A stretch of 64,000 bases of DNA from Gyrodactylus bullatarudis (Eukaryota > Platyhelminthes > Monogenea > Gyrodactylidea > Gyrodactylidae), in the NCBI GenBank assembly GCA_012064415.1, contig SSNU01000146.1:8268-72267 (forward strand), written 5' to 3'. Position 1 is the stretch's first letter, and the number at the start of each line of letters is the position of its first letter. Both the position numbers and the translations under genes were made by a program. A model generated the notes under the pieces. That model saw only the letters and a program-made list of their open reading frames with translations, ran no database searches and was not told where the DNA came from. Positions 1-64,000 of the stretch are shown here, piece after piece.

Positions 1-357
1 TCATTAGGATAGAGTCATCAGTGGTAGTGTTGTTAGGTCTTCTATAAACTAGGACTATATTTATTGTTTTCGTGTCGGACAGTTTAATAACACAGTTTAA
101 GAGCTCATTTTTGTTAAATGAAGAGGTATTAGATGATGTAAGGTTGAAAGTGTCTTTTAAAAAAATAATAAAACTCCACCATGTTTATCACCAATTCTAT
201 CAGATCTAATAAATTTATAGCCTTCTAAATGAAGACCATAGTCAGAATGAGATGCATGTAGCCATTTCTCAGTAAAACAGTAAAGATCATATTGTGTGTT
301 AAGAATAAAACTTTCTAAGAGAAAAAAAAAAAAATTGATTTTCAATTTTTCCAATAG
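1..357 (-). pseudogene. LINE (non-LTR retrotransposon) AP-endonuclease fragment
   Basis: On the minus strand this reads as part of an apurinic-type endonuclease domain of a jockey/RTE-like LINE. Visible motifs are a CFTEKWL block (family form TETWL), a GYKFIRSDR block, a KHGGVLLFF block (family form GGGV), and, after a shift of frame, VYRRPNN near the left edge (family form YRPPN). The piece is cut by the window edge and broken by at least one frameshift, so it is a decayed copy. Family assignment below LINE level is not possible. Confidence 0.65.
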
Positions 358-360
358 AGC

Positions 361-858
361 AGTTTATTGGTTTTTTAAGAATTTCATTACCATAAATATC
401 ATTGAACAAATATTTATAATCATTTAATTGAACCAGGATTAGAGATTGTTAAGACCTGGCGAAATATATATTTCTCTAAACATAAAAAAATTATTTTTAT
501 ACTGACAATGATGAATAACTGTATGGTCATTTCGGACGTATATGTAAGTATACGTGAATATTTAATACATAATATTCATAAACAAGCAATTTTTTTAAAT
601 ACCAGATTCGTGATCAACCTGAAATTTTACATCAGAATTTTATATCTAGAATAAAATACCCTGACCCCCTCCACCCCGTGTTATCATATTACAATCAGTA
701 TTCCGATTTGCCGGTCAATTTTTATCACCTATTTTCTTTACTCTCAAAATAAAAAAAACCTTATTACTTATTAGTAGAGACATTATTTCAAAGGATTCGT
801 CAAATTTTAAATGTGATTACAATAAGTACGTATCGATAGATCTTATTATTCTCATTCC
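361..858. other. AT-rich intergenic DNA with a decayed ribozyme
   Basis: No coding region seen. Around 432-480 (+) there is a hammerhead-like 3' half: a GACCTGGCGAAA string followed by a short A/T hairpin, with a CCAGG segment upstream complementary to CCTGG. The expected CUGANGA core box is replaced by unrelated bases, so this is at best a relic of a PLE terminal repeat. Confidence 0.35.
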
Positions 859-1485
859 ATCTGTACCATAAATTAGCTATCCAAGAGCCCACATAACAAT
901 AATATTTTAACTCAAAGTCGCGCAGATCTTTGATAATTTTACTCAATTTTCATTCTCTCTCAATTTTTATTTATCTTTATATCAAAAATAGACTTGTCAA
1001 TCTTTTTCCCCAAAACAAACATTATTCAATCTGTTAACTGGTTTTCTAGGTTTATTGAACATTTATCAAGCTTCTAGAATGTCGAAAGCAGTTTCGAATT
1101 GTAAAAATTGTCACATCATTCCATGCTTCTCTGCTATGCTCGAGAGCACTAGCCAGTGTAATTTCCTCAGTCAAACAATAGATAAGGGAAATGCTTCTGT
1201 ATTTATCTTTAAACGATTTGATTAATCATTGAAAGAGAGGCTGTATCAGAGTTGTGGAATTGCTTGGCAAAACTAAAATTCTGATATTTTCTGGTGCTCG
1301 AAAACCTTTGTGACCATTGAACTTATCTAGGATCAACAAAATGTGTTGATTTCCAACAAAAGCAGCAAAATTGGTTAGAAAATTTCTCTTTTCATCCAGG
1401 CTTCCGGAGAATTTCTGTAATCTTGAGGAATAACACCACCGAACTAACGTGGTCTCTGAGATTTTCCTGAAAGGAATATTATTAT

Positions 1486-3418
1486 CAGGGCAACCTTAAT
1501 GCTTATTTCGATAAATTAAGCTTGTGTGAGGGTTAAGAATCAAAATTCAATTAAATTTTTTTTAAATTACAAAAATTGCAAAAGTTAAAAACGCTTATTA
1601 TGCTTATAAATCCTAAAATGCTTATAATGCTTATAATAGAGACTTTTGAAAAAATTTCAAGGCTTATTTTTAATCTTTTTAAAATCAAACTCATGGAAAC
1701 GTGATAAGCCTTCTTTGATTAATTCATTTGATTAATCGTCTACAATTTTGTGATTCATATATCAATCAAATATGGCTTTTCCAATCAAATTAGAGAAGGC
1801 TCTCAATTTTTATTGGGTAAACCTCAAGAAAGTGCTCGACCTTTAGAGCTAATTATTTTGAAACTCCATTTATCCTCGACATGCCTAAAAGAGCATTAAC
1901 ATACAAAGAAAAAGCAGAAAAGTACTCAAAGGAATACCCAAATGAGTTTGAAGTCAGAAATGGTAGTTTATACTGCTATCTCTGCAACACAGATGTCAAT
2001 ACTACATCTTTATTCTATGTGAAACAGCATCTCAAAACCAATCGGCATGAAACAAATGTCGCACAAAAAAATCTAACTCAGTTAAAAATAGATGAATTCG
2101 AAGATTTATCGAAAGATGTTGTGGAGACATTTATAAAAGTTGATATCGAACTCCATGAGTTGAGAAATCCTTATGTGAAGAGACTCTTCAAGAAGTTAAA
2201 TGTCTCTCTTCCTTCTGAAACAACTAGTAGAAGTTAAATGTCTCTCTTCCTTCTGAAACAACTAGTAGAAGACATGTGGAAATTATTTATGCAAAAAAAA
2301 TTGCGAAAATCAAAGAGTATATCAAAAATTCTCCGTTATTTATTTCGATTGATGAGTCCTACATCCAAGATAAAAATATCGTCAATATAATGGTTGGAAG
2401 ATTACAAGATCCATCAATATCAATATTAGCTGATACTTTAGTTGTTAAGGGTATACTAGACAATCAAGAAGCTTTGAGGATTTTGCATGACTTTCTTCAA
2501 AAATTTGAAATCAACAGAAATAATTTTCTCCTCCTGTTAACCGATGCTGCTTCATATTTCACAACAGCTGAACTTACCAATGTTCTACACACACTCTTTC
2601 CCAAAGTTACTCACGTTACTTGCTTGGCTCATTTACTTCATAATTGTAGTTCAAGAATTAAAAATCATTACAAGAAAACAGATGAATTAATTGCTAGGAT
2701 CAAAAGTTTGATCGTCAACAATAAAAAGAGAAGGCTATTATTTGTGAACACAGGCAAACCTCCGACTCCAGTAGTTACACGGTGGGGTAGCTGGTTAGAG
2801 GCAGCAGAGTTCTATGCTGAAAAATTTTATGAAATAGAAGAAATAGTGAATAAGATCTCAGACAAGGGCAAAAAGATAAAGAAGGCAAAGAAAGCTGTAA
2901 ATGAAGAAGGTATTTTTATCGAATTAATCGCAATTTCCAGTTTTATCTTCAAATAATTCCAATTTTGAAAAGGATCCAATCTCCAAATTCAACAATCCAT
3001 GAATACTTTACTGAAATTAAAGAAATAGACTTTGGAGAAGATCCTGTGAATTTAAAAAGTTACGTGAACAAAAGGCTTTTAAAAAATGAAATCTACAATA
3101 TTTTGACGGCAAAAAAATTCAAATCTAACCCCTGTTGAATATACTCTTCTTCGAAAAGCTCAGCCTACAACATGTGACGTGGAGCGATCTTTTTCTCTCA
3201 CTAAGAATATTCTTGGAAACAAAAGACATTTTAGCAATGATAATATAAAGTTTTACACTGTTACAAAATTTAATTCTCTCTAAATATATTTTTTTCAATC
3301 TTACTACTTTAAATCGACATTATTTATTATCGCTTATTTAACGGCTTATTCTATTATTTTAATAACTTATTAAAAGCGCTTACTAAAAATTTTTAACCGC
3401 TTATTTTGGGTTGCTCTG
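1486..3418 (+). mobile_element. hAT transposon nested in the Tigger element
   Basis: The ends are CAGGGCAACC and GGTTGCTCTG, an 11-bp imperfect terminal inverted repeat, flanked by a perfect 8-bp target duplication ATTATTAT (1478-1485 and 3419-3426). These are hAT hallmarks. Subterminal regions carry repeated GCTTAT-type motifs on both sides (about 1500-1660 and 3330-3410). The insertion lies within the minus-strand transposase of the surrounding Tigger copy, so it is younger than that element. Confidence 0.9.
1881..3283 (+). pseudogene. hAT transposase, CGGBP1-like BED finger type, frameshifted
   Basis: The first part (1881-2237) has a C2H2/BED-like finger (CYLCN, then QHLKTNRH). The second (about 2268-2956) is the hAT catalytic region, with FISIDESYI, LLTDAASY, CLAHLLHN and PVVTRWGSW motifs. 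The third (about 3130-3283) holds the C-terminal hAT dimerisation motif (CDVERSFSLTKNIL). The parts are out of frame with each other. The first break is a 38-bp tandem duplication (2192-2229 copied at 2230-2267), which shifts the frame by two bases. A related fragment lies at 44430-44830. Confidence 0.8.
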
Positions 3419-3426
3419 ATTATTAT

Positions 3427-4320
3427 TCATTTCAAAGATCAAAAATGTCCCATGAGACTAACCAATAAATAATAGAGAAGATTTACTTCCGGTAGCGCTA
3501 ACACAAAAAAATTTTGAAATGCGTTGTTTTTGAGTTGTCTGTAAGTGACAATCAGTAGAAGAAGTCTCCCTTGTTCAGTTATACGGCTGAAAATAAAATA
3601 AACCAGATTTGTCTGCATTCCAAACACTTTCAGCATGGTATAAGTCGATTAAGTCTCTATTGAGATAGAGCCATCTGTTTATTGTTTCCCTAGAAGGAGA
3701 AATTTTAGAATTCCCTGAGACCTTATAATTTCATTAGTTGTGAGGTTTAAAAAAATTTACATCCATTATCGGCTTGGTGTCTCATTTAAATCAAAACAAT
3801 TACAGGCTCTCAAAAACTCTTTTTTCTAAAACTGGATTATTAAAGGCTAGCTTTCTTCGACAATAAACTTGGTAAATTTCTGGATAACTTCGATGCAGAG
3901 TTCCATTATTCATACTACTGTAGCCTGCGTTGATTGCTGTTCTTAGTCTGAAAATTTCGTTGTCATATTTTATAACAGTTTCTGGAAAAAGTTCATGACG
4001 ATTTGCGACAACGTGCCTAATTATTCATCATAGTATAGAACATTTTAATTGATGACTTCTTTGAAATAATATTAATGGTTTATGTGATAGATTTCTCATG
4101 AATTCAACTTACAATGAAATTTCTAATTATTGCACTTGACTTTTTGGCATTTCTTATCCATTGAGCTGTGACAAGATCCTTATCACACATTTTTCTTTGA
4201 AGAAGAGTTGTCGAATCACCTTAGATCTGAGCATATCGAATTTGTGCATTTGTGACTCTTAAGCGCCCCATAATTTCGTGCAGTTCGGGAATTTCTTCGT
4301 ACAGAAGCTGAATGATTGCT
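3427..4320 (-). pseudogene. Tigger transposase, N-terminal and middle part, decayed
   Basis: Minus-strand continuation of the enclosing Tigger element on the far side of the hAT. The start near 4312 gives a helix-turn-helix-like N-terminal segment. Downstream sequence has scattered stops and only short open pieces (for example 3439-3636). It is placed here by position and by the C-terminal DDE part beyond the hAT, not by a continuous reading frame. Confidence 0.5.
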
Positions 4321-4805
4321 TTTCTTAGGTCAACTTTGGAATCAGCCATTAAAGAGGAGTATAGAATAATGATGACTAAAGACAATCTCTTGAGCGCATT
4401 AATTATGCAACCAATAGAATCAAATCAAATTTCGCCTCAAGGGTGTGAAAAAGAAATAAAAATCAGGAACAGATTTATTAGACACAATATTTACTCTAAG
4501 AATATGGAGCGAAATTTTATAGGTGTGAGAGTAGAGATTCAAAACTGCTTTCGACATTCTAGAGGGTTGATAAATGTTCAATAAACCTAGAAAACCAGTT
4601 AACAGATTGAATAATGTTTGTTTTGGGGGAAAAGATTGACAAGTCTATTTTTGATATAAAGATAAATAAAAATTGAGAGAGTAAAATCATCAGATTTGCG
4701 CGACTTTGAGTTATAATATTATTGTTATGTGGGCTCTTGGATAGCTAGTTTATGGTACAGATGGGGGATTGGGGGACAGATAGTACGTTAGGCTTTGGAA
4801 GATTT

Positions 4806-4875
4806 GGAGGTACTCGTCCACTTTTTCCTCTAGCCTCCTAGTGGTATGTCCTATGTAAACTGCATCACATCGACA
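4806..4875 (-). pseudogene. PLE GIY-YIG endonuclease scrap
   Basis: The minus strand reads CRCDAVYIGHTTRRLEEKVD, which matches the GIY-YIG endonuclease start of Penelope-like elements and resembles the copy at about 18164-18230 (DAMYIGHTTRRLEDRVD). The flanks carry no longer open frame. It sits just outside the Tigger right end. Confidence 0.65.
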
Positions 4876-5249
4876 CTAGATGAGTCTGCTTTGAATCATC
4901 TTTGAATTGCGACCTCGTTTTGTCATCTTTGGCTTCGATATACATGCATTTGACTTTAGGGAATCAGCTATACTGCTGGAAGAAGACTTATCATCATTGA
5001 AAGTCATTAATCATAAGAGTTCATTCATCAAAAAAATTTTTCAAAAAAATTTCTTTAAATTGCCCAACAATTCGACAACTTATTAATAAAATCTTTGCTA
5101 TCAAATCGAAACTCTTTAGGAGATCACTACAGATAGATTTGGGAATAACAATTTATCTAATCTTTCTTCTTGTTCTTTGTTGTAAGCGAGTTTATTTTCT
5201 CAATTGAATATTAACTTGCTTCAAATTTTGTAAATCTAATTTTTTTTAG

Positions 5250-8200
5250 ATATATTAACAGATAAAGTTTATTCTGAGGTTGGAATAATAAAGAGAAATA
5301 AACCAGGCACAGGAGATTGCTGGTATACTTTCTTGATTCCAAAAATGGTTGAACCCACTGCAACTATCGGTATGTAATATTTTTGGGGATAATTTTCAAA
5401 ATAGTGCAGGATAAGTAAGATCTTTTGAACTTTTGATATGTACTTAGACCAGATATTGTTGCTGCTTATGTGAATCAGTATGTTCTATTTTCTATAATGT
5501 CTATGTCTATTTGAAGAAATAATTTGATGAAATGAACTATTCTGAAAAAAATCTATTTTTTAAATAGACTTAGACAAAGAAAATTATCTCCAAAACTGAA
5601 ATATAGAGATGATGGGGCAACATTACTGAATAATGATTCTGAAACAAACCACATCAAAATAAAAACGCCTAAAAAATGTGAGCAACACCTTATTTTATTT
5701 TTCAAAGCCTAATTAATTACACGGTGCAACACAAAAAGATCAACCAAGCCGAAATTTACATATGTGGTGAAGTTGTGCGAATTGATTCTCACGATATTAT
5801 CCTTTTTTTCTCAAAGTTTTTTCCCGAGTTTTTTTCTTGGCATAACATCTCAGAATTCTTAAATTGATCAACATAAATAGGCTTAAAATAAAGATAAATC
5901 ATCAGTCTGTCAATAGTAATGACCTCTTAAAGTTCGCTCGCACACACAAGGTCACATGTAAACAGCATTCTGACAGTACCCTTTTTTTATTAATAGTGCA
6001 TTTTCCTCTACTACAATTTCCCCCTTGATTCTGATTGGCCAAAAAACGGAGAATTGCAACAGTGGTTATGAGAAAATGCATGTTCCATAATTACATACAA
6101 GCCTTAGCGAATATTTAATTGGTCTATTCCAAACTTTACGAGGTCATAACTATTGACAGAAAAATTTCACAAAATATAAGTTATATATTCTTGAGCAGCT
6201 TGAAGAGATGAATAATTTGATATGAATTTTATCCACAGGAAAATTTTATTGTTAAATTCAATCGATAAAAACAACTTTTGATCACTTAATCGGCTTAAAT
6301 AGATACGCGGTAACATTTAAGTATTATTTAAAACTATTATTGCCTAAATTGATGATATATCTTTATTTAAACCCTATTTATGTTGATCAATGTAAGAATC
6401 CTGAGATTTTATGCCACTTCTAAGAATAAACTTGAGAAAAAACTTTGAGGGCCGCTGGTGTCCGTAAAAAAATGTTGAGAGAAAAAAGGATAACATCACG
6501 AGAATCAATTCGCAAAACTACACCACATATGTAAATTTCGGCTTGGTTGATCTTTTTGTTAAAAATTCCATTTTTTTCTAAATTTTACTATTTTTTAGAT
6601 GAAGGTTTGAAATCTAAACTAACCGGTAACAAAAGTTTTATACAAAATATCGTTTTAAATAAAATTAAATCTAAAGATGAAAAACAAGCCTATCTTGAAA
6701 ATGAATAATGAATAATTTTGATTCTAGTATAACAAATATTAGATTCATGAATAAAGGCGATGCCAAGTTTGTTAAAGAATAGCGCGTTATTTCGTGGCAT
6801 ACTCATCAGCTTTTATATGCCATATTTATATACAAAAATTTTTCATTAACAAAGAATGGATCTGATTGGCCCTTCTTCTTGTTCAACTCCTCTGAAGTTA
6901 ACGCGAGTGTGCATTAGTGGACATTACTCTGTATTGCTTTTTTCTGTTATTTTGTGTTCATCGTGATGTGGGATGAGTGAGACTGTACGTGGGTATACTT
7001 GTTTGTGGGTTTTGTGAGTTTTTGAATAGATTCCTGTGGTCCTACATATTCGTAGAGTTAGTTTTGGGAGAAGTATTTCGTTATCTTCTTTTGATCTTGG
7101 TTACCTTCGGCCATATTTCTTTTTCTCGGCGTGTTTCTGGTTTGGGAATTGATTGTGATATCTTTCTTTTTCTTCGTTCCTGGCTGCTGTTCTTATTGTT
7201 GGTCTGGGGAAGGTTAGCGGTTTGACGGCTGATTTTTGTACACAGAGGTTAGGCTTTTCTTTTTCAATGAACAAAGCTTCTGCTGTCTTGAGAGCTGTTA
7301 AGTTTTTCCCTGGTTGCTTGTAAAGAATTTCAAAGTTAACAAATTTCTTTAACAAACTTGGCATCGCCTTTCTTCATGAATCTAACTATAGCTCAGGTTA
7401 AATCAGAGGTCACCCAACACCTCCCTTACAACAATAATTTTCGTTATGACCCCTTAATTAACACCATTTATAATTTATCGTTATAATTCTATTCTATATT
7501 ACTATAAGATAATTATAATTAGCCCCACAACAACAACACATCCAAAAAACCAATTTTACTAAATAATGTTGCATACCTGGCAACAGGTATGATCCAATCG
7601 AATTCTAAGAACAATTTCAACCAATAATTTAATTCCAAAAACCTATATATTTGGCATGTATCACACTGATGAGTATGCCCGAAAAACGCCTTATTTGTGA
7701 GGAAAAAAACCCATATTTTTACAAAATATTAGAAGTAAAATAAAAGCATGTTGCTTCAAGAAATAAATATTTTTCCTCTCATTTTTATATTTATCTGTTT
7801 TTTCGGTGGATCGATAGAATCGAAGAAAGCAAACAATCAATTAGAATCAATTAGTTTTTCTAATCCAAGATGAAAATTCTTTTTATTCTCTCATTGCTAT
7901 CAAGATTTTAGACTTATGCGATTTTTCAGTTTTGAAATAAATTTTAAATGTTTGGGAAGTATTGCCGAGCTTCTTCAAAAATATTTTCTGATTCTAATGA
8001 ACTATTCAGAGGATTTAGAAGACGAGTGAATATTTAGTTATGAAGCTAATATTTCACCGGTTCTCATCAGACTATTACACCGGCTAGATATGTATAGCTA
8101 AATTTATGATAAAACGAAATCCTTTGATGGGTTCTTTCGAATTGGAGCAGGAAAGGGTCAGGGTTGATGACTTGTATCTATGATCATTGCTTCCTTTTTA

Positions 8201-9982
8201 CGTATCTGTTCAATTTTGGTTGCCGACTCAGACTTTTACGTTTCCTACCTCTTTTACCAGGAAAAGACTCTTGTGAGAAATGAGTACATGCAAATAGAAA
8301 GATTACAAGAAAGAAGATGGTTGATGTGGCCAAATTCAGCATCCTGTTTCTGGCAAACCCTAGTGACCCTCGCAAGATGAAAGCATATTCCTTAGATAAA
8401 GCTGATGTCCACTTCATAAAGAAATTGAATCCAGTCTTATGTAAGCAAAAGGTTCTAGCATCAAAGCTAGAACTTAAAGGTTAAAGTCGTTTTACAAACA
8501 GAAGTGAGCTTGAAAGAGTGGCAAATGATTTTAAAGCTACTTAAAGATTTTCCTATTGGTAGTTCAACTCAGAAACAAAATGGAATTGAAGTCGGACTAA
8601 ACCCAAAAGAGCAAATACAGTCAATTCATGACATGATAACCAAAGATAGTATTTAATGCCAAACCTTAAACCATCACATTGATTAGCCAATAGAATTTGA
8701 ATAGATGAAATGAATATTTTTTCTTCCTCTGCCCTTAAATTAAACAAAATAAGAATAGTGTTTTCACAATTGAGACCCCCCTCTATTTACCAAGCCAAAC
8801 AACTACGTCATACTCTTTCTCACTGAGTCATCGTATAGCAGACCCCCTTTCTCCTATTTCGAGTTGTGAGAATTATACTAGAGTCCAAATCGATGGGTTC
8901 ATACTATAGACAACCTCTTTTCGAGTGTTAATGTTATCATGAATCGTTTGAAAGCAGGGATTCGTAGGAAGAAGAATCAACCCGGGTAGAGAATTCAAGA
9001 TCATCGAGGGAATTGAGTTTTTCGGGAATTAACCGTAACTCTGGCAACATTTAATTTCAAAAATTTTCACTTGTGCTGATGGCTTGATAATTGGAGCAAT
9101 TCTTGATAGACAAAAATAACAGTCCTCGTCGTGATTGAAAGGGATTGACTAAGCTTTTATCCTTTTCCCGTATGACGAAGGTCTTGGATATTTGACTTTT
9201 TTAAGGCAAGATTTGCAGACTGATGAGGAAGAAAATTCTCTACCCGGGTTGATTCTTCTTCCTACGAATCCCTGCTTTCAAACGATTCATGGTAACATTA
9301 ACACTCGAAAAGAGGTTGTCTATAGTATGAACCCATCGATTTGGACTCTAGTGTTAATTCTCACAACTCGAAATAGGAGAAAGGGGGTCTGCTATACGAT
9401 GACTCAGTGAGAAAGAGTATGACGTAGTTGTTTGGCTTGGTAAATAGAGGGGGGTCTCAATTGTGAAAACACTATTCTTATTTTGTTTAATTTAAGGGCA
9501 GAGGAAGAAAAAATATTCATTTCATCTACTCAAATTCTATTGGCTAATCAATGTGATGGTTTAAGGTTTGGCATTAAATACTATCTTTTAACAGATACGT
9601 TAAAAGGAAAATTTTTCCGCTGCTCTATTCAATTGCATCCTCAAACCTTAAATAACCTGCTTGTAATAGATTAATAACTATAATGTTTTCAAATTTTCTG
9701 TTACTTATTGTTCAGGAATCGATATTACTCCTATTTTTTATAGCACACAGGATTTATAAATCTAAAAAGATGAGACTATAGTATTTGAAAATAATAAAAT
9801 GTTAAAAAATTTAGATACATGCGACTATCAGCAAACTGATACCACAAAAGTGATTTATAAACTCGATAATAATCTTCTAATTATCATATCTTATTTCAGT
9901 CCCAATAGCTGAAAAAAATTACAAGGAAATTGCATGTCACATAGAAGGTGGCTACACCCATATTTTCTTCATGCCAAAATGA
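5250..9982 (+). CDS. Gene 1: 3' end of the modular microexon gene family
   Basis: Exons inferred from splice sites, phase and similarity to genes 2 and 3: C 5250-5369, D 5448-5469 (22 nt), A 5568-5677, B 6599-6625 (27 nt), terminal C 9900-9982 ending in TGA. Phases run 1,2,1,1 as in the paralogs. C encodes ...VYSEVGIIKR...FLIPKMVEPTATIG; the last exon encodes VPIAEKNYKEIACHIEGG then YTHIFFMPK and stop, the same motif truncated after PK. A poly(A) signal AATAAA follows at 10010. Upstream exons are not visible because the region to the left is transposon DNA. Function unknown. The 22-nt D exon is the least certain. Introns contain inverted repeats, PLE scraps and hammerheads. Confidence 0.62.
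5731..6559. mobile_element. Inverted-repeat element in a gene 1 intron (MITE-like)
   Basis: The left end (ACAAAAAGATCAACCAAGCC at 5731) is the inverse of the right end finishing at 6559. Similarity continues with interruptions through about 5880 and back to about 6383. A second inverted pair lies inside (5906-5928 with 6139-6160). No open frame. It sits between the A and B exons of gene 1, so it expands an intron that is only 27-44 nt long in most sister modules. Confidence 0.65.
6774..6821 (-). ncRNA. Type I hammerhead ribozyme, PLE terminal repeat
   Basis: Minus strand: CUGAUGA core (6803-6809), a one-base-pair helix II (G-C) with loop UAUGCC, GAAA (6790-6793), helix III AUA/UAU, and helix I AAAG/CUUU closing the fold. 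Loop II is complementary to GGCAUA directly upstream. A TATA-like box (TATATAAATATG) lies just upstream and a CCAAT box (GGGCCAATCAG) about 60 bp further, so the cassette is promoter followed by ribozyme. Confidence 0.75.
7101..7388 (-). pseudogene. PLE GIY-YIG C-terminal fragment
   Basis: The minus-strand frame contains FVNFEILYKQPGKNLTALK, then a KPNLCVQK motif and a basic tail. These match the end of the GIY-YIG domain and C-terminus of other PLE copies here (compare 18290-18535). It begins within a sequence (7346-7388) that is an inverted copy of 6738-6778, so the insertion looks rearranged. Confidence 0.65.
7653..7700 (+). ncRNA. Type I hammerhead ribozyme
   Basis: CUGAUGA at 7666-7672, G-C closing pair with loop UAUGCC, GAAA at 7681-7684, and helix I UCACA/UGUGA (7661-7665 with 7696-7700). 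Loop II complements GGCAU at 7653. Helix III is degraded relative to the sister at 18751-18798 (AAAACGCCUUAUU instead of a palindrome), so activity is uncertain. Confidence 0.65.
8023..8084 (-). ncRNA. Type I hammerhead ribozyme, CCGGU subfamily
   Basis: Minus strand CUGAUGA (8064-8070), G-U closing pair, loop II AACCGG, GAAA, and a long helix III AUAUUAG/CUAAAUAU. Cleavage is expected after C, followed by ACUC, which pairs with AGU of helix I. Upstream CCGGU complements ACCGG of loop II. It is followed on the minus strand by GUCUUC, as at 22030. Confidence 0.7.
8192..8290 (-). pseudogene. PLE C-terminal tail fragment
   Basis: The minus strand reads GRKRKSLSRQPKLNRYVKRK and stop, equivalent to the basic tails ending other PLE copies here (37604-37660, 50880-50966, 58198-58280). 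It lies just upstream, on the same strand, of the hammerhead at 8023-8084, the order seen in the better preserved copy at 37386-39040. Confidence 0.6.
8321..8560 (+). pseudogene. PLE GIY-YIG fragment, opposite strand
   Basis: The plus strand encodes a piece matching the second half of the GIY-YIG domain: AKFSILFLANPSDPRKMKAY, then DVHFIKKLNPVLCKQKVLAS, ending with stops. It aligns with 50440-50620 of the larger PLE. It lies next to a minus-strand PLE tail, so two copies of opposite orientation meet here. Confidence 0.6.
8642..9588. repeat. Long inverted repeat, 354-bp arms, 238-bp spacer
   Basis: 8642-8995 and 9234-9588 are inverted copies with only scattered differences; for example, one arm has CCCGGGTAGAGAATT and the other AATTCTCTACCCGGG. 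The spacer 8996-9233 has no recognised content. Short open frames in each arm are mirror copies of each other and are not genes. It sits in the last intron of gene 1. A fold-back transposon or a recent inverted duplication would both explain it. Confidence 0.8.
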
Positions 9983-10110
9983 TTATATGTTTTGAATAAT
10001 TTTTTTATTAATAAATTATATATTTTTAATTTACCATAGCTTGAGTTTTTTCTTAAATTATTTCAATGGGAAAATATGATGTTTGTTTGATCTAATTTTT
10101 CAGAGCATCA
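9983..10110 (+). terminator. Gene 1 3' UTR with poly(A) signal
   Basis: Directly after the gene 1 stop codon, an A/T-rich stretch contains AATAAA at 10010-10015. The 5-base-later continuation is T/A rich. This is the expected end of the transcript. Confidence 0.5.
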
Positions 10111-11440
10111 GTCATAATATTTATATAATATCAGCCAATGTATAAATGTGTGTGACTTACTCTCCGTTAATTGTGATACTAGGTGGGAATATGTGAGTAT
10201 TATTTTATATAAAACGAGGAGAACAGTCTGTAAGCTTTGATTGACATGTTTGTATTCATAACATCTACAGGGGTCGACATAAAAAATGTTACCCATCATA
10301 TTTGGCCATTACTCGGATATTTTAAGTCATCATGGAAGAAATTTTATATCAAATTGCAGATAATTGAATTTACTATCGGGTTATATACAGATTTGTATTT
10401 TTTACTATTAATAAGCTTAAGAATTCAATTTTACTGTTTATCATTGAAAGTAAAATTGACTGAGTTTTCTTATCTTGACACCTCAATAATAGCTTTCAAA
10501 ATCATTTTCTACATATAAATTTACAATTGAAAGTATTAATTAATTTTTTTACCTTAGAAAAACGATTCATGAGTTGAAAAAAATCGAAAAATGGGAACTC
10601 ACTAAATAAACTATTCCAGACTCATTAAGCAGAAAAATCAAATTTCTCCCGATGGAAAAAAGATTTCCATGTTCGAAGATAAAATTTTAACTTAATTTGA
10701 GATCTAGTACAAGATCCATCAGCGTTATTTGAAGAGAGATCCTAATAAATACACAAAACATTTCGGGATCTATAACGTACCGGTGAATTACCAGATAGAC
10801 CATGCAATATGTCGATAATTATTTTGCGTAAGAATGAATACGAGTGATCATATTCGTAGGGGTCTCATTATGAAAATGAAAGAGGGGTCTGACACTGTGA
10901 TTTCTAATCACTTCTCCCCTTTTTAGGAATCGGTTAGAAAAAATCGGGCGAAAATTGAAAAATGAGAATTTTGGGAAAATTGAGAGAGGTTTTTCAATCA
11001 AAACAATTTATAGAAGCAATTAAACCTCGTTATAATTAGGCTCATTATGTAGAGCATTTAATTCTGCGTCGATTGGTATATAGATCAATGTCGCGTCTAC
11101 TCAGAACTAGCGAAAACTTTGAATAAAAACTTTCAAAGGTAGAAAAAATCATCAAAAATATCCACTAATATTTACATTTGAAACAAACTCATAGCTTGTT
11201 AAAAAATAAATTCCATAGTTTCCTTCACAATCTTTCGCTCTTTCGATTGAGCATACTTTCAAAAAAATTGAATTTCATCTTCTGGATCAAATTGATCAGT
11301 TTTTACGTCCTGTTTTTTAATGAAAAATTAAAAAAAATTGCATGCCTTTTTAAAAAAAATAATTAATGGAAAACTTATTTCTCGGGCTTAAATGTGCCAT
11401 GCCACCGATCTGCTTCAACAGTAAAATGATTTTCAGAAAG
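10111..11440. other. Intergenic repeat-derived DNA
   Basis: 10130-10290 is a diverged copy of the interspersed repeat also seen at 35951-36249 and 40681-41000 (shared strings such as GTGTGTGAC, GAGGAGAACAGT and TTGATTGACATGTTTGTATTCA). 10800-10990 is related in inverted orientation to 44920-45060. No convincing gene was found. Confidence 0.4.
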
Positions 11441-11459
11441 AAATATTAAAGTATAAGCT

Positions 11460-11700
11460 TGGACAGCTTGGAGACCAGATTTGAATCCCATTGAGAATCT
11501 CTAGGGAATTTTGACGCGAAAAGTATACGAAAATGGGAGAATATTGCTAAACAGGGACGAATTAGATGTAAAAATACTCGAAGAGTAGAAATCAGTTTGT
11601 AAAGATATAAATCAATGTCATTACAAATCGATGCCAGAAAGACCTCTAGGTGTTGCTCTAAATATCAGAGATTTTATCCAATATAAGGGGGTGGAATCTG
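11460..11700 (+). pseudogene. Tc1/mariner transposase C-terminal fragment
   Basis: The plus strand contains AWRPDLNPIENL, a stop, then GILTRKVYENG, and further on MPERPLGVALN. This is the WPSxSPDLNPIENLWG block and the SMPRR block of Tc1-like DDE transposases. In-frame stops show it is dead. No terminal repeats were identified. Confidence 0.7.
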
Positions 11701-11879
11701 AAACTAATTTCGAAATCAGATATGTGCATAGTGTACAATGTAAAAAATTTGGTTTTGTCTGGAATTTTCATCAATTTTATATAACAGAAGATTTAATTGT
11801 TGGCTTAGGCACTCTTCTGCTCTCATTAGTCGCGAATGGTTGCATGTTCTCGAAATTTTCATATATATAAATATAACAA

Positions 11880-11930
11880 GTCGATGTTTGGTCCGAAGAG
11901 AACCGACGAAAATAAAGCTTTATTCATCAA
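11880..11930 (+). ncRNA. Hammerhead-like ribozyme, UCGRU subfamily, core variant
   Basis: The core reads CCGAAGA (11893-11899; consensus CUGANGA, so U4 is C), with a G-C closing pair, loop II AACCGA, GAAA, a palindromic helix III AAUAAAGCUUUAUU, then C and AUCAA, which pairs with UUGGU of helix I. A TATA-like ATATATAAATA lies just upstream. The U4 change probably weakens or abolishes activity. A more decayed sister is at about 60120-60175. Confidence 0.5.
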
Positions 11931-12440
11931 TACTGACTAATCATGAGGAGGGTATGGGATTGGGAAAACGAAAAGTGACTTTTTTGATTATTCATCTAAA
12001 ATCATTCAAAATCTAAGACTGATTTCAAAATCGAATTTTAGCCATATATTTCCGAATAGAAGCTTGAAAATTTCCAAGTTTACTCAGAATTTCATGCTGA
12101 ATATAATGGTACTACATTTAAGTCTGACTGACTGCTGCTTTAGCTCTTTTTGCTACGGCCTCTTCCTGAAAAAAAAATCGAAGTGGAAATTAAAAGATTG
12201 AGATCATCTACAAAATTTCATCAACCAATTGGAAAATTTGAGATTCTGGTAGCAAAATATATTTGGGACCTTGGGAAAATTGTATGAGGAATATTGCTCG
12301 ATTCTGATTGGCCGAAAAATAATCAATTTCTATTGGTCAATTATTCATGAGATTTTGGGTAAAAATGGTATATAAATAACGTCTACTTTCACATTCACAC
12401 AACTCTTGTCACTTTACAGAGCTTTTACCTGTAATAATAA
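11931..12440 (+). repeat. Interspersed repeat with CCAAT/TATA promoter-like end
   Basis: Closely related to 41195-41580, with the first part also at 36258-36400. It contains CTGATTGGCC, TATTGGTC and a TATATAAATA box near 12370, then CACTTTACAGAGCTTTTACCTGT. Similar promoter-like endings occur at 19690-19815 and, inverted, at 35500-35640. It is probably the terminal repeat of a retroelement family; no coding part is attached. Confidence 0.5.
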
Positions 12441-12762
12441 GTAAAGGATAAGAAAAATAAATAACACAGGAGTAAGTTTTGAAAAAAAATAAATCTTTAT
12501 CCTTGTGAATAACATTTTCTTAAAATTATGCTGATTCCGAAAATGCAAGAAAAAATATGCGTTTCCCATCAAATATAAAAGTTATTTGAGCTTAGGTGAA
12601 TTTTGAATTTCGTTAGCAACTAAGTGTACTCAAACTCATATATATACTCAAGGATATAAGTTCAAGATTTCATATTCACACATTGTCTTCACAGATAGTT
12701 TATATACTTAAGTTCTAAATTTGAATATGATCCGATTTGATTTAAGGTCAGGAGCACCTTTA

Positions 12763-14874
12763 CAATATTCAAAAATGTGTTTTTTTCACGATTTTTGGGG
12801 AGTAATTTTTCTCTTTTATGGTTGACTGCGTTTAATGTAAACTTCTTAAGTAAGATCATTATACTTAGTTCTGTAGAGTATTTAATCAGCTTCCGAATGG
12901 TATATCATTTGTTATTCTCAAGTGGATTTGGAGACCCCCATAGTCATTTTTAAATTGTCAATTGTAACCACTAATTTTTTCATCCAAAGGAGTAAATCTA
13001 AATTACATATGTAATTGATATACATGATATGTATAATAAAGAAGGATTTTATTTTAACTGAAAAATTATTTATTCACAAATGGATTAACATTTTCCTGAT
13101 GTACTTTTTGTGTATAATCACATAAGCAACTTATTAAGTCTATATAGCGTTTTTCAAATCGGATCAGATCTTGATGAACTCTCTCGCCTTGCTCATCGGA
13201 TTTGGCTCCCAATGATCCTTTATGAAATTTTTCAATATGCTCATGCAAATAATGAATCTTCAAACTCATTTTTATTTCCATAGATTTAAATTTTCTCAGC
13301 ATTTTGCTGACCAAAATTTGTTAATTAGGAGCTTTATTATTTCCTAAAAAATTCTGAATTACATCAATAATTGATAGCCATGTTCCCTTTTCTTTTCTAT
13401 TCAACTTTTCGATAAATCTATTGTCAGAAATTATTTTGCGGATCTCTGGTTCATTGAGAATACCCGCTTCAATCTTCATATCACTTTTTTCTGGAAATAT
13501 TTCGCGTAATCCAGATTTGTCTGAAATTTTTTTAATGAATTGCGTGATTATCCCAAGTTTCAAATGAAGGGGTGGAAGAAGAATATTATCTGTTGGAATC
13601 AAAGGGGATCTAATTCGATTGAAATTGAAGTCCTCAGGTCGGTTAGGCTTTGGATTAAAATTATATTGATCTTGTTCCTCTCTCGAATCCCAAAGACAAT
13701 ATATACAAGGGAATTTGCTTGAACATGCTTGTAATCCAGTAAGTATATTTAGAACTTTAAAATCTGCGATTATATTCCACTGATGCTCAGCGTAATTGAT
13801 AAGTTCAAGGATTTTCTCATAGTTTTCATATGTCTCTTTCATTCTTCTGGCGTAACCAATTACAACAGGCTTATAGATATTTTCGTTGTCAAGAAGAACA
13901 AATTTGAGGCAGCCATCTATAAAAAGTCTCCAATTAGAATCTTCGTAATCACCTCCGATAGTTTTCATAAGTAGGGGAATATTCGAGCAATAAGCCACAC
14001 CGTCTGATAACGAAAATAAATTCCTGTAGAATTTATCCCGTTTTAGAACCAAACTATGCTTCACATCATCCTCTAAACATTGGCTATCGTTCAAAAGTCG
14101 GCCGATTCTGTAAGCATTTTTCTTTGGTATTCCCAATAAAATTGCATCAAAAACAACTTTGTTAAGAGATTTCTCTCCAGATGAAAAACTTGTATCGTCT
14201 TCTGATTCTTCATTCAATGAATCTTCTGATTCTTCGCAATGAGTTAATTTTGGAACAATAATAGGCACTTTAATCGCTGATGATACTTCAGGATATTTAT
14301 GTTTTGAAGGGACTAATACAGGAGATAAAGTAGTTTTGCAAAAGTAACAGTCTTCATGATTAGCTGGTAAAGTCCAAGTTAAGTTTCCAAACTTTTTTGG
14401 TATAATTCAATTTAAGATCACAGCTCATACAAATTTTCGAAGGTGCGAAAATTTTTCCATGATCAATGAGAGGTAATCCAAATGTAGAAAGATAACAATC
14501 AATGATCTGCAGAGTGATAGGGCGTAGCTGCTTATCTATGAAATATAATCCACACATATAACAGAAGTTATCCTTATTGTTAATACATGTGAATAATCTT
14601 GTAGTCATGTTAGAAAAATGCAATTTATTATTAGGGAAGAATTATATATATTCAGTTTCGTGTCAAATGATTGGCTAAAAATAGAGAAGGTTTTAAGTGG
14701 GGGTCTCCAAATCCACTTGAGAATAACAAATGATATACCATTCGGAAGCTGATTAAATACTCTACAGAACTAAGTATAATGATCTTACTTAAGAAGTTTA
14801 CATTAAACGCAGTCAACCATAAAAGGGAAAAATTACTCCCCAAAAATCGTGAAAAAACACATTTTTGAATATTG
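12763..14874 (-). mobile_element. TIR-bounded cassette (about 178-bp TIRs) with an uncharacterised protein
   Basis: 12763-12940 and 14698-14874 are inverted copies starting CAATATTC. Between them lies a minus-strand coding region split by frameshifts (14623-13066). The layout is that of a cut-and-paste DNA transposon. I see no confident target site duplication, so the exact ends could be a few bases off. Confidence 0.65.
13066..14623 (-). CDS. Uncharacterised transposon-associated protein (SDEQGERVHQD motif)
   Basis: Three minus-strand pieces follow one another. 14623-14360 has CxxC pairs (FCYMCGLY, KICMSCDLK), so a likely zinc-binding N-terminus. 14268-13321 is 315 codons with an acidic N-terminal stretch and KFPCIYCLWDSREEQDQYN. 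13314-13066 contains MSLKIHYLHEHIEKFHKGSL then SDEQGERVHQDL. The last motif resembles one I recall from multicopy, poorly described proteins of arthropods and cnidarians. I do not know its biochemistry. Placement between inverted repeats suggests it serves transposition. Only one or two frame breaks separate the pieces, so the copy is relatively young; an intron at each break cannot be excluded. Confidence 0.55.
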
Positions 14875-14929
14875 AAAATTTCTCAATTCAAGGGATTACG
14901 AAAAAAACATAAGAAAAAGTCAATGGATC

Positions 14930-15445
14930 CAAATGTATTCAATGAATTCTTCACAAATTTTTTTCTGCCTCAGATCTGAATCTCTTCTTCTTTGGCCGTC
15001 CTCGAAGAAGAGATCAAATCTGTATCTGCGAGTTTATTTATGTCGCAGTAGATTAATTTATTTCCGTACATTTTATCATTTCATTTACTTTGAAATGTTT
15101 TGCGACCATATACTTGAAAGGTTTTGATAAATGTATATAAGTGGCAATGATATGTGCGCACGGAATTCCGTTATGCTGACCAATACAGAAATGTTGCTCG
15201 TTAACAGATGGGAAAACATCCAAGGTCTGTGCAATCCGAAAATCTTTGTGAAATAATCTATATATGGCTCATTTGTTTGTGCATAAAGTCTTAAGCGCTG
15301 TGTGTAAATGCTTCAGAGCTTTTTCACGAATTGATACAGGAAATTGAACGGGTGACAGCCTATTATGTCTTTTAGAAAACTGTTAGTTGACTCTGCAATA
15401 TTCGACGTGAGATTTCCGTAACGGCACTTATTAATTACATTGTGC
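14930..15445 (-). pseudogene. MULE-type transposase fragment
   Basis: The minus strand reads NKCRYGNLTSNIAESTNSFL then further open sequence with a single TGA, and in another frame NGIPCAHIIATYI. The first is the characteristic HLTSNxxES block of Mutator-like transposases; the second is the CxxPCxH part of the SWIM finger that follows it. Frameshifts show decay. The plus-strand open frame at 14933-15127 is its shadow. Confidence 0.65.
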
Positions 15446-16109
15446 GTCTAAAAAAAAGGAAGAAAAAAAAGATAAATAAACAGGGCGGGAAAAACCCTAA
15501 ATTCCAACCCCATTATTTTTTTTGAATTACCTTTTTTTAATAGACCGGCGACTGAAAAACCATCATTTTTCTTATTAAAGAGGGTTCTAGTGCAAGCAAA
15601 CATTTACCAGATGATAGAATCTGAAAATTTAGTTGGTCAAAATTTGTTTAAATTCGCAGTAGAACTGAAATATTTTTTGATGCGTATTAATAATTTTCTT
15701 TTGGATGTACTATCTTATTAGTTGATGGGTGAGTTCATAAACTTGATTAATTATATTTAGAAATATTGTCTAAAGAGAAATAAAATAAGATCATTAACTG
15801 ATTTTCTAAAACTAGATCAATTAGAAAATCTTAATGATTCACCCCTATCAATATAGAAACTAAATTTTAACATTTTAAGTTGGATTTTTTTACCGATTAA
15901 AAATTATCAAGATAAGATTTTATGAAAAATCTTACTTTCTCCTAATTTCATGAATTGATCATCTTCAGGAATTTTGAATTCGCTCATAAGTGATATGATA
16001 CAGACAAGAACATTTTTTTCATTTTCTGCTAACCAATGTAAATAATTTTTTCGAATTTTTTTAAAACTGGATAGTGGATCTCACGCCTTGGATGATGAAA
16101 GGAGAAAAA
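15446..16109. other. AT-rich DNA, no feature seen
   Basis: Contains short poly-A/T runs and no open frame or repeat that could be matched to another part of the window. Confidence 0.4.
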
Positions 16110-17568
16110 TATATATTCAGATTGGGTTGTCAAATTACGAAAGGATGTTGAAGAAGATGAAGTCCGCAAGTCAAAACTAGTCGAGGAAATTGACTTAATG
16201 ACTTAGGAAGTTTCAGAACGGCTCCTCATTAAACTAAATAAAATTTCAAAATTCCAAAGAGACCATAAGATGTTTGAAATGGAAAAATCTGTGGTTGATT
16301 CTTATATTGATTAATTATTTCCTGACAATCTGGAGCCGAATGTTTTTAATTTTACTGATTTAGTTTCAGATAAAGCAACAGTGCGAGTATTAAGCCTTCG
16401 TCCAAAATTCCGTATGCCTAATTCAACAAATCAAGATGTCGAGACAGATATTGGTTTCGAAAGTTTCATCATATTCACGGATAAATTGACAGCGACGTCG
16501 AGTAAGGACTGAGAAAGGTTCAGTTCAGTTGTAAAGGATGCATGGATTCAGTTCAAGCAAAGAAATCCGGATGCTCCAAAATTAAGTGTCATTATCAAGC
16601 CTTATCAAGATTGAGGGAAAATCCAAAAGTGTCCTCTCTCTAAAGGAACAGGAATTGCTTTAGCTGAAAAAGCAGGAAAACTTCTTTTATCAGACTGCAA
16701 TAGATTCCAGTATCAAATTCGAGAGAAGTCGTCAGTAAACTCAGAGAGACAAATTTCGAAAATGGGAGAATAATTTCCTTTGATATAGCCTCACTCTTCA
16801 CGAACGTGCCTGTCAAGACACGGTAACTTTTATAATGAATCAATTATCAGATTATCCTTCTCTATGTAGTATTCCGCCGGTAACAGTGAAGGAACTCATA
16901 TTTATCACAGTTATGAATATTGATTTCATATTTGTTGGACTATACTATAAGCAAACCGATGGTGTAGCGATGGTGTATTACTTCTGGCAGATATGTTTTT
17001 GGCATAACTAGAACAAGGTCCAATGAGAAAAATCGTTGAAAGTTTTCATTTATACATCAGACACCTTCCTAGTGGTAGATGGTGATAAAGATGCTAGCAA
17101 GATATGTCAAAGCTTGAACACAGTTCAGGCTTACAAATGAAATTGAAGATGAAGGCAAACATAGTTTCCTTGATCTTGAAATCACAAGAACTGGTCCTAG
17201 TGCAATGAAGAGAATATATTGAAAGGTGAGTGTCCCAACCCAGTTCTTGCCATTTCATAGTTTTTCGCCAAAAGAAACCAAGAAGAGTTATTAGCAACGT
17301 TTTCCTGAATATTAATAGACTCGTCTCAACAGAATATGTTGAGGAAGAGAGAGCAAGACGTCTTCTCAGACAAGACGGTTACCCAGAATGCGCACTTCAA
17401 CATCATATCCAGGATACAGGTCACAGCGTAGATGCTTCTAACTTCAAGATCCTCTACCAAGTAAATCCGAGAGAATCCTGTAAAGTGAGGCAGGGGTGCG
17501 CAGAGGGTCACTTTATTACCAATTTGAAGCCAGATTTGTGCGTTCAAAACGAAAATATTCGACAATAA
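16110..17568 (+). pseudogene. PLE reverse transcriptase copy, heavily decayed
   Basis: The plus strand holds the order of the PLE protein. The N-terminal region is at 16130-16500 (FNFTDLVSDKATVRVLSL, then PKFRMPN, DIGFESFI), matching 48780-48910. RT pieces follow (16780-17200), then the linker (PFHSFSPK-like, 17255-17300) and part of the GIY-YIG domain (17400-17568; HHIQDTGHSVDASNFKILYQ, then CAEGHFITNLKPDLCVQ). Many stops, frameshifts and internal deletions. Compared with the copy at 48528-51121, the RT catalytic block and the YxDD region are not recoverable. Confidence 0.75.
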
Positions 17569-17639
17569 AAGAATGTCAAGAATTATTAGCACCGACTTAA
17601 GAATTCCCAGCCCCTACCCAAAACAGGGGCTTCATTATA

Positions 17640-18538
17640 ACAGATAAAAACAATAATTTGAATGATCTCTTATTAGAATTCAACCAAGCCCACCCGGATA
17701 TAGAATTTACGATGGAGAAAGAGAGTGATGGCAAAATTTCCTTCTTGGACGTAATGCTCTCAAAGAAAAACGACGGGAAACTAGTAAGGTTCATCCACAG
17801 AAAGAACACGTTCACAGAACGCCTTTTGAATTTTAACTCCTACGTTCCGATGACTCAGAAACGAGGTCTAATAACATCCCTGGCCAAAAGAGTGAGACGA
17901 ATCGTATCAGATGAAACCTGGGAAAGTGAACTAGAAAAACTTATTTGCATCTTCCTGTCAAATGACTATCCAATTGAGCTCATAAACGACAGACTTGCCA
18001 AACTATATACTCCAAGGAACAAGCCCAAAGAGATGAACGACAAGCATGCTGTGCTCTCTCTGCCCTTCATAGGAGATCAAGCAATAACAACCTTCCAGAA
18101 GAAGATAAACAATGCTTTTACTGAAGCCTACCCAAATGCTCATCTTAGGTTAAGTGTCCGTGTGATGCAATGTATATAGGACATACCACAAGAAGGCTAG
18201 AAGACAGGGTAGATAAACATCTCCACAAAGGTCAGACTGCCGTAAGAGATCACTTGAAGACATGCAAAGCCAATGTTTCCTCTAAAAACTTCGAAATTAT
18301 TTACAAATCTTATGGAAACAGCGTAAGCATGTTAAAAGGCATTGAAGCTTATCTTATCAATTTGGAAAAGCCTAATCTCTGTGTTCAAAAGAATCACGTC
18401 AAACCAATGAACCTCCCAAAATCAAAGCCACATCCACAATCATCCTCCCAACCCCCCTCAAGGAAAAGAATGAGAGCAGAAGTGAACAGACAAATTACAG
18501 ACTTCTATCCCCTACACAATGAGGCGCTAATTTAATTT
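17640..18538 (+). pseudogene. PLE of a second family: RT end, linker and GIY-YIG endonuclease
   Basis: 17658-18150 encodes the RT thumb and linker (KISFLDVMLSKKNDGK, IHRKNTFTERLLNFNSYV, LPFIGDQAITTFQKKI). 18164-18535 encodes the endonuclease (DAMYIGHTTRRLEDRVD, AVRDHLKTCK, NFEIIYKS, EAYLINLEKPNLCVQK) and a basic tail. The two frames are offset by a frameshift and small deletion at the linker/endonuclease boundary. GIY-YIG positions read as MYIG with the downstream R and E present, so the domain itself looks intact. 5' truncated at about 17640, where it abuts the previous PLE copy. It is followed at 18751 by a hammerhead. Confidence 0.85.
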
Positions 18539-18750
18539 CAAAATAATTAACTAACTGAAAATTCCAAAAAAACCCATTAATTATCAATGTAATTTATATC
18601 TTAATGTTAATTATTTATCAAGTACTCAAATTACTACGATCTAAAAAATAGAGTAGTCAACCCTTAAAAAAGGGACTGACCAACCACAATTGTAATAATT
18701 TTGAACCAATGACTGTTAACTAATATCTTTGCAAATTTGTACTTATATGA

Positions 18751-18798
18751 CATGTATCACACTGATGAGTATGCCCGAAATTAAGGCCTTATTTGTGA
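18751..18798 (+). ncRNA. Type I hammerhead ribozyme 3' of PLE
   Basis: CUGAUGA 18762-18768; closing G-C with loop UAUGCC; GAAA 18777-18780; helix III from the near-palindrome AUUAAGGCCUUAU; helix I UCACA/UGUGA. All core bases are consensus, making it one of the best copies here. It lies about 210 bp after the stop of the PLE at 17640-18538 on the same strand, consistent with a PLE 3' terminal repeat. Confidence 0.8.
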
Positions 18799-19109
18799 AA
18801 TAATTGGCAGCATCTTCTACCTTTATTCAGAATGACTACGGTGACTCAGCTCAAAACCGATGTTTGTAGACATCTCACAGATTAAGATTTGACTTTTGTC
18901 CCTTCTACTTATAGACGACAAAAAATCGATCCTGAATTCATAATTCGTGATTAAGCATAATAATTTTTTTAATTTATCGAACATTATAATGAATAGATAC
19001 ATAGATTATTCTTAAATGGTATATGTGGGGATTTCTTATTTTGTGGGCATACTCTTAAATACAGTTTCTACTCATTCTACCAAAGCTTACATAAAATTTA
19101 TTTTTAAAG

Positions 19110-20637
19110 ATTACAAGTTCCAAAGTTATAAAAATAAACGTAAACTTATCACGAGACGACGCAAGAATAAGAGTAAGAAAAGTCAAATGAAGTTAAATAA
19201 TTTAGTTATAATTTATGTCAAAGGTATGTTAAATTTAGTCATTTTATTTTTATATTTAATCCAGGGAGATACAAGAGTTAGCTATGTTATAAAAGCTATC
19301 AACTTCACAAAATTATTTTGAATGAATCATGAATTTTTGTCAGATTGAGGTCTAAAGATTGAATTTTAATTTTAAAATCGAAAATGAGCATGACAGAACT
19401 TTGAATAATCATGAATTCCTTGTAATGATCCACTGAACATTGTATATTTACAGGATGAATCAGTTTTTCATCAGTCATCTAATAATATGAGTTTTACTCC
19501 AATATTTTATCAAATTTTTTTATTTCATTATTTCAAGTTATTTCATGGAAAGAATTATATCATATGATAGAGAAAAATGATATCTTTATATCTATTGAAA
19601 TCAAATATGAGAAAAACTCATTTCTTGAGCGTTCTTAGGCATTATTGTAGAGCAGGATGAAAAAAACATTTAAATATCCCCATGAGCATTTCTCGATTCT
19701 GATTGTTCCTTTCAGGGAACCAATGATATTCGAGTGGAATTTGCATTTTTATAAACGTGGATGACTTGGATTTTAATTCATCTCTTCTCACTTTACAGGA
19801 ATTTCACCTGTATTCTAGATTTAGAGATCACTTGACTATGACGTTTTTCGCTTACAATCTGGTCATGCTATCTTCCTTTTTACTCGACTATAGTTCCAAA
19901 AACACGCTAGTAGCCTTTGTAAGAAAAAGGGCGACCAATGATGATAAAATTTGATTAAAAGTTTAGTAAAATGTCTCCTTAAATGTTAATTACTCTGGTG
20001 GTATAATAGAAAAAACTCTTACGAATCGAGAAAAATATTCATGTTGATTCCGAATCTGTGCTAAGAATTCTCCTATCTTACAAGGTTCAGGTATGAATGG
20101 GGAAAATGTGAAAAAGCGAAATTTTTAAAAACAGGAATCACATAAGTTGAATTTAAAAAAAAGGAAACAGGTTTATTTATATCGAATTTATATCATTGAA
20201 AAATCGGGTGGGAGACATCTGGGATCACATTGTTTCATTGATTGACGTGTAGTGGTGATTATCGGTTCTCATCATAGACCGTATATGCTAACAGGCATAA
20301 ATAAAGAGAGAAAAAATATTTTCGTTACACTTTCAACGTTGAAAGTGTAATTAATCACACTTTCACCATTCGTTACACTTTAGGCACAGCATATATATTT
20401 CTTTATCTAGTTGTTTATGTAAACAGTAAGTCGAAATAAAAAATTTAGTCTGATCAACAGCCGGAAAATATTCTAGTATGAAATGTGTATAAATTTATTT
20501 TTTCAGAGGGGCCATTGAAATTTCGTAAAATAATTTTCATAATTTTTAAGAGGAACAACTTAAGAAATCATCGAGAATATCTCCATCATATGGTAAATTT
20601 GATCAAATTTTTAATTATGTAGATCTAAGTGTTTCAG
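19110..20637 (+). CDS. Gene 2 5' block: basic exon plus 18-, 42- and 15-nt microexons
   Basis: 19110-19223 (114 nt, phase 1-1) encodes a lysine/arginine-rich segment (YKNKRKLITRRRKNKSKK). 20507-20524 (18 nt) encodes GPLKF, 20551-20592 (42 nt) EQLKKSSRISPSY, 20623-20637 (15 nt) LSVS. All four are phase 1-1 with GT donors; acceptors are AAG, CAG, AAG and TAG. Gene 3 has the same series with identical small-exon lengths (18, 42, 15) and similar peptides (GSPKI, EQLIKASRRFNNT, ISST), which supports all of them mutually. Confidence 0.7.
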
Positions 20638-23600
20638 GTAATTTTCTTAATACATTTTTTTGAGATTTTTAATAAATATTAATGTGTAAGATGATTTTGT
20701 AAATTTAACAATAAATCTCAAATTTTGAATTAATAAAAATTAATAAAAAACTTTCTGAAAAAAAGTTTCTTAAAATGTTTCTAAACACATAAGAGAAAAC
20801 TAGTGTATATTGTATTTCGTCGGGTCTCTCCAGACTCTACCCAGTAACAATTAAATACTGTTACAATGCAAAATATATCATGGCTTCCATTGGCCCATTT
20901 GTGATCATTAGGGCCTCAAAAAGTCTTAAAAATCATATTTAAACCAGAGCTTTTCTCGGCTCTGAAAATCAAGTTAGGCTATTCAGATTTTCTTTTGGAC
21001 CCCAGGGTCCAGAGTTATAACATCTTATTATGTATTATTTATTCAATAAAGTATTATTTCTAAGATTTAATATCTATCCGTATTTTATATAATATACAAT
21101 AGGATGAGACATCAATAACACGTCATTTTATAGTGAACAAGGTAAATTGCTTTAATTTGGTTGGTTAGAAATATTCAAACCAATCAGAATGCACCACTTA
21201 ATTCATCTGGTGGCTAGGGTTCGGAACCCTTTACACCCATTAAGGTGGAGCCAATAGGAACAAAGAAAATTTTTCAACAGTCTGGAATTCTATTGGATTA
21301 CTTTATGTGAACAAATCAGAGTGTTGGAATTTTATCATTTTTATTGGTTAAACGATTTTTTGTTTGAAAGGGTTCAATGGGTTCAGAACCCTATATGTGG
21401 CGTAGGAAATCAAATATCATTTAGTCATGCAAAGACGTGCAACCATATTAATAGCTCTAACTCAATTTAAGAACCGAGAAGAGTTTTGATTTATTGAAAT
21501 TCTGATTTTTTTGAGTTTTCGAGTATTAATAAAAATATTTATTGAGAATAAAGTCTTGAAAATAAGATCTATAACGATAAAATCATATTTTTGGAAATCG
21601 TCAAAAAAAATCCTAAAAAAAATTTTTTAACGTATTATTATTTGAGGCCCTAGTGATCATATTTCAGCTCTAACTATAGGAAAAAAGAGTTTTCAATCTC
21701 CTCATACGAACACTAGTTTGTTTTCTCTTTTTCACAACTTTTATTATCAATGTACTTGCTATAAATTATTGATTATCAGCCCCAGCCAACATCTTACTGT
21801 TATCATTATTGTTTATAATTTCCTTTGTGTAGAGAAAAAAGGGGTGTAGGTTTGAGGATTTTCTTTTTTTTGGTTTTTATGTCGATCCTTGAATCTCTCA
21901 CCATTTTGGTTTTTTTGGTTAAAAACAATGAAATGGTGAGAGTTGTTTGGTGGGAAATAGTGCCAAGCATCCTCGAAAATTTTTACCTGAATCAGTAGAA
22001 ATATTCATTTCTTAGAGAATTTGGAAGACGAGTGAATAATGAGTAATAAAGCTTTTATTTCACCGGTTCTCATCAGACTCTTACACCGGCTGACATTTAT
22101 ATAGACAATAATGAGAAATTAAAAGTCCTCTGATTGGGCTTACGGGAATTGAAAGAATATCACAGGGGGGAGGTTAGGCTTTCACTGAGTTCATTGTCTT
22201 CTCTTGAGAAAGGGATCCAGTTGTAACTGCCTGCTATACCTTTTTCTTTTAACTCCTAATTTTTTAATTCAGTGATAATTACAGGTTGGGTATCAATTTG
22301 ATTATCAACTTCCGTTGACTTTTCTTGATTTGCATTTTCATCCTTAGCTGTAATTGTTACTGGGCATGAAGCGGGTACAATTTCAAGACTAACTGCAGAT
22401 TGAGAGCTAATTGGATTATCAGCTTCAGTTGACTCGTCTTGGATAGCATGGTTGTTCTCATCTGTAGTTGGGGTAGGAACGCTTAACAGAAGCTCAGTGA
22501 ATTGGGGATTTGATTCAACTAATTGCTCACTTGTAACTGTATTTTGAGTGGAGCTGGCTTAAGGAGAATCGTTCAGGAAATTAGCAACAAGAGCGATAAT
22601 CATTTTATTGAGTCCATTAATCAGGAATTTGTAGGCAATAGATTCTCGGTACTCAGTTGGGTATCAAAGGTGAAAAACGTTTTACACTAAAAAGTAAGCT
22701 CAAAAAATTGCTAATTTGCTTAACAATTCTCCTTTAGCTAGCTGGATAGGACTTCCCATAGCTACACCATCGCTTTGCTTATAGATCTGTCCTCAAAATT
22801 TGAAATCAATGTTCATTAAAGTCATGAATTTTTTTTCTGTTGCTGAAGGAATACTACATAGGGAAAGATATTTTGTTAACTGACCAAATATAAAAACAAC
22901 CATTTCTTTCACAATTTTTTCGAAAAATTCTTTTACAAAAAAATAAATTTTAAATAAATAAGCTGATGAAATTTTATTCATGATATTTTATTTTCAAGCC
23001 CGTATTTATATGAAAAATAGACAGAGGCGCAAAATGAAAGCTAGAAAAAAGAATCAAAGAAGAAAAAAACAGCAAATGAAAGAAGCATTATATGGAGACG
23101 ATCCACAATATGAATATCCAAGTAGTCCTCAGCAAGTATATAACTTCCCAAACACCACCACATCAGCGAGTGGAAATTCAAATCTTCGTAAATCATGTAA
23201 TTTTTATTATTCTTTAGTCAAAGACGAGCGAGTTCTTTTTTAATTATTTTCTTTGGAAATAACAGCATTGGAAAAGTATCCACTCTTGTGAATGAGTATT
23301 TATAGACATATTCTAATGAATTAAGAATACGGAAATCAAACAACGTTGCTGAGCTAAAGAATTCTACTGATCTCACAAATAAGTATAACACTGAGCTTTC
23401 CAATGGTTCTATTAGATCCGTGGATATAATTGAGATTCCTATAAATTCTGCAACAACGTGTAAGTGATCATCTGATTTTGAAAAATTTAGATTCAGAATT
23501 GGAAAATTTAATTATGAGTAATGAGGAATTCAATGAAAAGCTGTAATATTTTTTGTGCCTATACTTCAAACGAAATTGTATTCATATGATAATAGTTTTC

Positions 23601-26600
23601 TTCTATTGTCGTAAATTAGATTGAATTCACTCAATTATATTTTTTATGTCTATTTAGATTTTAACTTTCTTTCCAGACCAAGATAAAATAAAAACTCCTG
23701 GATACAAGGATGTTGAAATTTGTATAACAGAAAATTCATGTAAAATTTATTTGAGTCCTATATCGGAAGGATCGGAAAAAATAGGTATGTAGTTTCAAAT
23801 AACTAGCTTCAAATTCAAAAAGATCTCAATAAGTGAGCCATAATGTAATGCTTATTATAAAATTGGTGTTTAATGATGTTGCATTAGAGAGTCCTCCGAA
23901 TAACGTGATATATAAGCTTTATTGCTCATTATTCAGCTGTCTTCAAAGTTCACTAAAGTTCTCGATATTGTTTCGTCTTATATCTATAATCTCGAAGTTA
24001 TCTATCAATTTCAAGTAGATAAAACGAAAAACCTTCACTAAGTAATAAAGTATGCAAAAAAGCATACTCATGATCTGTAAATGCTTACAACGAGGATATT
24101 TCCTTTAGATCATTATTTCTATGGGATAAAATACATGCCACAGAGAAATCATCTTCAATAATGAAATAATTCCCTCATCAAGAATCTTGGTGAAAAACAG
24201 ATTGTAATTTAATAACAATTTATTATTTGATAACTTATATATAACTCTCATTAGGTATAGAAATCCCAATAAAATAATTTCTTTATTAATTATAAATGTA
24301 TAAGATAAATTTATTTAAAACAATATAATAAGTTTTCAATTATTTAGCGTGAATTCTTTATTGGAAAAATTGAATCTGTAAGTAACGATATATATACTCC
24401 TCTATCATTCTTTAAGCTGGCGTAAAGAAATAGGTAAATTGGAGCTTGATGTGGATTCGCAGTTATCTGATGATGCTTACATCGAATATCAAAATGACAA
24501 AAACAATATGAAAAATGCTGACTTTATTGAAATTCCCTTGACTAATGAAATCACCTGTACGTCAAATTTTATTAATATTTCTAAAGATGAGAAGTTTAAA
24601 ACTGAGATAGGAAAAGGTAATTCAATGTTTAATCTTGCTCAGCTAGCAAGAGTAAATACTGTTTAATAAATTTGAAATAGATGTACTTGACGACGAGGAT
24701 CATAAGAAATTAGGAGGTAAAATCGTGGAAGACAAAGATTCGAAAAAACTGTTACTTTTTTTAAGTCCAAAAATTAAGGATACAAGTTTCGGTAAGTGCT
24801 TTATTAGTTTTTTTTTCACAAATAACTAGATCCGAACAAGTGGGTGATTTCTAAAAATGTATATAAATTTTATTTATCTAACCATTATTTAATAATGAAT
24901 TCATTAAAAGGATTAGAAGATAAATTTATAAATAATTTTGAACCAAATAGTTCATATGTTCGGCATAGATCGACTATAACGTTGTTCGCTACCTGTCTAC
25001 TTCCTTGCATTGGCCTATTTTTAGAAGAGAAAAAGTCTGTAATATTTCTTTAAAAATAACGATTATAGAAAACTGAAATTAGGATTAGGATTAAAAACAA
25101 AAGAAATGGAGAACAGTCACAATTTTTCTGCCTTATATATGTGACTTGCAAGTGAATTTATCTAAGTCTAAGATCAAACAGTGGTTCAACATGTGTTTGG
25201 AAAAAAGTTTTACAATATCTAATGCTACCTAAACCAGTGCTGGGACCAAAACAGATTGTGAATAATAGGACACCAACTTTGGAAGCGAAAACTGTATTCC
25301 CAAAAAGAACTCTGAAACTTCAAATAAATTTTTTTAGTTTATACGCACAATGAAAGAATTCTCATACCTTCAAATAATTAATCAAGAAAAAATTTAATAA
25401 GATTTTTAAAGAAAATCAGACTATATCTTGAAAGGAAGAGATCTCTCATCGGACAGAAGAAGATTTCAATTTATTTACGGCAAGAAAGCAGAGACACGAG
25501 TAAATAGTTTTAACAAGGCAGTCAATCGAAAGTCCATGAGTCACGCAAATCTGATCGCTACCGAGGAGTCAAATTCCCTATATAAAAGAGATACGGATAT
25601 CAGCTGATTGTACCTACTACCTAAAGTCCACAAGGATATCCCGGAATTGCCATATAGACCCATACTAGATATGTCTTCAAGTCCTCAGCACAATCTTGTG
25701 AAATGGTAAACTGACAAACTTATGCCACTACGAAACCAATTATATTTACATTCTGTTTCTAATGCAATACAAGTCGAAAAAAGATCCGTCAGACTAATTT
25801 ATTTGGTTGCAAAATGATCTTTGATGTCTCTTTACTGTCTTAAAGAAACGGTCAAGTTCATCCATAATCAATTGGTTAAAATTCCATCTCTTTGCAGACG
25901 TAGTCGATGATTTAATATCTATGACAGTAAAAAACATCGATTTTAAAATATGCAGGAACTAATAAAAACGATTGATGGAGTTGCGATGAGTAGTCCAATT
26001 GGCCCGCTATTAGCAGATATTTGCCTAACTTCGTTTGAGCAAACATCCATGAATCCGACACAATCAATTTCATACATGGCGAGGCCCGTTATCCTTCTCC
26101 TTTGTTTTGGCTCCCCTTGCTCATAATATTATTACTCTCAGTTTGCTGCGCTGCATACCTGGCTAGCCTTCTTCTGTCCTCCGACATAAGAAACGTGATG
26201 TAATTCAAAATGTGTATCTATTTACAAAAAATCTTTATGGACAATGTTTAAAACCATTCTTTTTGAACACAAGCGACACAATATGACATGTTTTTTTCAC
26301 ATACGAAACATCCCTTTCTCGTTCTTTTACTAAACCTGTCAGCTAATAATATTGCTCCATTGCAACAACCAATGGGAAAAGACTTTCCTTCTCATTAATT
26401 TGTGTTTCATTAATTTGTCTTTTCATCTGAATTCTCAAATTTTCATTCAATAAGAAATCAATTGATTTCAAGTTAAAATTAATTCAATCAAAATCGTATA
26501 CGCTAGAAGCAGAATTAATAGAATCTTCAAACAGTTCCAAATTTTCGCGAACTTCAAAAGAGCCACATCTTTTCCAAGTTCAAGGAAGCTTCTATAATAA

Positions 26601-29600
26601 TTTATTTTTTCTTCTATGGCTTGATGATTGACAACATTCTATTATTTTACAATGAATTTTGTTTTGTCGAAACAAATAAAGATTGTAAGACACTGTAATT
26701 TCCACATTGTGCTTATTTACAAAAAACCAGTGTGTTCTGAATGCATAGGACTAGTTTTTGATTTTCTATTTCAAAGTTTTATGGTGAAACTTTTTCTAGT
26801 CAAATTCATAGAGGCATTATTCATATTCAGAATTTTTCGAATGAATGTCACAAGAAGAAGAATTTTTTTTCCAGAAGAATATATAAATTGAAAAACTCTA
26901 AAATTTCAACTCCTTTTCTTGAATATAAGTTCAATCTAGATTTAAATTGGCATGAGAAGTTAGCTCCCCCTTTGCTTCTTAGATTATGTACAGGATCAGC
27001 TCACCAGAAATTTTCATTTTGATCGTATTTGTATTTCAACCGTGATAGAGTCAGAAGAGGCTCGGCGTTTTAACTTAACTTCCATATTAGTCTAGAAAAA
27101 AAAATAAATTCCTAATCAAGCTCTTAAATAAAATATTATTTTTAAAGCACCATAGAAATTGCTAAATGGATTAATGAGTAAGTAGAGATGGATTTTATCA
27201 ATCAATTTATTTCATGTTTAATCAAAATTGAATCCAAAATAGCGTTTCTTCACATAGGTAGTTGTCTGTATATGTATTTCTTGACTTGATATTATTATTT
27301 CAGAATTCGTCAAAAGAAAAATCATCAAGCATTGCCTGTTGAAAAAATTACGGAAAATGAAAAAAGTTCTATCGTGAATCAAGATTTCATTGAATTACCA
27401 TACACGAAAGAAACTAAAAGCAAGTTTTAATTGATTAAACTTTTAGTCGAAGATTTTAAGCTTGCATTGGAGAAAGGTAATTGTTCCATTTCTTTTTCAA
27501 ATCTTTGTTTTTTTATTTTTCAAATATTTTATACACTTAATTTCAGTTAAAATTTTAAATCCTTATTGATTTTGTAGAAAAACAAATTAATTTCATAGAG
27601 AATATGATTAAAATTTATAATTAAAGCGAAAATAGGTAAGTATTAATTTAATGACTAATCGTTCAATAGATTTTTCGGAATCCGAGGATTACCAAAAGAT
27701 AGGAATATACAATGATGAGCAGAAAAAAAAACTCGTCATATTTGGAATTAAAGATAAGAGTTTTAACCCCAAAGATAAAATTGGTTGGTGAATTCATTTT
27801 TGACAAATTAATATAAAGTTATCCAGATTTAAACAAGTATGTCATATTTCGATTATTATTCCAAAACTTAATATAAACCTGTATATATTAGAAGTAATAA
27901 TTTTCTCATAAGCTAGATACGTGAAGACTTTGAAAACAATATATTACCTAAGCACTAAGAACGAAAAAAAGTAAAACTAAATTATCTCACCTTTAGAATA
28001 AATTCTAGCATTCATTAATAAAGAGACGAGAATTACAAAATAGTACAGTCAATTTCACATATAACGACTCAATAAATCATCTCTGCCCTTTCTCGTTTGT
28101 TTTTTATACCAAAACTGTTAGCCAATCATATTGCGTTATCACAATAACCAATCAGAATAGACCGAACAAATGGTTCTAGTTTTTTAACCTTGAAAATCAT
28201 TTCATCTCAATTTACGTAAGCATATAAATTTAAAAAAATTAATTATAAGTTTAAATTATTTATTCAAAATTATAAACATCATTGTGAATATTAGTTTCAG
28301 AACACTCTTTGAATATTTTCAAGTCTGAGAGAACCTTAATAGAGCCATATCTTCTATCTAGCTTCAGGAAGGTCTTTAAAAATCTGATTCTTTCAAAAAC
28401 CACAGAATTTTTCGTAACCGTTTCATGTTTGGTTATGAACTTAGTGTTATTGAAACAGTTTATAATTGTTTCTTCACTAATGTCTTCCCATGCTTTTTTG
28501 GCAGTAAACAGGCAATGTTTGAGATCAATTCTCTTCTTTACTTCGTTCATTGGAATCCTCTCGCTGAAAATCTTCTCATTCATTAATTTCCTATACTTAC
28601 ACTTGAAAGAACGTACAATACCTGCGTCAATTGGTTGACAAACAGGAGTGCAATTCGGAGGAAAGTATTGAATCTATTTTAGAAATTATTTTAATGAATT
28701 ACTTTAATATTGGATAATCTTTCCGATCCATCGAGAAGTTTATGAGAAGATGCGTTATCCATAAATAATATAATTTTTCTCTTGTCTCTTTTCAACTTGG
28801 TATTCCAATCTTGAATAAAGGATGTAAAAATATCCCGATTCATCCATCCTTTCGCAGAATATTTATAATTAAGAAATTCTAAATCCTCTTTGCTGAGGCA
28901 TCTTGGTTTTCTGATACCATGAATAAACATTAAGGGTTCTTTCTGACCAAGAGCGTTCGTACAAAATAATAAAGTTATTCTATCTTTTAAATCTTTAAAG
29001 CCATGTGCATTCAAGGTCTTTTTTTGTAAGGATTTTCCTATTTACTACATAAATAAATAGTGCAGCTTCGTCTAAATTGTATATATTTTCTGCTGAATAT
29101 CCATTAAGAGAGATGGCAGTCTCATGTAGAAATCTTCCACCAAGTTCATCGGAACACTTTTCATATCACCAGAAGGCTTAAAATAATATAAATAATTTTT
29201 ACTTTTCTAAATTTCCATCCGTTTTTGTTGCATATTTTCATTAGATGGTTGTAAGAAGCTTTATAACCAATGAGTTCTAATGAATCAGCTACGCGAAATG
29301 CAATATCTCTCAACTCATTGAATCCTATATAACTGGTTTATTCTGATAGAGCATCTTCAACTTTTTCTACAAGAATATCTTCAAATATGTTTCTTCGGTC
29401 GTCTTCTCTAGTCTTATTCAGAAAAGATAAATTGTTAGGAATATTCCAGTTGATATAATTTCTGATTGTTTTCTTTGACTTAAGAAGTACTTGAGAAAGT
29501 TGTTGTATTGAGAATCCATCTTCATGAAGTTTCTTGCACAATTTACGGTTTGAAAAGTTCATATTTTTCGATTTAACCTAGAAGAATTAAATTTAAAGAT

Positions 29601-32600
29601 ATTCTTATATATGGGAACCCTAAATTGGTGAATGTTTCATCCAATTTATCCGGGAAAGAGAGTTTATATTCTTTTTGCATAATTCTTGATTCGAAATAAC
29701 GCTTTTCTTTCAAAAGAAAATCAATGACGAATTCGAAATTTCCTTTTGCTCTTTTATAGAAATTTGTTCTTATAAGATCAATATTCTTAATATCCAAGCA
29801 AATTCTTCTAGTTGCCGATGAGAATAATTTTCCTTTTAAGATTAAACAGTTGAAAAAGGTTCTCTTGCTATGGCATATTATATTTTGATTCATAGACTGT
29901 CCTGAATCAAAGAGATATATTTGACATTTTTCCAGAAGATGAATTATTCTCTTGATGAAACAAAGTATGGAGAGGCTCTATTAACAAAGATTGCACACGT
30001 TGAAGAGATTGTTTGATCAAATCCAATTAGCCATTTAACCAAATGATAAGATTCCTTATTTCTTTTGTCTATGTTCTTAACGAAATGTTTGGGATATCTT
30101 AACTTCAGACTTCTTTTCTTCATGATTAGAGGAGTCGAATCTGTTCCACTGAAATTTATTAACTAAAACACTGTGACGAACGTATTCCGATAAGTAAGAG
30201 AAATATTGTTTAAGATGTAGCATTTGCTAGAATCTTCGATAGAATCACAAATATTGGGATCGAATAATATCTTTTTATCCAGCATTATCTTTCTTGCTAT
30301 AACCTATGCAAAGATGAGAATTTACAGCTTACGTTTCTCTGTGAGAGGTTCTCCTCTTTGCTAATTCTCCGAAGATAATCATCACTGGCCTTGAAATTTT
30401 TGAGATTTAAGGCCAGGGCTGCATCAATGACTATAGATTTAAGTCTAGTTCGATCAACAATTTCACCTTGATTTTGTAAGAGGTCCAATTCACGATTAAC
30501 ATTCTTTTTTAGTCGATTGTATACGGAAATCTTATCATCTCGATGTTCATCTTTCAATATTCTTTGGATCGTAGGCACAGACACTTTATACAATTTTGCA
30601 AGATGCCTAATTGAATGTCTATCTTGAAGAAAAAGGATCTCTTTATTTTGTTCGTCAGTAAGCTTAGTCATTGTATGAATGAGGAGACACCGAGTCAAAA
30701 AAATTTATTACAGAGAATCTCATAATCTGATTGGTTCTAAACAAGAATAGGTTCATTGTAGATCAAATTGTATCATTCAAGGATGGTTTGATAAATTCAA
30801 CGTAAAGAACAATCAACCCCCAAAAACCAATTCCCCCTTCAATGAAGGGCCTTCATGCAAGGAATCAAAGGTTTGAATAAACACAAATTACATGTTGTGT
30901 GAATAAACATAATGCTGTCATTAATGCCTTACGTAGTGTGTAAGGGGGCCATGTTAGGCCCTATTATTATGTGGTATGTAAAACCCCCGTTGTGGGCAGA
31001 ACAAAAGTCATTATTTATTCAGGCTTTCCTAAACCGATACTAAAATAGGGGGGCAGAGCATCAAAATTTTGAATAAACATTAAAATAGTTAATCGTTATT
31101 GAAAATCCGATAAAATCGAAATTTATAAAAACCTTCTTGAAGCTAGATAAAAGATATAACTCAACAAGGTCGTCTCTGATTTAAATTTGTAAGGATTTTA
31201 AAGAAAATATTTATACTAATAATACAAATACTAATATACAAATAAATATATGAAGATGGATTCTGAATGAAACAACATTCTCATGTACTTCTAAAGTCAA
31301 AGAAAACAATCAGAAATCATATCAGTTGGAATATTCCTAACAATCTTTACAAAATATTCAAAGAGTGTTCTGAAACTAATATTCACAATGATGTTTATAA
31401 TTTTGAATAAATAATTTAAACTTATAATTAATTTTTTTAAATTTATATGCTTACGTAAATTGAGATGAAATGATTTTCAAGGTTAAAAAACTAGAACCAT
31501 TTGTTCGGTCTATTCTGATTGGTTATTGTGATAACGCAATATGATTGGCTAACAGTTTTGGTATAAAAAACAAACGAGAAAGGGCAGAGATGATATATTG
31601 AGTCGTTATGTGTAAAATTGACTGTATGCGTTTTTTAAAGATATAACGTTTGATCGTTAAATCTTATTTATTATTTGCATTTATGTTACGACCAATATGT
31701 ACATTTTAAATTTAGTCAAGTTTCAAGACTTTGAAAGAAATGAACTTAACAGTTAAGTTTAGCTTGCTTTAATTAATGAAAAAGATTCTGAAAAAAATAA
31801 TTGAAAATTTAATTACCTAACTTTTTAGAAGCTAAAGTCACATCGTCAATTAGCCTTATGAAAAATTTTTATAATTGTATTTGTAAAACAGGGATTTATT
31901 TAGCAATGATGAGCTATTTTATTTTCTTGATTTTAAACCTTTTCTTGCTGGTTTTTGAAAGATAAAGATTGTTTTATTTTGTGAATAAATATATAATATG
32001 AATATCAACAACCGTGTTATGTCTCAGAACAGAAGCAGGCTGGACAGGCATACAGTACAGCACACCGAGCCTTATAAGGTTACTGGCACGGCTCCGGCTA
32101 GACAAATCATGGCGACGAGGTCATTACCCAAGACTTACTCAGAGTTGGTACAATTCTTCATAGGATTTGACTCGTATCTTGAAGCCGAAGAGGTTGATAA
32201 GAAAAAGGCGCGTGCGATCTTCCTGGCCTCCCTGGACCCTGAAAGTTTGTCAGTGGTTTCAGACATAGTAGACGACTTGGACAAACCTAATACGACGTAT
32301 CAAACAATTAAGAATGAATTGCTGGATCACTATATCAGAGGCAGCGACAACATCAGGAATTTGATTGATTTGATGACTCAAAGAAACCCGTACATGGAAC
32401 CTACTGAACTCATGAGAAAAACCAAAAGACTGGTCAGAGAATGCGACTTCAATCTAAATGACGTCACAGTGGCCGCAGCAGTGATCTCCCTAAGTGCAGA
32501 AGAACTCAACGAGTTGAGACTTGCATGCAAGATTACGAAAGACAATGTGATAGACAAACTTGAAGTGATCAGAGACAAATAGAAAATGAGTTTAGTCAAT

Positions 32601-35600
32601 AGAATTGGACAACGCAAGCATGAGGTCAGAAGAGACCGTAGGCCAAGCAACAAAGGCAGAACATGTTTCGCATGCGGGTCAAGTCGACATCTGTTGGTAG
32701 ATTGCCCGGATAAAGGAAAGAAATGCTCGATATGTGACAGATTTGGTCACACCAAAGAAAACTGTCGCCGCAGAAAGGTGAAAACAATAAGGAGAGAAGG
32801 CTCCTCTACTGATTATTTAAATAAATCCACTGATGACCATTGCTTGTGCTCTTTTATTGAACTAAAATATCTAGAAGTAGATTTTAATGGCAGACGAGCC
32901 AAATTTTTGATAGATACAGGTTCTCAAGTTACCGTGGTACCGCTTAAGATGTTAAGTGAAGATGAAAAAATCGACTTATTAGAGGTCAAGTAGTCGAGGT
33001 AGAAGGATTTGGAGGTGGTATCCTCAAATCAGAAGGCATCTTAAAAACCAAAATATGCAAGAAGGGCGGACAATGTATAGAGTTTATGGCCACGGTAATC
33101 AAGGGTAATTTCACGCCCATACTAGGCTTAGAGGAAAGCGAGAAATTAGAAGTAGTCAAGTTCTGCTTACCAGTCAAGATAGCTGATGGCAAGTTCGTAG
33201 CCTCTTTTAGATTGAAGAGAGATATCTCAACGTCAGACATGATATTTCCTAGCAGACGGCTTGGATACTCAATGAAAGACTTAGTTGAAAAGGAGCTAGA
33301 CGAATTGATGTCTAAGGGCATGATCCTGAAGGTAGACGAACCTTTGTTAGCTGCACCAATCGTACCGGTTTTTAAAAAAGAGAACGCCAAAAGGTCAATT
33401 CGCATTTGCGGAGACTATAGTCTCACGATCAACAGATTGTTGGATCAAGAGTCATACACAATGCCTACAGTTTCGGAGATACTGCATGATTTAGGAAATG
33501 CCAAAGTATACACTGTGCTAGACTTAACAGACGCGTACCTGCAGATACCGCTAGACTAGGAGAGCAGAAAATACACGACAATCTCCACCCACATAGGATA
33601 TTTCAATTTCAACACCCTCCTCTCAGATGCGGGTAAAATGGCTAAGGAGATCAGCAGGGAGGTCAAAGACGTCGGACTGGAGAAGGTAAAGAGGTACATA
33701 AAAAAGGGTTGGCCAAGGACGGTGGAAGAAGGCCTCCGCAGATTCAAGGCCGTGAAGGACGAGTTGGCAATCCATCAGGGCATTCTATACCGAGGAGCAA
33801 GGGTAGTGGTGCCCACAGAGCTCAGAAAAGAAGTGCTGAGAAAGTTGCATGAGGGGCATGATGGCATAGTGAAGATCAAGCAGTTGGCTAGAACGGCAGT
33901 TTGGTGGCCGCTAATTGATCAAGACATAGATACCTTCAGTCAGAACTGTGAAACGTGCATTAAGAAAAGCAGAGTGTGCCATGAGAAGGACTTGATATCA
34001 TGGCCGGAGACCAAGGGACCTCTAGAGAGACTGCATGCAGACGTAGCGCACCTTGGTAGCAAACTTATACTGGTGATCGTCGACGCATATTCGAACTGGA
34101 TCTACGCTGAAGAGCTGGCTAATCTGTCTGCGGAAGAGATGAAGAAGAAACTAATGAAGTTCGCTGCACTCTATGGCTATCCAAAGAATCTAGTGACGGA
34201 TAACGGCAGAAATTTCGTGTCCAGAGAGGTCTCGGACATGTTACAATCTCAAGGCACGAGACTCATAAACTCGCCAGCAGGGCATCACGAGTCCAACAGA
34301 CCAGCGGAAGCAGCGGTGAGAATTGTCAAGGAATTCTTAGACAAAAGTCAGAAGACGCTTTTGCAGTTTATGGCCCACTACAATCACAGACCCACAACGA
34401 AAGGGCATGTTCCGGTGAGACTGTTCATCGGGGAGCATGTGTCCAGTGGCTGGAACGGGCTGAGAGATGGCTCAACCCAGCTTGAGGCATGGGTGAGGAA
34501 GGAGGGAAAGGAACCTCAGAAGAAACATGTCAGGCCGCACACAGAAAGCACTGTAAAAGACTCGGAAGGTCGAACCGTTCACAAGTCGGACGTCTACCTG
34601 GCAAGGCAGGACGCAGATATGCTGGCAGAACCACCTGAGATGGAGCTCAAGCCTAAACGAAGATGCAAGGCACCTAAAAGACTATTTGAAGAATAGCCTC
34701 AAGTTACTATCGAGGGGGAAGTGGTTTGTATGTATAAGAAATTATTATTAACATTGTCATATTAACGCCAAAGTTTAAAAGAATAGTTTTAAACATGGCC
34801 CATAAAGATTGTTTTATTTTGTGAATAAATATATAATATGAATATCAGCAACCGTGTTATGTCTCAGAACAGAAGCAGGCTGGACAGGCATACAGTACAG
34901 CACACCGAGGCTTATAAGGTTACTGGCACGGCTCCAGCTAGACAAATCAGTAATAATAGGATCGTTAAACTGAGTATTAGTAGAGGGAAATCTCTTTCTG
35001 TTTGGACGCAATGGTGAACTTTGGATTAAGGAACATCAGACATCTTAGCATTTTCTCTTATATCACTAGTCAAATCTTTTTTTGCCATGTTTTACCAACT
35101 GAATAGTAAGATTTCTAAGATTTATTATCAAAAATGTATAGCATGGTAGAACTTGAGAGCCTCTATCGATTGATACAGCAATTTTTCTTGTACGACTCAA
35201 TATTAAAATTTGGGAAATAGAAAATTTTATCTAAATCCGTCATTCGGAAGACGAGTGAATAATGAGTAATAAAGCTCATAAGAATCTTAAAGTTTTTTAT
35301 TTTATAAGGTAGATAAAAGTCTAATTTTTAATTCAATCGATAGAGTAAAAATTTGAAGTTCATTTATGTAAAATGATTGTTGATTGGAACTTGAGAACTT
35401 TGCAAAATAATTCGAATTTTAATACTCGAATTTGATTGGTTTTTGCATATGGGAAGAGGTATAAATACAGAAAATCGCATGGGGTAGAGTTGTCTCGAGG
35501 CGTTATGTAGGGAAACTAACGTAGATAGAAATATGTGTCCCCTCACATGAGTCATGCGAGAGGTGAAAATGTTCAACTTTGTTTGTAATCACAGGTAAAA

Positions 35601-38600
35601 GTCCTGTAAAGTGAGAAGAGATAAATTAAAAGGGGATAGATTCTCGTATATATAGAGGTCATTTGGGTTGAATATTATTGTTAGATTGCATGGACCAATG
35701 AGTGGGACAATATAATCTTATTTATCACCCTGATTCAATCTTAGCTATTAAACTACATTAGAAATTAGAGCTTATTTTCAATTTATACAAACGAACTGAG
35801 CTCATGCAACTTATATCAATGAAAAATACTGAATAAGAAAAATTTGTAATATCAATGCATGAGTATTTTTATAGAAATGATCTTTTATTCAAAATCATAA
35901 ACATTTGAATTCAAAACAGAGTTATCTTTTTAAAAAGCAAGGTTTTTCACAATATTCAATGAACCTTAAAGTTTTCTTAGGGCCAAATGGTTGTATTCAT
36001 GGCTTGACAAAGTTGAAATGTTTGATAAAGGATATTAAATCATTAGAATAATTTTATCTATCATACATTCATATCCAAATATGGCGTGGTAGGGTATTAA
36101 ATTACGTTCTATAGAAAGTGTGTGTGTGTGACCCACTCTATGTTCAGTGTGATTGTGGGTGCGTATTTGTGAGTAGAAACCCCAATTCTATTTGATTGGC
36201 ATGTTTGTATTCACACCTATGTATGTACATTGTACAAATGATCAACCCCATTACTAATCATGGGGAGGGTATGGGATTGGGGATACGAAAAATGAATTTT
36301 TTGATTATTCATTTAAAATCATTTAAAATCTGAAACTAATTTCAAAATCGAAATTTAGCCATATAATTTAGAATAGAAGCTTGAAAATTTCCAAGTTATT
36401 TATTGATACTAGTGAAGGAAATTTTAAAATTATTAAAACTGTAAGGATAAGGTCTACTATACCGAAACGAAAATACGTTTAAAAAATTATACTGTATGTT
36501 TAACTTTCCTTCTAGATATTTATTTTTATAGTATTTTTAGATCATTCCTAAATTAAAATAATATTTAGTAGAAATAGTTAGTCTTACTGAATATGATTGA
36601 AAATAGTCTTTGAAATCATTATTTTTTCAAATTCATAATAAATTTGGAATTTTGAAATGATGAGAACAGTTCAGAATTAATAATCTAAATAACTTTTTAG
36701 AATAGAAGATATCGTCTCACAAATAAACAAGTAAGATCTGTTTTTTTCTATTATTTGCGCAGCTAAATTACACGGGGGAATTAAAATTTCAATTTTAAGA
36801 TATATAGATTTTCAGGGTTTGTGCAGAATTTTCCACCGATTACAAAAATTTAATTTTTGTTAGAATCTATTGTAGAAAACATAAAAAATTCCCAAAAATA
36901 AAAATCCCAAGTTACTTCTCGCGAAAATTTCTTCTTTTAAAATCCGGGAGTTAAACTAGGAGTAGCTGTAAAAAATCATAAATTTTTTCATATATTCCTG
37001 CTTTTAAAGCTCGCTAGAGCTCAAATTTTTCATAAACCTTAAAGTATTACGACTCTATGCAAAGTTTTGTGATCATTCTAATATTCAGAAGTTTATTTTG
37101 TTATCTTGTAAAATTCAATTTTCCATAAATAATATACTTGCAGATAACTGTTAGATGTTCAAACATACTTAATTACTAGATGAAAAACAACCAAATTATG
37201 AATAAATGAATTTTTTAATATACATTGACTTCAACCGTAAATATCTATTTGAATTTCACAAGATATCAAAATAAACTTATGAATGATCACAAAATTTTGC
37301 ATAGAATCGTAATACTTTAAGGTTTATGAAAAATTTGAGCTCTAGCGAGCTTTAAAAGCAGGAATATATGAAAAAATTTATTATTGTTAGATTCTAAACT
37401 CATGTGGAAGGTTAGAGAACAACAAGCGTAAATTTGAGTGATAAACGTTGTATTTCGCCGGGTCTCTTCAGACTCTACCCCGGTTAACATATAAATACTA
37501 TTACAATGCTCTATTTGGGACCTTCCATTGGTTCATTTTGGCTTCGCAACTTCTTTCAGAAGGGTGGAGAGCTTGCTGTGAAATTCATCTCTTGATCTGC
37601 TAATTACTTTTGCCTTTTGAGAAAGTTGTCAATTTGTAACTGCCCACTGTACCTTTTTCGTTTTCTTTTGGTTGTTGAGCAGTTTTTCCTTTCTCTTTTA
37701 TCACTAATTACAGGTTGACTGGTAATTTGATTATCAACTATTGTTGACTTCTCACTGGTTTCACATTTTGCCAATTCTGTAATAGTTGCTGGGGCTGTAC
37801 ACTGGATTTGAGAGAGAAGATTATCAGCTTTAGCTAACGTCTCATTAATTTCAGTTTCTTTTTCTGTCTCAATTTGTGTAGAGCACTGAGTAGGAGTTCC
37901 AACATCTAGACTTAGAATTCTTCCGATCTTGGCAATCTGCTTGCTCTTGATGTGGACATCACGACCTTTGAATCCTAATTTATTTGCAAGTTCCTTGTGG
38001 ACACATAGATTTGGTTTGAGCTTGGTGATGAAATGGCTCTCAGCGCAGCTCAAATTTGCTTGTCTAGTCTTGCTCGATTCTGTTGGATTGACCTGGTATA
38101 AGATTTTGAAGTTCGACGCATCTGCGGAGTGACCTGTTGCCTCTAGATGGTGTTGAACTGCACTGTTATGTTTTGGCCTGAGGTGTTCTTTCACTCTCTC
38201 TCCAAGTGATCGGGTCGTTTGTCCAACATATGAAGATCCACATGAGCATTTGAAGTGGTAAATAACCCCTTTCTTTTTCAGCTTTGGGATTTGATCTTTA
38301 TTGCGGCCGTTGATTAGTTTGGACGTCCTTTGGATGAGTTTGAGCTTCCTGCCTGGAAATGTTCGCTTAGTTATATTCGACAGTTTGTTGTTCAAAATAG
38401 CCTTGCTTGCATCTCCTTTGAAAGGAAGTACTAGATACAAAGGTTGGTCATTATCATCTTCTTCCTTCGGCTTGTCCTTTGGGTGAGAGTGTTTTTCGAT
38501 AAAGTTCTCCGGGTATCCGTCGCGCTTCAGAAGGTCTTTCAGTTTCTTCCTCTCTTCCTGTACGAATTCAGCCGAGACTAACCGATCAATGCTCAGAAAA

Positions 38601-41600
38601 GCATTGCTAACCACACTCTTTTTTGTTTCTATAGGCGAAAAACTATGGAAAGGCAAAAACTGGGTCGGGGTTGTTGTCTTTCGATGAATCCTCGTGATTG
38701 CTCTCGGGCCATCTCGCGAAATTTCAAGATCAAGGAAACTCAGCTTCCCTTCAATCTCTATTTCATTGGTGAAGTTTACATTGGGATGGATCATATTCAA
38801 CATTTGGCTCATTCCTCCGACATCAGCGTCTCTTTCAACCACTAGGAATGTGTCATCAAGGTATCTGAGGTATAATCTGGAACTACTGATCATCTGCTGC
38901 ATTGGTTCCCGTTCAAGGGATGCTAGAAACATATCAGCGAGGAGTGGGCCTACTGGACTTCCCATTGCGACTCCATCAACCTGCTTGTAGTATAGCCCTC
39001 CAAATTTGAAATCGATATTGACGACCGTCATGTATATGAGATCTTTGATTCAGAAGTTTATTTTGTTATCTTGTAAAATTCAATTTTCCATAAATAATAT
39101 ACTTGCAGATAACTGTTAGATGTTCAAACATACTTAATTACTAGATGAAAAACAACCAAATTATGAATAAATGAAATTTTTTAATATACATTGACTTCAA
39201 CCGTAAATATCTATTTGAATTAATACTAAATAATTATTAGTTGACGAGTTTCACTACTATCTTAGTTTATTAAGTTGAATATTCTTTCTAATTTTTCAAT
39301 ATACAAGGTTAAAACATAGTATTTGGGTGAATTTAATACAAGAATAGAGCATTAATCATTTAGACCAATGAAAATCGAGAATTTTTAATAGACCAATAAA
39401 GTTCAGTGTATTGTGGTGTACAACCATGAGGCTAAAAGGGTATAAAACGAGACACTATTCCATTTTAAAGAAAATAGGTTAATGAATCGGTGCTTTTACC
39501 TGTACTTGCAATTTTGATTCACTAATTGTTTTTTGCATTGTTTTCATATCTGCAGTTTGATTTGTAGCTTCAAGGTACTTTTGTACTGCTGACCATTTGT
39601 CACCCATTTTAGGTGAATTCTGTCGCAAACTTTTTATCGATAAACGCCTCAGGGTGCTCATCTGTCATCATTAACTTCTTGAGAATCTCTTTGGATTTTT
39701 TTGTTTACATTCAGCAGTTTTGACACAAACTTTACTGATTTCGATTTTGAGGTTGTTCAAATTCATAAAAGTGCAGTTATTATTATCTTTAATATCGTGA
39801 TATTATTATTTGCCTATTTTATCTACCTTTTATGTCAGCTTACAAATTATATTTAAGCTGGAGAAAAAAAAACGCTTTAAAAGTATTAGCTGTAGACCAA
39901 GCTCTAGCACAAAGCTCCATTGATGAATATGAAAAGAATACGTCAGATGTGAAATCTGCAGACTTTCTTGAAATCGATATAGAACCTGAAATGCCTTGTG
40001 AGTTTGAACTTAAAAATATATAATAATGTCTATTAAATCCATACTTATTTTAAAATGTTCAATATAATTTTATTTTTCAAGATGAACATTTAAAAAAAAA
40101 ACTTGAGAAAGGTATGTCTTCAGTAATAAAATCAAAATTGATAAAAACTCTTTTTCTTTTGCAATATTCAACCAGCTAATATCAGTGAGTTCTAAATTAT
40201 TGAAGCTTGTATTTGGTTACAATAAAAAATTTAAGTTACGTCTTACCTATTTAATAATTTCATTTTAAATAATAATAAAAAAAATAAAAATAATATGGGA
40301 AGCAGATAAATATAATCAGTTTTAAGGATTTCTTAAATCTAAATTCAAAAAAAATTAAAGAAATTTTAATTCTCTATTAATGATTAATTATATTCTTAAT
40401 TCACTCACTTAATTTGCTAAAAAGTTATTATATTATTTCTCGAAATTCATCTGTATAATCAGTTTTATTCTTTCAGATTTACTAACCGAGGAGAGTTATG
40501 ATAATATAGGTATTCAAAAATTAAATGATGACAAAATTGTACTATTCGCTATCCCGAAGAAAGGCTCAAAAACAGACGAGACAGAAATTATAGGTGGGTT
40601 GTTTTTTTCAAATATTAAATAATAAAATAAAATAGATAAGAATGAGTGAGATTTAAAATTAAATACAAATTCTGATATATAATATTCAATGAACCTTAAA
40701 GTTTTCCTAGGGCCAAATGGTTGTATTCATGGCTTGACAAAGTTGAAATGTTTGATAAAGGATATTAAATCATTAGAATAATTTTGTCTATCATACATTC
40801 ATATCCAAATATGGCGTGGTAGGGTATTAAATTACGTTCTATAGAAAGTGTGTGTGTGTGACCCACTCTATGTTCAGTGTGATTGTGAGTGCGTATTTGT
40901 GAGTAGAAACCCCTATTCTATTTAAAAGGAGGAGAACAGTGTGGAAGCTTTGATTGACATGTTTGTATTCACACCTATGTATGTACAAATGGTCAACCCC
41001 AATCATTTGTTGAGTAATCATGTGGGGAGTATTATTATTTCTGCCTTTTCATAAACTTGTCAATTTTCTGCTGTCCAATGTCTCAACGTCGTTTTCTCTT
41101 CACTATTTCTCAACTTTACTTATCGGTAATTACAAGTTGGGTCATAATTTGATTATCGGCTTCAGCCAACTTCTCGTTGTTTTCTTTTTTGATCATCTGA
41201 AACAAATTTCTAAATAGAACTTTAGCCATATTTTATTTCATAGAAGCTTGAAAATTTTCTACTAAGTACTTAATCTAAGTCTGACTGACTGCTGCCTTAG
41301 CTCATTCTGCTACAACCTCTTCATAATATGGTAGAGAAAAAATTCGAAGTTGAAATAAATCAGAACAAAATATTAAGATCATCTACATTCTGGTAGCAAA
41401 ATATATTTGGAACCTTTGGAAATTTGTAGGAGGAATGTTGTTCGATTTTGATTGGCCGACAATACTCGATTCCTATTGGTATATTATTCATGAGATTTGG
41501 GGTAGATATGGTATATAAGTTACGTCTACTTGCACATTCACATAACTCTTGTCACTTTACAGAGCTTTTATTTGTATATACATTTTCCTCTGAACCTAAC

Positions 41601-44600
41601 AAGGAATTCATTCGAAGATCAGAAAAAAAGTAATTAATATTAATTCAGCGAATCTCACCAGACTCTTAAGCTAGCTAGACCGGTCCTAACAACAATTGAG
41701 AGATTGGGGAAAACCTAAAGACATCACGGAATTTAATTTCGATTTTACTATTACTATTAAGACTTATTAAAAAGCGAAGCAAAAAGAGAAAGTTGTACGA
41801 AAATACCTTGAATAATACTCTCTATTCGTCACCAAAACCCAGAATCAGTAGAAGCAATTTAAGATTATTGATTTCTTCATAAATATAATAAAAATAAAGT
41901 TTATACGCTAGCTTCTCCCATTTCTTTGAGACCTCAATGTGATTTTCTCGCTTGAATCAGAAATAATTGAAGATAAGGATATTAGAAAAATTGAGCGTAT
42001 ATTTATATTTTTCTTCTATGAGAGTACGATATAAAATGGATATTAGGAATATTTTCTTTTATAGCATAAAAAAAGCCAATGAATTGATAAACAAGTAAAT
42101 TGATATTTTTATTCTAAAAATATTTTTTTCGTATTCTTGATACATATTTTACAGTAAAAACCCTTATTAGTAAATCTCTACTCAGTGGATCATTACAAGG
42201 AATTCATAGGTGTTCAAAGTTCTGTCATGCTCATTTTCGATTTTGAAATTAAAATTCAATCTTTAAACCTCAATCTGACAAAACGTCATGATTCATTCTT
42301 TAACAATATGTCTAGTATAGACTTTAACAAGGATTTTTATTCTCCTTGATTGGAATTACAATGATTGCATAATTCAATTTTTGTAAATTTGTACTTATAT
42401 GTATCACAATGATGAAATGTCCCGAAATAAAGGCCTTATTTGGGATCATCTTCTTCCTTCGTTTATTAATTAATATTATCATGCAATTAAAACCCACCGT
42501 AAAATTTTTCATGCTTTCGAATGAATAAAATAATACGCAATATATTTCCTTATGTTATTTGAGACCGAATTATCAGTTTTGTCGGTAAATATATTCAATT
42601 AAATTAACAATATTTGAATATAATTGTATTTAATAGATGGCGAAACGAAAATCAGAAGAACAAGTTGGATATTGACGAAACAAAAACAGATTCAATTAAA
42701 AAACAATATGATGTAGACAAAAAGAATATAACAGAAGGAGATTTTTTTGAAGTTCCTTTCAAGAATGATTTCAAATGTAAATATTTTTTAAAGTAAAATT
42801 AAATAATCAACAGATTCCAGTTTTAAGAAAAAGTTGGATAAAAGTACGGTATAGTTTTAATAAATGAATTAAAGAAATTCTTCAAGGCGATTATACACAA
42901 CTAGGAACAGTATACGATGAAACTAAAAATAGTATAGTAATATTTTGCATGCCGAAATCGGTACCAGTGAAAAAGAATGAAAAAATAAGTATGTTTGAAA
43001 ATGATTATTACCAACTTTTATATCGAAAGATCCCGATGAGTAAATTTAAAAGAATTACAATCATTTACTCAGTTTATCAAAAATTGTTACTTTCTTGAAC
43101 AAGTGAGTCTGGCTGCATTTAATATATTCGAACATAACAATATAAATTTATTATAGCCATAGAACAGCGAAAAACTATAAATCCTTTGAAATCGATGACG
43201 AAACTGGAAAAAGTGTTTTCCCTGAGTACAAAAAAACATCTAAAGCAAATTATGTTGAAATACCTTTTGATAATTCTACAAGTTGTAAGTGGAATAGTTT
43301 CAAAATTAGTTTCAATACTTACTTGCAATTTTTTTAAATATTAATCATTAGTTCAATACTTAATATTTATAGATGAGAAAGTTATAAAGATATTGGAAGA
43401 TGGTAAGCCAAGTTTCAATCTTTGTATTATTAAAAAAATAAGATAAGTGTAAGTAAAAAGATCAGATTTGGACGCTTGACTAATTATGAAATAATGAATC
43501 ATTTTTTATTTCAAGTGAACACACTAAGCTCAAATGACTTCAAATCAACAAGTGTTCAAAAGGTTTCTGATGATAAACTAGTTATTCTTTTTATGCCCAA
43601 AAGAATAAGCGGCAATAAAACAGTCAGTAAGTATTTTAAAAACATTGATTTATTATATCCTCAAAATACAATCAATTTTAGATAATGCTTTTGAATTAAT
43701 CAAGCAGAATTCACATATTATAATAGAAATTTAATTAATGAAAGTCATTCATTAGCTTAATAACCAAAAATAATAATAAATTATGTATAAAATATATATT
43801 ATATATGTTACCGTGAATATGGAAAATCATTGAATGGCAGAAAATCACTTTTTTAAATAGTAAATCGTTTATTTTCCCGGAAAAATGAGAAATTTTCACC
43901 CTTTTTACTGAAACCTTCTACGTGAAAATGGGAAATCAGGGAATGGACGGTAATCACTAGGAAAAATAGAATTATCTCAAAAAATGAGATTTTATTTTAT
44001 TCAAAGGGTTTGTTTCTCTAGTCATGTTTTCTTAATTATCATCAGATCACCAGATAAGCATATTAAGCATATTTTGGAATAAGAAAGAAATCTTATGATC
44101 AGGCCATTCCTCTTATCTCTGTTCTGTTGAGTTGAGCTTACGCGAGGGGGTGGGGCATTTGGTTTCAGAATGTTGCTAATTTTTGTCAGCTGTTTACTTT
44201 TTATATGAACCATCCGACCTTTGAAACCAAGTTTTGATGCTAAGATTCTCTATACACAAAGATCTGGCTTCCATTTCGTAATGTAGTGGCCTTCTGCGCT
44301 GTTCAGCATAGATTCTCTCACACGACAGGGGGGACTTGGATCGACTTGATATAGAATTTTGAAGTTAGACTCATCTGCGACGTGCCCTGTTTCCTTCAGA
44401 TGATTCTGTATTTTCGCCTTAACGACAAAGGAGAATTAATATGCAAGAAATGTTCGACTATCGTGCAAAGCTAGAAATCTTCTATTGTTCAGCACCTGAA
44501 GACCTAAACACCAAAAATCAGAAGCAAAAAATATTCAAACAACAATTGTCCGTGATGTTGACTGGTCTCGTGAGTTTGCAAGAGCATTTCTTGGAGTTAA

Positions 44601-47600
44601 TATTCCTCTTCACAAGCTGAAAACGGAGTCAATGAAATTACTCATCAATAAGCTCTCAATCAAGCTAGGCTCGAGTGAAACATGTCGAAACCAGCTAGAT
44701 AGCATTTATCAGGAGAAACTTGATGAAGCCGAGGTGCGTGAAACTAACGTAATAAATGTTCTTGTGGGAACTATTGCAGATCCGAAAAACTATAAAATTA
44801 GTACCATTACAGAATTCAAAGTTTAGCCTTCTCCTAGAATTTCATACTGAAATATTATTCCGGGTTAAAACTAGACTGTTTAAAATTGGATGCGTTCAAA
44901 ATTTTATTTCAATATTGAGAAAAGTCGTATTCCTAATTTTCCTAACCGATTCCTAAAAAGGGGAGGAGTGGTTGCCACATACTTTGCTTAAGTTAGAAAT
45001 ATGATCACTCGTATTCATTCATACAAAAAATAATTATCGACATGGTCTATCTAGTTAGAAACAAAAATATACTATAAACTCAGTCAAAATGTAAATAAAA
45101 TTTTTGGTATAATGAATTACAAATTGGATTTATTATTTATTGAAATCTAAAACACTAGAATTATGTAAAAGCAGAGCAATTCTATACATCTTCCATGAAC
45201 CATTCAAGCTTAGCACAGAAAAATATTGTTGAGATCATCAAGTTTTTTCTTCTCTTCTATTCTTATTTCAAGATCTTCTGTACTGGAATTATACCGGTAT
45301 TTTTCCAGCATTTGCGGATTTTTTTCTGAACGAACATTCTTCCAAACATGATTTGCAATGTCTATCGTGTCAGCCAGGTTAAAAGGTTTTGAGAAATCAA
45401 CAATTTGTACGACGCTTCATGTCCAAATTTCTGTTATAAGCTCTTACGACTCCATTTTTGAAAAAATATTATTCAAAGCTATTGATGTAAAACACATCAG
45501 GAATCCTACTTAGAAATCAAAAATTAACTGTGCTTAAATTGAATTAGTTGATTGATATTCATGGTAACATATATATACAAATGTTATATAATGCCAACTT
45601 TTCGAGCTAATGGTACGGTTGGTACTTGCACAGCTTATTTGTGGAGCAAATTTCAAAATAATGCACTATTTATAATAATTACTCAATGTGTACTCAAGCT
45701 AATCGGTCATAATATCAAGATTTAGATGACTTAAACGAGTTAGCTAAGCAATTGATAAGTAATTTTTCAAAAGATTGAAGAGTTATATCAATATGTGAGT
45801 TTCATTGATTAAAAAAAAATCTCATCTGTTTTTTGATCAAAGGAGGAGAAGACAAAAAAAGACAGCCGAGTACGGTGACTCGAATGAGGACTTAGTTAAA
45901 CTTGTGGCTGCTGTAGATAAAAAGAAGCCAGTACAAGCGGACTATATCAAATTAGATTATAAAGAAAATACAAAATGTAAGAAGTACTATTCGCATTAAT
46001 TTTCGAAGTTAGTAGTGTTGAAAACAGTTTGAAAGATTGTAAGCGTGGTTAAATAGATATCCAAAATTTAAACTGTAATTAAATCTCAGTTAACTCAAGT
46101 AAGTCTTAATAATAATATTTAAAAAATTTGTTCAAAAGAATTATTTTCGGAGCCTAATTATGGAAATATTGCTTTGGCTCCAAGTACGGACAAGAAACAT
46201 ATATACATATTTTTACTGCCAAAGATTTACAAAGAAACTGAAACAATTAGTATGTTAATATTATGATTACCTTGTTTATTACAGATTTGAAAGAGTTACT
46301 TATTTTTCTAAATATGCATTTAGCTCAAATTCAATAATTGCATACATTAATCAGTAAGAAAATGTTATTGCTTATATTTTAGGCTTTGCGATAAGTAATG
46401 GGACTCCAACTTCGATAAAGATTTTTTTCTTCAAAACTAGAATAAATTCAAACAATTTCGGTAGCCTAGGAAAGATAATTTATTGGATAATTTTAAAATT
46501 GAAAAGCATCAATATTTCCAAGTATTTTGATTAGAAAGATTTTCGGCAGATTGCCAGATTTATGCCAGAGAACTTTCAAAAAGATCGAATATTTTTTTGA
46601 AGATTGGATAAAGCGTTCTAGAGCATTCAAGTGGCATTCCATCTTGTATAAAAATTCCTGATTTTCCAAACTTTTTTTAGGAGAAGAACTTCCATGTCTT
46701 AGGTCGTCTCTCTAATAATCCTCACCATTTCAAAATTCTAGAAACTTTTCTAAATTTCAAATCGAAAAATGATTTGGAAATTGATTTTGATCACTTCAAA
46801 ATCTGAAGAAATCTTTGCTTATGGGATTATAAAACGACAAATTCTTTAGGAGAAATGTCTTGATCAATTGGGAAGCTAGTTTCACTGATTTCTAATTTAT
46901 CTTTCTAAAGTTTCTTGCAATAAAACCATTATTTTTTATTCAGTCTCGTTACTTAGCGCCCAACCTAATATTTCAAACAAATGAATTGATGATAAATTTA
47001 TCTAGAAAAAGAGAAAAAAATGGAGCTGATCCAATCGAAAGAAATCCGAGCAAGGACATTATTGACTCTTATTCCAAAGATAGTAATAATGTCGACGCAG
47101 ATATCTTAATGGTAGAGAAAAATAAAATTAAAAAATGTTAGTTTACAAATATAATGAGGAATATATGTGTTTCAAACTGTTCATTTAAACTATAGAAAAT
47201 AAACACAGGTAGAAAAGTTTAAAAGGTTTTTTCTAATCTTTTAGTTGAAGATTTAAAAAAATTTTTGGAGAATTGTGAGTTATTAGTCATAATTAACTTT
47301 AACTGGTTGAAGAATTACGTTGAAAATAATCTGTTCACAATCCCATGTAAAAAATGAATGCTTAGTATGTGAATGCTGAATTGGATGTCTTTAATAAGAG
47401 GTCCAAGGACAGAGCAGTCAGGCAGAGATCTTCATGGACGAGAATAAATATTTCTTACCATGATTATGTCTCCTCTTCCTAGTCTAGATAGATTGAGTTA
47501 TTTACAATACTGATAGCTACTACAGACAAAGTCAGCTGTAAGCATCTCAGCAGTTAAAGACTCTGAGGATAATAGTATCGATAGAAAAGCCTTCAATTGT

Positions 47601-50600
47601 ATAAATTAATAATAGCTACTTTAAAAAATATAGAAACTTCAAATAGACTAATTTTGAGGACTAAATTTTTTTTCTCTTTATTCCTAATATCTTAGGGGAA
47701 TCAATTTGCATATACTCAGTTTTCGGGAAGGCGATGAGCAACTTAAAAACCAGAAAAAATATAATTTTAATATTTTCCCGATTCGATTATAAACTCTGTC
47801 ATTTAATCATCTTTGACAAATTATTTCGAAAATATCATCTATGTAATGGTGAAAATGGTTAAAGTTCTGCATGCTTATCTTCAAGATTTTTATTTCATAA
47901 ACCAATTTACAAAAAAAAGTGATGATAATTTTATCAAAAATACTTCCTAAAAAACTCAGCACCTAAGAGTTAGTTCAAACCAAATGATTTTGTATGAACA
48001 TAATTAATTTTTCATTGAATAAATAAACCATTTTCTTTTTAATCAACTCTTGAAAATAGAAGTCAATATAAGGATTTTAATGCTGAAAAAAATCTTCATA
48101 TAAAAATCAAATCCTACAAGAGAGTGAACCTTATATTTAGAGATTGCATGCAATCATTAAGTTCTGCATGATTAAGTTCTTCAAGCCAGTTTTATATATA
48201 AGAAATTACATCTGATTGGTTTTTCTTTTTGTTCACCTCTCCAAAGGCGAATGCGAGTGTGCTTCTTTTGATATTTCTCTGTAGTATTCTAGATTTTGGT
48301 ATTATTCGAGTACATTTGATGGTTGGAGAGTAACCACATGTGTGCTTACATTTCTTCTTTGTACATTTGTATAAGTTCTTTCAATAGATCATGCTAAACA
48401 GGTTTGAGTTTTGATTATAATAAATGGATCATATAAGTTCTATTAGTATAAGTTTTGAGTAAAATATCTAGTTATCGACCGACAAAATTTCAGTAGAGTT
48501 CTTTGGGAAAAGCTAACGCAAATCAAAATGGTACACTCAATTGAAAATGCTGTCCGTACTACTAATGATTGGATCAGCAATCTCAAGAAGGAAATTGAAA
48601 TCGATGAGAAGCATAAAATCGCATCGTTAATAGAAGTCAGCTCGTTACCCACAGAAATGATGGAAAGGCTCCTTGATAGCAAACTCAACCAGATAACAAA
48701 TCAAGAGGCTTCACGTAATCTAGCAACGATGGAAAAATCAATTGACTCCCTATTCCCAGATGATCTAGATGCCAATACATTCAATTTTACAGATTTAGTT
48801 TTAGATAAACCAACCAGACAAATGCTTAGCCTTGGTCCAAAGTTTTGTATGCCCAATATGACGAAAATAGAAGTGGAGACGGATATTGGATTTCAAAACT
48901 TCATCACCTGCACTGAGTAAATAACGGCATCCACAGAAGAAGGCAGAGAAAGGTTCAACGCAGTGGTCAAATACGCCTGGGTTCAATACAAACAAAGAAA
49001 TCCAGATGCTCCAAAACTACAAAAGTGTCACTATGAAGCCCTAACTAAGCTAAGACAGAATCGCGAAGTGATGTTATGTCATCTTGACAAAGGAACAGGC
49101 ATCAGTTTGGTTCGCAGAACAGATTATATTGAGAAAGGCAAAGAGCTTTTATCTGACAGGAAAAGGTTTCGTATAATTGATGGAAAAGAGGCTGAAAAAC
49201 GCATGAAAGGATTTACCAAAGCAATCAACAAAAAGATAGAAACTCTCTTTGAAGCAGGTCTAATCAGTTATGAGGAATCCCATTCCATGACCAGACGAGA
49301 TGCAGATATCAGTCGGTTGTATTTACTTCCAAAAGTTCACAAAAACCCAGAACTATCATACAGACCGATTTTAGACATGTCCTCAAGTCCTCAACACAAT
49401 CTAGTAAAGTGGTTAAGCAACAAGTTGATGCCGTTAAGAAATCAGTTATGCTCATATTCCGTTCCCAATGCAATGAAAGCCGTCGAGAAAATTAGACAAG
49501 TCAATTTCCAAGGATGCAAAATGGTCTCCTTTGATGTGTCTTCCCTATTCACCAATGTTCCTCTAAGAGAAACGGTAGAGTTTATTAAGAACCAAATGTC
49601 TAATTTTCCATCTCTTTGCAGAATCCCATCTGATATTATATGCGACTTAATATTTATGACGGTGAAAAATATTGACTTCAAGTTCGGAGGTATGTACTAC
49701 AAGCAGATAGATGGCGTGGCGATGGGAAGTCCAATTGGTCGTCTGATAGCTGACATTTTTCTAGCTTCTCTTGAACACACTTCAATGAAACCCATAATCG
49801 ACAGTGCCCGCCTTTACATCAGGTACCTAGATGATACGTTTATTGTGGTCAACGATGAATGCGACATAGAAAATGTTTCCAAAGATCTAAATAGCATTCA
49901 CGAGGATATGAAGTTCACTCATGAGTGTGAGAACAATGAAACTCTAAGTTTTCTACAACTAGAAGTCATTCGGGAAGGATCAGTTGCCAAAACTAAAATA
50001 TAAAATTTGTGAAGGAAGAAAGAACCAAATTGAAGTCCCTTTTGATGAGAGATGGTTACCCTGAATCATTTATTGATAAGCATGCTCATGCGAAAACGGG
50101 ACGCGAAGAACCCGAAGACGAAGATGAGCCTATTTATTTAAGGTTACCTTTCAAAGGAGACACCTGCAAATCGATCCTAACAAACAAATTGGCCCACATA
50201 ACAAAGCAGACGTTCCCAGGTAGGAGGCTCTAAATCATACAGAAGACCACGAAGCTCTTGAATGAGCGAAATAAGGATCCAATTCCAAAGTTGAGGAAGA
50301 AAGGAGTAATTTATCTCTTCACCTGTTCATGTGGTTCAAAGTATGTCGGCCAAACTAGGAGAAAGAGTAAATGAACATCTTAGGCCCAAACACAATAGTG
50401 CGGTGCAGAACCATCTACATCAGACGGGACATTTAGCGAATGAAGGAAGTTTTTCCATTCTCTACCAAGTCGACCAAAGCCTGTCTTGTCGTGCGAGGGA
50501 AAAGGATTTATCAAGTGCGGAAGATCATTTCATATCGAAGCTCAAACCTGACCTTTGTGTACAAAAAGTGATCGCATCGAATCTTGGTATCACAGGCAGA

Positions 50601-52304
50601 GATAGGTTCATCAAAGGGAAACAATTAGCAAAGATTGAGAAAATTCTCAAGCCCAAATCCCTACCCCACCAAAATTTAGCTCAACTCAAACCATAAGTTT
50701 AAATCGAGATGAAAACCAAGAGAAGTTGGCTGTAGGATTATCACTATACACAAGTGCAGAGTTCAGTCACAGCAACTAGCATAGAGTTGGCAAAATGTGA
50801 AAAACCTGAGAAGTCAACAGTAATTGATAATCAAATTATGAGCCAACCCGCTATTAGCACAGGAGTAGATAACCCGTCAATTAAGCGGAAACGTAAGAGA
50901 AATAGTGGTCAGTTGCTAATCGATGGATTCTTGAAAGGCCCTTATCTAATGAAGAGACAAAAGTAATGAGTCCATAGATACAGGAAGACCTGTGCTCCCA
51001 TCCACCCCTAAGGGATTTCTTGAACCAATGGAAGAGCAGAAATATTGCATTGTAAAAGTATATAATTCAAGCCCGGGATTAAGTCTGAAGAGACCCGGCG
51101 AAATAAAACGTTTATCACTTATTATTCGCTTGTTTTCTAATCTTCCTTATGAATCTAAATCACAACTGTAATATATTAGATAAAGTTCGACAATATTACC
51201 GTTCTAATATCTAGTTATCTTTTTCTCATCTTGATTCCCTTTCGCCATGTTCCTTTTCTTGGTCTGGATCTGGTTGAAAGGAATTTCTCTCTATTCTCTT
51301 ATATCATGAAATAATTCTTAGAGTTTTTCTGGGGATTTTATGTCAGACCTTTCCATTAGTTTTTTCTTGTACATTGAGCTTGTCTGATCTCTTTTAAATG
51401 ATATGTATAGTCTTCCTCGCTTCTCCTATTCGTTTGATTTGCTTTTTCGTTCCTCTTTTATGGGCCCTATGGACAGTTTATATTTTAATTTTATATACGA
51501 AGGTGTCTGATGTTTGACTGAGATAAATGTTCAGAGAAATTGGGCTACCGATGTCATAAGTGAATTTGAAAAAAAGAAGTAGTCAGATTATTTCACAAAT
51601 GAAGAACTCTATTTCGGACATACTCATCAGTGTCATATATGCCATATAAATACTCGTTTTACAAGAAAGAATAGGATGTGACGAATTTGGGCACAAAGCT
51701 GGCATCTTCTCATTTCAAATTCATCTTTGATGTTTACTTTTGAGAATTGGTTTAAGTAATTCGGCTATTCCGCTATTTCATGTGTTGCTGATCCGATACT
51801 GTTCTGAGTTTTATGGTTTTTGGATTATCGTTTTATTATTCGTTTGCTTTGATTTGTAGCTTTAGTGTAGCTTGCGAAGTATACTTTATTCACCAGGTTA
51901 GTTTTACAGACTTTTCTAAAAAGCCAGTTTCCGATTATGTCTTTGATATTTTGGGAGTTAGTTGCTTTTTTTGAAAAGTTCCAGATCCATTGGTCAACTA
52001 CCGAGTTAGCAACTTTTGTTGATTGTCCACATTTCTCCGGTTTTCACTTTTAAAATTACCATTAATAAAGTGGAAAATAAGAGATTACTTAAATTTAAAT
52101 TTATGATTAAATAACCAATGAATAATAGTGCTAACAATATTAGGAAAAAGTGTTACAAATTACTGGATTCCTTATTAAATTCGACGACAAAATTGCATAA
52201 ATACATTTCTTTTTTCAGATCCGTTAACTATTAAAGAATATAAGATGATGGCGATGACTGAGGACAAAGCAAACTATATAATGCTTTTCAATCCAAAAGC
52301 TTAA
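19110..52304 (+). CDS. Gene 2: modular microexon gene with eight D-A-B-C units
   Basis: Inferred exon chain: 19110-19223, 20507-20524, 20551-20592, 20623-20637, 22999-23187, then eight units (listed separately) to the TAA at 52302-52304. Every joined exon keeps one frame, with phases repeating 1,2,1,1; one D exon (unit 7) was not found. The 5' block is strongly basic (TRRRKNKSKK; RIYMKNRQRRKMKARKK) and precedes the repeat units, as a juxtamembrane region would, but no transmembrane exon or signal peptide is proven. An open stretch directly upstream (ATG 19016, then VYVGISYFVGILLN) is hydrophobic and could be its membrane segment. Function unknown. Large introns hold transposons; the smallest are 27-31 nt. 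The 5' end is unresolved. Confidence 0.65.
20325..20350. repeat. Perfect 26-bp palindrome
   Basis: The half-site TTACACTTTCAAC is followed by its exact inverse. Two further TTACACTTT/CACACTTTCA copies follow within 50 bp. It could be a protein binding site cluster or part of an unrecognised repeat. Confidence 0.4.
20802..20900 (-). ncRNA. Solo PLE terminal repeat with degenerate hammerhead
   Basis: The minus strand carries a CCAAT box (GGGCCAATGG) at about 20888, an A/T-rich TATA-like region, then GGGUAGAGU, a core reading CUGGAGA (20827-20833; A6 changed to G) and loop II ACCCGA, followed by GAAAUAC. It matches the cassettes at 37436-37484 and 51071-51121. No PLE coding sequence is attached. 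The A6 change should impair cleavage. Confidence 0.55.
20909..21652. mobile_element. Non-autonomous hAT element (MITE), 744 bp
   Basis: Termini TAGGGCCTCAAA and TTTGAGGCCCTA are perfect inverted repeats, flanked by a perfect 8-bp target duplication GTGATCAT (20901-20908 and 21653-21660). No transposase is present; the interior has CCAAT-like motifs and short inverted segments (GGGTTCGGAACCC, GGGTTCAGAACCC). It is inserted in gene 2 intron DNA at the edge of a solo PLE terminal repeat. Confidence 0.88.
22030..22090 (-). ncRNA. Type I hammerhead ribozyme, CCGGU subfamily
   Basis: Minus strand CUGAUGA (22070-22076), closing G-U, loop II AACCGG, GAAA, helix III AUAA/UUAU with a long loop, then C and ACUC pairing with GAGU. 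The CCGGU upstream complements ACCGG. A TATA-like CTATATAAAT and a CCAAT box (CCCAATCAG) lie upstream. Same arrangement as 8023-8084. Confidence 0.75.
22190..22880 (-). pseudogene. PLE remnant: C-terminal tail and a short RT piece
   Basis: Minus strand 22600-22200 encodes low-complexity tail sequence like other PLE C-termini here (STEADNPISSQSAV, STEVDNQIDTQPVI). 22880-22740 encodes part of the RT (DGVAM-like, SISNFE region) equivalent to the VDGVAMGSP block. The intervening RT end, linker and endonuclease are deleted. It is followed on the minus strand by the hammerhead at 22030-22090. Confidence 0.6.
22999..23784 (+). CDS. Gene 2 second basic exon and unit 1
   Basis: 22999-23187 (189 nt, phase 1-1) encodes RIYMKNRQRRKMKARKK followed by a Q/Y/P/S-rich stretch. 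D is 23266-23287 (22 nt), A 23326-23459 (IRKSNNVAELKN, ending VDIIEIPINSATT), B 23491-23517 (27 nt, SELENLIM), C 23677-23784 (YKDVEICITENSCKIYLSPI). The A exon is taken from an AAG acceptor because the upstream TAG would put a stop in frame. Intron lengths are 38 nt (D-A) and 31 nt (A-B). Gene 3 has the homologous basic exon at 55884-56153. Confidence 0.68.
23823..24791 (+). CDS. Gene 2 unit 2
   Basis: D 23823-23832 (10 nt, DLNK), A 24417-24556 (WRKEIGKLELDVDSQL...NADFIEIPLTNEIT), B 24587-24616 (30 nt, YEKFKTEIGK), C 24681-24791 (DEDHKKLGGKIVED...LLLFLSPKIKDTSFG). The A-B intron is only 30 nt with an AAG acceptor. The unit is very similar to gene 3 unit 2 (DAYTEYQNDKNN block shared), evidence that duplication of whole units or genes was recent. 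Confidence 0.72.
24830..27783 (+). CDS. Gene 2 unit 3
   Basis: D 24830-24839 (DPNK), A 27304-27419 (IRQKKNHQALPVEKI...NQDFIELPYTKETK), B 27447-27476 (IEDFKLALEK), C 27670-27783 (ESEDYQKIGIYNDEQKKKL then VIFGIKDK). The A-B intron is 27 nt and begins GC rather than GT. The 2.5-kb D-A intron contains a decayed PLE. Confidence 0.7.
25400..26090 (+). pseudogene. PLE reverse transcriptase remnant
   Basis: Aligns along the plus strand with the RT region of the PLE at 48528-51121: VHKDIPELPYRPILDMSSSP-like sequence at 25625-25690, DVSLL at 25820 and DGVAMSSPIGPLLADI-like sequence at 25975-26020. Many stops and small deletions. It lies in the D-A intron of gene 2 unit 3. Confidence 0.65.
26190..26420 (-). 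pseudogene. Possible piggyBac-like cysteine-rich C-terminus
   Basis: Minus strand reads SKRTRKGCFVCEKNMSYCV then ACVQKEWFK. The spacing of C-x2-C and C-x2-C with preceding basic residues resembles the C-terminal zinc-binding domain of piggyBac transposases. It is short and isolated, so other zinc-finger origins are possible. Confidence 0.3.
26900..27290. other. Intron DNA, no feature seen
   Basis: AT-rich intron sequence of gene 2 between the decayed PLE/26.7-kb repeat copy and the unit 3 A exon. 26688-26740 matches the end of the repeat flanking the SINE at 63160 and 63529 (CACTGTAATTTCC, TGTGCTTATTTACAAAAAA). Confidence 0.4.
27827..40593 (+). CDS. Gene 2 unit 4, split by a 12-kb intron
   Basis: D 27827-27836 (DLNK), A 39858-39997 (WRKKNALKVLAVDQAL...SADFLEIDIEPEMP), B 40082-40111 (YEHLKKKLEK), C 40477-40593 (DLLTEESYDNIGIQKLND, then IVLFAIPKKG and EIIG). 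The D-A intron is about 12 kb because a Tigger element, a Gypsy-like element and PLE copies have inserted. D (10 nt) is isolated at the 5' side of this intron, so its inclusion depends on accurate recognition of a very small exon. Confidence 0.68.
28260..29562 (-). pseudogene. Tigger transposase (psq HTH, CENPB HTH, DDE)
   Basis: Order on the minus strand: a helix-turn-helix (LHEDGFSIQQLSQVLLKSKK, 29562-29338), a CENPB-type HTH (IAFRVADSLELIGYKASYN, about 29310-29200), and the DDE domain with NLDEAALFIYVV (first D), IILFMDNASSHK (second D) and the C-terminal part 28583-28260. Frames change at about 29330 and 29040, and around 28690-28590, so it is decayed or contains small introns. The catalytic D residues in the two visible motifs are present. 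Confidence 0.75.
29573..30296 (-). other. Tigger interior between the two HTH frames
   Basis: Holds a 106-codon minus frame (29573-29893) that I do not recognise and sequence with many stops. No function can be assigned. Confidence 0.3.
30297..30698 (-). CDS. Second HTH protein inside the Tigger element
   Basis: A 133-codon minus-strand frame with a psq-like HTH (DRHSIRHLAKLYKVSVPTIQ) followed by a CENPB-like region (ALNLKNFKASDDYLRRISKE). It repeats the N-terminal architecture of the transposase at 28260-29562 but lacks the DDE part. Either an accessory DNA-binding protein of the element or the left-over start of another nested Tigger copy. Confidence 0.55.
   Translation of the reverse strand: MTRCLLIHTMTKLTDEQNKEILFLQDRHSIRHLAKLYKVSVPTIQRILKDEHRDDKISVYNRLKKNVNRELDLLQNQGEIVDRTRLKSIVIDAALALNLKNFKASDDYLRRISKEENLSQRNVSCKFSSLHRL
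31998..32582 (+). CDS. gag: Gypsy-like gag
   Basis: A 194-codon frame ending at 32582. The first 37 codons lie inside the LTR-derived repeat; an internal ATG at 32108 overlaps the LTR/PBS junction and could be the real start. The middle has YSELVQFFIGFDSYLEAEEV and KKARAIFLASLDPESL, a typical capsid-like helical region. It is followed by a stop and a new frame with the nucleocapsid, so gag is interrupted once relative to an intact element. Confidence 0.7.
   Translation: MNINNRVMSQNRSRLDRHTVQHTEPYKVTGTAPARQIMATRSLPKTYSELVQFFIGFDSYLEAEEVDKKKARAIFLASLDPESLSVVSDIVDDLDKPNTTYQTIKNELLDHYIRGSDNIRNLIDLMTQRNPYMEPTELMRKTKRLVRECDFNLNDVTVAAAVISLSAEELNELRLACKITKDNVIDKLEVIRDK
32586..32993 (+). pseudogene. 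Gypsy-like nucleocapsid and protease
   Basis: Two CCHC-like knuckles (CFACGSSRHLLVDC and CSICDRFGHTKENC) are followed by an aspartic protease start: KFLIDTGSQVTVVPL, where DTG is the catalytic triplet. The frame ends early at 32993 and the protease continues in another frame, so a frameshift separates it from RT. Confidence 0.75.
33086..33559 (+). pseudogene. Gypsy-like reverse transcriptase, N-terminal part
   Basis: Contains fingers/palm motifs: LMSKGMILKVDEPLLAAPIV, RICGDYSLTINRLL and VYTVLDLTDAYLQIPLD, the last holding the first catalytic aspartate. It stops just after this motif; the YxDD motif and RNase H are absent, showing an internal deletion before the integrase. Confidence 0.8.
33638..34696 (+). 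CDS. Gypsy-like integrase
   Basis: 352 codons. The N-terminal HHCC zinc domain is seen as LHEGHDGIVKIKQLARTAVW then CETC. The catalytic core follows, with LHADVAHLG (first D), YPKNLVTDNGRNF (second D) and HHESNRPAEAAVRI (E in the ESN context, where ExNGxAER is usual). A basic C-terminus follows. The frame is open throughout and could be translated, though its fusion partners upstream are deleted. Confidence 0.8.
   Translation: MAKEISREVKDVGLEKVKRYIKKGWPRTVEEGLRRFKAVKDELAIHQGILYRGARVVVPTELRKEVLRKLHEGHDGIVKIKQLARTAVWWPLIDQDIDTFSQNCETCIKKSRVCHEKDLISWPETKGPLERLHADVAHLGSKLILVIVDAYSNWIYAEELANLSAEEMKKKLMKFAALYGYPKNLVTDNGRNFVSREVSDMLQSQGTRLINSPAGHHESNRPAEAAVRIVKEFLDKSQKTLLQFMAHYNHRPTTKGHVPVRLFIGEHVSSGWNGLRDGSTQLEAWVRKEGKEPQKKHVRPHTESTVKDSEGRTVHKSDVYLARQDADMLAEPPEMELKPKRRCKAPKRLFEE
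34950..35245. other. Intron DNA flanking the Gypsy-like element
   Basis: The minus strand has a short start reading MAKKDLTSDIRE that weakly resembles the beginning of Tc1-type transposases. Nothing else stands out. Confidence 0.25.
35246..35283 (-). ncRNA. 3' half of a CCGGU-family hammerhead
   Basis: The minus strand reads GCTTTATTACTCATTATTC then ACTCGTCTTCC, identical to the helix III and post-cleavage part of the ribozyme at 22030-22090, but the CUGAUGA core and GAAA are missing. It starts within helix III, so it is a truncated copy rather than a precise cleavage product. Confidence 0.5.
35951..36249. repeat. Interspersed 300-bp repeat, copy 1
   Basis: Almost identical to 40681-41000, with a diverged copy near 10130-10290. 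It carries GTGTGTGTGTGACCCACTC and GTTTGTATTCACACCTATGTATGTACA. The copy at 40681 lies directly 3' (minus strand) of a PLE tail, so this is probably PLE terminal-repeat DNA of a subfamily without a recognisable hammerhead. Confidence 0.6.
36979..37380. repeat. Inverted repeat with 100-bp arms
   Basis: 36979-37078 and 37281-37380 are inverted copies (one arm holds AGCTCGCTAGAGCTC, the other GAGCTCTAGCGAGCT). The spacer contains the first copy of the 173-bp direct repeat. The second arm directly abuts the 3' end of the PLE inserted at 37386-39040. Confidence 0.75.
37083..37255. repeat. 173-bp direct repeat, copy 1 of 2
   Basis: Repeated at 39048-39221 in the same orientation with one length difference in an A/T run. 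The two copies flank the inverted arm plus the PLE, so they look like a very long target duplication or a tandem pLTR-like repeat of the PLE. Confidence 0.75.
37436..37484 (-). ncRNA. Type I hammerhead ribozyme, CCGGG subfamily
   Basis: Minus strand: helix I GAGU/ACUC, core CUGAAGA (37465-37471), closing G-C, loop II ACCCGG, GAAA, helix III AUA/UAU, cleavage expected after AUC. CCGGG just upstream pairs with CCCGG of loop II. All core positions fit the consensus. Confidence 0.78.
37604..39031 (-). CDS. PLE reverse transcriptase (C-terminal part) plus GIY-YIG endonuclease
   Basis: 475 open codons. RT palm: YYKQVDGVAMGSPVGPLLAD and RLYLRYLDDTFLVV, where YLDD carries the catalytic aspartates. 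The linker has TTTPTQFLPFHSFSP and DGYPENFIEK. The GIY-YIG domain starts GVIYHFKCSCGSSYVGQTTR, with downstream HLEATGHSADASNFKILYQ and the CAESHFITKLKPNLCVHK end (E of the domain). A low-complexity S/T/E-rich region follows, then a basic tail (SGQLQIDNFLKRQK, stop). The fingers and N-terminal region are missing through 5' truncation, so it cannot work as an RT, but the endonuclease half looks complete. The start codon is not a natural start. Confidence 0.88.
   Translation of the reverse strand: MTVVNIDFKFGGLYYKQVDGVAMGSPVGPLLADMFLASLEREPMQQMISSSRLYLRYLDDTFLVVERDADVGGMSQMLNMIHPNVNFTNEIEIEGKLSFLDLEISRDGPRAITRIHRKTTTPTQFLPFHSFSPIETKKSVVSNAFLSIDRLVSAEFVQEERKKLKDLLKRDGYPENFIEKHSHPKDKPKEEDDNDQPLYLVLPFKGDASKAILNNKLSNITKRTFPGRKLKLIQRTSKLINGRNKDQIPKLKKKGVIYHFKCSCGSSYVGQTTRSLGERVKEHLRPKHNSAVQHHLEATGHSADASNFKILYQVNPTESSKTRQANLSCAESHFITKLKPNLCVHKELANKLGFKGRDVHIKSKQIAKIGRILSLDVGTPTQCSTQIETEKETEINETLAKADNLLSQIQCTAPATITELAKCETSEKSTIVDNQITSQPVISDKRERKNCSTTKRKRKRYSGQLQIDNFLKRQK
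39048..39221. repeat. Direct repeat, copy 2
   Basis: Second copy of the 173-bp repeat at 37083-37255, lying immediately at the truncated 5' end of the PLE. Confidence 0.75.
39479..39710 (-). pseudogene. PLE linker/GIY-YIG scrap
   Basis: The minus strand reads ILKKLMMTDEHPEAFIDKKF (compare LKSLLMRDGYPESFIDKH of the 50-kb PLE), then WSAVQKYLEATNQTAD (compare SAVQHHLEATGHSADA). The part between, including the GIY-YIG core, is deleted. Confidence 0.6.
40636..42988 (+). CDS. Gene 2 unit 5
   Basis: D 40636-40645 (DKNE), A 42637-42776 (WRNENQKNKLDIDETK...EGDFFEVPFKNDFK), B 42814-42843 (YSSFKKKLDK), C 42875-42988 (DYTQLGTVYDETKNSIVIF then CMPK). The B-C intron is 31 nt with an AAG acceptor. The D-A intron carries an interspersed repeat, a PLE tail and a decayed hammerhead. 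Confidence 0.7.
40681..41200 (-). pseudogene. PLE tail fragment plus interspersed repeat copy 2
   Basis: Minus strand 41200-41040 encodes a PLE C-terminal tail (EADNQI, GQQKIDKFMKRQK-like). The following 40681-41000 is the 300-bp repeat also at 35951-36249. This links that repeat to a PLE 3' end. Confidence 0.5.
41201..41600 (+). repeat. Interspersed repeat with promoter-like end, copy 2
   Basis: Matches 12045-12440: GAAGCTTGAAAATTTTC, then TCTGACTGACTGCTG, GATTGGCCGACAATACTCGA, TATATAAGT and CACTTTACAGAGCTTTTA. CCAAT boxes and a TATA-like element are conserved. Confidence 0.6.
41640..42395. other. Intron DNA, no feature seen
   Basis: AT-rich gene 2 intron sequence without an open frame or matched repeat. 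Confidence 0.35.
42401..42443 (+). ncRNA. Degenerate hammerhead relic
   Basis: UAUCACAAUGAUGA, then a UGUCCCGAAAU string and the palindrome AAAGGCCUU align with the ribozyme at 18751-18798. C3 of the core is changed to A and helix I no longer pairs fully, so it should be inactive. Confidence 0.55.
43030..43626 (+). CDS. Gene 2 unit 6
   Basis: D 43030-43039 (DPD plus GA of the next codon), A 43157-43284 (HRTAKNYKSFEIDDE...KANYVEIPFDNSTS), B 43373-43402 (YEKVIKILED), C 43516-43626 (DFKSTSVQKVSDDKLVILF then MPK). The most compact unit, about 600 bp in all, showing what a unit looks like without insertions. Confidence 0.72.
43640..44000. other. Intron DNA with imperfect repeat
   Basis: 43815-43960 contains two related segments (ATGGAAAATCATTGAATGG and ATGGGAAATCAGGGAATGG contexts). 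No D exon for unit 7 could be identified in this stretch; TTTTAG/ATAATGCTTT at about 43681 resembles one but has no GT donor. Confidence 0.35.
44060..44410 (-). pseudogene. PLE GIY-YIG C-terminal fragment
   Basis: Minus strand: NHLKETGHVADESNFKILYQ, SAEGHYITKWKPDLCV, a stop, then LASKLGFKGRMVHIKSKQL. This matches the second half of the endonuclease and following segment of the 37.6-39.0 kb PLE, ending in a shortened tail. At least one in-frame stop. Confidence 0.75.
44430..44830 (+). pseudogene. hAT (CGGBP1-like) transposase fragment
   Basis: Two frames: about 44436-44560 (YRAKLEIFYCSAPEDL) and 44560-44826 (WSREFARAFLGVNIPLHKL, then NVINVLVGTIADP). The second aligns with the hAT at 1881-2460 (LHELRNPYVKRLFKKLNV, NIVNIMVGRLQDP) with the SIDES block deleted. 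No terminal repeats were found. Confidence 0.6.
45130..45450 (-). pseudogene. Tigger/jerky-type transposase C-terminal fragment
   Basis: Minus strand: GVVRAYNRNLDMKRRTN, a stop, then FLKTFNLADTIDIANHVWKN and RSEKNPQMLEKYRYN. The GVIxxxKxxYR...LxDAIxxIxxAW pattern is that of the end of Tigger-type DDE transposases. It differs from both full Tigger copies. Confidence 0.55.
45843..46249 (+). CDS. Gene 2 unit 7 (A, B, C)
   Basis: A 45843-45976 (RRRQKKTAEYGDSNE...QADYIKLDYKENTK), B 46009-46038 (FSSVENSLKD), C 46139-46249 (EPNYGNIALAPSTDKKHIYI then FLLPK). The A-B intron is 32 nt and its acceptor is AAG. The D exon expected upstream was not found within 2.2 kb; without it the frame from unit 6 would not be kept. 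Confidence 0.68.
46285..52304 (+). CDS. Gene 2 unit 8 and stop codon
   Basis: D 46285-46294 (DLK plus GA), A 47006-47136 (KREKNGADPIERNPS...DADILMVEKNKIKK), B 47245-47274 (FEDLKKFLEN), terminal C 52219-52304 (PLTIKEYKMMAMTEDKANY then IMLFNPKA, stop). As in gene 1, the last C exon ends just after the PK motif instead of continuing to the IG end. The B-C intron (4.9 kb) holds a nearly full-length PLE. Confidence 0.7.
48528..50966 (+). pseudogene. PLE RT and GIY-YIG coding region, broken
   Basis: Pieces: 48528-48920 N-terminal region; 48963-50003 RT with GTGISLVRRTDYI, LYLLPKVHKNPELSYRPIL (fingers), MVSFDVSSLFTNVPL (first catalytic D), YKQIDGVAMGSPIGRLIADI and YIRYLDDTFIVV (catalytic YLDD); 50009-50233 linker; then GIY-YIG from about 50300 (VIYLFTCSCGSKYVGQT, shifted frame, 50331-50696); 50754-50966 tail (SGQLLIDGFLK). 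RT motifs are complete, but the stop at 48920 and a deletion between RT and linker mean no single protein is made. Confidence 0.85.
51071..51121 (+). ncRNA. Type I hammerhead ribozyme, CCGGG subfamily, best preserved
   Basis: Helix I UAAGU/ACUUA (51080-51084 with 51117-51121), core CUGAAGA (51085-51091), closing G-C, loop II ACCCGG, GAAA (51100-51103), helix III AUAAA/UUUAU with loop ACG, cleavage expected after C51116. CCGGG at 51073-51077 complements CCCGG in loop II. Every conserved core base is present. Confidence 0.82.
51593..51643 (-). ncRNA. Type I hammerhead ribozyme, GGCAU subfamily
   Basis: Minus strand CUGAUGA (51624-51630), closing G-C, loop II UAUGUC, GAAA, and helix I ACA/UGU only three pairs. 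Upstream GGCAUA pairs with UAUGUC using one G-U wobble. No PLE coding sequence is adjacent, so this is a solo terminal repeat. 51690-51740 resembles the DNA next to the hammerhead at 6774-6821. Confidence 0.65.
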
Positions 52305-52400
52305 TTATGAATAAAAATAAAAACTTTATTATGCATTTATTGTTTTAATTAATAATTAAAATTTAATAATCAAAAAATTTATAATAAAGCATCTATTTCA
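52305..52400 (+). terminator. Gene 2 3' UTR with two poly(A) signals
   Basis: AATAAA occurs at 52310-52315 and 52316-52321, within 20 bp of the stop, followed by T/A-rich DNA. The likely end of the gene 2 transcript. Confidence 0.55.
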
Positions 52401-53347
52401 ATGAAAAAATCCAGCTTACATCGCCAAAAAGAATATTTTAACGTCCTTATGGATTCTAAACTTGTTATTAGCCGACTGAAAATACTACCACTGACCGGAG
52501 TTTAGATAAATTATTTTAATTTTAAATGTTTTAAAAGATTTCACTATTACATTTCTAAAAGTGCTTAATTAGAGTTGTCTCTTAGTCATAATGTATAGGT
52601 CTAGAACACAAGGTTAACAAAGCTTTTTCTATACAGAGAGTTCAAGATTCAATTTTTTTGCATTTTCATTGATTTATGTTAGGGCTACTGATACTAAATC
52701 TCCTTGTTTTTTAAAGGCTGGTTTCGCGTAAAATGTTGAGCCTTTGATATGAGCAGTAATAATTTTATTTAGAAAAATCTCAGAGCTAGTTTGTGATACA
52801 GATAAAAGTAGAAAGATAAGATCAATCGATTTGTACCTGTAACTAAATTGAAATTCATTTTTATAATATACCTACTCACAAGTTATATAACTATGAAATA
52901 ATTTATTTTGAGAGTAGAATAGCACGTGATGAAAAATGACCGGTAAATTAGAATACTGACTGTTGTTCTATGATTCACTCATTCCCGACATTAACTGTTG
53001 TATAAACACTCTTCTTTGTCATAAATTCCATCAATAGAAGTCGAATTTTTTGATGCCGATACTCATCCCATACATCCCATAATCACTGATGAAATATACC
53101 AGATCGAAATTCAAAATATTTATTAACAAAAGATCAAATTAGAATTGTTTTTACTATCAGTTTTTGTCACATTGAAAACTTCACATCTAACACTAACAAT
53201 TCTCCTCTTAAGAATTTACGGATTAGAGAATATATTCGAAATGATAAAAGTCCTACCCGTAATCATATCAAACTGCCACAACAAAAGAACACTAGAGAAA
53301 CCTTAATAACAATATCTTGAACTAACTCTCGTTTTCAAAATAAAATA
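52401..53347. other. Intergenic DNA between genes 2 and 3, no feature seen
   Basis: AT-rich with no open frame or repeat matched elsewhere in the window. Confidence 0.35.
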
Positions 53348-53664
53348 ATAAGTGAAAAAGGATGCCGAAAGTGTGAGGAATAAGAGCTTTATTTCAGGCG
53401 TATTCATCCGCCTCTTACATGCCAGATATATAGTACAAACAACAAAGAAAATTAAAAATTGATCTGATTGGCTCTCTTTAGGTGTTTGGGGGCGGGGAGA
53501 TAATATACAGATAACCCCGCCCCCAAACACCTAAAGAGAGCCAATCAGATCAATTTTTAATTTTCTTTGTTGTTTGTACTATATATCTGGCATGTAAGAG
53601 GCGGATGAATACGCCTGAAATAAAGCTCTTATTCCTCACACATTCGGCATCCTTTTTCACTTAT
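53348..53664. repeat. Near-perfect hairpin, 150-bp arms, 17-nt spacer
   Basis: 53348-53497 and 53515-53664 are inverted copies with a single mismatch seen. Each arm carries, reading outward, a CCAAT box (GAGCCAATCAG), a TATA-like ACTATATATC and a hammerhead-like motif. It therefore looks like two PLE terminal repeats fused head to head. The spacer is AGATAATATACAGATAA. Confidence 0.88.
53590..53645 (+). ncRNA. Hammerhead-like motif with U4G core change (right arm)
   Basis: Helix I GAGG/CCUC, core CGGAUGA (53602-53608; U4 changed to G), closing pair A-U (a compensated G-C), loop II UACGCC, GAAA (53617-53620), helix III AUAA/UUAU. Apart from U4 it fits the fold. The left arm holds the same motif on the minus strand at about 53370-53422. 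Confidence 0.5.
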
Positions 53665-54124
53665 CATGCTCTCAATGTTTGCACAACTAACCAATAATAT
53701 TAGGAATCAGTTACAAAATAAAATAAGTACTATTGCTCAATCACACACGCAACAAGAACTCTAGAAAACACACATGCCCAAAATTCAATACTCACGTCCT
53801 TAAAATTCGCTCGAATTGAAAGATACTTGAAAGAAGAAATAAACACAGACTAGAACTTGATCAAATTCACACACAAAGAGGATCTGTTTAAAAATCACGT
53901 GAGACCGATCTCTATCAATATCTTAGCTACATTTTCATTTCATTTCTTTACTAAAGAGCTGAAAAAATTGATCCTACATCGATCTTAATAAGTTAAATTA
54001 TAACAAGATTCTATAAGCTTATCACAACAAAGGAATTTGCTCAAAGCTGCTTAAATATCTTGAAAACTACTTAATAAATAAAAATTGTGTAATGTAATGC
54101 TTAAAGGTCAACTTTAAGAAAAAT
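53665..54124. other. Intergenic DNA, no feature seen
   Basis: AT-rich, with short A runs; nothing recognisable. Confidence 0.35.
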
Positions 54125-54260
54125 AAGTTCAGGGTTTCTTCAAGGATCTAGGATAGCTCCCCCACTATTCAACATCATTTTTGCAGAGATACAATCTTCA
54201 CAGTTCAAAATCTTCAAATATGCTGATCTTCAAACCATCCTCTATTGTAAGCTCTATTTG
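54125..54260 (+). pseudogene. LINE reverse transcriptase scrap
   Basis: The plus strand reads GFLQGSRIAPPLFNIIFAEI then KIFKYADLQTILYC. These correspond to the xPQGSxLSPxLFNxxxxxI block and the YADD block of non-LTR RTs; the second aspartate is replaced by L, so it is inactive. Confidence 0.6.
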
Positions 54261-54419
54261 CCAAGGATTGCGCTATAACATTCCTGAGTTTGGCAACCTA
54301 AAAAAGCTGGTAATATTTAATAAATATAAAAAAATCTCAAATAATTTGAAACGAATCAGAAAAATCACACTTATAAAGGACTTTTTCGCCTTTCTCTTCA
54401 CTGTTGCTATTAACTGAAT

Positions 54420-55369
54420 ATTTCTTTTGGTGTTTGTCCAGCTTACATTATATTCTTATTTTTCAACTCTTCTATAATTCTTTCATAATTTGTAAAATAA
54501 TATTTTCAATCGATTTCAATCTGGCGAATAATAACCCCTTTATCTAATATCTAATATATATAGCGGATTTTCGGATTTTTATGAAAATGACGAAAATAAT
54601 TTAATTGCAAGAAATAGTTTTAAGGATTTATATTTAAGCCTTCCCCTAAGAAATTTGCATTAAACTTCAAATTATTAATCAGCGATTTTATTAATAACTT
54701 GAATGAAATAAACTTTTATCCTCTATTAAATGGTATAAATCTTAAGAAAAAAAATTATGGATGATAAAGTTCTATTCCTGAATCACAGAGAAACAAATTT
54801 TCTTGCATAAGAACGAGAAGATTTTTTTCTATAAGATGATGCATACTTATCTATAAATTCCTATGGGAATGATGGCACTTTGATCCTAAAAATTGAAAGT
54901 AAATCGAATGTATAACGATAATTCTAGCTAAACTTCATTGATTGATAAAAGAATAAAGCTTATTAATATATATAAATGTATTCATTTTCATTCATTTTCT
55001 TCTTAGTTTTAAGGTTGAAATAAATAAAATTTTCAAAAATATAGTAATATAAGAGAATGCAAATGTATTTATCTAAGACTTTTTAGATTGCTCTCATTAC
55101 ATTGTAATGACCTCTAGTTTTGTTTAACAACTTCGTCTTTTGAATAATTATCGAACAACTTGAAGAATAGCTCATTGATTATAACACAAATGATAATTTC
55201 ATTTCTTTTTTCGAACTATGAGTGAGCTTTCATGAGATTATTGAAATGTTTAATGACTGATGCATAACCAAAAGCTCGTATAATAAAATATCTGATTAAG
55301 ATAAAAATCGCCTGATATAAACATTTGAATGAAGATCTTCATGAATATATACTAATTTTTTTAAAAAAG
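54420..55369. other. Region upstream of gene 3
   Basis: No open frame of note. It should contain the gene 3 promoter and first exon(s) but none could be identified; a hydrophobic or signal-peptide exon was looked for and not found. Confidence 0.3.
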
Positions 55370-56153
55370 GATCCAGCCAAAAGATGAATGAAGACCAAAA
55401 CCAGAAGAAAAAAATAAAAGGATTTAAAATAAACCGAAGAAAAAATAAAAGTATGAGGTGGATTATTCTATATTTATCCTTCTAGTTATTGTTAAAATGA
55501 TAGGTAAATCAAATATTTGATTTTTTGATTCAAGAAGGAAAGCATATATGTAAGATATGACTGCCTAAAAGAAGTTGTAATAATTTTAGTGAGGAAAGCT
55601 AGAGGTGGGAACACTCATTGATTTTTCATAATTATAAAGTTGGTCTTTATCAGTGTGAGTTTAACCTCATTTTTTTTAAAACAATAATAGGTGGATCCCC
55701 AAAAATCCGTAAGTTATTTTTTAATTTTCTTACTTAAATAATTATTAACAGAGGAGCAACTAATAAAAGCCTCGAGACGCTTCAACAATACAGGTAATTT
55801 TTTTTAAATTAATTTCTAGATATCTCGAGCACAGGTATTATCTAAGTTCCAAAAAATAACAAAAATGAATTAATTAAATTTAGCAAAAATCTATATAAGA
55901 GAAAATTTGAGACGTGGGGGTCTGCGTAAAAGAGTTAAGCGGAAAAAACCTGCCAAAACAGCAAACGATGGAGAAGAGGATGAGGAGGAAGATGATAAAG
56001 AAGATAATTCTAAAGTACCAGAACTTTCAGCAGCCAAACAAAAAGCATCTTCAACTACTCCGGGTACATCAGCTAATCAACCTAATAAAACAACACTATT
56101 GAATGCAAATGATCCAAAAGAACCCAATGAGCAGGAAAAAAATAAAAAAATAG
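55370..56153 (+). CDS. Gene 3 5' block with 18-, 42- and 15-nt microexons
   Basis: 55370-55450 (81 nt, KKKIKGFKINRRKNKS), 55691-55708 (18 nt, GSPKI), 55752-55793 (42 nt, EQLIKASRRFNNT), 55820-55834 (15 nt, ISST), 55884-56153 (270 nt). All phase 1-1, with TAG or CAG acceptors for the last four. A second open frame at 55914-56102 overlaps the last exon but does not fit the paralog and is rejected. Confidence 0.7.
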
Positions 56154-59100
56154 GTTCGTCAAAAGAGTCAAGATTTACCAATTTTTACATTGAAATTTTG
56201 AATTTTTTTATTATTTTACATGTATAGATATGATGTATATTGGGTTGATTACAAAAAGTCTAAGTGATATATATGGTTATTAACAAATTTACATGTTCTA
56301 TAATCATGCATGAGAAAATATATATTTACTTGGCCAACGTTTTTCCACAATTTCCATTAGTAAGCATAGAAGTTTCATTTATGTAAAGTTGAGTTCAGGT
56401 GATATGGTATACATACATCGAATATTTTTAGAATTTTTTTAAAACAGGATCCTTGAAATTGGCTCTAAATTATTTTATTATACTTTTAATAATTGTAAAC
56501 GAATAATTTTCAATAGCTTATTTCAATTTCATTCCAGTTAGAAGTTCTTTTAATAACTTATTCCGCTCATTGTTAGACTCTAAAGAGTATGAAAAATAAA
56601 AAATAATAATTTTCGATATAGCTCCAATGCTTTGATTAAGATTATTAATGAGTAAGCCTTATAAAGTATGACTCGATCTCTTTTCATATTTTTCCTATTC
56701 CAGTTTACGTAAAAAGAACTCTCTGTCAGAAATCAAGCTGGATAAACCTTTTGCAACGGCATGTATTCAGGAGAACAAAAATGGCAATCTAAAATCAGGG
56801 GATATCTATGAATTTCCTTTTAATGCAAACGCTACATGTGTGTAAAATCATTTTAAAGTTAATAAATTTAGATAAAGATTTTGAAACTTTCATAGAAAGT
56901 AAGTATGTAAAATCAATTTCTAATTGAGTAAAATTCTTAAATCATTGAACCAATTAAAAAATTAAAATCCTCTTAATGAATAGTTCATTAGAATTAGAGT
57001 ATATTATAATTCTCAGTCATTGGTCATTCATGAATTTTGAAAGTGATTGCTCACATACCCTCTATATGAATACAATAATTTCATTGAATATCTGTGAATT
57101 TTTTGCTTCAAATGGAGGACTCATTGTGAGGATTTAGAAGTCAATTGAAATTATTTAGTGATAAAACTTATATTTTACCGTATCTCAAAAATTTGCTTAC
57201 TCACGCAAGTTAGCATACTTACGGTTAGTATGCTTACTTACGTTTTTTTACGTAAAAGTCCTTACCTAGTAAGCACTTTCACGTTTTTCGAATATTTCTA
57301 TCCCCAGTAAGCATATCTACGGTAAGTATGCTTACTTACTTATTTTTAAATTTAAGTCCTCAATAGTTTTATCATGAAAATCTTCTAGCATAAATAAGAC
57401 ACTTTGTTGACACTCTTAGAGCATGTTAAAAAGTGGATAATCTCATGGGGGTTTAAACTTGAAACTTCTATAGAAGAAGATAAACAATTTGATCTTTTTT
57501 CAAGTTATTGCACTAAATTTCTCGTGAAGTAACAAAAAGTATTTTATTACAAGATGGGTCACGTATAGTTGGCTAATAGGGGATAGTTAATGACTATTAA
57601 TCATGCAAAAAGTGTAAGAGTTAAATCTATCACATACTCTAGTCTATTTAAACCAATCAGAATTGTTTGGCATGAACATTTTTAGACTAATCATATCATA
57701 ACTTACACTATTTAAGTCTTTTTTTAGTTGAAACATTTAATTCTTATCTAAATGCTATCTACCACTGATATGGAAAAAAACTTTTCGCTGTTTGGAAAAT
57801 AATGTAAAATGCAATTCTAGATGCCATAAGATTCGTTCTTGTCGAAATAAATGAAAACTTTATAATTTTTAATAAATAGACAATAATTCTTATTTATGCT
57901 AGAAGATTTTCATGATAAAACTATTGAGGACTTAAATTTAAAAATAAGTAAGTAAGCATACTTACCGTAGATATGCTTACTGGGGATAGAAATATTCGAA
58001 AAACGTGAAAGTGCTTACTAGGTAAGGACTTTTACGTAAAAAATCGTAAGTAAGCATACTAACCGTAAGTATGCTAACTTACGTGAGTAAGCAAATTTAC
58101 GGTGACATATATACTGTTAAATTATAGATAATTTTTTAAAATAAAATCCGCTGATTGGTTCAATCAGATTTAAGCACATGAAAAGGGGACAGAGGAGTTA
58201 GTTTCTTATCTTTTGATTCCTCCTGACGTATCTATCCATTTTCAGTTGCCCACTTAGACTTTTAAGTTTTCTTCCTCTCTTTGTCTTTGTAGGTGTGGAT
58301 TCTTTTGCATTTATGATTTCGCTAATTACAGGTTTTGAGATAATTATATTAACAACTTTCACAGACTTGTCACTTGCTCTCACATTTGTAATTGTAGCTG
58401 GGACAGAAGACTGTAGTTGATTGAATTGAGATGTATATTCAACTACTTGCTCGTTTTGTTCACTAGTTGATTCAACTACTGAGTTGAGCTAGCTAGTTGA
58501 AACGCTTCTCTCCTGTGAATTCCAATTGAGTGACTAACTTCTTCGGCTTCCACAGATCAGGTTTAAGTACTTTGATATCATGGGGTTTGGCTTCCTTGTT
58601 TTCTGATAGTACGGCTTGAAACAAGATACTGAAAATGCTCACATCAGTGATTTGTGGCATTTAAATGTTCCAGTTCTCTGATGCTCCTTAATTCGCGCCT
58701 TCACAGGTCTTACTGTTTGCTAATCCATTAATAATTATTAACATTTAAACGAATAAATCACGCTCTTCTTTTTCAACCATAACGTAGGGTCTTTGCTTTT
58801 TGTTTTTGGTAAATTACGTAATTAATGACCAGGAAATGTCTTCTCAAACAACTTATTGTTCAGGATTTGGTGAGCTGTGTCCCCTTTAAATGGTAACTTC
58901 AAATACACCGGGGTCAATTCATTCACTGTTTAGTTGATTTGTTAAGAAGTAAACCCTTTATTAACGAGTTCTATTCTAGATACTGATGCAGTAAAGAATT
59001 TGGATTATAAGCAAGCTGGTCTATCTTCAAACAAAGATAAAATTAACATTTTTCTCGGCCCTAAAAATCAACCAGCAATAGATCCAAATAAAGTTGGTAA

Positions 59101-62100
59101 GGGCTAATTTAATTTTGAAACAATGCAAATTTGTTAAAGATTTATCTGCGTAAGAATTCACTATGAATTAATGAATTTTTATTATCGCATTACTCATTTC
59201 AGATTTGATCCAACAGCCCAAAAGATTTCAGAGTTTGTTTACTTTCAGAATATAGAGTCCTTATTATGCACAAAATTCTAGGTGGAGGAAAAATAATTCA
59301 AAAGCTGATATGGTTTACGATACACAATTATCAAATGATGCATATACAGAATATCAAAATGATAAAAACAATGTTTCAAAAGCTGATGTTTTTGAGCTTA
59401 CATTGCCTGATGGAATAACATGTTGGTTAAGTTTTTATATTTAATATTCTTTAGACGATCAATTGAAAAATGATTTGGAAACCCGTAAGTAACTTTCTTA
59501 TATTTTAATGATAAAGTATTATATTTAAATTTCATTCTTGAATCAGGAAATTAGATTGATCGTTTGATGCATTGAGTCAGAATTACTGATATAAATTTAA
59601 CTATAGATACTGAATTTTTAAATATAATTATATCCCGAGATTATATTTTATTGGAAATTTACAAAATATAGTAAATTTCAAATCTATTTCAGAAACTTCA
59701 AGTAAGTACTATTTTTACCACATTCTTAACGTAATTCTTAGATTGAAATATTTAATTTTTTCTTGTTCTGAATATAGCCAATAAACAGTTTCAAAATTAT
59801 CAATTAGAATTCACTTCTAGTTTTAACATACTTTACTTCAGAAATTTTGGCGGATGAAAGTTATAAGAACTTTGGTGGACAATTAATTGATGATAATGGT
59901 TCAAAGAAAATGCTGGTTTTCCTAAGTCCAAAATCAAGCCCTGCCAGTTTAGTTTTAGGTATGTAAATTAAAGAAAAAAATTTGAAATTCTCTGTAAAGA
60001 TCCAAATGAGTGAGCACGGTTTTCTTGAACGTCTATTCGAGGAATGTTGATCAGTGACCAATGTTCACACATCTGTTTTAATTTCTTAAATGTTCCCAAC
60101 ATGTTTCATGTATAAATAAATATCGAGAGTCGGTGTTTGGTTTGAAAAAAACTGACAAATCACTAAAAAAAACTTTCGTTGGTTCTTGACTCCAACATGA
60201 CTCAGAAAAACGAAAATTTAGATTTACTTAATTTATCGTGAAATCGTCGCTACCCTTCATCGCCTAAAGCACAGATTTCAAGTCGATGCATTTAAAAACC
60301 AGAATACCATACATATATTATCCTTTATTTTTAACTTTGTACCAGATAACCATGATATTTACAAACTTTTTAAATAATAATCTTACATATGTTGTGTAGA
60401 ATTTGGATAATTTGCTGATTATTCATAATTAGCAAAAACCTGAAGAATATACATAGTTTTATTCAAATTCATCAGGTTTTTGCCAACTATGCATAATTTG
60501 CAAGATATAAGACGAATATGAAAAATAAAGAATCAAGGTGGATGGGGAATCGATCTAGCTTATATGTATGAAATATGTTTTATAGTTTTAATTAAATGAC
60601 AAATACAGATTTATATCATTTCTTTCGATAAATATTCATATTTAAATAACGTATTTTCTTAAAATAATATTTTGTCTACTAATTTTATATACTTTCTTAA
60701 AGTTAAATTATAAAAGTCTTTCCCCCCTCATTGTACATGGTATATTTAAAATAGAGTGGGTCCCTAATTTGTAATTTTGAAAATTGAAAAAAGTAACCCA
60801 AGATTTTATAATAACTTAAATAGGTAGATTAAGAAAATATAAATTAGAATTCTTGATCTTCAGTCATCGGAAGCCTACTTCAAAGTAGATTGGTTAAAAT
60901 TTTATTTTAGTTTGAAAAATTTAATAATAATTTTCCGTTTTCTTGATATAAGATATAAATTCATTGAAAAATATTACCTAAGCTGCTGTTCTCACATTAG
61001 CTTTGTTTGAAAATATGTTTATGATATTTAGTGATATTCATGGGATCAGATATTTAGTTATCTGATTTATCCAAAGATGTATTGTTGAATCAATTATTTA
61101 AACTAAAATATTCAGCTGCAGCTTTCAAGATTAGGTTCATTAATAACATCATTATAAGTTTCTGATTTTCGCAAATGTCACAGGAATCTTCGTTATATTC
61201 TGAAATTATCGTGAAACGATTTTCTATAAGTCATAATGAATTTTTTTATTCGTGTATTATCTTACAAGTTGTAAAGAGATTCTGGACCATCAAAAATTCT
61301 AAAAGCATTTTTGAACAAGCTAGGTCAAAATAAATCCCATATTCAACGTCCCTTCAATAGTATGAAAAGTTGGGTGACTTTCTTACGATTCATGGAGGGA
61401 CCCGCTCCAATATATAAGAAATGTTTCTACACCTCTACCCATACCATAATACATACCTGGCTTTATAATTTATCCCTTATTAAATTATGGATCATAAATT
61501 TTTGATTTTTAGGCAATCAAAAAACCTTTTAAATTAAAAAGTTAATGTATTTTTCTTTTTGATTTCACGCCCTAAATTTTCTTATCTTTAATTTAGTAGT
61601 TGAGACTCTAAGCGTTAAATGGAAGCATTGTTTCTAGATTTAATAAACAATAATAAACAGGCATTTCCATTGTGTAAAGTTTTGTGCTTTTTGATCAAAA
61701 AAATTGACTCCTCTAGTTTTTCGAAGTTTGCTTATGTAGTTGTTATTTTGAAAAATTTTCTGGATTTGAAAGCATTTGAATATTTTAATGAATTCTGTGT
61801 GAATGAAATAAAAAACACTCGACTTGTGAAGAATTCAATCTTATACATACAATATAGATCAGAAAATTTAGAGCTTGATATCAAAAAGATTTGACATTAT
61901 ACTATTGATAACTTCTTGATTGGCTAAGAGTTAAAAATTTATTAGGGAGAAATATTAAAGATGCGGAGGGGAAAAAAGTATATGGAGCAGAGAGATAGAA
62001 ATATTTCTTCTTCTTATGAAAAAAAGGCTTCACCTCAAATTTAATACTAAATACAGTTGCAAAAAGTAGGGTGTGCCCTTTCCCATATGCCAAATCTGAG

Positions 62101-63912
62101 GAAAAACATTAATCACTGAACTAAAATAATGAACTGATGAATGAAATAGAGATTATTTATTCTGTTTTGTAAAGAAGTAAAAAGCGCTGACCAGTCTCAG
62201 TTGTCAATGGGGAACTTGATGTGATAATCTCAAATTCAGTAAATGAATAGTAGTTGTTGGGTTTTGATTTACTGAATAATTGAGAGTTAATATTAATATA
62301 AATGTTTTGACTTGTCTGAGCTTCCACTTCCGAGGTTTGGGGATGATTTAACTAAAATCTAGACTACTGACTCAATTAAAATACTTTTTTAGCTCAAAAA
62401 AAATAATTGCATTCATAAATGAGTGAGAAATCTCTTGATAAGGATAAAACTATCTCACGTATTCCACATATAATTAGGCAAAGAAAATCAAACAATGAAA
62501 GTGATCTTGCAGAAGATGAACAAACAAAAAATGCGGCGATTGCAAAATTTCAAGTTGATAAGCAATCAATAACTGAAGCTGATTTTGTGGAAATACCGTA
62601 TACAGGCTCAACTTCAAGTACAATTCATATGCTTAATTTCTTTCAGTGGATGATTTTAAAACCGCACTTCAAGCTGGTGAGTAGAAAGGATTCACGCTCG
62701 GGAATTTAATCTTTATTCATTTTACTAGCAAATATTGGTAAGAGTTTTTCGACGATTGTTAACTTTTAGACTTTACCAAAACTAAGGATTATGCTAACAT
62801 CGGCCTTTTGAACAATGAAGCTGAAAAAAAAATAGTTATATTCGGAATGCCAAAAAAGAATTCTGGCTTAAATAATCCGAATGTTATTGGTAAGAAATTA
62901 ACAATGAATTTACACAGATAATTGTAAACAGATACTTCAAAGTAAAATTTTTTCAATAAATTTTATATGATTAATAATTACAAAAAATCAATTTTAGACC
63001 CCAAGACATTCCTACTTTTATAAATGAGTATGTTATAACTAAATATCTCATTTGAAAACTCCTTCAATTCTTTTAGCATACATCAAAATCTTCATAATAT
63101 TAGTGATAGGAATTATAATTTACCATAATTCTTTTAATTATTTTTAAAATAGACAATAATGCTTATCCGAATTTCTAACATCTAGGTGTGAGAAGACAAT
63201 CTCCATCAAGTTAGAGTTCACATGGATATAGTAATTACCAGTGACCACACTTTGCTAGTAGGTTAATTGTCTAAAAACACTGTAATTTCCATATGGTGCT
63301 TATTTACAAAAAAACAGTGTGTAGGTGGTGTCAATACTATGGGAGTGTGGAGTAATAGGAGATGAACGGGGGTTCTGGCCTAGTGGTTAGAAGCGTTGCC
63401 TCACAACGTTGAAGACCTGGGTTCGAATCCTGGCTATGGCGTACTGACGAGTCCTAATAAGGACGAAACGCGTCTGCATCTGCCACCTTGAGTTGAATAT
63501 TATTCGACTCTCTTATGGAATTTACACTTGCTTATCCGAATTTCTAACATCTAGGTGTGAGAAGAAAATCTCCATCAAGTTAGAGTTCACATGGATATAG
63601 TAATTACCAGTGACCACACTTTGTAAGTAGGTTAATTGTCTAAAAACACTGTAATTTCTAAATGGTGCTTATTTACAGACAACAATGATCTTTTACAGAT
63701 GCCGAAAAGAAAATAAGAAAAATGCATTACCAGTTGACGAGACTCTTGCTAAACAAGTTATTTCTGAATATGAGGCAGATAGTAAAAATGTCTCGTCTGG
63801 AGACTTCATTGAAATCGATTTGAAGCCAGATATGAAATGTTAGTTTTTTTCAAATTATTATCTTGGCACTTATTTGTGTTAGATGAAGAGTTAAAGGATG
63901 AAATCAATAAAG
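55370..63912 (+). CDS. Gene 3: modular microexon gene, at least four units, runs off the right edge
   Basis: Exon chain: 55370-55450, 55691-55708, 55752-55793, 55820-55834, 55884-56153, then units 1-4. Phases and small-exon lengths copy gene 2, so genes 2 and 3 are tandem paralogs in the same orientation. The second basic exon (KIYIRENLRRGG then LRKRVKRKKPAK) continues into an acidic E/D-rich run and an S/T/N/P-rich linker, and is longer (270 nt) than in gene 2 (189 nt). Function unknown; a basic-acidic cytoplasmic or nuclear tail is possible. Neither first exon nor stop codon is in the window. Confidence 0.65.
56361..59096 (+). CDS. Gene 3 unit 1
   Basis: D 56361-56382 (22 nt, matching the 22-nt D of gene 2 unit 1), A 56704-56837 (LRKKNSLSEIKLDKP...SGDIYEFPFNANAT), B 56872-56898 (27 nt, as in gene 2 unit 1; KDFETFIE), C 58980-59096 (LDYKQAGLSSNKDKINIF then LGPK). 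The A-B intron is 34 nt. The B-C intron carries the inverted repeat at 57189-58098 and a PLE fragment. Confidence 0.7.
57189..58098. repeat. Inverted repeat, 210-bp arms, rich in GTAAGTATGCTTAC
   Basis: 57189-57398 and 57889-58098 are inverted copies. Inside each arm the motif TAAGCATACTTAC and its inverse recur (three clusters per arm), so the arms are themselves built from small palindromes. The spacer of 490 bp has no open frame. Probably a non-autonomous DNA element in the gene 3 unit 1 intron. Confidence 0.75.
58198..58960 (-). pseudogene. PLE GIY-YIG and tail fragment
   Basis: Minus strand: LPFKGDTAHQILNNKLFEKT at about 58900-58840 (linker), VKARIKEHQRTGTFKCH and a KPYYQKTRKPNPMISKYLNL piece (second half of the endonuclease, frameshifted), then a tail 58383-58198 (KRGRKLKSLSGQLKMDRYV). 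The GIY-YIG core is deleted. Confidence 0.65.
59140..59958 (+). CDS. Gene 3 unit 2
   Basis: D 59140-59149 (DLSA), A 59282-59421 (WRKNNSKADMVYDTQL...SKADVFELTLPDGIT), B 59455-59484 (YDQLKNDLET), C 59842-59958 (DESYKNFGGQLIDDNGSKKM then LVFLSPK). The A-B intron is 33 nt. Closest relative is gene 2 unit 2 (both have DAYxEYQNDKNN and FLSPK), which aligns unit order between the paralogs. Confidence 0.72.
60000..62889 (+). CDS. Gene 3 unit 3
   Basis: D 60000-60009 (DPN plus GA), A 62478-62617 (QRKSNNESDLAEDEQT...EADFVEIPYTGSTS), B 62647-62676 (MDDFKTALQA), C 62770-62889 (KDYANIGLLNNEAEKKIVIF then GMPKK). The A-B intron is 29 nt. The A exon is preceded by an in-frame open stretch from 62419, but the TAG acceptor at 62477 fits the other units. 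Confidence 0.7.
60010..62470 (+). other. Gene 3 intron with an unassigned 91-codon frame
   Basis: Intron between D and A of unit 3. It includes a decayed hammerhead-family repeat (60110-60175, related to 11880-11930), a small inverted pair near 60385-60500 (AATTTGGATAATTTGC with GCATAATTTGCAAG-like sequence), and an open frame 61619-61894 encoding 91 residues that I do not recognise. No splice sites or relatives support the frame as a gene. Confidence 0.3.
63160..63308. repeat. 149-bp direct repeat, copy 1
   Basis: TGCTTATCCGAATTTC... to ...TGCTTATTTACA. The second copy is at 63529-63676, with few differences, and a partial copy of its end is at 26688-26740. The two flank the hammerhead SINE. 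Confidence 0.8.
63365..63530 (+). mobile_element. tRNA-derived SINE with an internal hammerhead ribozyme
   Basis: A Pol III A box (TGGCCTAGTGG, 63376-63386) and a canonical B box (GGTTCGAATCC, 63420-63430) are spaced as in a tRNA, with an anticodon-arm-like CGTTG/CAACG stem between them. A full hammerhead follows directly at 63432-63490. The combination is that of the Sm-alpha type of SINE known from schistosomes. It ends before the second copy of the flanking direct repeat. It lies in a gene 3 intron. Confidence 0.85.
63432..63490 (+). ncRNA. Hammerhead ribozyme of the SINE
   Basis: CUGACGA core (63444-63450), helix II GUCC/GGAC with loop UAAUAA (63451-63464), GAAA (63465-63468), helix III of two pairs (AC/GU) with loop GC, and a canonical GUC cleavage site at 63472-63474. 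Helix I pairs GUA with UGC, with bulges further out. Unlike the PLE ribozymes here it has a full helix II. Confidence 0.88.
63529..63676. repeat. 149-bp direct repeat, copy 2
   Basis: Second copy of 63160-63308. It ends 21 bp before the acceptor of the next gene 3 exon. Confidence 0.8.
63698..63912 (+). CDS. Gene 3 unit 4 (A, B), continues off the window
   Basis: A 63698-63838 (141 nt; KNALPVDETLAKQVISEYEA, SSGDFIEIDLKPDMK), B 63883-63912 (30 nt, YEELKDEINK). Here the A exon is in frame only if entered in phase 1 (GAT GCC GAA AAG...), not phase 2 as in all other units. This would join C directly to A and make a separate D exon unnecessary; it reads as if D and A were fused. A one-base insertion in the A run at 63717-63722 is the alternative. 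Confidence 0.65.
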
Positions 63913-64000
63913 GTGAGCTTTAAAATATTCTAGTTACATCAAAAATTACTTCAAAAAGCCAGTATAAGTGAGTTATTTAAAAAAACTATCATTCGCATTA

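Follow-up and report, generated by a model that had tools for sequence, protein, structure and literature searches.

A probable cluster of paralogous genes built from microexon-bearing repeat units in Gyrodactylus bullatarudis

Introduction

What kind of gene is assembled from a recurring set of exons, some of them only 10 or 30 nt long? The question is raised by the window, as we call the whole 64,000-nt stretch of Gyrodactylus bullatarudis DNA analyzed here (contig C148, positions 8268 to 72267). In it an earlier note, made from the letters alone, had described a tandem family of microexon-bearing units on one strand. Such a family was seen both on C148 and on a second contig, C152, of the 77.3-Mb assembly of 471 contigs. 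Below we describe the exons, the genes that they form, the history of the units, and what can be said of the encoded domain.

Results

Exon classes and the repeat unit

The repeat unit comprises about 100 residues and five exons, three of them 10 to 30 nt long, in the order D (10 nt), E (30 nt), A (110 to 140 nt), B (27 or 30 nt), and C (mostly 105 to 126 nt). The module had been given as D-A-B-C; those four classes exist, and the entry phases proposed for them (D, 1; A, 2; B, 1; C, 1) fit the annotated exons, but the 30-nt class E (phase 2 to 2) had been missed. Both ends of the array as first delimited, 5250 and 63912, are exact exon edges, of a C exon and a B exon, respectively (Table 1).

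Exons were collected from motif matches, then by profile iteration in the window, and then by a search of the rest of C148 and of C152:256001-339857. On a single strand of the two contigs, 25 A, 23 B, 24 C, 24 D, and 24 E exons were annotated, with 13 A, 13 B, 12 C, 12 D, and 12 E exons in the window. Inside units, every D exon was 10 nt (24/24) and every E exon 30 nt (24/24), and the 25 A exons measured 110 to 140 nt. B exons were 27 nt long in 5 of 23 cases and 30 nt long in 18, and the 23 C exons comprised 21 multiples of three and 2 terminal exons; the 24th C exon is the one that opens Table 1. The 22-nt D of the earlier note can be an E exon read from an internal AG. An AG 8 nt into the exon was present in 3 of 24 E exons, where about 1 is expected from base composition (calculated by hand), few enough to be chance.

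A profile search of stop-to-stop frames on both strands, in which no splice rule was applied, returned 23 A and 20 C matches at E < 0.01 from C148 and C152:256-340 kb, and none of these 43 matches lay on the opposite strand. An AG stood precisely at the phase-2 start in 22 of the 23 A matches (the exception, U8, begins 6 nt further in), the first listed donors of A matches were preceded by T in 18 of 22 cases, and C exons could be bounded by a phase-1 acceptor and a phase-1 donor. Scored enumeration added divergent members, including two stop-ending C exons. All 119 exons of units follow an AG and end at GT (115), GC (2), or a stop (2), a count that is to be read with the fact that candidates were partly picked by those same splice marks. 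The weak members include the terminal C exon at 9900-9982 (score, 13.7) and the A exon at 47006-47136 (17.1), compared with an opposite-strand best of 12.9; divergent members near that value rest also on order and splice sites.

Classes D and E were first noticed on reading the exon flanks, with D shortly past C and E before A. A matrix made from 17 E exons chosen by eye was run over both strands of 169 kb and gave 23 matches, all on the coding strand and scoring 14.4 to 25.2, while the next-best score on either strand was 3.7. It re-found 16 of the 17 training exons (the missing one had a weak donor and fell under the filter) and added seven, among them the E exons of U5 and U6; all seven lie between a C exon and the following A exon or just ahead of the first A exon. 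An open, D-like AG-10nt-GT/GC exon stood 34 to 48 nt past 19 of 22 C donors, compared with 33 of 1,003 donor-like sites on both strands; the remaining three C donors had a candidate with a nonconsensus donor, a candidate 788 nt away, and none. D is thus a general class. The exon modules are genuine. Exons of classes B, C, and E are symmetric, whereas D (10 nt) and A (2 mod 3) preserve the frame only jointly; the prediction is therefore that D and A are always spliced in, and that E or B might be used alternatively.

Table 1. Exons and units of genes 0, A, and B, in window positions except where C148 is named
Feature	Positions	Strand	Exons and remarks
Gene 0, C exon of upstream unit	5250..5369	+	HMM match, AG and GT, phase 1 to 1; its A and B exons were looked for and not found
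Gene 0, last unit U1	5405..9982	+	D 5405-5414, E 5448-5477, A 5568-5677, B 6599-6625, stop-bearing terminal C 9900-9982; A and terminal C divergent, their assignment resting on inspection by eye, exon order, and splice sites
Gene A, leader exon	22999..23187	+	K- and R-rich; place matches the large leaders of genes B, C, and D
Gene A, U2 (position 1)	23218..23784	+	D 23218-23227 (GC donor), E 23266-23295, A 23326-23459, B 23491-23517 (27 nt), C 23677-23784
Gene A, U3 (position 2)	23823..24791	+	D 23823-23832, E 24348-24377, A 24417-24556, B 24587-24616, C 24681-24791
Gene A, U4 (position 3)	24830..27783	+	D 24830-24839, E 27148-27177, A 27304-27419 (GC donor), B 27447-27476, C 27670-27783
Gene A, U5 (position 4)	27827..40593	+	D 27827-27836, E 36701-36730, A 39858-39997, B 40082-40111, C 40477-40593; introns long, holding transposon-like frames
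Gene A, U6 (position 5)	40636..42988	+	D 40636-40645, E 42065-42094, A 42637-42776, B 42814-42843, C 42875-42988
Gene A, U7 (position 6)	43030..43626	+	D 43030-43039, E 43073-43102, A 43157-43284, B 43373-43402, C 43516-43626
Gene A, U8	45843..46249	+	A 45843-45976, B 46009-46038 (weak acceptor), C 46139-46249; D and E ahead of A not found
Gene A, U9 (partial)	46285..47274	+	D 46285-46294 (weak donor), E 46324-46353, A 47006-47136 (weak HMM match), B 47245-47274; a terminal C exon was not located
Gene B, leader	55691..56153	+	18-nt 55691-55708, 42-nt 55752-55793, 15-nt 55820-55834, 270-nt basic/acidic 55884-56153; by eye, then spliced
Gene B, U10 (position 1)	56577..59096	+	D 56577-56586, E 56622-56651, A 56704-56837, B 56872-56898 (27 nt), C 58980-59096
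Gene B, U11 (position 2)	59140..59958	+	D 59140-59149, E 59203-59232, A 59282-59421, B 59455-59484, C 59842-59958
Gene B, U12 (position 3)	60000..62889	+	D 60000-60009, E 62393-62422, A 62478-62617, B 62647-62676, C 62770-62889
Gene B, U13 (position 4)	62932..63912	+	D 62932-62941, E 62998-63027, A 63699-63838, B 63883-63912
Gene B, U13 C exon	C148 72307-72414	+	just beyond the window; followed by U14 and partial U15

Organization of the genes

The units were assigned to at least five paralogous genes, namely, 0, A, and B on C148 and C and D on C152. Genes A and B cover much of the window, and gene 0 is known from its 3' end alone. Genes A to D each open with a large leader exon followed by a D exon; the leader is K/R-rich in all four and also E/D-rich in B, C, and D, where it is preceded by exons of 18, 42, and 15 nt. 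That series was not found in gene A. The four genes with first units carry positions 1 to 5 and 0 to 3 further, more divergent domains; gene C is without a position-4 unit, and the order along the genes is otherwise the same. Spliced without the first exon, the products have 693 (A, to U7), 655 (B, to U14), 555 (C, minus V2), and 627 (D) residues. In V7 of gene D the first acceptor leads to a stop at the B-C joint, and an acceptor 15 nt downstream is needed; exons are missing from U8 and U9, and low scores were obtained for a few of the splice sites. A C exon of 249 nt in unit V3 of gene C (C152; L034:8420-8668, minus strand) holds an inserted Gly/Ser-rich repeat of about 45 residues, situated at a domain end.

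A donor scan and cross-gene comparison gave no shared candidate for the N-terminal exon. A hydrophobic candidate exon upstream of gene B fits the phase; neither gene C nor gene D yielded a counterpart. The search of genes B, C, and D for a signal peptide was negative, and their first exon likewise was not found. Stop-bearing C exons occur at 9900-9982 (gene 0) and in gene C. The earlier note had put stops in the last C exons of its genes 1 and 2: the stop of gene 1 holds, but gene 2 (gene A here) seems to continue past 46249 into the D, E, A, and B exons of U9, some with weak sites. The 3' ends of genes A, B, and D were not found; C148 stops 4.6 kb past the last gene B exon seen.

Searches of the whole genome with five protein queries, in which the best candidates only were scored and the first three queries had approximate exon joints, gave 53 matches at E values up to 10, with 50 on C148 and C152 and the other three on C115, C352, and C470 (E, 0.55 to 6.4). 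The C115 match (C115:423411-423683, minus strand) is weak and of unit length (33%; query residues 7 to 98; E, 0.55) and lies inside a 1,557-residue open frame; it is possibly an intronless relative or chance.

History of the units and selection

In a maximum-likelihood tree of 23 units, U1 of gene 0 among them, units grouped by place in the gene and not by gene: position 1 (U2, U10, V1, and V6; support, 100/99), position 2 (U3, U11, V2, and V7; 86/86), position 3 (U4, U12, V3, and V8; 96/96), position 4 (U5, U13, and V9; 87/87), position 5 (U6, U14, V4, and V10; 81/87), and a last group (U7, U8, V5, and U1; 84/76). The strict support mark of the tree tool was reached solely by groups 1 and 3, and U1 and V5 are long branches whose placement the tool rates unsure. 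Grouping by position indicates that the ordered array predates the gene copies and that whole genes were duplicated. It had been suggested that a module with outer phases 1-1 can be duplicated freely; the tree leads us to reject such free shuffling of modules.

Comparison of 24 same-position pairs gave pN of 0.32 to 0.47, pS of 0.59 to 0.91, and pN/pS of 0.38 to 0.74, compared with ratios of 1.02 to 1.09 in a simple simulated neutral baseline, the pS of which reached 0.59. Corrected dS was undefined (saturated) in 16 of the pairs and 1.14 to 2.36 in 8. Identity at codon positions 1, 2, and 3 was 57, 69, and 38%, respectively (2,485 codon pairs). Over equal stretches, between-unit likeness was 0.50 for D versus 0.36 and 0.37 for the flanking introns and 0.47 for E versus 0.33 and 0.34. 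Same-position units are under purifying selection, and the locus looks like working coding sequence rather than decay.

Homology of the encoded domain

The earlier note had not recognized the protein, and a profile of 20 units likewise had no match at E 1 (339 candidates) in 5.8 billion protein sequences, including UniRef and nr entries; the 627-residue gene D product had none at E 10 (8,000 candidates sharing most words), with candidates in both searches confined to 0.55 to 1.75 of the query length. Some weak matches were to CAP domains. Pfam PF00188 matched weakly in 2 of 5 sequences, 2 of 20 units, and 3 of 24 E+A segments (overlapping sets), within profile positions 1 to 31 and at 13.9 to 15.2 bits where shown (best E, 0.029); no unit reached its curated cutoff of 21.1 bits. 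NCBIfam spore_YkwD (TIGR02909), which we take to be a CAP model, matched 2 of 20 units (best E, 0.072). The best PDB match was 4d53, BB0689 (E, 0.042 with 20 units and 0.028 with the E+A segments of 24 units), which PMC11784157 assigns to the CAP superfamily.

Profile comparison with hhalign against 10/11 bacterial CAP domains aligned unit columns 7 to 38 locally with CAP columns 4 to 35 (score, 22.2; P, 0.0036). The N-terminal half gave a P of 0.00086 and a score of 20.2, the best of eight half-profile comparisons, while 60 column-shuffled profiles scored 9.9 at most. The C-terminal half gave a P of 0.21 at best, global alignment failed, and seven CAP proteins of the same genome compared with the unit gave a Prob of 0.3%. 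Single units had better E values with unrelated families, namely, PF22780 (0.00086; 2 of 20 units), PF17961 (0.003), and NF041809 (0.0034; 1 of 20).

CAP proteins are defined by conserved cavity histidines and acidic residues and by an alpha-beta-alpha sandwich fold. No histidine is conserved in the 20-unit alignment A3, which contains 10 cysteines in total (counted by eye); this scarcity of cysteine speaks for a protein without disulfide bracing. At the sequence level, the N-terminal half (E plus the first part of A) is similar to the opening helices of CAP domains, and the chances of a CAP-like ancestry of the domain appear roughly even. Because no CAP cutoff was reached and the other half is unlike CAP, membership is not established, and we do not file the family there. 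Nor do we claim that the A/B intron is a reused ordinary CAP intron: the place is similar, and the phases are 2 versus 1. Across the genome, there are 78 CAP matches (65 over the Pfam cutoff), which represent a VAL family that is large and of the ordinary kind; as many of the matches are pieces of exons, the number of genes is smaller. Clusters of these matches include those on C118, C194, C239, C442, and C470, and none lie on C148 or C152.

Surroundings of the genes

GC content was 27 to 38% in 30 of the 32 2-kb bins of the window, in which neither Rfam at gathering level nor ARAGORN gave a match. In an intron of gene B, 63370-63486 holds a tRNA-like stretch (by eye; ARAGORN negative) and then a type I hammerhead ribozyme match (63438-63486; 21.6 bits versus a gathering threshold of 34; E, 0.0056 in 261 bases), flanked by two 95% copies of a 154-nt repeat (63160-63313 and 63529-63682). 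Frames at 37604-39031 (minus strand), 48528-50696 (plus), and 17658-18535 (plus) look, by eye, like pieces of Penelope-like reverse transcriptase and of GIY-YIG sequence. Also by eye, 31998-34696 holds zinc-knuckle, RT-like, and integrase-like frames, perhaps of a Gypsy-type element, and 857-4764 holds a hAT-like transposase frame between inverted repeats (857-929/4692-4764 and 955-1099/4537-4681; 96 to 97% complementary), with a 38-nt tandem duplication at 2191-2271. Four long inverted repeats (8642-9588, 28044-31626, 53345-53667, and 57189-58098) are 99 to 100% complementary and are probably recent DNA elements; three of them sit in introns of the genes described. On the mitochondrial contig, C13, COX1 has 12 in-frame TGA codons and is open under codes 4, 5, and 9; by eye, AAA reads as N at conserved COX1 places, and nad1 and nad3 frames lie upstream. 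This COX1 matched best a cluster named Gyrodactylus albolacustris (90% of residues), ahead of Macrogyrodactylus karibae (86%), Cichlidarus nyanzae (85%), Paragyrodactylus variegatus (84%), and Benedenia seriolae (73%).

Discussion

We think it probable that at least five paralogous genes are clustered here, each encoding an ordered array of domains of about 100 residues spelled with microexons, and that the array is older than the gene duplication. An ancestral gene would already have carried the ordered array, and whole-gene duplication would have produced the cluster. Exons D and E would supply the joint and the first helix of each domain and B a helix linking its two halves; splicing of D would be obligatory, and that of E or B could vary. 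The array may present many binding sites that diverged by position, and the most likely role is that of a multivalent binding or scaffold protein whose domains diverged to different partners.

The fold of the domain is a separate matter. It may be a degenerate, cysteine-poor CAP-like fold, with E and the start of A forming helices 1 and 2, B forming helix 3, and C forming the last strands, a mapping for which the statistics speak in the N-terminal half. In its fullest and rather doubtful form, this reading has long arrays arising in the Gyrodactylus lineage from a CAP-like fold that lost its cysteines and cavity residues and was split into five exons, with the frame-locked 10-nt/30-nt pair at the joints letting splicing set the linker and helix-1 length of each domain. 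The same genes could instead encode a wholly new fold whose first helix pair became CAP-like by convergence of amphipathic helices, to which we give somewhat less than an even chance. A C-terminal half free of CAP signal, cutoffs never reached, better E values from PF22780 and NF041809, and the lack of a homologue among 5.8 billion proteins favor convergence. Against it weigh the N-terminal matches to the CAP family in three databases (Pfam, NCBIfam, and PDB) and the match to a bacterial CAP profile, which scored well over column shuffles.

Whatever the fold, the genes might be of the schistosome micro-exon gene (MEG) type, secreted and with symmetric microexons skipped to give a pool of variants. 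The genome is that of a flatworm, B, E, and the 18-, 42-, and 15-nt leader exons are all multiples of three, and MEG and VAL genes are both placed at the schistosome host interface, with VAL-6 part MEG-like, in PMC4350168. We nevertheless consider this improbable: microexons make up about 21% of a typical unit (D+E+B, 70 of about 327 nt) and not most of it, skipping of D alone would break the frame, and no signal peptide was found, though neither was the first exon. Decayed pseudogenes, transposon pieces, or chance exon-like signals would suit the many inverted repeats and transposon-like frames in introns and spacers and the incompleteness of some units. That the units are pieces of a transposon, an alternative named in the earlier note, was checked: no transposon family is among the 25 Pfam families listed for 20 units, and none of the 14 window frames of at least 120 residues overlaps an annotated exon. 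With frames open across old duplicates, selection at the protein level, a single-strand order, and E exons found by the scan where predicted, decay or chance is very hard to credit.

No reports of such genes in monogeneans were found in the literature searched, and neither "microexon" nor "micro-exon" occurs in the main texts of two monogenean genome papers (PMC12677651 and PMC10308649). The family is gene content missing from a large protein database, and its approximately 24 repeats with 10-nt and 30-nt exons at fixed places form a natural series for studying how very small exons are recognized. The genus Gyrodactylus includes a notifiable fish parasite.

Comparison with known systems

Comparison with the microexon genes of parasitic flatworms, as in the earlier note, is apt for Gyrodactylus. 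In schistosome MEGs, according to PMC4350168, very small symmetric exons make up most of the coding region and there is a signal peptide; the exon lengths are divisible by three, as PMC4413821 has it. Shared with these are the parasitic flatworm genome, many very short exons with ordinary splice sites, and a protein for which no match was found. In Gyrodactylus, however, the coding length lies mainly in the longer A and C exons, the 10 nt of D cannot be divided by three, homologous domains follow one another in a set order along the protein, and a signal peptide was looked for but not found. Judged by the published description, the likeness is partial, and these are not typical schistosome MEGs.

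With the CAP/SCP-TAPS/VAL family (PF00188), the likeness is that the first helix pair of the unit matches CAP profiles; the units differ in being without conserved cysteines, in having five exons per domain and domains in arrays, and in a second half without a significant match. In five CAP genes from the same genome, the W..E helix is preceded by a phase-2 intron, compared with phase 1 in the units (by eye). The nearest precedent seen for CAP combined with microexons is Schistosoma mansoni VAL-6, a CAP gene of which part has MEG-like small symmetric exons and which is hypothesized to be composite (PMC4350168). There the MEG-like portion is part of one gene, whereas in Gyrodactylus the microexons lie inside each repeat domain. 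Aphid bicycle genes, described in PMC9168663 as fast diverging, known by many small exons of constant phase, and with nearly all internal exons in phase 2, are alike in style only: the Gyrodactylus genes, in a different phylum, have five exon classes, a fixed phase cycle, and a repeated domain.
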